Of a DNA stretch of 64,000 nt, positions 1-64,000 are shown in pieces; within the stretch, counting starts at the first letter, position 1, and each line of letters begins with the position of its first letter. The notes beneath the pieces are model-generated. The model worked only from the letters and a program-made list of their open reading frames with translations. It ran no database searches and was not told where the DNA came from. The stretch is from Cyrtodaria siliqua (lineage: Eukaryota > Mollusca > Bivalvia > Adapedonta > Hiatellidae): the NCBI GenBank assembly GCA_037043455.1, contig JAWPHD010000240.1, positions 310,001 through 374,000 of the forward strand. The letters run 5' to 3'. The position numbers were made by a program, and so were the translations under genes.

Positions 1-140
1 TGTCCGTTTCAATCCAGATTTAAAAGTTGCATGCAATCACTTTATCTACGCATTGCTACTTAGTATATACGTATTAACCTCCTGCACGCCAAATGAAGAA
101 GTGCTACGCGGCCGGGATGGTAATAACGCTGCGTTTAAAA
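1..140. other. Window edge, no feature recognised
   Basis: Mixed-composition sequence with no open frame that looks coding and no recognisable repeat end. Confidence 0.4.
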
Positions 141-232
141 CATTCCCGCCTCTCACCGCGACGGGTTCCAGTCCCACTGGGAGCTCCATTCCCGCCTCTC
201 ACCGCGACGGGTTCCAATCCCACTGGGAGCTC
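141..232. repeat. Two-copy 46-bp tandem duplication
   Basis: Two nearly identical 46-bp copies start at 141 and 187 (each beginning CATTCCCGCCTCTCACCGCG). Each contains GGGTTCCAGTCCC or GGGTTCCAATCCC, which resembles a Pol III B box (GGTTCGANTCC) with one central change. It could be the tail of a tRNA-derived SINE, but no A box or complete cloverleaf is present. Confidence 0.6.
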
Positions 233-733
233 TATTTGTGAGACTGTACCCATTCGTACGCATGTTGGAAGATATACATTACTGGTTCTACCCAGGGTAG
301 AGGCGTGGTCCGCCTCCACCACTAACTAATCCACCTTCATATATAATGTGCTGGAAATGGCGTAAAACACCATTCAACCAAATAAACACCTGTCCGTTTC
401 TAAAATAAATTGCTTAAATTGGAAAGTTCTGAGTCAAAATTAAAACATAAAAAACATACATTACCTGTCAACACGACAGCAACATAAACGAAAACAACAA
501 CACAGACACCCATTAATGCAGTCTTTACAATACAATCAAACACAAGTAAATGCCCGAAACAGAACATACGGTTGGCAACTAATTTAACACATTTCAAAAT
601 GGAAGTTTTACCAGAGATTTTTAGATTTGTATCAGACTTGATTATTCGAGTACCTGTCATACCTATATATCCTACGATTAAGTTACATTACATTTACATA
701 ATTATATAAGTTTGATTTATTTCCTGTATATAT
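233..733. other. Intergenic stretch, no supported gene
   Basis: The only open frame is a minus-strand stretch at 400-660 (86 codons) that is rich in hydrophobic residues. It has no family resemblance I can name. A CAG/GTAATG-like donor occurs inside it, but there is no paired acceptor, so I do not call an exon. Confidence 0.3.
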
Positions 734-770
734 TTAAAGGGACATACAGCAATATTGAAGTATTTATCCA
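734..770 (+). mobile_element. Solo left end of a TTAA-type MITE
   Basis: TTAAAGGGACATACAGCAAT begins at 734. It matches the left ends of the MITEs at 17897 and 18517 and, more loosely, 19993. The matching right end is not seen: the sequence runs into the 51-bp minisatellite within about 20 bases, so the array probably replaced or expanded the inside of the element. Confidence 0.5.
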
Positions 771-780
771 ACATTAAAAG

Positions 781-2145
781 CGTACTGTAGTGTGCATATA
801 ATCTGGAGGCAATACTCGCTATCAACAGATATGTACTGCAGTGTGCAGACTGCAATCAGGGAGCAATACCCGCTACCGACAGGTCGACTATAATGTGCAT
901 ATAATCTGGAGGCAATACCCGCTACCAACGGGTATGTACTGCAGTGTGCGTATAATCTGGAGGCAATACCCGCTACCAACAGGTACGTACTGTAGTGTGC
1001 GTATAATCTGGAGGCAATACCCGCTACCAACAGGTACGTACTGTAGTGTGCGTATAATCTGGAGGCAATACCCGCTACCAACAGGTGCGTACTGCAGTGT
1101 GCGTATAATCTGGAGGCAATACTCGCTACCAACAGGTACGTACTGCCGTGTGCGTATAATCTGGAGGCAATACCCGCTACCAACAGGTACGTACTGCAGT
1201 GTGCGTATAATCTGGAGGCAATACTCGCTACCAACGGGTACGTACTGCCGTGTGCGTATAACCTGGAGGCAATACCCGCTACCAACAGGTACGTACTGTA
1301 GTGTGCGTATAATCTGGAGCCAATACCCGCTACCAACGGGTATGTACTGCAGTGTGCGTATAATCCAGAGGCAATATCCGCTACCAACAGGTACGTACTG
1401 TAGTGTGCGTATAATCTGGAGGCAATACCCGCTACCAACAGGTACGTACTGTAGTGTGCGTATAATCTGGAGGCAATACCCGCTACCAACAGGTGCGTAC
1501 TGCAGTGTGCGTATAATCTGGAGGCAATACTCGCTACCAACAGGTAAGTACTGCCGTGTGCGTATAATCTGGAGGCAATACCCGCTACCAACAGGTACGT
1601 ACTGTAGTGTGCGTATAATCTGGAGGAAATACCCGCTACCAACAGGTACGTACTGCAGTGTGCGTATAATCTGGAGGCAATACTCGCTACCAACAGGTAC
1701 GTACTGTAGTGTGCGTATAATCTGGAGGCAATACTCGCTACCAACGGGTACGTACTGCCGTGTGCGTATAACCTGGAGGCAATACCCGCTACCAACAGGT
1801 ACGTACTGTAGTGTGCGTATAATCTGGAGCCAATACCCGCTACCAACGGGTTTGTACTGCAGTATGCGTATAATCTAGAGGCAATATCCGCTACCAACAG
1901 GTACGTACTGTAGTGTGCGTATAATCTGGAGGCAATACCCGCTACCAACAGGTACATACTGCAGTGTGCGTATAATCTGGAGGCAATACCCGCTACCAAC
2001 AGGTACGTACTGCAGTGTGCGTATAATCTGGAACCAATACCCGCTACCAATGGGTATGTACTGCAGTGTGCGTATAATCTGGAGGCAATACCTGCTACCA
2101 ACAGGTACGTACTGTAGTGTGCGTATAATCTGGAGGCAATACTCG
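781..2145. repeat. 51-bp minisatellite, about 27 copies
   Basis: The unit is 51 bp and contains ATAATCTGGAGGCAATACCC and GCTACCAACAGGTACGTACTG. Because 51 is a multiple of three and the unit has no stop in some frames, reading frames stay open for more than 1 kb on both strands (17-residue periodicity). These are by-products of the array and not genes. Variant units recur in the same order about 510 bp apart (around 1255-1400 and 1765-1905), so blocks of units have been duplicated. Each plus-strand unit carries a strong donor-like CAG/GTACGT. Confidence 0.95.
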
Positions 2146-2150
2146 TTCAT

Positions 2151-2336
2151 AAGCCTATACGAAGAAAGTTCACTCAACGCCGCGGGATTGTTAATGAAAT
2201 TGATAAAATGTGGTCGGTTGATTTAGTTGATATGCAATCGTTTTTAAAGTATAATAAAGCTATTAAATACTTGCTTACTGTTATTGATGTATTTAGTAAA
2301 TATAGATATAAAAATCGAACAGGAAAAGCAGATTCA
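2151..2336 (+). pseudogene. Polinton/Maverick-type integrase fragment
   Basis: In-frame translation from 2151 gives a basic stretch, then MWSVDLVDMQSF and YLLTVIDVFSKY, the region around the first catalytic Asp of the retroviral-type integrase carried by Polinton/Maverick elements (also found in KRBA2-like host genes). After FSKY the frame resumes with a KNRTGKA-like block, suggesting a small internal deletion. The rest of the catalytic core, including the later D and E residues, is missing, and the 5' side is cut off by the minisatellite at 2145. Family assignment is by motif recall, not by search. It is a dead fragment. Confidence 0.65.
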
Positions 2337-2692
2337 AGGACGACAGTCAACCACCAACTCACACAGAAACAAAGAACAACTTTAAAGATGAATAAAAGGG
2401 TTGACAATAGGGCTACCGCCTTGGAACGGTCAGTGGCAAAAAAGGCTGCTGGGGGTTTATTAAAACCCGGTTCTAGGGTGCACACAACCTCACACTTACC
2501 CTACTGTCAACCCAATAAAACGGGACGGTGGAAATAAAGAAAACCCTGCCATGAACTATTCTCTAACCAACAAGGCAGCATTAATAGGCAATATAAGTAA
2601 AACACAAAGATGCTCGTGTATATATAAATACAAAAAAAACAATAGCCTAGAAAGCCACAAAGAAGGTACTCAATGACTTGGGAGAGGTATAC
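2337..2692. other. Unassigned stretch between transposon fragments
   Basis: No gene is supported. It may be more of the decayed Polinton-like element, but I see no capsid, polymerase or protease motif in any frame. Confidence 0.3.
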
Positions 2693-3140
2693 GGACAAAT
2701 GCCCCCCGGACAAATGCCCCACTGCTCATTTTTGTATAGGTGGACAAATGCCCCCACATGTTTTTGTATAGGTGGACAAATGCCCCCACATGTTTTTGTA
2801 TAGGTGGACAAATGCCCCCCTGAACTTTTTACAAGGTGGACATAAGCCCCCCTGATAATTTTGCAATTAAATTCATACAAAAGAATAATCACATAATTCA
2901 TAGGTAATTCCCAGTTTGTAAGTATTCAGAGCTATAAAAAAAACAAAGTGTGACCAACACAAACAGATTAATTACTTACAAACTGGGAATATGTATCAGG
3001 GGGGCTTATGTCCACCTTGTAAAAGGTTCAGGGGGGCATTTGTCCACCTATACAAAAACGTGAGGGGGCATTTGTCCACCTATACAAAAATGAGCAGGGG
3101 GGCATTTGTCCGGGGGGGGGGGGGGGGGGGGCATTTGTCC
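2693..3140. mobile_element. Fold-back palindromic element
   Basis: The left arm (2693 to about 2925) and right arm (about 2970 to 3140) are inverted copies. Both contain GGTGGACAAATGCCCCC repeats, then ACAAGGTGGACATAAGCCCC, then CCCAGTTTGTAAGTA nearest the loop. The left arm holds one more of the approximately 32-bp internal repeats than the right. A G-run of about 19 bases at 3112-3130 lies in the right arm. The loop is only about 45 bp, so the whole element could fold into one long hairpin. This matches a Foldback-type or hairpin MITE. No transposase is encoded. Confidence 0.8.
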
Positions 3141-3229
3141 TAGATTGGGAGAAGCCAGTAGATATGTCCTAAAAACACAAATGTTTTCCATAGGGTATGT
3201 TATTTGTTACCTGGTTACATTGGATACAA
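3141..3229. other. Short spacer
   Basis: No feature seen between the palindrome and the tandem repeat block. Confidence 0.3.
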
Positions 3230-3920
3230 AAGTATTAAACGATTTGACCTTTGACCTCTAAATGTGACCTTGACCTTGGGGCCACAGACCTGGATTTTGT
3301 GTGCGACACATCGTCTTGTTGTGGTGAGCACTTGTGCCAAGTTATTTGAAAATCCGTCCATGAAGTTATTGACCGGACACAATTTGACTTTTGACCTCCA
3401 AGTGTGACCTTGACCTTGAAGACTGGGTTTTGTGGGGGACACATCGTCTTGTTATGGTGATCACTTGTGCCAAGTTATTTAAAAATCCCTGCAGGGGTTG
3501 TGACATTACGGTCCAGACTCGAAATTGCGTACCTGTTTTTGACATATGAACTTCAAGTGTGACCTTGACCTTTGAGGTACGGACCTGGGTTTTGCGGGGG
3601 ACACCTCGTCATGATATGGTGATCACTTGTGCCAAGTTATTTAAAAATCCCTGCAGGGGTTGTGACGTTACGGTCCGGACACGAAATTGCGTATCTGTTT
3701 TTGACCTATGAACTTCAAGTGTGACCTTGACCTTTGAGGTACGGACCTGGGTTTTGCGGGGTACACATCGTCTTGTTATGGTGATCACTTGTGCCAAGTT
3801 ATTTAAAAATCCCTGCAGGGGTTGTGAAGTTACGGTCCGGACACGAACTTCGGAATGGCGGACGGACCGACGGACGGTGCGATTACTATATGCCCCCGAA
3901 ATTTTTTCTAGGGCATAAAA
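3230..3920 (+). repeat. 162-bp tandem repeat, GTGACCTTGACC family
   Basis: About four units. The last two intervals are exactly 162 bp, measured between TCACTTGTGCCAAG landmarks at 3461, 3623 and 3785; the first unit is diverged. Each unit carries TGTGACCTTGACCTTTGAGG. The block ends with GGACGGACCGACGGACGGTG and TATGCCCCCGAAATTTTTTC. Two further copies are at 28270-28605. It looks like a non-autonomous element with a tandem core. Confidence 0.85.
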
Positions 3921-4594
3921 ATAGCAAAGGAACTTCACCACCAACTATCGGCTGTTGATTGACATGTTAACAATCGAAAGAAACACGACTTATTATCTAC
4001 ATTTTGATATATAGTATTGGTAAGTACTTTAATTTTAGTAGGTTGTTAAGATCTATGTGATATTGGAAAGTGCTGGTAAGCAAATCGCTGTACTGTTACG
4101 CTATGGGGACGATTTGGTGTTTTTTTAAAGTTTTGACGGCGGAGTGATATGCCAAAGTACAAATCTTTATTCTACCGCAATATAATCCTGAGCATAATGT
4201 ACTGTATATTTAAAACATTCAAGCTGAACATTGTTTTCTTTGTAATATAAGCCTTTCATATGAAGTTAATTCAGAAAAATATGAGTGTCATCAAGAAATT
4301 TTGCAATTTCACCGTTTTTCATCGTTTGCCAAGATTCTTGGTATTTGGTGAGACGTTGACAGAGTAAGTATATGCAAGGAACGACAACTCTGGGTAGAGA
4401 TTGAGGTTTAATATTTTATAAAGAATACAAGCTATTTCCTTCTTGCAACTTTTTAAAAAAACAAAACAACAGAAATACCCAAATAGAACACTTTGCTTAT
4501 CTTGTTACTGAAAAGTGTTGTATTTTATATCAGGTATGTAAGTTGAAACCTCTTTTGGTGGACTTGTACCAATAAGACCATATAGAGAGGACAC
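3921..4594. other. Intergenic stretch, nothing recognised
   Basis: AT-rich sequence with no coding-like frame, repeat end or RNA gene that I can support. Confidence 0.4.
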
Positions 4595-5265
4595 AAAATA
4601 TAGTGCATATGACCTTCGACCTCTAAGTGTGCCCTTGACCTTGAACAGATGTGGGCTGTAAGTTGCGCTCTGCACGTCGTCTGGATATGGTGAACATTTG
4701 AGCCAAGTTATTTCAAAATCCCTCAAGCGGTTCAAGAGATATGTAGAGGACAAGGAATAAAGTGCATACAACCTTTGACCTCTAAGTGTGACCTTGACCT
4801 TGAATGGACGTGGGCTGGAAGTTGCGCTCTTCACGTCGATATGGTGAACATTTGTGCCAGGTGATTTCAAAATGCCTCGAGCGGTTCAATAGATATGGAG
4901 AGGGCACAAAATATAGTCTGTATGACCTACGACCTCTGTGACCTTGACCGGACGTTACTGAAAGTTGCGTTCTGCAGGTCGTCTCGATATAGTGAACATT
5001 TTTGGAGTTATTTCCAAATCCCTCAAGCGGTTCAAGAGATATGGTGGAGACCGGAAATATAGTGCATATGACCTTCGACCTCTGAGTGTGACCTTGACCT
5101 TAAACGGACGTGGCTGGAAGTTACGCTTTGCACGTCGTCCCTATATGATGAACATTTGTGGCAAGTTATTTCCAAATCCCTCAAAGCGGTTCAAGAGATA
5201 TAGTGGAGACCGGCTTGTGACAGACAGGGAATCAGACAGACAGATAGACAAGACATCTAAGCTAA
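4595..5265 (+). repeat. 150-160 bp tandem repeat, second GTGACCTTGACC family
   Basis: Four units with landmarks (GTGACCTTGACC or GTGCCCTTGACC) near 4629, 4788, 4938 and 5088, giving spacings of about 159, 150 and 150 bp. The units share GGTTCAAGAGATATGG and AAGTTGCGCTCTGCACGTCG. The block ends with an imperfect run of CAGACAGACAGATAGACA. It is related in design to, but not alignable throughout with, the 3.2-3.9 kb family. Confidence 0.85.
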
Positions 5266-5279
5266 AAGAATATGTCTCC

Positions 5280-5653
5280 CCATCAAGAGCAACATTCCTG
5301 TGAAGTTCGATTAAAATCTGCCAAGAAGTTTCAGAGGAGTAGTCGCTACGTATGAAAAAAGGGGGCCGCTGGTGGCCATGTTTAATGTCGAATCAAAATA
5401 ATTTTCAAAAAGAATCAACATCATATCATGCTGATCATTTTAGAAAAAGTCCCATGTCAGTTTTCCAGAAGTAGTCGCTACATACTTCTTTTTTAAAAAA
5501 AATCTTTTTTAGCCGGCAGCCATCTTGAATTTCCAGCCGACCTGAAATTTTGCTAGGATCAATTTGCTAGGATCAATTAGACATCAAGAGCAACATTCCT
5601 GTGAAGTTTCATGAAAATTCGTCGAGTAGTTTCAGAGGAGTAGTCGCTACAAG
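5280..5653. repeat. Left part of a 320-bp-family repeat, split by the LTR element
   Basis: Contains the landmarks of the 320-bp family (CATCAAGAGCAACATTCCTG, TTTCAGAGGAGTAGTCGCTA, GCTAGGATCAATTAGACATC). It is interrupted at 5653 by the retrotransposon and continues at 11790. Confidence 0.85.
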
Positions 5654-6088
5654 TGTAACACTCTATGTCACCAGGGCATTAATAATTAACAAGTCCAGAC
5701 TTTTAAACACACGTTTTAATAATCTGTAAAACTAACCCATTTCTGACCGTATAGTGGTTATATTAACCCTAACAGATGTTACTCATCAAATCTCTACATT
5801 CTCAGACAATATCTAACAACCTCCGACTCTCACAGACTCTCTAAAACTACCAATATATACCTGCATGCACGTGCCGTAATATTATTGGATTTCGACACAT
5901 TTATTCAATTGGATCAACGCTATACTCCGCCTACCCTGTATATCTGAGTAAGCTAATATAATATCTGCTATTTGAGAGGCAAATCCCAAATTGTAGAATA
6001 ATGGTCATTTACTATTAACTGTGATATACTTGTACTACTTGTTATTAAAATATTATTATTACTTATTAAAGGGTATGGTAGTGTTACA
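5654..6088 (-). repeat. 3' LTR of the Ty3/gypsy element
   Basis: 435 bp. It aligns end to end with 11361-11789. Differences I counted are a 6-bp indel plus one adjacent change near 5757 and single substitutions near 5899 and 6031. As the minus-strand 3' LTR it lies directly after a purine-rich tract. Confidence 0.95.
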
Positions 6089-6101
6089 AATTCCTTCCAT
6101 A
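6089..6101 (-). other. Candidate polypurine tract
   Basis: On the minus strand the bases just upstream of the 3' LTR read ATGGAAGGAATT, a short purine-rich run at the place expected for plus-strand priming. Confidence 0.55.
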
Positions 6102-7417
6102 TTTAATTTGAAATGTTATAATGAAATTTTAACAGTTCTAATCAAGTTCTTTGACTAAAATGTAAGATTAAATGTTTGTGCCATTAGTCACTGTATACAT
6201 ATAAATAAATCCAGTTACACATTGAATAATGAAAGTTATTAATCCACGGTAAATGTAAATGCTACGGCACAAAAGTTAGTCACAATAATCACTGCAAAGC
6301 GTCTATATATATGGCCACGTCCACTGCCATCGTTGTCCCGGTATCGTCATGGATTGTCCAGTTGGGCTCCACCAAACGTTACACCATCGGCCCTCAGAAT
6401 AACCGCAAGTCCCTTTAAAGTTGTATGCAGAGAGTTTATTAATCGATCTACTCCGTAGGATATCAGCATGTAAGTCCGAACACCTGTTGCTGATAACGAC
6501 TGGTACCGAAATTCCAATTATCTATAGGTAAACGATTAGCGTCTATAAGCGTCTAGTTGTTCCTCTCCTGTACACAGGTAATTGACTGCAGCAAAGATAA
6601 AGGTGTACTGTTTTCCAAAAACAATTCCTATTAATTTCCGACAGGGTCATATTTACACACATTGGTGCAAATACTTGAATATTGTAAAAGTTATGTATGG
6701 GGTAGCATTCGGGCTAAACCACGGTTAGTCCATCTAAATTACACATGTTCTATTTACAACAAGTCCAGATTCAGTTTCTTTGACTGACGTCACCAGTTTA
6801 TTTAACACCAGTGTATATAAGTATATATATTAGTATACAATGTTCACAATTACATAATGTCTCGTATGACACGCGTGTCTACACTTCTACATATATCGAT
6901 ATATCCGGATATTTACACAGATACCGTATCGTGAAGATCAGACGGTATGTTATGTCCATTGGCTTATCACGTGATGAAAGGGTTGCTGACCCCTTTTCAG
7001 CAAAACATGCTGCCCGGAATCGGAGCCGGCATAGAAACCTCTTGGTCTTCTCTGAGAGTTCACCGTATACTCACACAAAACTTTTGGCAGAACAGAGTTT
7101 TTACATTTTTATCCCCAGTGACCAGTGCTATTAAGGCAATTGTCCCAAATAAAAATCCCCAATTTTGAAAGGTTGAGTTTTCAATTCCCCAATATGGTGT
7201 TGGAATGATTGTATTGTTATTTGGAAGTTTAAGAGGTCAGGGTTCACTGTTGAATCTGCTTTATGTTTGCATGGCGTATTAGTACTTAATACTCATAAAG
7301 TATTACTCTCAGCTTTTCTGAACCATACAGAAATATGATTCTTAACTAAAATTTAAATCTGAAGCCTAAAGCAAACCACTAATTGCTTTGACGGCTGTTG
7401 CCACCTTCCTCATTTTC
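6102..7417. other. Non-coding 3' part of the retrotransposon
   Basis: About 1.3 kb between the end of the acidic pol tail and the 3' LTR. No integrase zinc finger (HHCC) or DDE core, envelope or chromodomain is visible in any frame; the open frames on the plus strand here lack family features. Confidence 0.6.
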
Positions 7418-8157
7418 TCACTTTGTGTCTTTCTGTCGGATTTTTTTTCGTGAAAAACGCTTCTTGCGTGAGATAACAGAAATTTCATTTCCCTTTTTAT
7501 CTGGCTCATCTGAACTAATTGACATGTTATCCGAATCTGATTCCCTCATTTTGGTGGCACCTGATGAAAATGAGATGGGTGTTGTTTCCATTTTAACAAT
7601 CTCCTTATCATCTGACGAAAAAGAAGGAGGTGTCAAATGAGGAACATTGGTGTCAGAATTAGAGTTTTCATGATCTGAATTATGTTGTGCACGAATTCGT
7701 TTACGTAATTCCATCAACGGGATGTCAGATTCATCGTCAGAATTATTACGTTCTTGGCGGTAACGTTTGACTAATTGAGCTAATGGCAGTTCATCGTCAT
7801 CATTACTGTCAGATCTATCTGAGGTGGGGTTGGAATTATGATCGCTTATCGGTGGAACCACATAATTAGCTTTCCTAATTGGTCGACTTAACTTATCTAT
7901 GACAGGTTCGATCTTAGGTTTTTGCAAATGATCTTCAAGATTAACATTGCACTTAACATACCTTCTTGGCTCAAACCTATTCGAATTCAGTGCATTAATA
8001 TGATAGGTTATCATTGATGTCAGAGTCATAACCCTCGACATCCTCGGGTACAGCATCTAAGGGCAACCGAGATAACATATCTGCGACACTGTTGTTCACC
8101 CCTGGGATGAACTCCAATTTGCAGTCATAGACGGCAATACCGAGAGCCCACATTTGA
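7418..8157 (-). pseudogene. pol C-terminal part: end of RNase H, then acidic tail
   Basis: In one frame the start of this stretch continues RNase H with an NNSVADMLSRLP motif, which usually links RNase H to the integrase in Ty3/gypsy polyproteins. After a further frame change the sequence runs to a stop at 7418 as an acidic and Ser/Asp-rich region with two similar LAQLVKRYRQER and LMELRKRIRAQ blocks and a basic end. The integrase that should lie between linker and tail is absent, so an internal deletion is inferred near the KPKIEP-VIDKLSRP boundary at about 7.9 kb. Confidence 0.65.
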
Positions 8158-8786
8158 TTTTCTTATTTTGCATAGGAGAATCTAACAGATATTTCAATGG
8201 AAGGTGATCTGACCTAATTATGAAGGTTGCCCCATGTAAAAAGTGATCTAACTTTTGCAAGGCGTAATGGATCGCAAAAGCTTCTTTTTCGATAGTAGAC
8301 CAACGACATTGGGTATCGCTCAACTTGTGAGACAAAAAGTGAATGGGTTTTTCATTTTTTATACCAGGAACAGCCTCAGTTGGTTCATCAACTGGCTGTG
8401 TCAAGCAAGCTCCTATGCAACTGTTACTTGCATCCGTATAAAGGATATAAGGTTTTCCTGGGTCAGGGTAACCTAACATTGGTAATATCGCTAAACTGTT
8501 CTTCAAACTTTCAAAAGCCTCTTGACAGTTAGCGTCCCACTTAAATTTAGCATATTTTCTTGTGAGAATTATGATTGGTTGTGCTATTTCCGAAAACTTT
8601 GGAATAAATCGACGATAATAACTGCACATTCCAATAAAGCTGCGTACCTCTTTTACACAGGTAGGCGCAGGTAACGATTTTATGACTTCCACTTTCTTTG
8701 GATTAGGTTTAATTCCGTCTTTATTGATAACGAAGCCTAAATACTCAGTCTCCGCTTTTAGAAAATTACATTTAACTTCAATTTTT
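8096..8786 (-). pseudogene. RT connection and RNase H region of pol
   Basis: Contains the RT thumb/connection motif FIGMCSYYRRFIPKFSEIA and then an RNase H domain: the catalytic Asp in YTDASNSCIGA, the Glu in STIEKEAFAIHYAL and the Asp in IIRSDHLPLKYLL. The frame departs from RNase H at about 8158, after SPMQNKK, so this frame ends in an unrelated tail at 8096. At the upstream end a single-base change near 8785 separates it from the RT frame. Both breaks lie in or next to short A/T runs, so sequencing error is possible. Confidence 0.85.
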
Positions 8787-9598
8787 AACGATGTTGCCTT
8801 AACCGTTGAAATACCTTTTCAATGTGAGCCAAATGTTCTTCAAGTGTAGAACTGAATATCAAGATGTCATCAAGATAAGCAGTTGTGTAACTGTCTAACC
8901 CAGCAAGAACATGTGACATAAGTTCTTGAAATACAGCTGGTGCATTGGTTAACCCAAAAGGCATGACATTGAACTGAAATAGCCCTCTATGACAAGCAAA
9001 AGCTGTCTTTTCAATATCATCTTCGTTCATGGCTACTTGCCAATAACCTGATTTGAGGTCCAGTAATGAGAAGTATTTAGCTTTGCCTAAAAGGTCCAAT
9101 AAATCATCCACTAATGGCAAAGGATACGCGTTTGATTTTGTAATTTTATTTAAGGCCCTAAAATCTACATAAAATCGTTTAGACCCATCCTTTTTATCTA
9201 CTATGACCACAGGGAAACTCCAAGGAGATTTTGATCTGGAAATAATATTTGCATCTAACATTTCTTCTATTGCCTGATCAACTATTTTTCGGTTGTTTAG
9301 TGGTGTTCTGTAGGGTCTTGATTTAATTGGTTTATGGTCGCCTGTGTCAATTTTCATTATGACTGTTTCAGTGTGACTTAAATTAGAATCTTTCTGTGCA
9401 AACAGATCAGCATTTTGTTTTAGTATTTTAATTAATTTTGCCTTAAATTCGGGGGGAGCATCAACGCTATCAAATTCACTTTGATCCTTAAGATCACCAT
9501 TTTGATCCTTAGTTACACTAGAAATTTGTTGATTTTGAATTAATTCTATTTTAGCTACCGCGCAACCTTTCCTTAAAGTAAATATTTTGTTTGTGGTG
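8785..9598 (-). pseudogene. Reverse transcriptase domain of pol
   Basis: The frame carries RT motifs in order: SPWSFPVVIVDKKDGSKRF, YPLPLVDDLLDLL, FSLLDLKSGYWQVAM, FQFNVMPFGLTNAPAVFQ and the catalytic box AYLDDILIFS. Length and motif order are normal for Ty3/gypsy. The region before the first Met, down from about 9598, is in the same frame and contains the usual pre-RT linker. It is separated from the protease frame by a 1-nt change in a run of six T (plus strand, 9599-9604). The C-terminal end is cut by a second frame change near 8785. Confidence 0.9.
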
Positions 9599-10254
9599 TT
9601 TTTTATCTCTTTTTACTTTCGAAACTGAATTTGCAACTAATAAACCTGGCTCATAGCTAAGAAAACCACGTTCAACTGCTGAAACTTGGTAAGTTTGACC
9701 ATTTGTTTGAAAATTAGGACTTTTTCTAACTCGACAATTACAAATGACGCTCGTTTGAGGTGGAAGTTTAGTTTTAGATTTCAATCGAATTATCGATGAA
9801 ATGTGAATATCTTCCTGAAGTGGTACATATTTACCAGCGACCCTAATACACCCAAGGTCATAATAAATACGAACACCATTATTAAGTAACCAGTCTTTCC
9901 CTATTATTATTCTCCTATTCATTCCCCTGACTACGTAAAAGTTATGACTCATTTTGATACCACCTATCTCGAAAATGATTTCTGTGCTCCCATCGCAAGT
10001 AAGCGGACCTCCGGTAACAGACTGTAAGTAAACTTTGCGAGTTGTATCTAATTTTGGTTTTAGTTTAAATTTGTCATAAACGTCTCGATTAATTAGTGAC
10101 ACGTCACTTCCGGTGTCAATTAACGCCCTAAGTTTTTGTTTCTGGATCCTTAACAAACAAGAATTTGGGTTTGATGTTAATGCAATATTAAATGTGGGTT
10201 TGCTTCTATTTCTCCTCCCACCGGCTTCTACATGAGAGGAGCGGAATCGTTTAA
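9551..10254 (-). pseudogene. Retropepsin-type protease, start of pol
   Basis: The open frame begins in the -1 frame at the slippery heptamer within gag and runs through an aspartic protease with the active-site motif ALIDTGSDVSLI and the second conserved block RIIIGKDWLL. It releases the mature Gag and Pol proteins in this family. It overlaps the end of gag, so it needs no start codon. Downstream, the frame runs off into a stop at 9551 after the A/T-run frame change near 9600, so it is cut from RT. Protease itself appears complete. Confidence 0.85.
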
Positions 10255-10255
10255 C
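10212..10255 (-). promoter_or_regulatory. Programmed -1 frameshift site: G_TTA_AAC plus hairpin
   Basis: In the gag frame the codons TTA AAC preceded by G form the heptamer GTTAAAC (10249-10255), the type used by equine arteritis virus. After a 7-nt spacer an 8-bp stem can form between CTCCTCTC (10234-10241) and GGGAGGAG (10212-10219), with a 14-nt loop that holds the gag stop codon. Slipping back one base leads directly into the protease frame. Spacer and stem are in the range of known -1 sites. Confidence 0.8.
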
Positions 10256-11145
10256 TGACCCCTAGCCAGTCTATCTTGCTGTCCGTTCGACCAATTTGTC
10301 TCATTTCGACATTCACTGGCAAAGTGACCTATTTCTTGGCATTGCCAGCACACTAACCGTGTACGGTCGATCGGCCTACGACGGGGTTTATTTTCAGTAA
10401 TAGCATTTACTTCCCGTTTTTTCTTTCGACACTCGTCCACAACATGACCATTCTTATGACAATAAGAACATTTGTGCCTCCTTAAATGGTCAACTTCCAT
10501 AGGCTGTTCATGTGTCGGTTCATTATTCTGGTAATGATGACCTGCCCTTAAATGAAACCTCTTTCTAAGGTTCTGTTCTGCTGTTGCAGTAGCAATTGCA
10601 TCTTGCAACGTGTTTGGGTTGGTTCGCATGACTCGAAGTTTCATTCCATCATCATGGAGACCATCGATAAAATACCCTATCAATTGTCTATCCCTAACAT
10701 CTTGGGCCTGCCCTGCAAAGGCGTCATCACCTAAGGCAATACGACGTTCGGCATATACCTGAATTGTTTCATTACGTTTTTGAAGGACTTTGCGTAGTAA
10801 CAAAAGTGCATGTTGTGGGTCAACAACTTCAGCGAAACGAGCTTGAAGTTCTGCTTTAACTTGTGCCCATGTGTGGGTAGGGTTTGCATCCATATACCTT
10901 TTCAAGAAATCACTAACGGGACCCTTACTTGCCTGATAAGCAACCAATTTAATACTGTTATGTGCCATGCCAACTAACAAAGAGTATTTCTCAATACTTT
11001 TTATCCAATCCTTAAATAATTTGCTTTCCCCCTCAAATGGCGTAATGACTTTGGCTACACCCTGAGCCCCCATGGTTGTTGTTAACCCCGTAAGCTGGTC
11101 ACCCATTACCCTAAACATATTTGCAAACTCTGTCTGTTCAGCCAT
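10228..11145 (-). CDS. gag: Gag polyprotein of the Ty3/gypsy element
   Basis: A 305-codon open frame, apparently intact. The N-terminal two thirds is helical and capsid-like, with FEGESKLFKDWIKSIEKY near residues 37-54, a typical retrotransposon gag start of capsid. The C-terminal third is basic and holds two CCHC zinc knuckles (CX2CX4HX4C) at residues 226-239 and 266-279, which bind the RNA genome. The Met at 11145 follows about 215 bp of leader after the 5' LTR and is the first Met of the frame. The end of the gene overlaps the protease frame by 27 nt from the slippery site. Confidence 0.92.
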   Translation of the reverse strand: MAEQTEFANMFRVMGDQLTGLTTTMGAQGVAKVITPFEGESKLFKDWIKSIEKYSLLVGMAHNSIKLVAYQASKGPVSDFLKRYMDANPTHTWAQVKAELQARFAEVVDPQHALLLLRKVLQKRNETIQVYAERRIALGDDAFAGQAQDVRDRQLIGYFIDGLHDDGMKLRVMRTNPNTLQDAIATATAEQNLRKRFHLRAGHHYQNNEPTHEQPMEVDHLRRHKCSYCHKNGHVVDECRKKKREVNAITENKPRRRPIDRTRLVCWQCQEIGHFASECRNETNWSNGQQDRLARGQLNDSAPLM

Positions 11146-11333
11146 ATTTGTTAGAGTAATACAGTAAAGCTACTCACGTTAGTCGAATATGCCTCCAGTT
11201 CTTCTTGCAGGTATTGCACAATTGTCACCAACCGTCAATAAAGTTCATTTATGATCGACTATTGTCCACACACATGTTCAAAATCCACAACACCAAGTTC
11301 GCAGTGTTAATTATGTCGAATTAACACATAATC

Positions 11334-11351
11334 CTGATCACGATAGCACCA
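11334..11351 (-). other. Candidate primer binding site
   Basis: On the minus strand, nine bases past the 5' LTR, the sequence reads TGGTGCTATCGTGATCAG. It begins with TGG, complementary to the CCA end of a tRNA. I cannot say which tRNA. Confidence 0.55.
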
Positions 11352-11360
11352 AAGAAGTCC

Positions 11361-11789
11361 TGTAACACTCTATGTCACCAGGGCATTAATAATTAACAAG
11401 TCCAGACTTTTAAACACACGTTTTAATAATCTGTAAAACTAACCCATTTCTGACCGTATAGTGATAACCCTAACAGATGTTACTCATCAAATCTCTACAT
11501 TCTCAGACAATATCTAACAACCTCCGACTCTCACAGACTCTCTAAAACTACCAATATATACCTGCATGCACGTGCCGTAATATTATTGGATTTCGACATA
11601 TTTATTCAATTGGATCAACGCTATACTCCGCCTACCCTGTATATCTGAGTAAGCTAATATAATATCTGCTATTTGAGAGGCAAATCCCAAATTGTAGAAT
11701 AATGGTCATTTACTATTAACTGTGATATACTTCTACTACTTGTTATTAAAATATTATTATTACTTATTAAAGGGTATGGTAGTGTTACA
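11361..11789 (-). repeat. 5' LTR of the Ty3/gypsy element
   Basis: 429 bp, nearly identical to 5654-6088, with TGTAAC/GTTACA ends. It would hold the promoter. No TATA box is assigned with confidence, though TATA-like strings occur near 11560. Confidence 0.95.
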
Positions 11790-12167
11790 CAAGTTGTTAC
11801 AAAACAGCTATTTAAACTAAGATGGCCACCGGCAGCCATGTTTAACGTCGAATCAAAACACAACAAGGACCAACATCATGTCATGCTGATCATTTTAGAA
11901 AAAGTTTCATATCAATACAACTTATAGCTACAAACTTGTTTTTTAAAAATCTATTTTTAACTTTGGCAGCCATCTTGGATTTCACATCAACGTGAATTTT
12001 TGCTAGAATCAACTAGACATCATGGGCAACATTCCTGTAAAGTTTCATGAAAATCCACCTTGTAGTTTCAGAGGAGTAGTCGCTACAAAAAAGGTTTACG
12101 GGCAGACAGACAGACGGACGGACACCGCACCATGGCATAAACTCTGCTGATCTTTGATCATTAGAAC
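11790..12167. repeat. Right part of the split 320-bp-family element
   Basis: Continues 5280-5653 after the LTR element. It ends with GACAGACAGACGGACGGACA, then AAACTCTGCTGATC / GATCATTAGAACT, a degraded terminal hairpin. Confidence 0.8.
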
Positions 12168-13765
12168 TAACAAGAGGCCAATGACCTTGAAGCTCCACTG
12201 ATAGATTTTGACTGTCCTTTTAATTTGGACCAGTCCATTTGTAGTACAAAGGGGTGTTTCGATCAAATGACTGATGAGCGCCAAGACAGTTAAACCCTGA
12301 TCAGCCTGCAAGATGTCGTGCCAGTTATTTTGGTTAAGGTTCCAAATCAATATCACTTATATTTTTTGAGAAGTAGTCACCACAAAATCGCATTTTTTAA
12401 ATCTATTTTTAACCATTGCGGCCATCTTGAATTTCCGACCGACCTGAACTTTTGCTAGGATCAACTAGACATCAAGAGCAACATTCCTGTGAAGTTTCAT
12501 GAAAATCCGTCGGGGAGTTTCAGAGGAGTGGTCACAAGTTTTCGTTATATAACTCTATGTAAACAAAGATGGCCACTGGCGGCCATGTTAAATGTCAAAT
12601 CAAAATAATTTTTGACAAGGATCAACATCATGTTGATCATTTTAGAAAAAGTCCAATATCAATATCAATTATAGTTTTCAAGTAGTCACTAAAGACGTAC
12701 CCCAAGGTTCCGTCTTCGGGCCAATTCTCTTTCTACTATACATACATAAATGACCTACTCAAAATAATTTTCGACAAGGATCAACATCATGTCATACTGA
12801 AGCTGGCGGCCATGTTTAACGTCAAATCAAAATAATTTTTGACAAGGATCAACATCATGTCATACTGATCATTTTAGAAAAAGTCCCATATCAATATCAC
12901 TTATAGTTTTCAAGAAATAGTCGCTACAACCTTGTACTTTGAAAATCTATTTTTAGCCATGGCGGCCATCTTGAATTTCCGGCCGACCTGAAATTTTGCT
13001 AGGATCAATTAGACATCAAGAGCAACATTCCTGTGAAGTTTCATGAAAATCCGTAGAGGAATTACAGAGGAGTAGTTGCTACAAGTTTTCATTATATAAC
13101 TATGTAAACAAAGATGGCCGCTGGCAGCTATGTTTAACATTGAATCAAAATAATTTTCCACAAGGACCAACATGATGTCATACTGATCATTTTAGGAAAA
13201 GACGCATATCAATATCGCTTACAGTTTTCAAGAAGTAGTCGCTACAAACTTGTTTTTTGAAAATTATTTGTAGCCGTGGCAGCCATCTTGAATTTCGGGC
13301 CGACCTGAAATTTTGCTAGGATTCATTAGACATCAAGAGCAACATTCCTGTGAAGTTTCATGAAAATCCGTCAAGTAGTTTCAGAGGAGTAGTCGCTACA
13401 AGTTTTCGTTATATAACTCTATGTAAACAAAGATGGCCACTGGCGACTATGTTTAGCGTCGCATCAAAATAATTTTCGACAAGGATCAACATCATTCCAT
13501 ACTGATCATTTTAGAAAAAGTCCCATATCAATATCACTTATAGTTTTCAAGAAGTACCCGCTACTAACTTGTTTTATGAAAAACTATTTTTAGCTGTGGC
13601 GGCCATCTTGAATTTCACATTAACATGAATTTTTGCTAGGATCAACTAGACTTCATGGGTAACATTTCTGTAAAGTTTCATGAAAATCCATTCAGTAGTT
13701 TCAGAGGAGTAGTCGCTACAAAAAAAAGTTAAGCTCTGCTGATCTCTGATCGGTAGAGCTAAAAA
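12168..13765. repeat. 320-bp-unit tandem element, about five degraded units
   Basis: Begins AACAAGAGGCCAATGACCTT and ends with AGCTCTGCTGATC / GATCGGTAGAGCT. Between these ends lie units with GATGGCCACTGGCGGCCATG, TGATCATTTTAGAAAAAGTC and GCGGCCATCTTGAATTTCC landmarks. The matching inverted sequence at start and end, plus a 3' hairpin, resembles Helentron-type non-autonomous elements (HINEs). Confidence 0.75.
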
Positions 13766-14340
13766 TGAAACCAGTCTCTTGCAGTTTGAGATTTTTTTTT
13801 AAGATTCCTCTATGTAACTATGTAACACTGTGACCCACGAGGCTGGGCCAGATTTGACCCCAGGGTCACCATTTGAACAAACTTGGTAGGGTACCATAAG
13901 CTGATGTAGCATGCAATATATTTCTAAAGATGTTTCCTACATAAGTCTAGGTAAAACATGCAAGACCTCGATATACAAACTTTGGTCCATTGGTGCACAA
14001 CCATTTTTGACCCCGGGACTTTATTTGAAACAAACTTGATAGCCTAGGGATTGGCGATTATTAATAAAGAAAAATTGGTTCTTGAGAAGATTTTTTAAGG
14101 ATTCAACCTTTTATGGTTATGGTGGTCATCCTGGACGTCGCGTTGACCTAATTTTAATAAATTTGAAAATCACTGACCTCTGGATCATCCATGTGAAGTT
14201 TGGTCAAAATTGACCAAACGGTTACTGAGATGTCGTTTGAAGCAATTGTTGACAGACCGTCGACGGACAATGGACGAAATGTGATCATATGAGTTAACAA
14301 GATGCTCAAGTATTGCAGAGCAATACACGTCCCCTACCTG
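13766..14340. repeat. Degraded dispersed repeat
   Basis: Contains GTGACCCACGAGGCTGGGCC and a later GACAGACCGTCGACGGACA-like end, the same kind of end as the other tandem families. Unit structure is not clear. Confidence 0.45.
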
Positions 14341-14870
14341 GCATTTTTTTTTTATTAACAGTGACCTTGACCATAAATGCAGTCCCAAACTTCTTTTCAT
14401 ATATGCCACCTACTATTTTTTAGTAACAGTGAACTTGACCTTGAACTCAGTGCCCCCAAATGCAATCCCAAGCTTCCTTTTCCAATAAGCTACCTACCCA
14501 TAAAGATTTATTACAATATCTCATTCCTAACTAAAGTTAAAGAGTGGAAACTGTTTTTCTATTTTTAGTAAAAGTGACCTTGACCCCAGTGGCCTCAAAT
14601 GCATTCCCAAACTTGCTTTTCATATAAGCTACCTACAAACCAAGTTCCAGGTCAATACCTCATTCCAAGCTAATGTTATCGAGCGGAAACCAATTTTCTA
14701 CTTTTAGTAACATTGACCTTGACCTTGATCTCAGTGATCCCAAATGCAATCCCAAGCTTCCTGTTCATATAAGCTACCTACCCATATAGTTTCATTCCAA
14801 TATATTATCATTCCTAACTAGTTATATGAGCGGAAACCATTTTTCAATTTTTAGTAAGTGTATTTTTTAC
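14341..14870 (+). repeat. Approximately 138-bp tandem repeat with GTGACCTTGACC core
   Basis: Four diverged units, each with AGTGACCTTGACC or a close variant, then CAATCCCAAGCTTCC and ATAAGCTACCTACC. This is a third independent family built around the TGACCTTGACC string. Confidence 0.75.
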
Positions 14871-15145
14871 AATTTCTGTTGCCACAGCAACCACAGTTTT
14901 TGACATATCAATAAAATAAAATTATATGCATCGCCTCACTCCCTTTTACCTACACACAAATTTTCATTATCTTAAGTATTTCTTTTGTGGGGCAAATACG
15001 CCCATAGTTGGCAAGGTTAACTTCCAGGTTAAACCTTTTGCAAAGAGAAATAATTCAAACAATATGAATCAGAGAGTTAATGGGCCTTCATAGGATCATG
15101 ATGAAGATGTGTGCACAGTTTCATTGTTGTACACGTAATACTTGA
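14871..15145. repeat. Left part of an approximately 150-200 bp degraded tandem repeat
   Basis: Shares AATCAGAG-GTTA-TGGGCCTT and GAAGATGTGTRCACRGTTTC with 15340-15410, so it is one copy of a repeat interrupted by the small MITE at 15146. Confidence 0.55.
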
Positions 15146-15279
15146 CAGGGGCGTTCCTGGGGCTAATTTAGGTATACGCACCATCGAGTTTTTGATTCAT
15201 TTTTAGCCTTTTTTATTCGTTTGCTTCTTTAATAGCCTGTACGCACGTGCGTCAGTGCATATGCCCAGGTACGCCCCTG
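15146..15279. mobile_element. 134-bp hAT-like MITE with 5-bp target duplication
   Basis: Ends CAGGGGCGTTCCTGGG and CCCAGGTACGCCCCTG are inverted copies with one mismatch. The flanks CTTGA (15141-15145) and CTTGA (15280-15284) are a 5-bp duplication of the host repeat. The termini and TSD length fit hAT elements of the 5-bp TSD type. Confidence 0.8.
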
Positions 15280-15500
15280 CTTGAAAGTTATTACCAATCA
15301 CTTGTAAAAGACAATGTTCAAAGGGAATCATTTAAAAATACAAATCAGAGTTATGGGCCTTTATCAGATGTATTCACTGGATGAAGCTGAAGATGTGTAC
15401 ACGGTTTCAGTGTAATTCGAAAGTTATTAGCGACTATCAGTTGTCAGGTATAAGTTAATGGACAGACAACGCCATTACATAATGCGTCTCTAAGGGCGTA
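15280..15500. repeat. Right part of the degraded tandem repeat
   Basis: Resumes the copy interrupted at 15145. It ends near GACAGACAACGCCATTACAT and GTCTCTAAGGGCGTATAAAA. Confidence 0.5.
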
Positions 15501-15664
15501 TAAAACTAGTTCTAAAATGATTTAATAGACTGTTCATAGTCATTTTAAAATCCCATGAGATCTGTATGGATTCCTTACTGGAAAACAGAAAACTGTTATA
15601 CTGTTATTTTTTTATTATTAAATATGATAGCACATGATGAATTATATACAATACAATGAATTAT

Positions 15665-16190
15665 ACAGATATGAATTGAATTGAAATGGGTTTTAAGGCA
15701 CACCAAACATGAAAGGTTATATGGCGCCTAACAGGAATGAATCCTCCATTTAAATCAGGATAAAATATGGAGATAACCTTCTTACCTGCAGTTTGCAGAG
15801 TTGCTGCAAATTCTATAGTAGACAGTCCATTTATGATGGAGCCACATTTACACGTGCGGTGTCATAATAAAGACCTTGAATGAATTGAATTGGGGTATTA
15901 TGGCGCACCAACAAAAGAAAGGTTATATGGTGCCAAACAGGGATGAACATGCCAGGCTCTTCCTCCATTTACATCTACCGGTAGATAAAATATGGAGAAT
16001 GACGGCGTGTTTGTGAGATTTCTGCACAGATATGACACCTACTCTATGTATACAATGACCAAAATACAATGAATTGAATTGAATTGGAGTTTTAAGGCGC
16101 ACCAACACATGAAAGGTTTTACCCCTCTGCCTTTCCCTCCAACGGGATCTGCTGTGGCCCTATTATTTGCCCCGGAACCACACGGGCAAA
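15665..16190 (-). mobile_element. Three SINE-like copies with (ATTCA)n-type tails
   Basis: GAATTGAATTG followed by TTTTAAGGCGCACCAACA-type sequence occurs near 15670, 15883 and 16072. On the minus strand this is a retroposon 3' end followed by a TTCAATTCAATT tail. Copies share ATATGGCGCCTAACAGG and CCTCCATTTAAATC. Another copy lies at 62808, and an unrelated retroposon with a similar tail is at 36186. No Pol III A/B boxes were located, so SINE is inferred from the tail. Confidence 0.6.
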
Positions 16191-16199
16191 ATACAATGA

Positions 16200-17896
16200 C
16201 ATATAAAGATATGACATCTTGCCAATATTGATTTTAAACAACTCAATACATTATAACAAAATAGTTTCTTCCATTGGACAGTCTTTTAAAAAGGTAGGAG
16301 GGCTTAAGGCTAGAGCTATTTTTTTTCACTCCTACCCTCAACATATTCTTTTATAAAATACCATTACCCCACTACCAATATATACTCCTCTGACAATAAT
16401 TTAAGGAACATTTTCAGATTTCGGTCCTTTTTTTGTGCTGTTATTTAACTGTTTACTTTTTTTGTGCTGGCAATTTTTAAGCTTAGTTGTATGTTTTTAC
16501 ATTTGTTACATTTTAATACACATCTTAACTTTTCATATGAATATGAAATCCATAATATTACAGATGTAATTATTACTGTTCTATTTTGTGGTCCTTAAAT
16601 TATTTTGAGGAGTATATGAAAAAATAAATGTATGCAGGGCTCAAGCTTAGCAGTTTTATCAACTGTCATTCTTTTGAAATTTGATAAAAAATAGGATAAC
16701 TGTCATTTTTTTGAAATTTGATAAAAAATAAACTGGCAAATTAGGCCATCCTTAAAAAAATATGTTTGTTTACTGGGATTTTGAGAAACTGACTGGCAAA
16801 ATGCCAGTAAAACAGCTAACAGAAATTATGACACAATCTAAAATAACTAAAATGTATCAACCATAAAAATACACATACAGATCCGACAAACTATATATAA
16901 GCGCGAATAACAAAAAAAGTATACACAAGAAATTTGTCCTAACATGAACATGCATGTATAAACTGAAAAATGTTTGGGCGTTTTTAAGTAGCGCACGGCA
17001 ATCCTGGCGGTGGCATCCGCAATTACAAAAATCGACATGAGACGAGCATCTGCAAAAAGTGTCCGTTTCGTCTTCCTGTGCAATTTTCTAAATATTCAAT
17101 CTACTGTATGTGTTTGTTATGTATGCTTCTCAGTGGTCATTGTTTTTGATTGCTAAACATTGAGTTATAAGGAGTTATTTCCCTTTGCTGACACCAGCTT
17201 GGTTGAAATGAGTGAACCACTACAGGGCAAGGTATTATCCAGATTGTGCATGCTGGGGTATACTTTATAAGAAAGCCATCCACAGTTTGACTGATACTTT
17301 TATGAAATACTAGTATTCATAGCAGCCAGATAGACCAGTCAAAGTAGCATGGGGGAAATACCTTTTTGAGGAAATTCATGCGAGGACAAATAGCTGTGTA
17401 GTAAATACATGTAGTAAAGAAATAAACAATAAAAACAAGTGCATGGCTCTAGACAGTTAAGGAAGTATGCGCTTATCTGTGGTACATCAGTAATTTAAAC
17501 GTGTGTCGCCTGCCGTGTGCTTATTTCACCAAGTACAATCTAACTACGAAGTTTGAAGACACCGGGTGCAATTCTTCATGAATTAGGGAGCAGTTTTTTT
17601 CCAAGTGTTACTAGTTTAAGAAAAGAGGCATAAATCTGCATTGGATAATTGACAAGGAAGAACTGTATAAAGGTTTATGACCAAAGGTCAATATTTTGCC
17701 AAGTTATGAGCTAGGTTAGGTTTCGGGTTAAAATTTTATGAAAAGGGGGGATAACTGCTGAAATGAAAGCCAGGCATAAGGGGCCAAAATGACAGTCAGT
17801 GTTATTCAACATATGTAACGATATTTCTTCAGTTAAGATGAGTAAGTGTGGGAAATTTCATGAACATAGGTCATAAACAAGTATGAGATAACCATA
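16200..17896. other. Single-copy intergenic stretch, no supported gene
   Basis: No recognised repeat or coding frame. A short GC-richer island around 16980-17080 has an open minus-strand frame (16847-17083) without family resemblance. It lies downstream of the host gene's last exon. Confidence 0.4.
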
Positions 17897-18342
17897 TTAA
17901 AGGGACATACGGCAATCTTGATTTGTTTGAAAATCACAGCGTCCTGTTAGTTTTCGACATAGCCTGTATATTTACAATCGATAATAACTATTCGAACAGT
18001 TCAAAGCAGATTGTTTTTACATATCACTTAATTCTGATAATATTGTACCAATAATATATTTAAAAATTTGGTTGACTATTGAAGAAAATTGTAATTTCAA
18101 ATTTTTACTTAATTATAGGCAGGCAGTTTTAAAGTCAAAATGAGGCAGGCTTATTAAATCCGAGGTGTTTATTAAATCGAGGTGTTTATGACATCGTTTT
18201 GTTTATTAAATCGAGGTGTTTATTACAGTTTATTAAACTGAGGTGTTTATTAAATCGAGGTGTTTATTACATCGTGGTGTTTATTAAATCGAGGTGATTT
18301 TAATGCTTGAATAAAACTGAAGACTGCTACGTGTCCCCTTAA
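17897..18342. mobile_element. TTAA-flanked MITE containing a short minisatellite
   Basis: Left end TTAAAGGGACATACGGCAAT and right end ATGCC-like GACTGCTACGTGTCCCCTTAA are inverted copies with TTAA at both edges. This fits a TTAA-targeting class such as piggyBac or Kolobok. At 18160-18300 it holds seven or so GAGGTGTTTATTAAATC units that expanded inside the element. Confidence 0.65.
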
Positions 18343-18516
18343 GATTTGGGACAGTACTGAGTGATTTTATCACCTGAGATTTAGTTTTATGCCAACGCAT
18401 TTTAAGCCTTACCTTTTAATTTGAACTCTTATCTCTAATGATAAATGTGGGTTAAGTACTACACTTCAACAATGTGTCACTACAGTCAACTACGCAGTAT
18501 TACCTACCCTTCAATG
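18343..18516. other. Spacer between two related MITEs
   Basis: No feature seen. Confidence 0.3.
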
Positions 18517-18779
18517 TTAAAGGGACACACGGCAATCTTGATTTTTTAAAAACTCAAAGCATCCCCTTAGTTTTTCATATAACTGTTCAATCAGCAATAT
18601 TAATAAGAATAGTTTAATGCAAATTGTTTTGGCATATTATTAACTATTGGTTATTGCACCAATAAGATAGTTAAACCTATGATAATTTTAGTTAATTGTA
18701 AGCATGATACTGGTTAGATAAAATGAGATGCGAATTTCATGTGAGATAAAAATTTCAAGACTGTCATGTGTCTCTTTAA
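18517..18779. mobile_element. TTAA-flanked MITE, second copy
   Basis: Begins TTAAAGGGACACACGGCAAT and ends GTCATGTGTCTCTTTAA. Same family as 17897-18342 but without the internal minisatellite. The ends pair over about 25 bp. Confidence 0.7.
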
Positions 18780-19273
18780 AATGCAGATTTTTTTTTTTTT
18801 ATCCTCATTGCAATTTGTACATGACTGTTGAGAAACACATCTGGTCGGTGTTAGTACAACAAGCTGTGACTTGAAATAAAAGCTGAACACAGGTTTTGTG
18901 TAAAACAAGGATTGGTTTGTTCATTATGAACAAGGATGTTGCCTTGCAGTCACTTAATTTGAATGTCATTTATATAGGATTAAATAAACATGTCAGATTT
19001 CCCCAACTATTGACGAAGGCCTGAGCCAGATGATCATTTATTTTATCCTTCGAGTCTGTCTAAATCCATGACTTCTGCAAACTACAACTAAATGCATGTA
19101 TTAAAATGAAAGCCTACCCTGGACAATTATAAAAATAATTAAAACATAAAAACAGAAGTTATAAAAATAATTAAAACATAAAAACATAAGTTACCACTTG
19201 TTAATACAATAAAAATAAAAACATACAAAAACTGATAGGAAGTTATATAATTTATGTACATATAAGTTTTAGT
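18780..19273. other. AT-rich intergenic stretch
   Basis: A T-run near 18786-18800 and two AATTAAAACATAAAAAC direct repeats near 19135-19185. Nothing else seen. Confidence 0.3.
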
Positions 19274-19878
19274 TAGGGCTGTCATCGATAGAAACAATAT
19301 CGATGTATCATTGATTCTTATGTTGTCATCGATCGATGTATCATTGATTCTTACATTGTCATCGATCGATGCATCATTGATTCTTATGTTGTCATCGATC
19401 GATGTATCATTGATTCTTACATTGTCATCGATCGATGCATCATTAATTTTTACGCTGTCATCGATCAATGCATCACTGATTTTTACGTTGTCATCGATCG
19501 ATGTATAATCGATTCCTGCAACCATCTTCCTGTAATGTTCTTTTCTATTTTTTAATGTACCTATAACGATGGTTTTAAAAAAATACGTTCTAACTAGAAT
19601 TGAAACAGCGATTGCTAAAGCTGACACAAGGAAATTGTTTTGGTAAAAAGGGGTTTATCTTACTTTGACCAATTAAGAATTATAAATACCTTGTGTTAGG
19701 TATATGTGAAATGTTACAACACCCATTTATAAGCAATATATACATGATTTAACAGTTGAAATGCTTAAAATGCTGGAGCAAGTACAGCCGTAAACTTTCA
19801 GTTGATATATCATCGATATTTGTCCTTTGATATATCAATAGGGTCGATACGCTTCACACTCTATCAATGACAGCCCTA
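19274..19878. mobile_element. hAT-like MITE with TAGGGCTGTCA ends
   Basis: Ends TAGGGCTGTCATCGATAGA and TCTATCAATGACAGCCCTA are inverted copies with one mismatch. Flanking 8-mers GTTTTAGT and CTTTTTGT match at six of eight positions, as expected for an old 8-bp hAT target duplication. A minisatellite (19300-19515) has expanded next to the left end. An open minus-strand frame crossing this region (19139-19627) is an artefact of the 33-bp repeat. Confidence 0.75.
19300..19515. repeat. 33-bp minisatellite with ATCGATCGAT core
   Basis: About six to seven copies of a 33-bp unit with TCATCGATCGATGTATCATT alternating with a GCATCA variant, so the real period may be 66 bp. Each unit holds the palindrome CATCGATCGATG. 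The unit is a multiple of three and open on both strands. Confidence 0.9.
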
Positions 19879-19992
19879 CTTTTTGTGTTTATGGCCTCAG
19901 AATCTCCCATATTGTTTCTCATTTTTCTATTTTTTCACGATGTACACCAAAAACTATGACAACACAAAAACTTAAATTGTACACCATACAAA

Positions 19993-20247
19993 TTAAAGAG
20001 ACATGGCAATCTTGAAGTATTTATAGAGTAATCTAGGAAGTAACTGCACCTCATACTAGTCAGTATCCGTTTGACCTAGAAACTGCTTGGATATAATTTT
20101 AATAAAGTAAAACAAATTCAACTTAAAGATTTAAATTTTCCTTCATTATTCTTAAATATATTATAAGTGTAATATAATGAACAATTGGTAAGATGCAAAA
20201 ACAATTTAAAATAATAATAATGAATTAAAGAAATCGAGATTGCCCTA
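19993..20247. mobile_element. Degraded TTAA-type MITE in the gene's 3' flank
   Basis: Left end TTAAAGAGACATGGCAATCT resembles the copies at 17.9 and 18.5 kb. A weaker inverted match (CGAGATTGCC) occurs near 20235. It lies just downstream of the host gene's stop codon and may be transcribed in the 3' UTR. An ATTAAA signal on the minus strand lies at 20098-20103. Confidence 0.45.
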
Positions 20248-20338
20248 ATATTAGCGCATCTTCCAGATAAACCCTTCTTTTTTGCAATAGAAGGCATGTT
20301 CTTTTCGTTGTTGTATTTGTTCGCTAGTTGTGCACCTT

Positions 20339-20406
20339 CTACTGATTGTACCCATAGTGGACTGGATTCCCAGTGGATTGGGTGGATGACATCATCACAG
20401 TTGTCT
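20339..20406 (-). CDS. Last coding exon of a Shisa/CYYR1-like membrane protein
   Basis: The exon starts after a good acceptor (minus strand CTTATCTGTATTTCAG) and supplies two bases that complete the codon left open by the exon at 33687-33820. It then encodes 21 residues and a TAG stop. The tail ends STGNPVHYGYNQ: short, polar and tyrosine-containing, as is usual for cytoplasmic tails of small type I membrane proteins. The acceptor and first 26 nt of this exon are the template of the 46-bp minisatellite that starts immediately upstream. Phase agreement and the acceptor support it; no transcript is available here. Confidence 0.7.
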
Positions 20407-23065
20407 CTGAAATACAGATAAGTGGGGAGGACATTACAACAGCTGTGTATGAAATACATATATATATATATAAAGTGGGGGAGGACATTACAACAGCTGT
20501 TTGTGAAATACATATATAAGTGGGGAGGACATTACAACAGCTGTGTGTGAAATACATATATATAAGTGGGGAGGACATTACAACAGTGTGTGTGAAATAC
20601 ATATATATAAGGGGGGAGGACACTACAACAGCTGTTTGTGAAATACATATATAAGTGGGGAGGACATTACAACAGCTGTGTGTGAAATATATATATATAT
20701 AAGTGGGGAGGACATTACAACAGTGTATAAAATACATATATATAAAGGGGGAGGACATAACAACAATTGTCTGTGAAAAACAGATACACAAGGGTGTAGG
20801 ACATTACAACAGCGGTCTGTGAAATACAGAAATATAAGGATGGGAGGACATTACAACAGCTGTGTGTGAAATACAGATACATAAGGGTAGAGGACATTAC
20901 AACAGCTGTGTGTGAAATATAGATACATTAGGGTTGACATTACAACAGCTGTGTGTGAAATACAGAAATATAAGGATGGGAGGTCATTACAACAGCTGTG
21001 TGTGAAATACAGATACACAATGGTGGAGGACAGTACAACAGCTGTGTGTGAAATATAGATATATAAGGGGCAAGGACATTACAACAGCGGTCTGTGAAAT
21101 ACATATATATAAGTGGGGAGGACATTACAACAGATGTGTGCGAAATACATATATATAAAGGGGGAGGACATTACAACAACTGTCTGTGAAATACATATAT
21201 ATAAGTAGGGAGGACATTACAAGAGCGTGTGTGAAATACATATATATATAAGCGGGGAGGACATAACAACTGTCTGTGAAAAACAGATACATAAGGGTGT
21301 AGGACATTACAACAGCTGTCTGTGAAATACATATACATAAGAGTGGAGGACATTACAATAGCTGTCTGTAAAATACAGAAACATAAGGATGGGAGGACAT
21401 TACAACAGCTGTGTGTGAAATACAGATACATAAGACTGAAGGACATTACAACAGCTGTCTGCGAAATACAGATACATAAGGGTGGAGGACATTACAAAAG
21501 CTGTCTGTGAAATACATATATAAGTGCGGAGGACATTACAACAGCTGTATGAAATACATATATATATATATAAAGTGAGGAGGACATTACAACAGCTGTT
21601 TGTGAAATACATATATAAGTGGGGAGGACATTACAACAGCTGTGTGTGAAATACATATATATAAGAAGTGGGGAGGACATTACAACAGCTGTGTGTGAAA
21701 TACATATATATAAGGGGGGAGGACATTACAACAACTGTCTGTGAAATACAGAAATATAAGGATGGGAGGACATAACAGCTGTGAGTGAAATATAGATACA
21801 TAAGGGTGGAGGACATTACAACAGCTGTGTGTGAAACACAGATATATAAGGGTGTAGGACATTACAACAGCTGTCTGTGAAATACAGAAATATAAGGATG
21901 GGAGGACATAACAACAGCTGTTTGTGAAATATAGATACATAAGGGTGGAGGACATTACAACAGCTGTGTGTGAAATACAGATATATAAGGGTGGAGGACA
22001 TTACAACAGCTGTGTGTGAAATAGATATATAAGGGGTGAGGACATTACAACAGCTGTCTGTGAAATACAGATATATAAGTGGGGAGGACATTACAACAGC
22101 TGTCTGTGAAATACAGATACATAAGGGTGTAGGACATTACACCAGCTGTCTGTGAAATACAGATACATAAGGGTGTAGGACATTACACCAGCTGTCTGTG
22201 AAATACAGATACATAAGGGTGGAGGACATTACAACAGCTGTCTGCGAAATACAGATACGTAAGGGTGGAAGACATTAAAACAGATGTCTGCAAAATACAG
22301 ATACATAAGGGTGGAGGACATTACAACAGCTGTCTGCAAAATACAGATACATAAGGGGTGAGGACATTGCAACAGCGGTTTGTGAAATACAAATGTATAA
22401 GGGTGGAGGACATTACAACAGCGGTCTGTGAAATACAGATGTATAAGGGTGGGGACATTACAACAGGTGTCTGTGAAATAAAGATACATAAGGGTGGTGG
22501 ACATTACAACAGCTGTCTGTGAAATAAAGATACATAAGGGTGGAGGACATTACAACAGCTGTCTGTGAAATACAGATACATAAGGGAGGAGGTCATTACA
22601 ACAGCGGTCTGTGAAATACAGATATAAAAGGGTGGAAGACATTACAACAGCTGTGTGTGAAATACAGATACATAAGGGTGGAGGACATTACAACAGCGGT
22701 CTGTGAAATACAGATATATAAGGGTGGAGGACATTACAACAGGTGCCTGTGAAATACAGATACATAAGGGTGGAGGACATTACAACAGCTGTCTGTAAAA
22801 TACAGAAACATAAGGATGGGAGGACATTACAACACTGGTCTGTGAAATACAGATATATAAGGGTGGAGGACATTACAACAGCTGTCTGTGAAATATAGAT
22901 ATATAAGGGATGAGGACATTACAACAGGCGCCTATGAAATACAGATACATAAGGGTGGAGGACATAACAACAGCTGTCTGTGAAATACAGATACATAAGG
23001 GAAGAGGACAATACAATAGCTGTCAGTGAAATACAGATACATAAGGGTGGAGGACATTACAACAG
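20407..23065. repeat. 46-bp minisatellite, part 1, derived from an intron-exon junction
   Basis: Units of about 46 bp (GGTGGAGGACATTACAACAG then CTGTCTGTGAAATACAGATA then CATAAG). On the minus strand each reads CTGTATTTCACAG followed by ACAGCTGTTGTAATGTCCTC, which aligns with the real acceptor CTGTATTTCAG and the exon start AGACAACTGTGATGATGTCA. Each unit thus carries a potential 3' splice site plus the exon start. About 58 copies lie in this part. The first quarter uses a CATATATATAAGTGGGG variant. Confidence 0.95.
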
Positions 23066-23900
23066 CAGGGTTCGACACTAAGGCACGTCCGAACGACATT
23101 CACTGCCTGTACACAGGTCCGGGCTTGCGAATGTCCCAGGAACATGCCAGACCGGTCGTGTACAATAAGAACGGGACATTTACCCATAAAAAATGTTCTT
23201 TTAAAATTCCATTTAGTTCTGCGTGTAAAATACGTTTCACTCTCACAAAAACGATGAAGCCGTAGTTTGGTTTTTACAATATAGATTCACCTAACGTAAT
23301 GTGCATGCGCGACGGCTTCCCGAATTATTTATAACAAGCGGGTTTTCCATTCTCCATGCAGCGATAGAACTAACTGTAAAGGGAGTTAACTCTGTGTGGA
23401 TTTTAACATGTCGTAAAATATTGTCAAAGGTCTAGACACATCGTTTAATATCTAATCGATGCATACGATAATATACGCCTGTAACGAGTGCTAGCTAGAT
23501 ATTTTGCACATTTCAATTGAAAGTCGATCCTATTTTATGTGAAACAATATTGCGACATTTGAGACTCATTTCCATTTTGTCATACGGCAACCGCATTTGC
23601 CGATTTGTCAATGTTGAATATCCCCTTTCGAGATGCAAGAGATATGTCGCTGTATTGTTTATTCATAATTGCATCATACTATTATAAGTCCAAAACAGTT
23701 TATTAAATATAGTATTAAGCCTATTTAGAATAAATCATATTTGCGCATCTCCCCACACAAGAAACAAACGAGTTGCATAATAAATATAAAGATTTTAATA
23801 TAACTTGGTCAGGGCACATGAAACTTGGGTCAGGGCTAGTAGGTTCTGCATCTACTAGCCCGACCGGGCTAGTTGAAAAAAAAGTTAGTGTTGAGGCCTG
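23066..23900. mobile_element. hAT-like non-autonomous element inserted in the 46-bp array
   Basis: Ends CAGGGTTCGACACTAA and TTAGTGTTGAGGCCTG are inverted copies at 13 of 16 positions. AACAG flanks both sides (23061-23065, 23901-23905), a 5-bp target duplication of the array unit. A subterminal palindrome ACTAGCCCGACCGGGCTAGT lies near 23850. No transposase frame is present. Confidence 0.85.
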
Positions 23901-26575
23901 AACAGCTGTCTGTAAAATACAGAAACATAAGGATGGGAGGACATTACAACAGAGGTCTGTGAAATACAGATATATAAGGGTGGAGGACATTACAACAGCT
24001 GTGTGTGAAATACAGATATATAAGGGGTGAGGACATTACAACAGCAGTGTGTAAAATACAGATATATAAGGGTGAAGGACATAACAACAGCTGTCTGTGA
24101 AATACAGATACATAAGGGAAGAGGACATTACAATAGCTGTGTGTGAAATACAGATACATAAGGGTGGAGGACATTACAACAGCTGTGTGTGAAATACAAT
24201 ACTTAAGGGTGGAGGACATTACAACAGCTGTGTGTGAAATAGATATATAATGGGCGAGGACATTACAACAGCAGTCTGTGAAATACAGATAAATAAGCGT
24301 GGAGGATATTACAACAGCTGTCTGTGAAATACAGATACATAAGGGTGGAGGACATTACAACAGCGGTCTGTGAAATACAGATATATGAGGGGGAGGACAT
24401 TACAACAGCGCTCTGTGAAATACAGATACATAAGGATGGGAGGACATTACAACAGCTGTGTGTGAAATACAGATATATAAGGGTGGAGGACATTACAACA
24501 GCTGTGTGTGAAATACAGATATATAAGGGGTGAGGACATTACAACAGCAGTGTGTAAAATACAGATATATAAGGGTGAAGGACATAACAACAGCTGTCTG
24601 TGCAATACAGATACATATGGGAAGAGGACATTACAATAGCTGTCTGTGAAATACAGATACATAAGGGTGGAGGACATTACAACAGCTGTGTGTGAAATAC
24701 ATATATATAAGAAGTGGGGAGGACATTACAACAGCTGTGTGTGAAATACATATATATATAAGGGGGGAGGACATTACAACAACTGTCTGTGAAATACAGA
24801 AATATAAGGATGGGAGGACATAACAGCTGTTTGTGAAATATAGATACATAAGGGTGGAGGACATTACAACAGCTGTGTGTGAAATACAGATATATAAGGG
24901 TGTAGGACATTACAACAGCTGTCTGTGAAATACAGATATATAAGGGTGGAGGACATTACAACAGCTGTGTGTGAAATCGATATATAAGGGGTGAGGACAT
25001 TACAACAGCAGTCTGTGAAATACAGATAAATAAGAGTGGAGGATATTACAACAGCTGTCTTTGAAATACAGATACATAAGGGTGGAGGACATTACAACAG
25101 ATGTCTGTGGAATACAGATACATCAGGGTGTAGGACATTACAACAGCGGTCTGTGAAATACAGATATATAAGGGGTGAGGACATAACAACAGCTGTCTGT
25201 GAAATACAGATATATAAGTGGGGAGGACATTACAACAGCTGTCTGTGAAATACAGATACATAAGGGTGTAGGACATTACACCAGCTGTCTGTGAAATACA
25301 GATACATAAGGGTGTAGGACATTACACCAGCTGTCTGTGAAATACAGATACATAAGGGTGGAGGACATTACAACAGCTGTCTGCGAAATACAGATACGTA
25401 AGGGTGGAAGACATTAAAACAGCTGTCTGCAAAATACAGATACATAAGGGTGGAGGACATTACAACAGCTGTCTGCAAAATACAGATACATAAGGGTGGA
25501 GGACATTACAACAGCTGTCTGTGAAATACAGGTACATAAGGGGTGAGGACATTACAACAGCGGTCTGTGAAATACAGATGTATAAGGGTGGAGGACATTA
25601 CAACAGCGGTCTGTGAAATACAGATGTATAAGGGTGGAGGACATTACAACAGCTGTCTGTGAAATAAAGATACATAAGGGTGGTGGACATTACAACAGCT
25701 GTCTGTGAAATAAAGATACATAAGGGTGGTGGACATTACAACAGCTGTCTGTGAAATAAAGATACATAAGGGTGGTGGACATTACAACAGCGGTCTGTGA
25801 AATACAGGTACATAAGGGGTGAGGACATTACAACAGCGGTCTGTGAAATACAGATGTATAAGGGTGGAGGACATTACAACAGCTGTCTGTAAAATACAGA
25901 TATATAAGGGTGAAGGACATAACAACAGCTGTCTGTGAAATACAGATACATAAGGGAAGAGGACATTACAATAGCTGTCTGTGAAATACAGATACACAAG
26001 GGTGGAGGACATAACAACAGCTGTCTGTGAAATACAGATATATAAGGGGTGAGGACATTACAACAGCTGTCTGTGAAATACAGATACATAAGGGGTGAGA
26101 ACATTACAACAGCTGTCTGTGAAATAAAGATACATAAGGGGTGAGGACATTACAACAGCTGTCTGTGAAATACAGATATATAAGCGTGTAGGATATTACA
26201 ACAGCTGTCTGTGAAATATAGATATATAAGGGTGAAGGACATTACAACAGCTGTCTGTGAAATACAGATACATAAGGGTGGAGGACATTACAACAGCTGT
26301 CTGTGAAATACAGATACATAAGGGTGGAGGACATTACAACAGCTGTGTGTGAAATACAGGTACATAAGGGGTGAGGACATTACAACAGCTGTCTGTGAAA
26401 TACAGATATATAAGGGGTGAGAACATTACAACAGCTGTGAAATACAGATATATAAGGGTGTAGGATATTACAACAGCTGTCTGTGAAATACAGATATATA
26501 AGCTGGGTGGTGGTCATTACAACAGCGCTCTGTGAAATACAGTTACATAAGGGTATAGGACATTACAACAGATAT
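23901..26575. repeat. 46-bp minisatellite, part 2
   Basis: Continues part 1 with about 58 further units. Long blocks repeat those of part 1 in the same unit order: 21.66-21.75 kb recurs near 24.70-24.80 kb, and 22.09-22.33 kb recurs near 25.23-25.47 kb, so segments of roughly 1 kb have been copied. Units degrade after about 26450. Confidence 0.95.
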
Positions 26576-27914
26576 ATGCAGAGAATATTGCACAGCTGGA
26601 AGAATGTTTTTTCTAAGTATAACAAATTGTCATGTTACAATAATAGGAAATATACCTTTAATACAAATTGGAACCTATTATGCACCAATTGTATAGTAAC
26701 TGTTAATATGTGAGCTCTGGCCAATTATGGGATTATTTGCTATTGTTCTCTCTAGTAAATTATTCAGTTAGTGTCAGTTGGGTATGGTATTTGGAAGAAG
26801 TAAGATGGGTGAAATAGTAGCTGGAGGCCTGATATTCCTCCTTGGTTGTTGGGGTTAGAGTAGATGGACATATGTAACGGTTACCAGCATATCAACATAC
26901 AGCTATAGAATGGCCTAAGACATGAAATTGATAGAGTTTATATATGTAGGAAGATGTTAGTACATGCTGTAACATTAGTGCGAGTGCCAGTGTAGAAGTC
27001 CAGGGATAATGAACTGTATACTTCATGATGCATCTTGGATTGAGAGCGGTATATAACTGTGGAGGATATATAACGTGTGGAGTACAGTACAATTAGTGAA
27101 GTTTAGTTACTCACCACCATCTTGCGATGACGAGATACAATCCAGGGTTATGATCTAGTGAACTATATAACAATACAGTTGAACAATAACAGTGCATACT
27201 TTATCAGATTGACTTGAGTGATGTATCTACTTTGATTGTGTTTAAATTGTGTTTTGCGACTTAATATTTTCAATGTTTGTTTCTCCCTTATCTTCATTTA
27301 TACTTTTCCTTTCTATCTATCACTCCAAATAGTTATTCATTTTGAAATATACTTATTATATCTGATTGGTCAATACTTATCCATATAACAAATATACAGA
27401 TACAACTCTGTTGCACTAAGTTGACATGAAATTCATATCTGTAAACTGTGTCTTTTTTAAAATTAAATCTAACTGCGCACTTGATTTCTCACTATACCCT
27501 CTACTTTATGCACTGTATGCAATTAAGTTTATGAATCAGCCCATTGTCCCAATATAGGTTTCAGGTTACAGTGTGTTATTAATAAAGAACACCATTTTAC
27601 AGCAAAACAAGAACATGTATACACATATCAAATGATGAGGAAACATGTCATTTGGTAAGATGTATGGTCACGTGTGTGCCTGCATATACAGATTATGGAA
27701 AATAATAGAGATCAAAATAGGAGAACTAAATATATAAAGAATAATTAAAAGATACAAACAAATGTATCCATTATTAATTTTTTGGTCACCCATTTCAAAC
27801 AACCAAATTATCATGTTTAAAAATTAACGTAAAATCAGAAGATCATGTTATATAAATTTGTTTAGGTCCATTTATGTTTTACAATGTGACTAACACCATT
27901 ACAAGATACACACG
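26576..27914. other. Intron interior, nothing recognised
   Basis: AT-rich single-copy-looking sequence inside intron 2 of the minus-strand gene. No exon with fitting phase, RNA gene or transposon end is seen. Confidence 0.4.
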
Positions 27915-28260
27915 CGCAAATGGTTGAAAGTAATGGAAAAAAATAGCAAATTATTTTCAAATTTAGAACGAAAAAAGTCTGAAAATAAATCTTTATCACA
28001 TGTAAACGTCAATGACGAACAAAAAACTTATTATGAACAATTATATAAACAGGAAGAACATAAAACATCTAGTTATAATTTTTTTAACAACTCTATGAAA
28101 GTCTTAACTCAAGAAGAGAAAGGGAAATGTGATGGATTGTTAACAGAATCTGAATGTGCTGTTGCTCTTAAAGCAATGTAAAATAACAAAAGCCCTGGAT
28201 CAGATGTACTTACCACAGGGTTTTTTAAAGATTTTTTGAAATGACTTCGAAGCATTTTTA
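27915..28260 (+). pseudogene. LINE reverse transcriptase N-terminal fragment
   Basis: The frame reads KWLKVMEKNSKLFSNLERKK, later YYEQLYKQEE, then LTESECAVALKAM, a stop, and NNKSPGSD. These are the conserved blocks that precede and open the reverse transcriptase domain of L1/Tx1-like LINEs. The in-frame TAA at 28179-28181 and the missing palm motifs show it is dead. It is cut off at about 28265 by a copy of the 162-bp tandem family. It lies in sense opposite to the host gene, inside its intron. Confidence 0.75.
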
Positions 28261-28264
28261 TATA

Positions 28265-28610
28265 CATTCAAACGGTATTTAAAAATCCCTGCAGAGGTTG
28301 TGACGTTACGGACCGGACAAGAAATAGTGTACCTGTTTTTGACCTATGAACTTCAAGTGTGACCTTGACCTTTGAGGTAAGGACCTGGGTTTTGCGCGCG
28401 ACACATCGTCCTGTTATGGTGATCACTTGTGCCAAGTTATTTAAAAATCCTTGCATGGGATGTGACGTTACGGTCCGGACATGAAATTGCATACCTGTTT
28501 TTGACCTATGAACTTCAAGTGTGACCTTGACCTTTGAGGTACGGACCTGGGTTTTGCGCGCGACACATCGTCTTGTTATGGTGATCACTTGTGCCAAGTT
28601 ATTTTAGTAT
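28265..28610 (+). repeat. Two units of the 162-bp GTGACCTTGACC family
   Basis: Units match 3480-3900 closely (CTTCAAGTGTGACCTTGACC, TTGTGCCAAGTTATTT), with GCGCGCGACACATCGTC in place of GCGGGGGACACATCG. Same orientation as the first block. Confidence 0.85.
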
Positions 28611-28840
28611 TTAACCCATATAATGACCTCAGTGAGACCCTGACCTTTATATTTTAGTATGGTCTTGTCGATGTTGTCATGATGAGTATATATTGAAAGT
28701 TTGATGAAGAATATCAAGAAATGAGAAAGTTATAGCCAACGTAAGTTTTCGTGACTGACCGACTGACTGACGGATGGACTGATGGATGACAAAGTGACCT
28801 CTATATATCGCATTTTTTTCGAGAAGGTGGCACAAAAATT
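28611..28840. repeat. Right end of another dispersed repeat
   Basis: Contains GTGACTGACCGACTGACTGA and GATGGACTGATGGATGACA, then TTTTTTTCGAGAAGGTGGCA, the same kind of terminal as the other tandem families. The left end is absent. Confidence 0.5.
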
Positions 28841-28865
28841 GTTAGTACAATAGCTGTCTCTGTCT

Positions 28866-29046
28866 TTTTCTCAGATAACTTATTATATCAATATTAAACT
28901 ACAAAAAGATAACTAACTATATCAAACATTAAACTGCAAAAAGATAACTAATTATATCAAACATTAAACTACAAAAAGATAACTAATTATATCAAATATT
29001 AAACTACAAAAAGATAACTAATTATATCAAATATTAAACTACAAAA
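28866..29046. repeat. 35-bp AT-rich minisatellite, about five copies
   Basis: Unit contains AACTAATTATATCAAA and ATTAAACTACAAAAAGAT with few differences between copies. Confidence 0.9.
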
Positions 29047-29499
29047 TGTTGAATATCATGTATAAAACATACCGTGTGTAGTACCCCTTGAGCTTGTATA
29101 CCCACAACTTATAGTACATAAGAAATGCATAAAAAAACATATACATGTATGTTGCATATTATGAATAATTTTATATAATAGGTTTTGGTGTGCATTAATT
29201 AAGGCCAAAACAAAAAAAAAAATGTTTCCTGTAATGGACTGAAAAAAATAATTGGGAAGGCAGGTACCGGTATGCGTTTATTTTTATTTATATATTTGTT
29301 AAAATCAAGAATACTAACTTCAGGTAGATCGTTATTTGTTATGTGAAAACCTTCATTCAATCCGCAAAGAATAAGGTATGGTAAGAGAGTATTTTGGCCC
29401 CCAATATATTCAAAATGCAAAAAAATAGTATTTACATATAATCTTTTGCACATGTTGAAGTCAATTGATCATATTCTATCTTCAAAAGACATATTTATT
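29047..29499. other. Intron interior, nothing recognised
   Basis: AT-rich stretch without an identifiable feature. Confidence 0.3.
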
Positions 29500-30609
29500 A
29501 GCTCGACTATTCTAAGAATAAGAGAGCTTATGTAATCACCCTGGCGTCGGCGTCGGCGTCCCACATCAAGATTTGCGTGTTAGCTGTGTTTACAAGTCTA
29601 TATCTCTTACATTTCTTATCCTACCACAACCAAATTTGTTCATGGGCTTCCTTGTAGCATTATCTTAAGGGCTGCATAAGCAATTTTGGTTCCTGTAACC
29701 CATGGGCTGCCATGGAACCCAAATTATGATAGCCCATAAAATGTGCCCCATTGCCAAATTTTGCGTCTAAGCTGTAATTACAAGTCTATATCTCTTACAA
29801 TTCTTACCCTAGCACAACCAAATTTGGCCATTAGCTTCCTTATAGCATTATCGTAAGGGCTGCTTAAGTAATTTTGGTTCCTGTAACCCCTGGGCTCCTA
29901 TGGAACCCAAATTCTGATAGCCCTTAAAATATGTCTGTTTCACATCAAATTTTGCGTGTAAGCTGTGTTTACAGGTCTATATCTCTTATATTTTTTTTCC
30001 TAGCTGAACTAAATTTTGGAATTGGTTTCCTTATAGTTTGTTGTAAAGGGTTGGATAAGTAATTTTGTCTTCTGCAAATTCTGGGCTCCCATGGAACCCA
30101 AATTGTGATGGTCCATAAAATGTGCAATAAAGGCAGATCTAGGTTTGCATGTAAGCATGTATATATCTATAATTTTGGTTTGGGATTTGTTATAGCGTTA
30201 TGCATCTTATTACTTCGCCCATATTGGGGCATGGGCTCCCTCCTCTCCCCCACCCCCCATCCCTGCCCCCACTCCCTTCCACACCTTTTTTTTTTTTTAC
30301 ATATTTCTGTGTTGTTTTAGTCAATTCTTACACATATATGTTGCAACCCTCCCCACCCCCACCACGACACCCCCCGCCTCTCAACCCATCATCCACTCCG
30401 CCCCAGACTTGAAACTTTTTTTTTCTTTTTTCGTTACATATTTCTGTGTTGCTTTTGTCAATTCTTACACATATATGTTGCAACCCTCCCCCCACCATCA
30501 CCCACCCCCCATCCCGCGCCCACCTCGCCCCAGACTTGAAACATTTTTTCTTTTTTTACATATTTCTGTGTTGCTTTTGTCAGTTCTTACACACAGATGT
30601 TGCAACCCT

Positions 30610-30681
<72 letters not shown>

Positions 30682-32195
30682 CCCCACGCCTCTCACTTTT
30701 TTTTTTTTTTTTTTTTACATATTTCTTCGTTGTTTTAGTCAATTCTTACACACATATGTTGCCCCCACACTCCCAAAAACCCACAATGCACTCCCACCTC
30801 TCACCCAATCACCCCCACCCCGCATTTGAAACTTTTTATTTTTTTTACATATTTCTTTGTTGTTTTAGTCAATTTTTACACATATATGTTGTCCCATCCC
30901 CCCCCCCCCCTCTCTCACCCCCGCTCCACCCCCCCCCCCCCCCCCACCCGAAACTATTATAATTTTTTTTTACATATTTCTGTGTTGCATTTTGTCAGTT
31001 CTTACACACAGATGTTGCAACCCCCCCGCCCCACACCCCATCAACCACACTTGATTTTTTTTTTTTTTTACATATTTCTTCGTTGTTTTAGTCAATTCTT
31101 ACACACATATGTTGCCCCCACACTCCCAAAAACCCACAATGCACTCTCACCCCATCACCCCCACCCCGCATTTGAAACTTTTTTTTTTTTTTTTTTCATA
31201 TTTGTTTGTTGTTTTAGTCAATTCTTACACACATATGTTGCCCCCTCTGCCCCCCCGCCCCCTGCCCTCCCCCCAACCCCACTCCCGCTCCCCCCCCACC
31301 CAACCCCAACTTGAAAATCTATTTTTTTTTTACTTATGTCTGTGTTGTTTTAGTCCTTTCTTACACATATATGTTGCAACCATCCCCGTCCCCCCCCCCC
31401 CACCCCCTCCTAACCACCCCCCCCCCCCCCACACACTTGAATTTTTTTTTTTTTTTACATATTTCTTATTTCTTTGTTTTAGTCAATTCTTACACATATA
31501 TGTTGCCCCTCCAACCCCACCCCTCCTTACCCCGCCTCTCTCCCCCCACCCACTCACCCCAACCACACTAGATTTTTTTTTTTACATATTTCTTTGTTGT
31601 TTTAGTCAATTCTTACACATATATGTTGCGCCCCCAACCCACTCCCGCCTCTCCCCCCCCACTTGAAACTTTTTTTTTTTACCTATTTCTGTGTTGCTTT
31701 TGTCAATTCTAACACATATATGTTGCCCCCTCACCCCCCACCCCCCACCCCTTACCCCGCCTCTCTCCCCCCCACTCCCCCCACACTAGATTTTTTTTTT
31801 TTTTTACATATTTCTTTGTTGTTTTAGTCAATTCTTACACATGTTGCCCTCCCCACCCCACGCCTCTACCCCATCCCCACTCAAACTCGATTTTATATTT
31901 TTGTGTTGTTTTGGGGAATAATTACATAACTTCTTACACATATATGTTGCCCTCACCACCCCCACTCCCCCCACCATCCACCCCCACCTCTCTCCCACCC
32001 CCACCCCGTAACCCTCAAAACTTGATTTTTTTTACATATTTCTGTGTAGTTTTGTTCAATTCTTACACATAGTTATGTTGTGCTCCCAACCCCACCCCAC
32101 ATTGTTGTAGCCTTGTTTTCTGATATACTAGCTATAAATTTATTATTCTCCGAAAAATCGAATAGTCGAGCTGCGCTGTTCTCCGACAGCTCTTG
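29500..32195 (+). mobile_element. Helentron/HINE-like element with expanded internal repeats
   Basis: The left side has AGCTCGACTATTC (29500) and the right side has its inverted copy GAATAGTCGAGCT (32160). After that the stem GAGCTG / CAGCTC forms a terminal hairpin ending in CTCTTG at 32195. Inside are three copies of an approximately 190-bp unit (29560-30150; TACAAGTCTATATCTCTTAC, CCATGGAACCCAAATT) and then a large pyrimidine-rich minisatellite. No Rep/helicase is encoded, so it is non-autonomous. Assignment to the Helentron group rests on architecture only. Confidence 0.6.
30230..32095 (+). repeat. Pyrimidine-rich minisatellite, about 14 units
   Basis: Each unit is a T-run, then ACATATTTCTGTGTTGTTTT, then AGTCAATTCTTACACATATA, then TGTTGC and a C-rich stretch. 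Unit length varies from about 100 to 160 bp because the C and T runs change length. It includes a run of 70 C (30611-30680) and T-runs of up to about 20. Long proline-rich open frames here are produced by the C-runs and are not genes. Confidence 0.95.
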
Positions 32196-32246
32196 TTTAT
32201 TATATACTCGCCGTCATAAGAAAGTATCCACTTATAAATATTGATA

Positions 32247-32758
32247 AGAACCAATAATCAATATTTTTCGTATTATTATATTAGATACAACATTTACAAA
32301 CATGTTTTAATATGAAATATGAACATTCAATAAAGAATAAAATGTTTAAATCGATTTTAAAGCGCAACAGGCGGAAAACAAAAGTCACCAACTTAATAAC
32401 GTTACAGCTGGTCCCATAAGTGCTATATCTGACTAAGGTCCGGTGAAAAAGCAGGCCAGGGTAGCACATTGACGTTACTGGCCACCAAGAAGTCGGTGGT
32501 CAATCTTGCTGAGTGTGGCCTGGCGTTATCCTGTTGGTACAGTGTAACGTTAGGGTGGTTAGCAAGGAACGGCAAAACAACTGGTTGGAGTATCTCGTCC
32601 ACGTAACGTTATTAGGTCTGTGACTTTTGTTTTCCGCCTGTTGCGCTTTAGAATCGATTTAAACATTCTATTCTTTATTGAATGTTCATATTTCATATTA
32701 AAACATGTTTGTAAATGTATCTAATATAATAATACAAAAAATTGTGTTTATTGGTTCT
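32247..32758 (-). mobile_element. Tc1/mariner-like element with long terminal inverted repeats
   Basis: Arms of about 150-160 bp (32247-32408 and about 32602-32758) are inverted copies, beginning AGAACCAATAA on the left and sharing GCGCAACAGGCGGAAAACAA. The 200-bp centre, read on the minus strand, holds transposase remnants: LYQQDNARPHSAR (second catalytic Asp) and NVLPWPAFSPDLS followed by stop codons. Most of the transposase gene is deleted. It lies in intron 2 of the host gene. Confidence 0.8.
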
Positions 32759-33686
32759 CATGGTATTTGAATATCAATATTCAGAAGTCTCAATGGAATT
32801 TGTTATATTTTGTAGATTTTGGACTTTCTGGGCAAGATTTTGATCTTAAAAATATAGAGCGCACCTCCAACCACACACAGTTTTTTGACTGATAGCCCTA
32901 TCAAGTACCTATTTCAACAAAAAATCAGCTGTGCTTGAGGGTACACTCTGTATTTCCAAGACCAAAAACTGATAGAAAACTGCTGAAAATGTATTTTTTG
33001 AATGAAAATGCCTTGTTTGTGAGACCCTTAAACTCATTTAGAGCCTTCAAACGTACTGTAAAGAGTTTTAATATTGATTCAGTTCATTTGTAGTTAAAAT
33101 AAATATTCAAACTTAGTGATTTAAACACCCATTCCCAATGCCAAAAAGTATACTTTTTCACAATTATATCCAAAAAATTCACAATCTGAAAAAAAACAAC
33201 AACAAAAACAGGCAGTAAGGATACTAGTCTTAATATAAGCTGGTGTCAATACTAGTCTGTATTTACCAAAAACAAAACTTAAAACCAAGGTATATTAAAC
33301 TGTGAAAATAAAAGTGAAAAAAGCTTTTTTATAATATTTCACAATTGTCACAATTTCTAGAAAAATGCCGCTATTTTTCACAGTGGCACAGGCACAGGCT
33401 GCATTCACTAAACACATAAGAAAAACACTGGGAAAAACGTTTTATGATTCTGGCCTTCCCTTTACTACATACATATACTATATAACCCTATCTCTATCCT
33501 TCTGTACTATGTAATGGAAGCCTCTGTGGTACAAATTTTACCCCAGCATCACCAACTAAATTAACTAAGTAGAGGATCATAAGCAGTTGCTACAGGCAAA
33601 ATATTAGACCTCTAGCTTTTGTTAAGTTTCAAAGAAGCAGATTTTAACTTTTGTCCTGTATAACTGTATGCCTAGTTAACACTTAC
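32759..33686. other. 5' part of intron 2, nothing recognised
   Basis: Starts at the donor GTAAGT (minus strand, 33686-33681). No repeat array flanks this donor, unlike the donor of intron 1. No additional exon was recognised. Confidence 0.4.
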
Positions 33687-33820
33687 GTGGTACACCTGCA
33701 TGGACAATAACCCCTTGGGGACTTTTACGGCGAGAACCACAGCACCCACAGCAGCAGCAGCACGTGCAGAGGGCAATCAAGAGGATCAGTCCGCCAACAC
33801 CACCCACAATCGGTACCCAG
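33687..33820 (-). CDS. Transmembrane exon of a Shisa/CYYR1-like protein
   Basis: 134-nt exon between acceptor CTCCTTGTGACAG and donor CAC/GTAAGT. Its first base completes the codon left open by the ectodomain exon, and its last base opens the codon completed at 20406. It encodes WVP, then a transmembrane helix (IVGGVGGLILLIALC), then a cysteine cluster of eight Cys within ten residues (CTCCCCCGCC, partly a TGC repeat), then GSRRKSPQG. The basic stop-transfer residues after the cysteines place the C-terminus in the cytoplasm, and the Cys cluster at the membrane face is a likely palmitoylation site. The first 16 nt of the exon are part of the adjoining minisatellite unit. Confidence 0.75.
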
Positions 33821-36073
33821 CTGTCACAAGGAGACAACGAACATATAGTACAATATATTCACAATCGGTACCCAGCTGTCACAAGGAAACAACATACATA
33901 TAGCACAATATATTCAGAATCGGTTCACAGCTGTCACAAGGAGAAAACATACATACAGTACAATATATTCAAACTGGTACCCATGAGCTGTCACAAGGAG
34001 ACAACATACATATGGTACAATATATTCACAATATGTACCCAGCTGTCACAAGGAGACAACATACATATAGTACAATATATTCACAATATGTACCCAGCTG
34101 TCACAAGGAGATAACATACATATAGTACAATATATTCAAACTGGTACCCATGAGCTGTCACAAGGAGACAACATACATATGGTACAATATATTCACAATA
34201 TGTACCTAGCTGTCACAAGGAGACAACATACATATAGTACAATATATTCACAATATGTACCCAGCTGTCACAAGGAGATAACATACATATAGTACAATAT
34301 ATTCAAACTGGTACCCATGAGCTGTCACAAGGAGACAACATACATATGGTACAATATATTCACAATATGTACCCAGCTGTCACAAGGAGACAACATACAA
34401 ATAGTACAATATATTCACAATATGTACCCAGCTGTCACAAGGAGATAACATACATATAGTACAATATATTCACAATCGGTACCCAGCTGTCACAAGGAGA
34501 CAACATACATATAGTACAACATATTCACAATCGGTACCCAGCTGTCACAATCGGACACATACATATAGTACAATATATTCACAATCGGTACCCAGCTGTC
34601 ACAAGGAGACAACATACATATCGTACAAAATATTCACAATCGATACCCAACTGTCACAATCGAACACATACATATAGTACAATATATTCAAAATCGGTAC
34701 CTAGCTGTCACAAGGAGACAACATACATATAGTACAATATATTCACTATCGGTACCCAGCTGTCACAATCGGACATAAACATATAGTACAATATATTCAC
34801 AATCGGTACCCAGCTGTCACAATCGGACACATACATATAGTACAATATATTCACAATCGGTACCCAGCTGTCACAATCGGACACATACATATAGTACAAT
34901 ATATTCACAATCGGTACCCAGCTGTCACAATCGGACACAAACAATATATTCACAATCGGTACCCAGCTGTCACAAAGAGACAACATACATATAGTACAAT
35001 ATATTCAAACTGGTACCCATGAGCTGTCACAAGGAGACAACATACATATAGTACAATATATTCAAACTGGTACCCATGAGCTGTCACAAGGAGACAACAT
35101 ACATATAGTACAATATATTCAAACTGGTACCCATGAGCTGTCACAAGAAGACAACATACATATGGTACAATATATTCACAATATGTACCCAGCTGTCACA
35201 AGGAGACACCATACATATAGTACAATATATTCACAATATGTACCCAGCTGTCACAAGGAGATAACATACATATAGTACAATATATTCACAATCGGTACCC
35301 AGCTGTCACAAGGAGACAACATACATATAGTATAACATATTCACAATCGGTACCCAGCTGTCACAATCGGACACAAACATATAGTACAATATATTCACAA
35401 TCGGTACCCAGCTGTCACAAGGAGACAACATACATATCGTACAAAATATTCACAATCGATACCCAACTGTCACAATCGAACACATACATATAGTACAATA
35501 TATTCAAAATCGGTACCTAGCTGTCACAAGGAGACAACATACATATAGTACAATATATTCACTATCGGTACCCAGCTGTCACAATCGGACATAAACATAT
35601 ATTCACAATCGGTACCCAGCTGTCACAATCGGACACATACATATAGTACAATATATTCACAATCGGTACCCAGCTGTCACAATCGGACACATACATATAG
35701 TACAATATATTCACAATCGGTACCCAGCTGTCACAATCGGACACAAACATATAGTACAAACAATATATTCACAATCGGTACCCAGCTGTCATAAGAGACA
35801 ACATACATATAGTACAATATATTCACTATCGGTACCCAGCTGTCACAAGGAGACAACATACATATAGTACAATATATTCACAATCGGTACCCAGCTGTCA
35901 CAATCGGACACAAACATATAGTACAATACATTCACAATCGGTACCCAGCTATCACAAGGAGACAACATACATATAGTACAATATATTCACTATCGGTACC
36001 CAGCTGTCACAAGGAGACAACATACATATAGTACAATATATTCACAATCGGTACCCAACTGTCACAAGGAGAC
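33821..36073. repeat. 55-bp minisatellite, part 1, derived from the intron 1 acceptor
   Basis: Units of about 55 bp (CACAATCGGTACCCAGCTGT then CACAAGGAGACAACATACAT then ATAGTACAATATATT). On the minus strand each reads TTGTCTCCTTGTGACAG followed by CTGGGTACCGATTGTG, identical to the real splice acceptor and the first 16 nt of the transmembrane exon. About 41 units. A block at about 34585-34790 recurs at about 35398-35600 in the same order, an approximately 815-bp higher-order repeat. Confidence 0.95.
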
Positions 36074-36185
36074 CTGGGCTCTTCATTGGACCAAAAAATG
36101 TTTAGCCATTTTGGCTAAACCACCTCAATTTTCTTTAGCCAATGGGATTTTTGTTTAGCCATTTTTGGCTAAGCTTTTTTAGCCA

Positions 36186-36380
36186 TTTGTAACCCGGGCG
36201 GTCCCGTGTATCGGTCTATCCTCCGAGCACGTTAAAGAACCATAGGAATCTATTCGATAATAAGAGTAGGGCAGGTTCCCGGATTCCTATGTATCCTTCC
36301 CCTCTCTCTGGGGCGGCTTTTAAATAACCCATACTGTGTTGATGAGCCGTTAAACAACATTCAATTCAATTCAATTCAGC
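36186..36380 (+). mobile_element. SINE/LINE 3' end with ATTCA tail
   Basis: GCACGTTAAAGAACC, later GAGCCGTTAAACAAC and a tail ATTCAATTCAATTCAATTCA. A retroposon 3' end with pentanucleotide tail, nested in the hAT-like insertion. Confidence 0.65.
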
Positions 36381-36653
36381 CATTTTAGCAGAATTTCATA
36401 CAATCTCCGATTAAATATTTGTATAACTTTCTTATCATCAATATATATGTATATATATAAAACCAAGTTGAATGATATTAATTCTTTGACAGTTTCTAAC
36501 AGTTAGATGGTACCATGAACATGGTTAAAACTTTATTTTAATATGTTGCCTCTATTATCACCAATGCCTCTTTTATTTGTCACAGTTAAGGACATGTTCC
36601 AATGATGAATGTTGTAAGAAAACATAATTTTAAGCATACATGCAGGTTAATTT

Positions 36654-37822
36654 CAGGGCCTTTTTTCCTTCTATAAAAGAGGCCGATATTCGGTGACTTC
36701 CCAATTGCAAAAAGCCTCTTTTTTCCCAATTTTGGTGAAAGAATTTCCCAAAAATACAATGCTGAAATTCCCAATATGTTGACATATGATTCTCCCGAAA
36801 TCTATTTCACACGTTCGGTTAATAAAACTACATTATTTAGCAGCGAATGAAACCGAAAGCAGGCTTTTTATTGGCTTACCGAAATAAATATCCATTCAGA
36901 ATGACTCGGCACTGCACTGCAGTCCGCTTATGACCGAGATGTTACGATCTCTTGGCGCCATTTGTTTTGTTTAATGGAGAGAACGTGAACCGAACCGAGT
37001 TATTTTACGCGATTTATTAAACCGCATGTAGACTTGACGCGGTCGTCATTTCCTTATTATTTAATATTGAATCGTTTGAAATGTTATATAATTATTTTTT
37101 ATAAAAACTTAAAATTGATAAAAAAATAAAAAGTTTTTCTTAACCGAACACTGTAGAACATATTCTAACACGGTTGTCGTAAACAATATTTGAAAAAAAC
37201 AAGTACACCGTAAACAAAATGTGAGTAAAAAATGTCGAAAAACGGAAAATACTACAGAAAATCTGTTAAAATGGCTGCAGATCATGATAAAGGCCAGCGC
37301 AGCCTTTTGACCTCTGGTGTTAAAAGGACAAATTCCTTGACAACACAACTTGCCAAATCTCCGCCTACTGAAGTGCCGGGTCAGTCGGATTCGCAACTTG
37401 CGACGCAAGACCTCGTCGTCGATCTTCCGGTGTCTGAAGACCAGACAATCAACTCACCGGACTTCACACCCCCTGATATATCCGAGTTTCACTCTGTCTC
37501 ACCACCTGTGACAAGTACAACTCAGCCACCCCCCCCACATTACCCCTTACATCTGAGTCTCTCTCTGTCTCAACACCTTCAACATGCACAGATACTCTTG
37601 AATCATATGATGGCCGTAAAGCAGTTCTGCTGAAGTATGAACTCAGGCACCCATGGGTGTACCACAGTAGTGTCTATTTACTGTATGTATGTAGACTGCC
37701 ATTTGTTTATTGATGTATCTTGAAAGTCAGTCTACCTTTTCCCAATTTGGCCGAAAATTGCACTTGAATTTCCCAAAATGAAAGGCTAAGGCCCCTTCTC
37801 AATTTTTGGAAAAAAGGCCCTG
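36654..37822. mobile_element. Nested hAT-like element
   Basis: Perfect 15-bp inverted ends CAGGGCCTTTTTTCC and GGAAAAAAGGCCCTG, flanked by AATTT on both sides (36649-36653, 37823-37827), a 5-bp target duplication. It sits inside the element at 36074-38556 and carries one long open frame. Confidence 0.85.
37232..37633 (+). CDS. Unrecognised protein N-terminus inside the nested element
   Basis: 133-codon frame starting MSKNGKYYRKS. It has a basic N-terminus, then a polar Ser/Thr/Pro-rich region (VSEDQTINSPDFTPPDISEF) and a low-complexity end. No zinc-finger or DDE motif is visible. By position it could be the disordered N-terminus of the element's transposase gene, or a host gene piece captured by it. 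Composition is more protein-like than the surrounding sequence, but I cannot name a family. Confidence 0.4.
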   Translation: MSKNGKYYRKSVKMAADHDKGQRSLLTSGVKRTNSLTTQLAKSPPTEVPGQSDSQLATQDLVVDLPVSEDQTINSPDFTPPDISEFHSVSPPVTSTTQPPPPHYPLHLSLSLSQHLQHAQILLNHMMAVKQFC

Positions 37823-38556
37823 AATTTTTATGACCTTTTTATATGTTGGTGCCTCGTGAAACCCTTCAATCAATCAAACAATCAATCAATCAAGAAAGCA
37901 ACCAAGCATGTACCCATGATGGTAAAAACGGATGACACAGTTATAGTTCTGTTTTGTGTGGCCACGTATACAACTCGAAAGAAATGGCTTGCTTTCAATG
38001 CGCGAAAACAGATGACACTGTATTGTTTACATGTACGTATCATGGGCTACTTTCAGTTTTGAATAACGGAGTTACAATGTCATTATTTTAGTTAAAAGGG
38101 TGTAAATCTTTGTATGAGAAAGTTTAACTATTACCATTTTGATAATACGTCTTTGTTTCGTTTATGCGCTGTTTTGCGTTGTTGTTGAAAAATGCGACTT
38201 TTTTTCGGCGAGCTCTTGTTGGGTTTACAATTTTCCTCCAATGTAGGCACACCAAGTGAGTTGCAGTTAGACGTCGCTATGTCAAATAAGCCGTGTGTAA
38301 TATAAAGCGCAATTGTCGTAACACAGTCTATAGATTTTAGCTCTTCTGTAAACACCGAGAACCCGTCAAGGATTTTTCAGGAAAACATGGCCGCGCCCAC
38401 GAACTTGTTCCTTTCGCTACTTTCGCCAATACCAGCCGTCAGTTTACATGGGTTAAAATGACTTTAGCCAAATTGGCGAAAGCACTTGACAAAAGTTTCG
38501 CCATTTGCAATTTGATTTCGCCTATGGCGACAGGCGAAGGCAAATAAAGAGCCCAG

Positions 38557-39345
38557 GGAGACAACATATATATAGTACAATATATTCACAATCGGTACCC
38601 AGCTGTCATAAGGAGGTAACATACATATAGTACAATATATTCACAATCGATACCTAGCTGTCACAAGGAGACAACATACATATAGTACAATATATTCACA
38701 ATCGGTACCCAACTGTCACAATCGGACACATACGTATAGTACAATATATTCACAATTGGTACCCAACTGTCACAAGGAGATAACATACATATAGTACAAT
38801 ATATTCACAATCGGTACCCAGCTGTCACAAGGAGATAACATACATATAGTACAATATATTCAAAATAGATACCCAGCTGTCACAAGGAGACAACATACAT
38901 ATAGTACAATATATTCACAATCGGTATCCAGCTGTCACAAGGAGACAACATACATAATTATAGTACAATATATTCACAATCGGTACCCAGCTGTCACTAT
39001 CGGACACATACATATAGTACAATATATTCACAATCGGTACCCAGCTGTCACAAGGAGACAACATACATACAGTACAATATATTCACAATCGGTACCCAGC
39101 TGTCACAAAGAGAACATACATACAGTACAATATATTCACAATCGGTACCCAGCTATCACAAAGAGACAACATACATATAGTACAATATATTCACAATCGG
39201 TACCCAGCTGTCACAAGGAGACAACATACATATAGTACAATATATTCACAATCGGTACCCAGCTGTCACAAGGAGACAACATACATATAGTACAATATAT
39301 TCACAATCGGTACCCAGCTGTCACAAGGATACAACATACATATTG
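38557..39345. repeat. 55-bp minisatellite, part 2
   Basis: About 14 units identical in type to part 1, between the two hAT-like insertions. Confidence 0.95.
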
Positions 39346-40084
39346 CAGGGGATGAAATATATTTTACTGTATACTCGTGGCATTGACATGTTACTCGTCC
39401 TGCTCTGATTGTAAAACATCACAATTAACACTATTATATATAAATAAAACAAAGGGAAACATCATAATGTGTTGTTTTTTCTTTATATAAATCAATGAAA
39501 ATTATGAAACTTTGACGAGTATTATAGATGACTATATTCATATTCATATTCTATAGTTAACTACAGTCTGATCATGGCCATTACAGTTACTCTGGCATGG
39601 TATATATTTTCCCCCTTTTCCTGTAAAAAATTCCCGTCTTAAAAAAGAAAAATACTTTTTTTTATTAGAAAATGTTAAACTCCAATACAGGAAAACAGTA
39701 TACTTTTGCAATTTCCCTTCCTGAAGGCCCTGGCCCCAGTCACTTAAAAGCTGACTAGTATACTATTTGTATAACATCAAATACCGTAATGTTCGCGCTC
39801 CGTGAAATTAAACGGGAGCCGCATTTTAGGATGTCCCAAAACGGAAATGCGTCAATTTCCCAATATCCGGTTGACTTAAATTGCAGTTTATCGCTATTTT
39901 AACAGAGTTGCAACTATTTACTGCATTTAATCGCTTAATAAACTATGTAAGAACTATTTTCTTTGTTGTTGTTTACTACTGAAATGTTACTCGTCCTCTC
40001 GGACGACCGATTCATGGGTTACACTCGTCCGGATTTGAATTTCACTCGTTAATACGAGCGGACGAGTGGAATTTTCGTGCCCTG
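39346..40084. mobile_element. 739-bp hAT-like insertion in the 55-bp array
   Basis: Begins CAGGGGATGAAA and ends TTTTCGTGCCCTG, inverted copies with two to three mismatches. ATATTG flanks both sides (39340-39345, 40085-40090), a 6-bp target duplication. Several ACTCGTCC motifs occur near both ends. No transposase. Confidence 0.85.
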
Positions 40085-40870
40085 ATATTGTACAATATAT
40101 TCACAGTCAGAACCCAGCTGTCACAAGGAGACAACATACATAGTACAGTATATTCACAATTGGTACCCAGCTGTCACAAGGAGAAAACATACATCATACA
40201 ATATATCACAATCAGTACCCAACTGTTATAAGGAGACAACATAGTACAATATATTCACAATCGGTACCAAGCTGTCACAAGGGGACAACATACATATTAC
40301 AACATATTTACAATCAGTACCCAGCTGTCACAAGGAGAGATTTATACACAGTACAATATATTCCGAACTGGTACCCAGCTGTCACAAGAGAGACATGACA
40401 TACATAGTAGAATATATTCACAATCAGTACGGTCAGCTGTTACAAGGAGAAATAACATACACAGTAGAATATATTCACAATTGGTATCCTGCGGTTACAA
40501 GGAGAGAAAACATACATAGTACAACATATTTTACAATCGGTAATCAGCTCTTACAAGGAGAGACAACATATATAGTACAATATATTCACAATTGGTACAA
40601 AGCTGTTGCAAGGAGAGACAATATACATAGTATAATATGCTCACAACCGGTACCCAGCAGTCACATGGAGAGGTAACTTACATAGTAGAATATATTCACA
40701 ATCGGTACCCAGCTGTCACAGGGAGAGATAACATACATAGTACAATATATTCATAATCGGTACCCCGCTGTTACAAGAAGAGACAAAATATTCATAATCG
40801 GTACCCAGCTGTCACAAAGGGACAACATACATAGTAAAATATATTCACAATTGGTACCCAGCTGCCACAA
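40085..40870. repeat. 55-bp minisatellite, part 3, degraded
   Basis: About 13 diverged units with shortened CATACATAGTACAATATATT segments. The oldest-looking edge of the array, furthest from the exon. Confidence 0.9.
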
Positions 40871-42318
40871 GGTGAAATTAATCCTATCTGGCTGGTTTTC
40901 GAACTTGTCCGAGCTTTCATTGACATTAACAATCTAGAAATCTGGTAAAGATCAGATGAAAAATGAAGGCCCTATTGTCTTAACGAGACAAAAGTTAACG
41001 ACGGACGGACGACGCAGTAGAGCTAAAAATAAGGCCCTATTGTCTTAACGAGCCAACATATAGGATTTTTAACAAAATAAAGGGCCATCAGGCGCGTAGC
41101 CAGGCATACGCCCGTACGCCCGGGCTTACACTTCTTGGAAAAAAATGAGAAAACATAGTGCCCCAAAAATGCAATAAAAACTAAAGCCTGACTAGGGTGA
41201 GACCCATCATTAGAAATGTATAAACATATAAATATCAAAGTTATCAAAACAGATGCCATAAAATGGAAATTTCAATCTAAGATATTTGTTTTTCGCAACT
41301 ATATAATTTATTTATCAATCAATAAAAGCCATCATTTTCAGCCCAAAATCGTCAAAAGCAACGTGCGGACGCTGAGGGCTTGTTCGGAACAAATAAAAAA
41401 AAAGTTTTAGGGTCGACCACTTAAAAATAGGGTCGGTCGGGCCACCGGAAACACTGGTATTTTTTTGTTTGGCCTAAGCTCTGCTGGCCTTCGGCTAACA
41501 AGAGCCATAACTCCGGTGTTACTGATCCGATTTGGCTGGTTTTTGTCATTGTCCGAGTTTTCATTGATATTAACAATCTGTCCAAGTTTGGTAAAGATCA
41601 AATAATAAATGAAGGTGCTAGAGCGTTCACAAGGCTTAATATGGCATTTTTCAGGGCCGTAACTCTGGTGTTACTGATACGATTTGGCTGGTTTTCGAAC
41701 TTGCCCGAGCTTTCATTGATATTAACTATCTGTGCGAGTTTGGTAAACATCAAATAATAAATTAAGGTGCTAGTGTGTTCACAAGCCAGAAAATGACATT
41801 TTTCAGAAAAACTGTGGTGTTAATGACCCAATTGATGACATCAAATAATAAATGAAGGTGCTAGAGTGTTCATAAGGCTTAATATGGCACTTTTCAGGGC
41901 CATAACTCTGGTGTTACTGTTACTTTCATAGGCATTAACAATCTGTGCAAGTCTGGTAAAGATCAAATAATAAATGAAGGTGTTAGAGTGTTAACAAAGC
42001 AGAACATGGCATTTTTCAGAAAAACAAGGACCACAACTCCGGTGTTACTGATACAATTTGGCCGGTTTTCGAACATGCCCGAGCTTTCATTGATATTAAC
42101 CATCTGTGCGAGTTTGGTAAAGACCAAATAATAAATAAAGGTGTTAGTTTTCACAAGGCAGAAAAGGACATTTTTCAGGAAAATAAAGGGCCATAACTCC
42201 GGTGTTACTGAACCAAAATAGCTGTCTTTCAAACTTGTCCAAGCTTTCATTGGTATTAACAATCTGTGCAAGTTTGGTAAAGATCAAGTAATAAATGAAG
42301 GTGCCAGAGTGTTCACAA

Positions 42319-42671
42319 GGCCTAAAAAAAAATATGTGTGTTTCTGGTTTCACACTGTCAAAAAGTTAGGGTAGGTAGATAGGAAAAAGTTGTTTTTTTT
42401 AGATATTTTTTTTATATATATTGTTCGAATATATTATGCCATTTTTGTACTAAGGCAACTTCTTGATAACCTTTTCAAACAGTTTGGATCCAGATTAGAT
42501 GCTTAACAACTCGGGCTAATAAAATTATCAACAAAAATAAATAAATAAATAAATAAAATATATATATATATATATATTTTTGTTTTTTCATCTTGCTAAA
42601 AATATTTAGGGTCGGCGGTGAAAAAGCAGAGTTGGTTGGGAAACCGGAAACACATGTTGTTTTTTTAGGCC
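42319..42671. mobile_element. PIF/Harbinger-like MITE
   Basis: Ends GGCCTAAAAAAAAATATGTG and ACATGTTGTTTTTTTAGGCC are inverted copies that continue through GTTTCTGGTTTC and GAAACCGGAAAC. Flanking triplets CAA and TAA resemble a 3-bp target duplication. Confidence 0.7.
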
Positions 42672-42995
42672 TAAGGCAGAAAATGGCATTTCCCAGAAAA
42701 AACAAGGGTCACAACTCCGATGTTACTGATCCGATTTGGCTGGTTTTCAAATTTGTCCGAGTTTTCATTGATATTAACAATCTGTGCAAGTTTGATAAAG
42801 ATCAAATAATAAATGAAGGTGCAAGAGTCTTCACATGGCTTAATATGGCATTTTTCAGAAAAAACAAAGGCCATAACGCTGGTGTTACTAATCCAATTTG
42901 GCTGTTTTTCGAACTTGTCCAAGCTTTCATTGATGTTAACAATCTGTGCAAGTTTGGTAAAGATCAAATAATAAATGAAGGTGCTAGAGTGTTAA

Positions 42996-44036
42996 GGCCT
43001 AAAAAAATAATATGTGTGTTTCTGGTTTCACCCATGTCAAAAAGTTAGTGTAAGTAGCAGTGTCCAATCTAGGATCTAAAAAGCAGGGGGGATTTTCAAC
43101 CCTTCCTCAAAAAATGTGGGGGGATTTTCAAAAGTAAAGGGGGATGGGTTCAAACAAATCTATTACACCCTTTTCATAACACCATTTCGACTGGAAGTCG
43201 CATAATTTTGAATATTTTTGATTCCGAGTCTGCGCTCATAAATCTACTTTCGTTTTCAATACATTTGTCTGCATTTGACAGTCAAAATGAAGCATTACAA
43301 AATTAGCGATTTCCCGTAAACGAAATTTAAATGCCAAAACTTTCCGATATATCATCGTATTTTCTCATTTCTTAGCAACATTTAATGTAATTTGCCAATA
43401 ATAATTAATCAAAACGATTTAAAAACGAGAACAATGTGAAAACATTTGAAACGCAGATATTACGATCGATAAATTTCGTTAAATTTTTCTAAAATTCGTA
43501 TTACGCATTTAACCATTTGAATTTATAAGGGAGATAAGCACGCGGTTAACAATCAATTTGGACAACTCGGATTCGATCGCCTTGTTTTATACGTTTTCGT
43601 CAACAATTTATCGAAGCTCATTTTGGAAATAGACTTTGACAACCATTAAATCAGATCTAAATCAATCAATTCTGCACACGTTTAATTGAAAATAATGCGC
43701 GCGCTTGTCCCGCATCGATGCAAAAAACATGCGTGATCTTTGAAAAAAATGCGTGAATCGCGCAATCGCGCGTCCTAGATTGGACACTGAAGTAGGTAGG
43801 AAAAAGTGTTTTTTTTTAGATATTTTTTTTTATATATATATTGTTCGAATATATTATGCCATTTTTGTACTAAGGCAACTTCTTGATAACCTTTGCAAAC
43901 AGTTTGGATCCCGATTAGATGCTTAACAACTCTGGCTAATAATTTTTTTTTTTTATCTCGCTAAAAATATTTAGGGTCGGCGGTGAAAAAGTAGGGTCGG
44001 TCGGGAAACCGGAAACACATATTTTTTTTTTAGGCC
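42996..44036. mobile_element. PIF/Harbinger-like MITE carrying a nested hAT-like element
   Basis: Same ends as 42319-42671 (GGCCTAAAAAA ... TTTTTTAGGCC), flanked by TAA on both sides (42993-42995, 44037-44039). Two thirds of its length is the nested insertion at 43058-43789. Confidence 0.8.
43058..43789. mobile_element. 732-bp hAT-like element nested in the PIF-like MITE
   Basis: Perfect 17-bp inverted ends CAGTGTCCAATCTAGGA and TCCTAGATTGGACACTG. AAGTAG flanks both sides (43052-43057, 43790-43795), a 6-bp target duplication. No transposase frame. Confidence 0.88.
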
Positions 44037-44810
44037 TAACAAAGCAGAACATGACATTATTCAGAAAAAACAAGGACCATAATTCCCGTGTCACTGATAC
44101 GATTTGGCTGGTTTTCGAACTTTCATTGATATTAACAATCTGTGCGAGTTTGGTAAAAATCAAATCTTAAATGAAGGTGCTAGAGTGTTTACAAGCCAGA
44201 AAATGTCATTTTTCAGAAAAAACAAGGGTCATAACTGTGGTGTTAATGACCCAATTTAGCTGTTTTTCCAACTTGTCCAAGCTTTCATTGGTATTAACAA
44301 TCTGCATGAGTTTGGTAAAGACCAAATAATAAATGATGGTGCTAGTGTTCACAAGGCAGAAAATGACATTTTTCAGGAAAATAAAGGGCCATAACACGGG
44401 TGTTACTGACCCAAAATAGCATTTTTTTCGAACTTGTCCAAGCTTCATTGGTATTAACAATCTGCAAGTTTGGGAAAGATCAAGTAATAAATGAAGGTGC
44501 CAGAGTGTTAACAAGGCAGAAAATGGCATTTTTCAGAAAAAACAATGGCCACAACTTCGATGTACTGATCCGATTTGGCTGGTTTTCAAACCTGTTAGAG
44601 CTTTCGTTGATATTAACAATCTGTGCAAGTTTGGTAAAGATCAAATAATAAATGAAGGTGCTAGTCTTCACAAGGCTTAATATGGCATTTATTAGCAAAA
44701 CAAGGGCCATAACTCCCGTGAAATTAATCCGATCTGGCTGGTTTTCAAACTTTGAGCTTTCATTGATAAAAAGAAACTGGTAAAGTTTCATAAAGATCCG
44801 ATTAATAATG

Positions 44811-45000
44811 AAGGCCCTAGAGTGTGGCCCAGGAATAACAACACAAGCAATGGCCCAGGAACAACAACAGAATCAATGGACCAGGAATAACAACCCAAGC
44901 AATGGCCCAGGAATAACAACACAAGCAATGGCCCAGGAACAACAACAGAATCAATGGCCCAGGAATAACAACACAAACAGTGGCCCAGGAACAACAACAG
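44811..45000. repeat. 26-bp minisatellite, about seven copies
   Basis: Units alternate between GGCCCAGGAATAACAACACA and GGCCCAGGAACAACAACAGA, each followed by AGCAAT or ATCAAT, so the higher-order period is 52 bp. Adjoins the donor-derived array. Confidence 0.9.
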
Positions 45001-46934
45001 AAGCAGTGGCCCCAATAGTATGCAGAATCCTACATAAGGCTTACATATTCACCAGAAGCAGTGGCCCCAACATTATGCAGAATCCTACATAAGGCTTACA
45101 TATTCACCAGAAGCAGTGGCCCCAACATTATGCAGAATCCTAAATAAGGCTTACATATTCACCAGAAGCAGTGGCCCCAACATTATGCAGAATCCTAAAT
45201 AAGGCTTACATATTCACCAGAAGCAGTGGCCCCAACATTATGCAGAATCATAAATAAGGCTTACATATTCACCAGAAGCAGTGGACCCAACATTATGCAG
45301 AATCCTACATAAGGCTTACATATTCACCAGAAGCAGTGCCCCAACATTATATAGAATCCTACATAAGGCTTACATATTCACCAGAAGCAGTGGCCCCAAC
45401 ATTATGCAGAATCCTTAATAAGGCTTACATATTCACCAGAAGCAGTGGCCCCAACATTATGCAGAATCCTAAATAAGGCTTACATATTCACCAGCAGCAG
45501 TGGCCCCAACATTATGCAGAATCCTAAATAAGGCTTACATATTCACTAGAAGCAGTGGCCTCAACATTATGCAGAATCCTAAATAAGGCTTACATATTCA
45601 CCAGAAGCAGTGGCCCCAACATTATGCAGAATCCTAAATAAGGCTTACATATTCACCGGAAGCAGTGGCCCCAACATTATACAGAATCTTACATAATGCT
45701 TACATATTCACCAGAAGCAGTGGCCCCAACATTATGCAGAATCCAAATAAGGCTTACATATTCACCAGAAGCAGTGGCCCCAACATTATGCAGAATCCTA
45801 CATAAGGCTTACATATTCACCAGAAGCAGTGGCCCCAACATTATGCAGAATCCTACATAAGGCTTACATATTCACCAGAAGCAGTGGCCTCAACATTATG
45901 CAGAATCCTAAATAAGGCTTACATATTCACCAGAAGCAGTGGCCCCAACATTATGCAGAATCCTACATAAGGCTTACATATTCACCAGAAGCAGTGGCCT
46001 CAACATTATGCAGAATCCTAAATAAGGCTTACATATTCACCAGAAGCAGTGGCCCCAACATTATGCAGAATCCTACATAAGGCTTACATATTCACCAGAA
46101 GCAGTGGCCCCATCATTATGCAGAATCCTACATAAGGCTTACATATTCACCAGAAGCAGTGGCCCCAACATTATGCAGAATCCTAAATAAGGCTTACATA
46201 TTCACCAGAAGCAGTGGCCCCAACATTATGCAGAATCCTACATAAGGCTTACATATTCACCAGAAGCAGTGGCCCCAACATTATGCAGAATCCTAAATAA
46301 GGCTTACATATTCACCAAAATCAGTGGCCCCAACATTATGCAGAATCCTACATAAGGCTTACATATTCACCAGAAGCAGTGGCCCCAACATTATGCAGAA
46401 TCCTACATAAGGCTTACATATTCACCAGAAACAGTGGCCCCAACATTATGCAGAATCCTACATAATGCTTACATATTCACCAGAAGCAGTGGTCCCAACA
46501 TTATGCAGAATCCTAAATAAGGCTTACATATTTACAAAAAGCAGTGGCCTCAACATTATGCAGAATCCTAAATAAGGCTTACATATTCACCAGAAGCAGT
46601 GGCCCCAACATTATGCAGAATCCTACATAAGGCTTACATATTCACCAGAAGCAGTGGCCCCAACATTATGCAGAATCCTACATAAGGCTTACATATTCAC
46701 CAGAAGCAGTGGCCCCAACATTATGCAGAATCTTACATAAGGCTTACATATTCACCAGAAGCAGTGGCCTCAACATTATGCAGAATCTTACATATTCACC
46801 AGAAGCAGTGGCTCCAACGTTATGCAGAATCTTACATATTCACCAGAAGCAGTGACCCCAACGTTATGCAGAATCTTACATATTCACCAGAAGCGGTGGC
46901 CCCAACGTTATGCAAAATCTTACATAAGGCTTAC
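45001..46934. repeat. 55-bp minisatellite derived from the intron 1 donor
   Basis: About 35 units of 55 bp (CTTACATATTCACCAGAAGC then AGTGGCCCCAACATTATGCA then GAATCCTACATAAGG). On the minus strand each reads GTGAATAT/GTAAGCCTTATGTA, matching the exon's own CAGAATAT/GTAAGCCTTATGTA junction. The array starts at the donor itself, so each unit carries a potential 5' splice site. The last four units near the exon are shortened to about 40 bp. Confidence 0.95.
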
Positions 46935-47154
46935 ATATTCTGTGCTATCCAGCTTTCCAGGCACTCCTCTGTTCTCTGCTCCGATGGGATACGTAGCAAT
47001 TCGTTGCTGCAGCATGATTTTTTCAAGTTGACTCCTTTCGAAAATGAAGCGGAGCCTTCAATACAACAGAAGTCAGAGCACAGGGAAGTTTTATGTACAT
47101 TCCCCTGCAGGTCGGTGTAGGCTGGGCAACATTCTGCAGCATCGGACACGTGAC
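46935..47154 (-). CDS. Cysteine-rich ectodomain exon of a Shisa/CYYR1-like protein
   Basis: 220-nt exon between a strong acceptor (GTTCTTTTTTCAG) and donor AT/GTAAGC. It begins with two bases finishing a codon, then 72 codons, then two bases left for the next exon. It encodes eight cysteines, pattern CC (8,9), C (25), CC (29,30), CC (47,48), C (64), with CCPAYTDLQGNVH resembling the Cys-x-Tyr-x-Asp-x-x-Gly-x-x-His start of Shisa domains. Followed by a transmembrane exon, this reads as an extracellular disulphide-bonded domain. The signal peptide exon upstream is not identified and may lie beyond the window. Shisa versus CYYR1-like assignment is tentative; the exon itself is well supported by splice sites, phase and composition. 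Confidence 0.75.
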
Positions 47155-47904
47155 CTGAAAAAAGAACTTTCGTTTTTATATATTTGGACTTCAATAGAAT
47201 ATAACAAAAACGTACTTTGGAGTTGGGTGTGGTGGATAACATTGTATTTGTCATGTAAAAGTATGTTTTACATCTACTTTAAGTCAGAGCTGTAGATAAG
47301 CCAAGTTTTTGAGTATTTTACTCACTTTTTTTTTACAAAACCCCCCAGTTTGTTAATATTTTGAATATCTTTCCTCACCATCTTTACTACATAATTTATA
47401 CTCAAAAAATCATGAGTATTATATTTGTATGTATTGTCATGTGAAACAGTTTATTCTATATTTACATGATGAAATTGTTCTAAGCATGGGAGAACAACGG
47501 CCATACATTGTTTCGTTTTACTTAACATCTATTTAATTAGAATGCTTGTTTCTTTTTAAAATGTATTAGATTCACATCCATTTTGGAAGCATGAACTATG
47601 TAAAAATGTTTTTTACTCTGAACGCGTTTCTTGTTACTCATTCATAATAATAATAATAATAATAATAAATTCTTTATTTAAAGAAGGTTAACACATTATG
47701 ACATACTATCAAGATATACACATCATATTTTCAATGCGGCCTTCTGTACATGAATTAACAAACATTTAGTGCTTTTAACAAATACACCAACAATAAAAAC
47801 ATTATATCTTCGACAAACACTCAGTTATATTTGAATATAGAAGAAATATAAGAAGTCTTACATAATGTACATATATATCCAAGCAAAAAAATAAAAAATA
47901 ACAA
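47155..47904. other. Intron upstream of the ectodomain exon, with an AAT microsatellite
   Basis: A run of TAA/AAT triplets lies at 47647-47670. No first exon or transposon end was recognised. Confidence 0.45.
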
Positions 47905-50900
47905 GAGGTCAATGACCTTGAAGCTCTACTGATTGATTTTGATTTCAGGAAGTAGTCGCTACAAACTGGTTTTTTGAAAATCTATTTTTAGCCGTGGTGG
48001 CCATCTTGAATTTCCGGCCGACCTGAAATTTTGCTAGGATCAATAAGACATCATGAGCAACATTCCTGTGAAGTTTCATGAAAATCCGTCAAGTAGTTTC
48101 AGAGGAGTAGTCGCTACAATTTTTCATTATATAACTCTATGTAAACAAAGATGGCCACTGACAGCCATGTTTAACATTGAATCAAAATAATGTTCGACTC
48201 GGATAACCATCATGTCATGCTGATCATTTTAGAAAAAGTCCCATATCAATATCTCTTATAGTTTTCAAGAAGTAGTCTCTACAAACTTATATTTTAACAA
48301 GAGGTCAATGACCTTGAAGCTCTACTGATTGATTTTGATTTCAGGAAGTAGTCGCTACAGACTTGTTTTTTGAAAATCTATTTTTAACCGTGGCGGCCAT
48401 CTTGAATTTCCGGCCGACCTGAAATTTTGCTTAGATCAATTAGACATTAAGAGCAACATTCCTGTGAAGTTTCATGAAAATCCGTCAAGTAGTTTCAGAG
48501 GAGTAGTCGCTACAAGTTTTCATTATATAACTCTATGTAAACAAAGATGGCCGTTGGTAGCCATGTTTAACGTCAAATCAAAACGATTTTCGACAAGGAC
48601 CAACATCATGTCATACTGATCATTTTAGAAAAAGTCCCATATCAATATCTCTTATAGTTTTGAAGAAGTAGTCGCTACAAACTTATTTATTTTAAATCTA
48701 TTTTTAGCTGTGGCGGCCATCTTGAATTTCCGGCCGACCTGAAATTTTTCTAGGATCAACTAGACATCAAGATCAACATTCCTGTGAAGTTTCATGAACA
48801 TCCGTCAAGTAGTTTCAGAGAAGTAGTCGCTACAAGTTTTTACTATATAACTCTGTGTAACCAAAGATGGCCACTGGCAGCCATGTTTAACGTCGAATCA
48901 AAATAATTTTCCAAAAGGATCAACATCATGTCATGCTGATCATTTAAGAAAAAGTCCCATATCAATATCACTTATAGTTTTCAAGAAGTAGTCGCTACAA
49001 ACTTGTATTTTGAAAATCTATTTTTAGCCATGGCGGCCATCTTGAAATTCCGGCCGACCTGAAATTTTGCTAGGATCAATTAGACATTAAGAGCAACATT
49101 CCTGTGAAGTTTCATGAAAATCCGTCAAGTAGTTTCAGAGGAGTAGTCGCTACAAGTTTTCATTATATAACTCTATGTAAACAAAGATGGCCGTTGGTAG
49201 CCATGTTTAACGTCAAATCAAAACGATTTTCGACAAGGACCAACATCATGTCATACTGATCATTTTAGAAAAAGTCCCATATCAATATCTCTTATAGTTT
49301 TGAAGAAGTAGTCGCTACAAACTTATTTATTTTAAATCTATTTTTAGCTGTGGCGGCCATCTTGAATTTCCGGCCGACCTGAAATTTTTCTAGGATCAAC
49401 TAGACATCAAGATCAACATTCCTGTGACGTTTCATGAACATCCGTCAAGTAGTTTCAGAGTAGTAGTCGCTACAAGTTTTTACTATATAACTCGGTGTAA
49501 CCAAAGATGGCCACTGGCAGCCATGTTTAACGTCGAATCAAAATAATTTTCCACAAGGATCAACATCATGTCATGCTGATCATTTTAGAAAAAGTCCCAT
49601 ATCAATATCACTTATAGTTTTCAAGAAGTAGTCGCTACAAACTTGTATTTTGAAAATCTATTTTTAGCCATGGCGGCCATCTTGAATTTCCGGCCGACCT
49701 GAAATTTTGCTAGGATCAATTAGACATTAAGAGCAACATTCCTGTAAAGTTTCATGAAAATCCGCCAAGTAGTTTCAGAGGAGTAGTCGCTACAAGTTTT
49801 TACTATATAACTCTATGTAAACAAAGTTGGCCGCTGGCAGCCACGTTTAACGTCAAATCAAAACGATTTTTGATAAGGACCAACATCATGTCATGCTGAT
49901 CATTTTAGAAAAAGTCCCATATCAATATCACTTATAGTTTTCAAGAAGTAGTCGCTACAAACTTGAATTTAAAAAATCTATTTTTAGCTTTGGCGGCCAT
50001 CTTGGATTTCACATCAACATGAATTTTTGCTAGGATCAACTAGACTTCATGGGCAACATTTCTGTAAAGTTTTATGAATATCCATCCAGTAGTTTCAGAG
50101 GAGTAGTCGCTACAAATAAAAGTTAACGGACGGACAGACGGACGGACGACGGACGCCGCACCACGGCATAAGCTCTGCTGATCTCTGATCAGTAGAGCTA
50201 AAAATCTATTTTTAGCCATGGTGACCATCTTGAATTTCCGGCCGACCTGAAATTTTGCAAGGATCAATTAGACATCAAGAGCAACATTCGTGTGAAGTTT
50301 CATGAAAATCCGTCAAGTAGTTTCAGAGGAGTAGTCGCTACAAGTTATCATTATATAACTCTTATGTAAACATACATGGCCACTGGCAGCCATGTTTAAC
50401 GTCGAATCAAAATAATGTTCGACTTGAATAACCATCATGTCATGCTGATCATTTTAGAAAAAGTCCCATATCAATATCACTTATAGTTTTCAAGAAGTAG
50501 TCCCTACAAACTTGTATTTTGAAAATCTATTTTTAGCCATGGCGGCCATCTTGAATTTCCGGCCGACCTGAAATTTTGCAAGGATCAATTAGACATCAAG
50601 AGCAACATTCGTGTGAAGTTTCATGAAAATCCGTCAAGTATTTTCAGAGGAGTAGTCGCTACAAGTTATCATTATATAACTCTATGTAAACAAAGATGGC
50701 CACTGGCAGCCACGTTTAACGTCGAATCAAAATAATGTTCGACTCGGATAACCATCATGTCATGCTGATAATTTTAGAAAAAGTCCCATATCAATATCTC
50801 TTATAGTTTTCAAGAAGTAGTCGCTACAAACTTATTTTTTTTAAATCTATTTTTAGCCGTGGCGGCCATCTTGAATTTCCGGCCAACCTGAAATTTTGCT

Positions 50901-51405
50901 AGGATCAATTAGACATCAAGAGCAACATTCCTTTGAAGTTTCATGAAAATCCGTCAAGTAGTTTCAGAGGAGTAGTCGCTACAAGTTTTCATTATATAAC
51001 TTTTTGTAAACAAAGATGGCCGCTGGCAGCCATGTTTAACGTCGAATCAAAACAATTTTCGACAAGGACCAACATCATGTCATGCTGATCATTTTAGAAA
51101 AAGTCCCATAGCAATATCCGTTAGAGTTTTCAAGAAGTAGTCGCTACAAACTTGTTTTTTAAAAACCTATTTTTAGATTTGGCGGCCATCTTGGATTTCA
51201 CATCTACATGAATTTTTGCTAGGATCAACTAGACTTCATGGGCAACATTTCTGTAAAGTTTCATGAAAATCGATTCAGTAGTTTCAGAGGAGTAGTCGCT
51301 ACAAAAAAAAAGTTAACGGACAGACGGACAGACGGACGGACGACGGACGCCGCACCACGGCATAAGCTCTGCTGATCATCTCTGATCAGTAGAGCTAAAA
51401 ATTAA
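47905..51405. repeat. 320-bp tandem repeat block, about ten units
   Basis: The landmark AAGATGGCC occurs near 48546, 48866, 49186 and 49506 (the next unit, near 49826, reads AAGTTGG), exactly 320 bp apart. Alternate units are more alike, and 48480-49120 is nearly repeated at 49120-49760, so a 640-bp dimer was duplicated recently. The block begins AACAAGAGGTCAATGACC and AGCTCTACTGAT (47922-47933) and ends GGACAGACGGACAGACGGAC and the hairpin AGCTCTGCTGATC / GATCAGTAGAGCT (51365-51396). Internal copies of these ends near 48300 and 50165 show that several elements are joined. Confidence 0.92.
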
Positions 51406-51435
51406 AAAAAAAAAAAATAAATAAAATCATTCATG

Positions 51436-52368
51436 CATACATGTGATATCTCCCGCCGGGAGCTAATTTCTCCCGGAATTTCATGGGATCTCCTGGCCTC
51501 CCGCCGGGAGCTCCATTTCTCCCGGTAACAAAATTTCGCTATTTGCGAATCCTTTTGGGTAATTGCTATGATTTATTGGATAAAGACCGAGTTTTCCGAA
51601 TGATCTAGAATAAACACTTGCCGTCTTATCTATATCTGTGAAAACATTGCCACAGGGCGGGTAATTAAAAGGATTAGCATGTCAGGTAATTGGTTAATTG
51701 TGTGAAAATAATGATTGGATTGTTTGTTTATGACACGTGGCGGCGATACCTGTAATGTCCATGGGAGGTTGATTATGATAGGATTAAGGAATACACCGAC
51801 TGTAAGTGGTATGGTAATTAGCGAATTGGGCATCGATTGATATTTGGTATATAATATTGATGAGTGCCAAGTTTAATTATGTGAACAATTGTGTAGACTT
51901 TCAACCGACAAAGGTGATGCTGGCAGCAGCCAAGTCTTGTTGTAATTAGTGGTTAAAAAGTGGACAGAGTCTCAAGATATATACCCTAGCAGATTTAAAT
52001 GATGTTATTTTATGGTATGTTTATGAAAGCAGATTAATGATCATCATTAACTAAAAAGGTGATGCTGGCAGCAGCCAAGTCTTGTTGTAATTAGTGGTTA
52101 AAAAGTGGACAGAGTCTATATAAAGTGTTTGATTACATGCTATACTTGATTATATGCTATGCTAACATGAAATAAACAGTATTCAACTATTGTATGTATA
52201 AAATATCATGTTTTTATGCTGATTTACCCCCTTTATTAAGGTTTATATCAGAAAAAAAATATACTGGTACGCGTTAAAAATTCGAGTATAAAAACCTCCC
52301 TGAATTTTGTCAAATCTCCCTGAAAAAAGTCAAATCTCCCTGGTAACCCTCCTGAAAATATCACATGT
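51436..52368. mobile_element. DNA transposon remnant with CATGTGATAT ends
   Basis: Left CATGTGATATCTCCC and right GAAAATATCACATG are inverted copies, both next to repeated TCTCCC/GGGAG-type sequence (TCTCCCGCCGGGAGCT on the left, AATCTCCCTGAAAA on the right). TA flanks both sides. It contains a 63-bp direct duplication at 51910-51972 and 52055-52117. No transposase. Confidence 0.6.
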
Positions 52369-52376
52369 ATGTTCAT

Positions 52377-53060
52377 GTTAATGTGCATTTTGCAATAAAC
52401 ATTTTATAATTATATTTAAATGACGATAGTAGGAAGAGAACGTATGTCGACCGGTATATTGTTCCAAACGTGTCGACCAAAGTCGCTAAAGGTGTCTTTC
52501 ATGTATTTATTTAGCGGTTTTTGTGTAACAAGATCATTTCGTGTAGCTGATCTGAGATTATACCTTTTATTACATGAGAATGTCAAAAGTTGTGATATGT
52601 AATTAGGAGCTAGGTTGTTTATTGATTTATATATCAACACACCAGTATGATAATGACATCTGTTATGAAAAGAAAGCCACTGAAGTTCAATGAACATATC
52701 CTTAGAATTAGTTCGAAAAGTTTTTTTAATATTATTCTAGCTGCTCCTTTTTGAATTTTATGTATTTTATCTTCTATATTTTTGCTTTTACCCCATACAG
52801 TACAGCAATAATCAAATGTAGACATAATATAGGCATTATAAAACATAATTTTCATATCATATGATAAATAGTAAGATATAAGTTTCAATAAGGCAATTTT
52901 AGAATTGAGTTTGGAACACATTTTGGCTATTTGTACATTCCAAGACAAAGTTCTGTCAACATAAACTCCAAGGAACTTTTGAACTGCGACATTTTCTATA
53001 CATAAACTATCAACAGTTAATTTCAATTTATCCACAGTCATGAATCTGATGAGTACATAC
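52377..53060 (-). pseudogene. LINE ORF2 C-terminal fragment (RT thumb and 3' end)
   Basis: Reading frames on the minus strand give KFLGVYVDRTLSWNVQIAKM, FYNAYIMSTFDYCCTVWGKS and KIQKGAARIIL, then in another frame ELQWLSFHNR, LIYKSINNLAPNYISQLL and YNLRSATRNDLV with WNNIPVDIRSL. These are the conserved C-terminal blocks of jockey/CR1/RTE-like LINE reverse transcriptases. The frame changes near 52700 and again near 52430, and the RT palm is missing: a typical 5'-truncated dead copy. Confidence 0.88.
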
Positions 53061-53194
53061 TCGCTGAAGTCAAAAATTATCTGCAGCTCTGTATTCTACT
53101 GATTGTCCGGTTTAATTCTGGAAGCTAGCCCCTTTAAATGTTCGTCTGTAACCCGGTCCAGGTAAATGGTGAATAATCGATTCCTAACCGTATG

Positions 53195-53267
53195 TCCTCG
53201 ATAGCTCAGTGGTTAGTGTTCTGGTACAGTAAACCAGAGACTCTGGGTTCGAGTCCCGTTTGAGGAA
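53195..53267 (+). tRNA. tRNA gene or tRNA-like gene, anticodon AGT (Thr) by position
   Basis: 73 nt that fold as a cloverleaf: acceptor stem TCCTCGA / TTGAGGA (7 bp with one G-T), anticodon stem CTGGT / ACCAG, T stem and loop CTGGG TTCGAGT CCCGT, discriminator A. The A box (TAGCTCAGTGG) and B box (GGTTCGAGTCC) match consensus, and a run of seven T follows three bases after the gene. Odd points: base 33 is C instead of the near-universal T, the D stem has a T-T mismatch, and the outer T-stem pair is C-T. It may therefore be a tRNA pseudogene or the head of a SINE. Confidence 0.7.
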
Positions 53268-53270
53268 CGA

Positions 53271-53277
53271 TTTTTTT
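53271..53277 (+). terminator. Pol III terminator after the tRNA
   Basis: Seven consecutive T immediately downstream of the tRNA 3' end. Confidence 0.75.
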
Positions 53278-53429
53278 CACCATCAGTTATATTTCCAACA
53301 TGTACATATGTAAATAGTACAGTCAAACACATGTTCATGCCCGCCCCCCCACACTCCCAAACTTCCAAATTTTTGATGAGCTAAAAAAAAAGAAATGCGT
53401 AAAAGCCCAATTTATTAGGCTACTAGGGT

Positions 53430-54480
53430 AACAATAAGTCAATGACCTTGAAGCTCTCCGTTTTTGATAGCTAGATCAACATACCAGTGAAGTTTCATGA
53501 AAATCTGTCATGTAGTTTCATAGGAGTAGTCGCAACACGCTTTTACTATGTTACTCTATATAAATAAAGATGGTCGCTGCAGCCATGTTTAATGTTGAAT
53601 CAAAATGATTTTCGACAATGACCAACCTCATGTCATGCTGATCCTTTTAGAAAAAGTCCTATATCAATATCACTTATATTTTCAGGAAGTAGTCGCTACA
53701 AATTTCGTTTGTTTTTTAAATCTATTTTTAGCCGTAGTGGCCATCTTAAAATTTTGCTAGGATCAACTAGCCATCAAGAGCAACATTCCTGTGAAGTTTC
53801 ATCATGAAAATCCGTCAAGTAGTTTCAGAGGAGTAGTCGCTACAAATTTTATTATATAACTCTATGTAAACAAAGATGGCCGCTGGCGGCGAGGTTTAAT
53901 GTCGAATCAAAATAATTTTCGACAAGGATCAACATCATGTCATGTTGATCATTTTAGAAAAGGACCCATATCAATATCACTTATAGTTTGTAAGTAGTAG
54001 TCGCAACAAACGTTTTTCTTTTTTTTTTTAAATCAATTTTTAGCCGTGGTGGCCACCTTGAATTTACAGCCGACCTGATATTTTGCTAGGATCAACTAGA
54101 CATCAAGAGCAACATTCCTGTCAAGTTTCATGAAATTCCATCGTTAAAGAGGAGTAGTCGCCACAAGTTTTTCCTATATAACTCTATGTAAACAAAGATG
54201 GCAGCTGATGGCCATGTTTGACATCCAATCAAAATGAACTTTGGTTAGGACCAACTACATGTCGTGCCAGTCATTTTGTTAAAAGTTCCAATATCTCTTA
54301 TGGTTTTTTAGAAGTAGTTGCCACAAAATCACATTTTTAAAAATCTATTTTTTTAACGTGGCAGCCATCTTGAATTTCTGGCTGACCTAAATTTTTGCTA
54401 GGATCAACTAGACATCAAGAGCAACATTCCTGTGAAGTTTCATGAAAATCCATTTAGTTATTTCAGAGGAGTAGTCGACA
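53430..54480. repeat. 320-bp family, degraded block
   Basis: About three units beginning with CAATGACCTTGAAGCTCTCC and containing the usual landmarks (TTTCAGAGGAGTAGTCGCTA, ATGTCATGCTGATCATTTTA). More diverged than the 47.9-51.4 kb block. Confidence 0.8.
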
Positions 54481-54484
54481 CAAG

Positions 54485-54797
54485 GATCACTATAGGCCGC
54501 GATTCCGCGATATTCTCGCATTAAAAAAAGACAAATGGAATAAATTGTTGCACCGAATTCAGGGAAATCCATTTTCACCATTTCGGTTCGTAATGAAAAT
54601 ATAGTTATTTATATTTCATTTAAAATCGCAAGTAAATTTGTTTAGATCCATTTATTCGCGATTAAAACATACAAAGTGAGAAAATATCAAATTATTCGAA
54701 AATCACATGAAAATAATCAAAACGACATTGTTATGTCGCTAAACTCAAGCAAATGGGACATTTTGTCTCATTGAAATTCAATCCTAGGGTGATCCCT
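54485..54797. mobile_element. Short inverted-repeat element
   Basis: GGATCACTATAGG at the left and CCTAGGGTGATCC at the right are inverted copies at 11 of 13 positions. The interior is AT-rich and non-coding. No clear target duplication. Confidence 0.5.
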
Positions 54798-55032
54798 GGG
54801 TAGGTAGGTAAATTATTTTATTTTATTTGATAAAACTATAGGCTATTTTCTTGCATGTTTTTTAAAATGATATATTTGAACATGTTTCTATTCTACAATG
54901 TATGTTGCTTGTTTGTAATTACTAGTTAATGTGTGCTATTACAATACATAACACTGTAAGGTTGACTGCTTTTACATGTACCAACTTTGTACACTTTTGT
55001 ATTGCTTGTTTCAATCATCAAAGACAATAAAA
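54798..55032. other. Spacer
   Basis: AT-rich, no feature seen. Confidence 0.3.
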
Positions 55033-56650
55033 AACAAGAGGACCAAGAGGGCCTGTGGACGCTCTACTGGCTAACATGGCTCTTATAACATCAATGAAGC
55101 GAGCGACTGCCTTTTACGTTTTTTTGAAAGTTTCGGGAAAAAAACAGCTTTTTAACTAAATCAAGGGCCATAACTAAAGAATCTGGTAAAGTTTGGTAAA
55201 GATCAGATGCAAAATGAAGGCCCTACCGTATTAATGAGGCAAAATATAGCATTTTGAACTAAATCAAGGGCCATAATTCCGCTGTTACCAGTGCCCCAGA
55301 TAAGCACGTATCTGCGTATTTCACTCAATTAAAATTGCCAAATACCCAATTAATTTCCCTGACATGCGTACCAGATACGCAAGCAATTTCCTTTTCACTC
55401 AAACATTTTAATTTTCGATCGTATCGACAGTCAAAGTGTTCAAATGATTGATGGATTGATTTTCGTGCGTATTCCAATATTTACAAAAAGCAGATTTTAC
55501 TTCCGGTGTTTATCTTGACTGGGATTTTACATAATTATCGATAAAATGGAGAACGCTATATACTAATTGAATATGTACGCTATACCAGTCTATACTATTG
55601 TTTAGTCCTCTGGGCTCTTTCTTGTTTACTTTTGAAAGCGTTTGCATTGTGCAGACGATTAAAATGTCGAAACGGGGTCGTAAACCGACAAGCGAGTTAC
55701 CGTTAAGAAACACTTCTAAAATTAACACATGTGATTAGTGTTTCTATGGAAATTAATCATTAATTAATCATGGACAAAACACTGCCATGAATAACAAGTC
55801 AATAAAGCTCACAAAGACGGGTAAGTTACCAGGCTTGTTTTACATTTGATCCCCAAATCACCCTATTATTTTTGACAAGAAATTCACTCAATTAATTTTA
55901 ATTTCATGAGTGAAATACCCAATAGGTCCAAAAGTTATCTGGGGCACTGTGTTACTAGTCCGATATGAATGGTTTTCGAACTTGTCCGAGCTTTCATTGA
56001 TATTAACAATCTGATAAAGTTTGGTAAAGATCGGATGAACAATTAAGCCCCTATCGTCTTAACGAGACAAAATATAGCATTTTTAACTAAATGAAGGGCC
56101 ATAACTCCGCTGTTACTGGTCCTATCTGGCTGTTTTCGAACTTGTTCGAGCTTTCAATGACATTAACAATCTGATAAAGTTTGGTAAAGATCGGATGAAC
56201 AATGAAGCCCCTATCGTCTTAACGAGGTAAAATATAGCATTTTTAACTAAACCAAGGGCCATAACTCCGCTGTTACTATTCCGATATGGCTGGTTTTCGA
56301 ACTTGTCCGAGCTTTCATTGATATTAACAATGTGGTAAAGTTTGGTAAAGATAGGATGAAAAATGAAGGCCCTATCGTCTTAACGAGGCAAAATATAGCA
56401 ATATAGCATTTTGAACTAAATCAAGGGCCATAACTCTGCTGTTACTGGTCCAATCTGGCTGGTTTTCGAACTTATCCAAGCTTTTATTGATATTAACAAC
56501 CTGTTAAAGTTTGGTAAAGATCTGATGAAAAATTAAGGCCCTATCGTCTTAACGAGACAAAAGTTAACGACGGACGGACGGACAGACGACGGACAACTCG
56601 GCATCCCATAAGCTCTACTGGCCTGCTGGCCTTCAGCCAGTAGAGCTAAT
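55033..56650 (+). repeat. Approximately 160-bp tandem element, GGCCATAACTCC family
   Basis: Starts AACAAGAGGACCAAGAGGGC and CGCTCTACTGGCT. Units (landmarks GCTGTTAC at 55281, 56108, 56269, 56438) share TCATTGATATTAACAATCTG and GTTTGGTAAAGATCGGATGA. It ends GACGGACGGACGGACAGACG, then AGCTCTACTGGCCT ... GCCAGTAGAGCT. The inverted match between start and end plus the 3' hairpin repeats the architecture of the 320-bp family. Interrupted by the insertion at 55289. Confidence 0.88.
55289..55949. mobile_element. 661-bp hAT-like insertion
   Basis: Perfect 15-bp inverted ends CAGTGCCCCAGATAA and TTATCTGGGGCACTG. TGTTAC flanks both sides (55283-55288, 55950-55955), a 6-bp target duplication of the tandem repeat. 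A short plus-strand frame starting MSKRGRKPTSE at about 55664 may be a transposase N-terminus remnant. Confidence 0.88.
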
Positions 56651-57110
56651 AAAAACATTTTTGGAAGCGCAATAAAATATTTTAGGTCGGGGCTAAAAAA
56701 TCGGGTCAGTAGGTAAAGGGCAAACAAACAATATTTTAATTTAGACCTAGTGGTTTAGGAGGAGACGTACGGACGGACAGGAATACATGATCCCCACTTT
56801 TTCTTGAAAAAGGGTGGGGATAGAGAAAGGAGATAAATGAAAGCGCTAATTTGTATTGTTGATGATAGCACTTTAAGGTTTATGTCTTAGACCATACCGG
56901 TGTCTCGGTACAAAACTCCCGTAATCAAATCCATTAGCAGAAAAGACAAACAAATCATGTTTTTTAGGAACTTTTGGATTTTTGAAGAAGGTAATGTTTC
57001 TAAAACTAAAAGCACTTCTATTAGGGATGGCGCTACTAATAGAGGAAATACGGTATACGTTGTCTGGCATCTAAACGCAATTGATTATGATCGATAGACT
57101 GATATTTTCT
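56651..57110. other. Spacer with a partial PIF-like end
   Basis: GGTCGGGGCTAAAAAATCGG and ATTTAGACCTAG near 56690-56750 resemble the inside of the GGCCTAAAA element. Overlapping frames on both strands at 56873-57097 show no family resemblance. Confidence 0.35.
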
Positions 57111-57338
57111 ATGCAGTATTCACAGGGTTCTCCACAGCGTCTTTAAGCTTGAAAACCAAAATCCTTATTTCAGTCCTTGAATTTAATACATTTTTTGTGT
57201 CACATGCCCGAATTCTTATATACTCAATGAAAACCCGTACATTTTCCTTTAGCCCGACTACATAATTTCTTTTTTCACTAGCCTGAATGACAGTTTACTA
57301 GCCCCGGGCTTCGGGCTAGTGGGTTAATTCGAAGACTG
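57111..57338. mobile_element. Remnant of a hAT-like element with TAGCCCGGGCTA palindrome
   Basis: Left CAGTATTCA and right TTCGAAGACTG match loosely as inverted ends. TAGCCCCGGGCTTCGGGCTA near 57298 resembles the subterminal palindrome of the element at 23066-23900. No convincing target duplication. Confidence 0.4.
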
Positions 57339-57421
57339 TTATTTGTGCTGTCCGTGAAATTAGCGCTGTCCTTTAAATCCCAAGCGTGGTGCTTTGATTT
57401 ACTCGATTCATGTTGCATATC

Positions 57422-59089
57422 CAGGGTTCTCCATAGGCCATTTAAGCATAGCGGAGCCGCTGCGCTTGACTTCCAAAATCTAACTTCCCGCGGTGCCTAA
57501 ATTGCGCCGCTATGCTTAAAAACCAGAGCGCGGTGCTTTGATCTGACGGCAAACACCGCCTTTAAAAACCCTTATGCGCACCGCACACAAATCATAAACT
57601 CGCGTCAAACAATACACATAATTAAGTAACACGTGACTGATCTATGCAGTATGCAGAAGGTGCGATAACACGCTGTGTGATTAGCCGATTGTTGACAACC
57701 AACTGCAATTATTACGAGTTGATTGGATTATGTCGGGTTGTTGTGGATTAATCAGAAGATAATTGGGATGGGAGAATGTAACTTAAAGCAGTTGAACTGG
57801 AGAGTTTGTTAATATTGGCAGTTTGTGTATCGTCTTGCGTGTATTGTTCACGGAAATGAAAGATGCGATGTGCTCAACATGACACAAGAGTTTGTTTGTT
57901 TTGCGTAAGTATAATTGTTTTGATTGTCTTTTTGATTTAAGTTTGTGACTTAATAAATAAATAAATAGCAATTTTGGGATAATATATGTTCATAAAAAAA
58001 GAAGAAATGAAGGTAATTATCTGTTTACTTCGAATCAAAGCTTGTCAATATTTTTTAAAAAAAATTACAAGAAATAATTCAGTTATTACTATTATTAAGT
58101 GTGTTGGTCTATTATATATTTACGATATATTTTTTAATTATTTATATATGTTTCTTCAGACCTTGGCCCGCCACTTCAACCTGAATGAAGATTCAATGAT
58201 GATCGAGTGGAGACAAGTGAGGGAGTAACAAAGAATGACAGAGAGCTACAGGAGTCTCACCCCAACTTGTACAAGATTGCAGCAGTTGGTCTGTTTCTTC
58301 CAACATCAACAGCAGATTGGGAGAGGGGATTCTCTACACTCAAGAGAATTAAGACAGCACAGGTCAACTCTGAGTAACCGAGTTCTCAACGCACTGCTGG
58401 CTGTAATAATGCAGGGCCGACCTCCATCAGTGTTTGAATATGACAGGGCAGTGGAAGAATGGCACAAGGCCAGGCCTAGAAGGTCAAGCATCTGAATAGG
58501 AACTGCTAGCTAATGTGTACTAGTCAAGACATTGAATGGGCTAATTTGTGTTTGATTATTTGAGTGCTAAGTTTATATTTTTTAAGTATTAACAAATGTG
58601 CTGTTTTATTTCCAGGGTCCTAACCCTGGCAGGGATGAATATTGTGTAGTTGATGGTACTATATGTGTGCATGATGTGTTAATGTATATGTTGTATTATT
58701 GTGTATAAACTTATAATAAATCTTTGTATGTATGTTTTCTACTTCATCGTGTATTAAAACATGGATTATTTATTATTGTTTATTGTATGTATTTCAGATG
58801 TTGCATGTTGTGTTGATTTGTAAGTTGTATTATTGTGTATGTATTATTGTATGAACTTATTTTAGTAAATATTTCTGCATTATTTATTATTGTTTATTAT
58901 CATAAATATATAATTATATATGACTTCCTAACATCACTTATATCACACACAAGAGTGCCTCACCGTCAATACAGGCAGTTACTAAAAGCCAAAAAAATCG
59001 AACACAGGAGGGGGTTGCCCCCTCCCGTACCCTACCCCAGCGCGCGGTCAATGCCACTATGCTTGAAAATAATCCTGTGGAGAACCATG
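57422..59089 (+). mobile_element. hAT transposon copy with transposase remnants
   Basis: Left end CAGGGTTCTCCATAGG and right end CTGTGGAGAACCATG are inverted copies with two mismatches. ATATC flanks both sides (57417-57421, 59090-59094), a 5-bp target duplication. The plus strand encodes the C-terminal part of a hAT transposase, which ties the 5-bp target duplication to the hAT superfamily by direct evidence in this window. Subterminal GC-rich sequences such as GCGCGGTGCTTTGAT recur within its left half. Confidence 0.85.
58160..58495 (+). pseudogene. hAT transposase C-terminal dimerisation region
   Basis: After an acceptor-like TATGTTTCTTCAG the frame reads TLARHFNLNEDSMMIEWRQV to a stop. 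A second frame gives SHPNLYKIAAVGLFLPTSTA followed by DWERGFSTLKRIKT, the hallmark of the hAT C-terminal dimerisation domain (usually S-x-x-x-E-R-x-F-S). A third frame continues with LSNRVLNALLAVIMQG. At least two frame changes (near 58230 and 58360) show decay. The closest host-type relatives by motif are ZNF862-like hAT-derived proteins. The DDE catalytic core is not present. Confidence 0.8.
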
Positions 59090-59094
59090 ATATC

Positions 59095-59690
59095 ATCTTG
59101 AAAAATACTCCTTACCGAATCCCTCTACACAGGATGTAAGTCACAGGCAAGTTATCGGTGTGAAATACACCTCAAGGTCAAATGTGTAGTTGTATAAACA
59201 AGCCTAAACCTGGCAGAGATACGGTGTTGTCGCATTGTGCTAGCTGTGTATCACTCACTTTATTATTGTCACCACAAACAAAACTGGATAGGATTAATTA
59301 GATAAGATCATGGGACATAACTGATTGGATAAGGCCAAACAAAATAATATGTGTGGTTCAGGTAACATTGGCAAAAAAAATAGGGTAGGTAGGTAGGGAT
59401 TTTTTATTATTTTTTTCTCTCGACATGTTCCAAAAATAGATAAAACCCCGTTGTTTAATACTTTTGTAATACTTTGCTTAATATGTTTGTTTGGTGATCG
59501 GCTCTTTATGCAACCAGGACAATATTTAAAAAAAATGTTAGTATGTCAGAGCAAAATAAATTCATTTGACATGTATAAAATGCAAATTGATAAAATATTG
59601 TGCTGGAACCCTTTGGCTGCATGCTAACCTGCTTGTAACATAGCTGCATGAGGAGTGGTAAAGAACTATATTATATTAAACCATACAAGC
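59095..59690. other. Intergenic, with a partial PIF-like left end
   Basis: GGCCAAACAAAATAATATGT and AAATAGGGTAGGTAGGTAGG near 59332-59400 resemble the left end of the GGCCTAAAA family. Nothing else seen. Confidence 0.4.
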
Positions 59691-60035
59691 AAGGTTTTAC
59701 GCAAGCGTAAAATAGCTGCCGAGAGAATACCCGTACGAAGTGATCAGGCGTAATCCGCCTGGTTTTGAGGCGTAAACCAGGCGTAAACCAGGCGTAAATG
59801 ATAGTTACGTGTTATTAGCCAGGCGTAAGCGAGCAGGACACGTAATTTATATATATTGACGGGCGTCAATGCAAGGCGTAAATTTTAAAACCAGGCGTAA
59901 TTTAAAAATATTGAGGCGTAACTTTTCAAAGAGGCGTAAATTTGGACTTAACTTTTAGAAGAGGCGTAAATTTGGACTTACACTTTTAGAATAGGCGTAA
60001 ATTTGGACTTATACTTTTAGAAGAGGCGAAATTTG
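59690..60035. repeat. AGGCGTAAA short-repeat cluster
   Basis: More than a dozen GGCGTAA or GCGTAAA motifs, spaced irregularly on the left and becoming a regular approximately 30-bp unit (GAGGCGTAAATTTGGACTTA plus CTTTTAGAA) at 59930-60030. All in one orientation. Confidence 0.85.
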
Positions 60036-60960
60036 GACAATTTTTTTTCCACATCCCAAGTTTGGTATCTCTAAGTGTTATAGTATTGAAAATACGGTCT
60101 GGACAAGCATTTTCTATGACAGAGGTGACAGGTCAAGGTCATAGTGACCTTATTTTGGTACGCGACACACCGCTATCACAAAATATATCCACATACCAAG
60201 TTTGGTATCTCTAAGTGTTATAGTATTGAAAATACGGTCCGGACAAGCATTTTCTATGAAAGAGGTCACAGGTCAAGGTCAAGATGACCTTATTTTGGTA
60301 CATAAACACACCGCTATCCCAAGATGTATTCACATACCAAGTTTGGTAGCTCTAAGTGTTATAGTATTGAAAATACGATCCGGACAAGCATTTTCTATGC
60401 ATTTTCTATGACAGAGGTCACAGGTCAAGGTCACAATGACCTTATTTTGGTACGCAATGTACCGCTATCCCAAGATGTATTCACATACCAAGTTTGGTAT
60501 CTCTAAGTGTTATAGTATTAAAAAAACGGTCCGCACAAGCATTTTCTATGATAGAGGTCATATGTCAAGGTCACAATGACCTTATTTTGGTACGCAATAT
60601 ACCGCTATCCCAATATGTATTCATATACCAAGTTTGGTATCTCTAAGTGTTATAGTATTGAAAATACCATCCGGACAAGCATTTTCTATGACAGAGGTCA
60701 CAGGTCAAGGTCATAGTGACTTTTTTTGGTACGCGACACACCGCTATCCCACCATGTATCCACATACCAAGTTTGGCATCTCAAAGTATTATAGTATTGA
60801 AAATATGGCCCCGACAAGAATTTCGGAAGGACGGACGGACAGGGTGCAAACCTATAGTCCCACCCCCCCACCCTCGGGACCGGTAAATAGTCCCCCCAGG
60901 ACCGGTGGGGGACTAACAAGCAGAAAACCCCTCCAAATAACAAATAAACTTATTTTGCGA
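60036..60960 (+). repeat. 140-bp tandem repeat with AGGTCAAGGTCA core
   Basis: Five to six units, landmark GGACAAGCATTTTCTATG at 60101, 60241, 60382, 60533 and 60673 (the fourth is a GCACAAGC variant). The 151-bp step is due to an 11-bp local duplication. Units carry CACAGGTCAAGGTCA and AGTGACCTTATTTTGGTACG. The end is GGAAGGACGGACGGACAGGG, then GTCCCCCCAGGACCGGTGGG, which can pair. A fourth family with the same core motif, here in inverse orientation. Confidence 0.92.
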
Positions 60961-60974
60961 TTTTGTTAAAGTAG

Positions 60975-61115
60975 GGATGGGGGGGGGGGGGGGGGGGGGT
61001 GTGTGTGCGCAGGCTTGCTCCCCCTCTCCCAAGATGACCATGGTCAAAGAAAGATTGTCCCCCGGATCCGCCCATGATGATGGTCAAAGAAAGATTGTCC
61101 CCCCCCCCCCCCCAT
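60975..61115. repeat. Poly-G/poly-C tracts with a duplicated 30-mer
   Basis: A G-run of about 19 (60981-60999) and a C-run of about 15 (61100-61114) flank two copies of ATGGTCAAAGAAAGATTGTC. Inverted CCATGATGATGG-type bits also occur. Confidence 0.8.
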
Positions 61116-61264
61116 GATAACCATTGTTGCACCATTGTTCTTGGTTATTTATGTTTTACTTAAATCAAGTAAAGCACAATTACTGATTACTCAGTGTGAA
61201 TGCATTTCTTTTCTTTTTTTAGGTCAACAGGAAATGACCTACATGGTGTTGATTTTATAACGAT

Positions 61265-61276
61265 TGCGCATGCGCA
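61265..61276. promoter_or_regulatory. Perfect NRF-1-type palindrome, possible promoter
   Basis: TGCGCATGCGCA, the palindromic site of NRF-1, commonly found at broadly active animal promoters. About 270 bp downstream a GCGC-containing stretch ends in a good donor (ATA/GTAAGT at 61544/61545). Confidence 0.4.
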
Positions 61277-62596
61277 TTCAATATTTATTATGAGCGGGAA
61301 AATCAAATGATTACATTATATGTTATTTCTTGAAAATAATATGTTATTGTCGGTAATTTAGGCCTGTGTATTTAGACTTCGGAGAGTTTTCACTCGCTAT
61401 TAGTTAAAATTATAACGCCATCGGTGTAAACTGGATTATTCTGCCGAGTGACAATTAATGACGTCGCCGTTTAGAACGCTCGCTCGGAAGAACGCATGGG
61501 AAGAACGTTGTGCTGAATCATGCGGCGTTAATAAATGCGCAATAGTAAGTATTTTGGAACGATTACTCAACATATTTCTTGCATATACAATTCTATAAGT
61601 ATTATTTCTTTCACTAAACACGGAACTCATGAATTTCTGTTATTTTCGATAGAAAATTTGGTGTTGCAAGTTCGGACTACAAATGTCATCAATTTTCGCG
61701 AACATTCTATCCTTCGAAATTCCAAGACTGAGCCCAGTCTGTACGTATTTAGCCAAGTAGCTATAGAAAACAGTTCATTCCAATTTCATTTAAATGCATA
61801 CTTTCTGATTTAAACAATTTGTGAAGACTGTTTACGAGCATAAACAAAAAATGAAGTGGTTTTATGACCGCAGTTTCCCAAATTAAATCGACTCGTCACT
61901 GAGCCAAAACGAAAGTTAATCTGCTTTATATTATAAACACAAGTTATGCTTGCTTATTAAAACAAAGAATTGTATCAATATAATAAGAATTTTCAAGAAA
62001 AAAATACATGTTTACCGTTTTAAAGTGTGAATACTGTTTTACTAATGACAGTTGGGATTCGGCAAAAGTAGTAGTAAATTCGGATAGTATATATTTCGGA
62101 CAAAATGTGTTCTGAAACCTATAAGGTTCTCTTTTTATTTAGAAATATGCTACTACCAATATTAAAGAATCCATTATCAAATGAGTTTTTAATTATAGGT
62201 TACATTTAAAACTTTTAAACTTTAATAGCAGGAAATTTAAAGAAATAATTATAGGACGACTTAATTATTTTTAGAAATCATTTGTCAGTCCCAGACAGTG
62301 TGTTCATTTGCTTTACAATATTTTAAGCATGGTATTGGTAGTTGATATTATTGTTGCTAATTTAAAATAAAATTTCAAAATTACGGGAGTGATAGGGAGC
62401 GTAGTCCACAATAATTGGGCCTATGTACGCACTGCTGCGGCTTGATACATGTTCCCAATAAGTTTAGCATACTATGAGAATCAGACCCGTGGTATATATA
62501 TTGATCAAACTTCCTGTTGACTTGTTTGTCTCACAGTGTTGACATTGACATTTCTTGTTTTGATAAACATTTTGTTTATGTTTTATATTTCGGTAG

Positions 62597-62667
62597 GCTT
62601 AAAAGGCTGAGCAAGATGCTGTGGAACTGCAACTGTGTGAGGAGACAGAAACCATGGCTGTCAGAAG
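62597..62667 (+). CDS. Candidate start-codon exon of a plus-strand gene
   Basis: A 71-nt segment bounded by an acceptor-like TATATTTCGGTAG and a donor-like AAG/GTATAA. It contains ATG at 62616 (frame MLWNCNCVRRQKPWLSE, leaving one base) and a second ATG at 62654 in an excellent Kozak context (ACCATGG) in another frame, leaving two bases. If real, transcription could begin near the 61.27 kb NRF-1-type site, with an untranslated first exon ending at 61544. There is no protein family support, so it stays a candidate. Confidence 0.3.
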
Positions 62668-62807
62668 GTATAAAATTGCTGGTTTATATAAAATTTGGTA
62701 TTGGTAAAAAAACACATTAAATATTATAAATGTTTGATGTTAAAAGAATATGTGCTCAAATTGGTAATGTAACAAAAGATTAATTTAGTTCAAACAATTG
62801 AATTGGG

Positions 62808-62935
62808 TTTTACGGCGCACCAACACATGAAAGTCTATATGGCGCCTAACAGGAATGATCATGCCAGGCTCATCCTCTTACATCAAGATAAAATATGGAG
62901 GATGGGCCAAAAACGCTGCAGCTTCAAAAACTAAG
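62808..62935 (-). mobile_element. SINE-like copy, same family as 15.7-16.2 kb
   Basis: ATTGAATTGGGTTTTACGGC then GCACCAACACATGAAAG and TATGGCGCCTAACAGGAATG, followed by AAGATAAAATATGGAGGATG. Tail at the left, so minus orientation. Confidence 0.65.
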
Positions 62936-63129
62936 TTGAGAAAGCATATATTTAACAAGATGGCCAAACGGCCCTAAATGCATACCTTTTGTATAAGGTG
63001 TGATAAAATATTTGGTAATTTCAGAAAAACTTTTTTTTTAGGTTTTCCTAAAAATAATTTATACTATTTAAGGCAGCACACGTCACTTGATGTATTATGA
63101 TTTTAGGAAAACTATTTTCAGAGTTAGGT

Positions 63130-63440
63130 TTCTTGTAGCAGCCAAATATGGCGTGCGGATGAGGCGGGAGTAGCTGTCGCGGTGCATAGATCAAAGTATC
63201 TCAGTAGAAACACCTGGCCCAGCTTTTAAAGAAGATATTTGGAGATGACGTCTACTGACCCTGTACATCCATGGGCAAGACAGACAACGAGTATGTATGC
63301 ATGGGTTTAAAATCACTTTTAACAATGCAGTGAGCTCTAGGCTCAACTTATATAGGGCTGCCACACTGAAATTATCGTGCAGTAGATGCATGACATGATA
63401 CCCCACCCAGTCACATAATGACACCGGGCCTACCTGTCCT
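63130..63440. repeat. Probable dispersed repeat
   Basis: The segment with GACATGATACCCCACCCAGT and CACATAATGACACCGGGCC has the look of a widespread molluscan retroposon, from memory only. The open minus-strand frame across it has no family features. Confidence 0.35.
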
Positions 63441-64000
63441 AGAACTACTGTTCATATACTGAACGTCTAGCAAGGGATTACCATTTTTGAAAAGTCTGAT
63501 ATGGTAATATTAATGTTTTACTCCAGTTACTGCAATCTGTACAACTGTAAGTTTGAAGTTTGTGTAGATTTTACTTCTTAAATTAGCTATCCCCACATCA
63601 GCAGCCAAATTGTATGACTTGTAAACTACAGAACGTTTATAAATTTACCTGTACAGATGACCGGTACTATATATATATATAACTTACATATTTTGAGGAT
63701 CTACTCTGTAGATACAATATTAAACAATGGCTTTTAAGTTTAACCTGGGCCAGGACAGGCCCTTAGTGCATAAAATACACATTTTAGGAACGGCGAGATG
63801 ATTTGTGATAATTGCGCCGCCTGTGGTGGGGGGTGGGGGTGGTGGGGGGAATGAGACTTAGGCCAAACTTCAAAATCAACTCGTAATTCATTTGATGCAT
63901 ATTTAATCGTGGGTATTTTAAGAATCCGTGAATAAAACTACACTTTCAATTGGCACATGTACATTATTATATGACCTGGATAAAATGTTGATATAATTCA
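63441..64000. other. Window end, no gene recognised
   Basis: A short AT run near 63669-63682 and a G-rich tract at 63826-63848 (GGTGGGGGGTGGGGGTGGTG) that could form a quadruplex. Nothing else supported. Confidence 0.4.

What the first reader, a model, noticed from the sequence alone, without database searches (positions are those of the whole stretch)
20339..47154. Every large minisatellite of one gene is built from its own splice junctions
Three exons with matching phases define a minus-strand gene. The array beside exon 20339-20406 repeats that exon's acceptor plus exon start. The array beside exon 33687-33820 repeats that acceptor plus 16 nt of exon. The array beside exon 46935-47154 repeats that donor. 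All three start at the junction and spread into the intron, adding roughly 35 donor copies and about 180 acceptor copies. Three independent cases in one gene are hard to explain by chance. A junction-triggered process could be responsible, such as R-loop- or splicing-linked replication slippage, or repair of a break at the junction. I do not know of a described system of this kind.
Basis: partly seen in the sequence, partly recalled or inferred. Interest (0 to 1): 0.93.

Follow-up and report, generated by a model that had tools for sequence, protein, structure and literature searches.

The report
Splice junctions multiplied into intron repeats
In a mollusc-like genome, three splice junctions of one small membrane-protein gene have been copied in tandem into long intron repeats; this is real, of a kind already described in lancelets, and occurs in other genes of the same genome.

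Summary
A minus-strand gene (exons 47154-46935, 33820-33687, 20406-20339) carries three tandem arrays whose units contain its own donor or acceptor. A Mercenaria homologue (46% identity) aligns across both exon joins. A second contig, probably the other haplotype, has the same junction arrays at very different copy numbers: donor array 158 versus 36, e2 acceptor array 7-9 versus about 70.

The kind is known: "mirages", minisatellite-like duplications of intron-exon boundaries in amphioxus. It is not special to this gene: 13 of 241 junctions sampled in myosin, chaperonin and kinesin genes of this genome are spanned by such arrays.

A junction-triggered process is weakly supported. The excess is 2.2-fold over deeper intron positions (p 0.009) but 1.3-fold over positions 30-120 nt from the exon (p 0.21), and recent growth is not consistently at the junction. 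One nascent case shows a 29-bp duplication across a donor, between short direct repeats visible in an unduplicated paralogue. Best reading: slippage duplications that covered a junction, expanded as ordinary minisatellites and tolerated because the outermost site survives.

The parts
46935..47154 (-). exon e1 (220 nt), cysteine-rich part; acceptor TTTTTTCAG, donor TAT|GTAAGC
   Evidence: homologue P0001
44998..46940 (-). array A3: ~36 copies of a 55-bp unit (three 44-bp variants near the exon) carrying the e1 donor; covers the last 6 nt of e1
33687..33820 (-). exon e2 (134 nt), hydrophobic and Cys-rich segment
33805..36073 (-). array A2, main block: 55-bp unit with the e2 acceptor plus 16 nt of e2
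36074..38556 (.). insertion in A2 with inverted-repeat ends CCTGGGCTCTT (borders approximate); only a 73-bp match elsewhere in the haplotig
   Evidence: ends read by eye
38557..39343 (-). array A2, second block
39344..40089 (.). insertion in A2 with short inverted-repeat ends (CAGGG/CCCTG), no match in the haplotig; borders approximate
   Evidence: ends read by eye
40090..40871 (-). array A2, third block, less regular
20339..20406 (-). last coding exon e3 (68 nt, ends in TAG)
20380..23066 (-). array A1, exon-proximal block: 46-bp unit with the e3 acceptor and 22-of-27 similarity to the e3 start
23067..23900 (.). insertion in A1 with inverted-repeat-like ends (CAGGGTTCGACACTAA), no match in the haplotig; borders approximate
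   Evidence: ends read by eye
23901..26571 (-). array A1, second block

Best explanation
These are mirage-type minisatellites. A segment of about 45-55 bp that happened to cover a splice junction was duplicated in tandem, most likely by slippage between short direct repeats. The duplicate then expanded and was homogenised like any minisatellite (slippage, unequal exchange, gene conversion). The exon side is held fixed by purifying selection, so copies accumulate only in the intron, and the outermost donor or acceptor remains the true one. The copies are splicing decoys that the cell must ignore. Shown here: the units contain the junctions, copy number differs greatly between two probable haplotypes, the same thing occurs at other genes of this genome, and one nascent case has unduplicated paralogues. 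Inferred: slippage as the seed for this gene's three arrays, decoys unused in mRNA, and no junction-specific trigger.
For: Unit-by-unit alignment. Copy number in the probable haplotig C15285: A3 158 versus 36 (TRF), A2 7-9 versus about 70, A1 88 versus 116 usable units, at the same exon borders; flank 97.3-97.9% identical over w11.9-17.4k. Similar arrays at 13 of 241 junctions of myosin, chaperonin and kinesin genes. Minisatellites are dense near exons in general: 14.4% of 69,854 bp around 24 myosin loci, 5.4% of 44,510 bp in 20 chaperonin stretches. Nascent case: myosin paralogues L031/L032 have TCATTGAAAAG|GTGCG... followed 29 bp later by TCATTTAAA; L035 has that 29-bp segment 2.3 times, and L037 is also unduplicated. 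Donor GT in the copies is not more conserved than the rest of the unit (34 of 55 windows as conserved in the window array, 43 of 55 in the haplotig), so donor copies show no sign of selection to stay functional. Reading into A3 meets TAA after one codon; using the next A2 acceptor upstream meets an in-frame stop, so used decoys would break the protein.
Against: A residual excess at junctions remains against deeper intron (2.2-fold, p 0.009; in the 199 scripted junctions 3.2-fold with at least 2.5 copies, p 0.0024; 3.0-fold with at least 5 copies, p 0.0096). The acceptor AG of A2 is among the best conserved parts of its unit (4 of 55 windows as good). Haplotig A3 and A2 as a whole are youngest at the junction (rho 0.62 and 0.56). 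Only one nascent case with unduplicated paralogues was seen. No RNA data.
Confidence: 0.66

Rival explanations
1. A junction-triggered mutational process: co-transcriptional R-loops, spliceosome-linked strand breaks or their repair duplicate DNA at splice sites, so arrays are born there preferentially.
For: 13 of 241 junctions spanned versus 6.0 expected from 60-260 nt into the intron; 8 donors and 5 acceptors among the 13; one myosin exon has arrays at both ends (L069); this gene has 3 of 5 junctions hit; haplotig A3 and whole A2 youngest at the junction.
Against: No clear excess over positions 30-120 nt away (1.3-fold, p 0.21); none in chaperonin genes at the main setting (1 of 90 versus 1.43); A1 of the window is oldest at the junction (rho -0.29), window A3, haplotig A1 and the main block of A2 taken alone show no trend; the nascent case is explained by short flanking direct repeats.
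Confidence: 0.15
2. Exon-proximal chromatin or recombination: minisatellites are favoured near exons in general (open chromatin, recombination initiation), and junction-spanning arrays are the edge of that distribution.
For: Arrays are denser 30-120 nt from exons (0.051 per myosin junction) than at 60-260 nt (0.032). Near misses, read by eye: arrays beginning about 35 nt (L044), 60 nt (L029) and 11 nt (L085) into the intron, or ending 4 nt short of the acceptor (L109).
Against: Flanks were at most 1.5 kb, mostly 0.3 kb, so there is no far-intron baseline; no recombination map.
Confidence: 0.12
3. Function: the repeated splice sites regulate splicing of the gene as decoys or slow removal of the intron, and are kept by selection.
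For: A2 AG kept in 67 of 69 usable units; donor GTAAG kept in 33 of 36 window units.
Against: Donor positions are not better conserved than the rest of the unit, and GTAAG is kept in only 117 of 154 haplotig units; copy number differs many-fold between the probable haplotypes. In A1 the aligned AG is lost in 42 of 116 units, though by eye many of these keep another AG 4 nt on.
Confidence: 0.04
4. Assembly artefact: arrays created or inflated by mis-assembly.
For: Fragmented assembly, 26,948 contigs.
Against: The same junction arrays with different internal structure stand on two contigs; other genes show them. Exact lengths may still be wrong.
Confidence: 0.03

Closest known systems
Amphioxus 'mirages' (Adh3, globins BflGb6 and BflGb9, PGBD5; passages of PMC3087553 and PMC3902484 seen, not the whole papers)
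   Same: Tandem duplications spanning an exon-intron boundary, at 5' or 3' sites, many but not all copies keeping AG or GT, copy number different between haplotypes
   Different: Reported there in lancelets, with 6 and 3 units of 150-160 bp in the two BflGb6 haplotypes and 10-72 bp units in Adh3; here a mollusc-like genome, up to about 158 copies, and an intron with arrays at both ends
Intron gain by tandem duplication (Rogers model and human tandem arrays of Zhuo 2007, both known to me here only as cited in PMC3087553)
   Same: Duplicated stretches carry splice sites
   Different: No new intron is evident here; the copies sit inside existing introns
Ordinary intronic minisatellites
   Same: Unit size, concerted turnover, length polymorphism
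   Different: The unit includes a splice junction and a few exon bases

Membership tests
mirage minisatellites | repeat unit spans an exon-intron boundary | tested here: met
   6 nt of e1, 16 nt of e2, 22-of-27 similarity to the e3 start
mirage minisatellites | length variation between haplotypes | tested here: met
   (allelism inferred from a colinear contig; a recent duplicate is not excluded)
mirage minisatellites | many, not all, copies keep GT or AG | tested here: met
   A3 33 of 36, haplotig A3 121 of 154, A2 67 of 69, haplotig A2 7 of 7, A1 74 of 116, haplotig A1 68 of 85
mirage minisatellites | normal mRNA despite decoys | not testable with these tools
   no RNA; the homologue's protein matches the spliced product
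mirage minisatellites | somatic instability (reported for Adh3) | not testable with these tools
   no reads; the founding paper PMC117041 is not held
intron gain by tandem duplication | a new intron bounded by duplicated sites in former exon | tested here: inconclusive
   protein aligns through both joins; homologue's gene structure and intron ages unknown

The most novel reading that the evidence does not exclude
Splice junctions are a genome-wide seed for tandem duplication in this animal: something tied to transcription or splicing marks junctions for duplication, so about one junction in twenty of conserved genes has become a minisatellite of itself, and the splicing machinery picks the outermost of up to about a hundred identical donors.
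Probability: 0.15. Interest if true: 0.85.

Novelty: new member of a known kind. Interest (0 to 1): 0.47.

Why it matters
It takes a curiosity known from a few lancelet genes to what looks like a common feature of a mollusc-like genome (13 of 241 sampled junctions in three gene families), with copy numbers far higher than in the globin mirages. One probable allele holds 111 exact occurrences of the true donor 9-mer, a natural test of how the spliceosome chooses between identical sites, and of whether splice sites seed tandem duplication.

Tried and rejected
Chance matches: rejected; the units are many-fold repeated and present on two contigs. Junction-driven growth: tested by turnover polarity, inconsistent between arrays. 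Selection on decoys: no excess conservation of donor sites, some for the A2 acceptor. Upstream first exon: a search of the minus strand upstream of e1, to 20 kb beyond the window, for a short hydrophobic ATG exon with a GTRAG donor of fitting phase found none. Pfam gives no family for the product. Placing the organism: a BBS10-like protein of G000 gave unnamed best hits at 34-38% and named ones from Patella (29%) and Liolophura (25%); this gene's product hits Mercenaria at 46%. So a mollusc is likely; the species is unknown. Literature: nine searches of a library of open-licence papers (listings and starts of abstracts seen) showed no report of junction arrays in molluscs; only searches had mollusc words. 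Passages of an earthworm metallothionein paper (PMC12783039) speak of first-intron minisatellites but not of junctions.

Sampling: myosin 57 of 79 matches, chaperonin 48 of 68, kinesin 21 of 127. Left out were matches judged allelic by contig and profile position (among them loci L020, L023, L027, L032, L034, L046), one chaperonin match (second exon in L094), and others not fetched. Junctions were called by script with a donor matrix recalled from memory; 11 of 210 were dropped as weak (donor below 0, acceptor below 6), leaving 199. L043's acceptor was set by hand to the last copy. The kinesin set was pre-specified but could not be run as written: 21 of 90 chosen exons were fetched, with 130-nt flanks, and judged by eye, with 42 junctions taken as two per exon and expectations borrowed from the other two families. 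The p values are one-sided Poisson and treat paralogous junctions as independent. The paralogue search with this gene's own protein did not complete, and a dynein search was not repeated.
Full report
Observation. The spliced product is a small cysteine-rich protein with one hydrophobic segment; it aligns over 99% of its length, through both joins, with an uncharacterised Mercenaria mercenaria protein (46% identity). Pfam names no family. Five junctions could be examined; three carry arrays (e1 donor, e2 acceptor, e3 acceptor), two do not (e1 acceptor, e2 donor).

Arrays. A3 begins with the last six bases of e1 and repeats GAATAT|GTAAGCC... about 36 times; the exact donor 9-mer TATGTAAGC occurs 33 times in the A3 region, the true site included. 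A2 repeats ...CTTGTGACAG|CTGGGTACCGATTGTG, 16 bases of e2; it runs from 33805 to 40871 as one array interrupted by two insertions with inverted-repeat ends. A1 repeats the e3 acceptor with 22 of 27 exon-like bases. The intron between e1 and e2 therefore has an array of its donor at one end and of its acceptor at the other.

Second copy. The window lies at C240:310001-374000 of a 2.88-Gb assembly. Contig C15285 (56 kb) is colinear with it on the opposite strand. Identity is 97.3-97.9% over w11.9-17.4k and 81-97% in the other aligned pieces, many of them repeats; the exons are 97.3, 97.0 and 100% identical. I take it for the other haplotype; a recent duplicate is not excluded. It has the same three arrays on the same exon borders: A3 with 158 copies by TRF (154 of 165 aligned units usable), A2 with 7-9, A1 with 88 usable units. 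There the e1-e2 intron (9.1 kb) is nearly all array, and the exact donor 9-mer occurs 111 times. One A2 copy there carries 41 bases of e2.

Is it special to this gene? No. I sampled exons found by Pfam profiles in the same genome, without regard to repeats: 57 myosin and 48 chaperonin exons, later 21 kinesin exons. Arrays (10-120 bp units, edge at most 45 nt inside the exon) span 10 of 109 myosin junctions and 1 of 90 chaperonin junctions and, by eye, 2 of 42 kinesin junctions. Examples: L021 donor (80 bp, 19 copies up to the end of the stretch), L041 acceptor (21 bp), L043 acceptor (54 bp), L069 both ends, L086 acceptor (47 bp, 7 copies), L097 donor (41 bp, 8.5 copies), L050 donor (48 bp, 6.4 copies), L100 and L104 donors; the smallest are L075 (2.0 copies), L035 (2.3) and L079 (2.7). 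Together 13 of 241, 5.4% (95% interval 2.9-9.0%).

Is it more than chance? Minisatellites are very common here: 14.4% of the sequence at 24 myosin loci and 5.4% at 20 chaperonin stretches. Compared with positions 60-260 nt into the intron, junctions are spanned 2.2 times as often in the 199 scripted junctions (11 versus 4.95, p 0.013; myosin 10 versus 3.52, p 0.0035; chaperonin 1 versus 1.43), 3.2 times with at least 2.5 copies (9 versus 2.79, p 0.0024), and 2.2 times with kinesins added (13 versus 6.0, p 0.009). Compared with positions 30-120 nt in, the excess is 1.3-fold and not significant (p 0.21; myosin alone 10 versus 5.6, p 0.059). The p values treat junctions as independent, which paralogues are not. 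So arrays crowd near exons; a sharp preference for the junction itself is not established.

How it arises. The clearest clue is L035. Its paralogues L031, L032 and L037 have one copy of the exon end and donor. In L031/L032 the segment TCATTGAAAAG|GTGCGTATGAATAACTAA is followed 29 bp on by TCATTTAAA; in L035 the 29-bp segment is present 2.3 times. That is what slippage between short direct repeats gives. Growth afterwards looks like ordinary minisatellite turnover: haplotig A3 and A2 as a whole are youngest at the junction (rho 0.62, 0.56), window A1 is oldest there (rho -0.29), window A3, haplotig A1 and the main A2 block alone show no trend. Donor positions in the copies are not better conserved than the rest of the unit; the A2 acceptor is.

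Consequence. Read-through into A3 meets a stop after one codon, and use of the next A2 acceptor upstream brings a stop in frame. The copies would harm the product if used, yet many are identical to the true site over the donor 9-mer; so the choice must rest on more than the local site, perhaps exon definition (inference).

Known kinds. [quoted passage not shown] The founding Adh paper was not held. Nine searches of an open-licence library, three of them with mollusc words, showed no report in molluscs; that is not proof of absence. I file this as a new member of a known kind, in what is probably another phylum and at much higher copy number.

Verdict. Real and of a known kind; the junction trigger is possible but unproven. 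What is worth following is its frequency in this genome and the splice-site choice problem it poses.

Noticed in passing
window 781-2142: Another large minisatellite, 51-bp unit x 26.7, outside this gene; the unit is a multiple of three and leaves long open frames on both strands; not tied to a known exon.
   Followed up: no
window 8096-11169 (minus): Open frames that look by eye like the gag and pol of a retroelement, split over several frames; described only.
   Followed up: no
window 52416-53095 (minus): Open frames resembling by eye the end of a non-LTR reverse transcriptase.
   Followed up: no
window 41504-44768, 55950-56556: Arrays of a ~160-bp unit; they recall the bivalve satellite BIV160 (from memory, not compared).
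   Followed up: no
window 44825-45012: A 26-bp array (7 copies) abuts the far end of A3.
   Followed up: no
L100 and L099 (C9498:26784-30783): A kinesin donor array at one exon and a similar unit just before a later exon's acceptor; the stretch between may hold more donor copies (not fetched).
   Followed up: partly
L069 (C183:336619-336771): A myosin exon with arrays of its acceptor and of its donor, the donor unit holding 41 nt of exon.
   Followed up: partly
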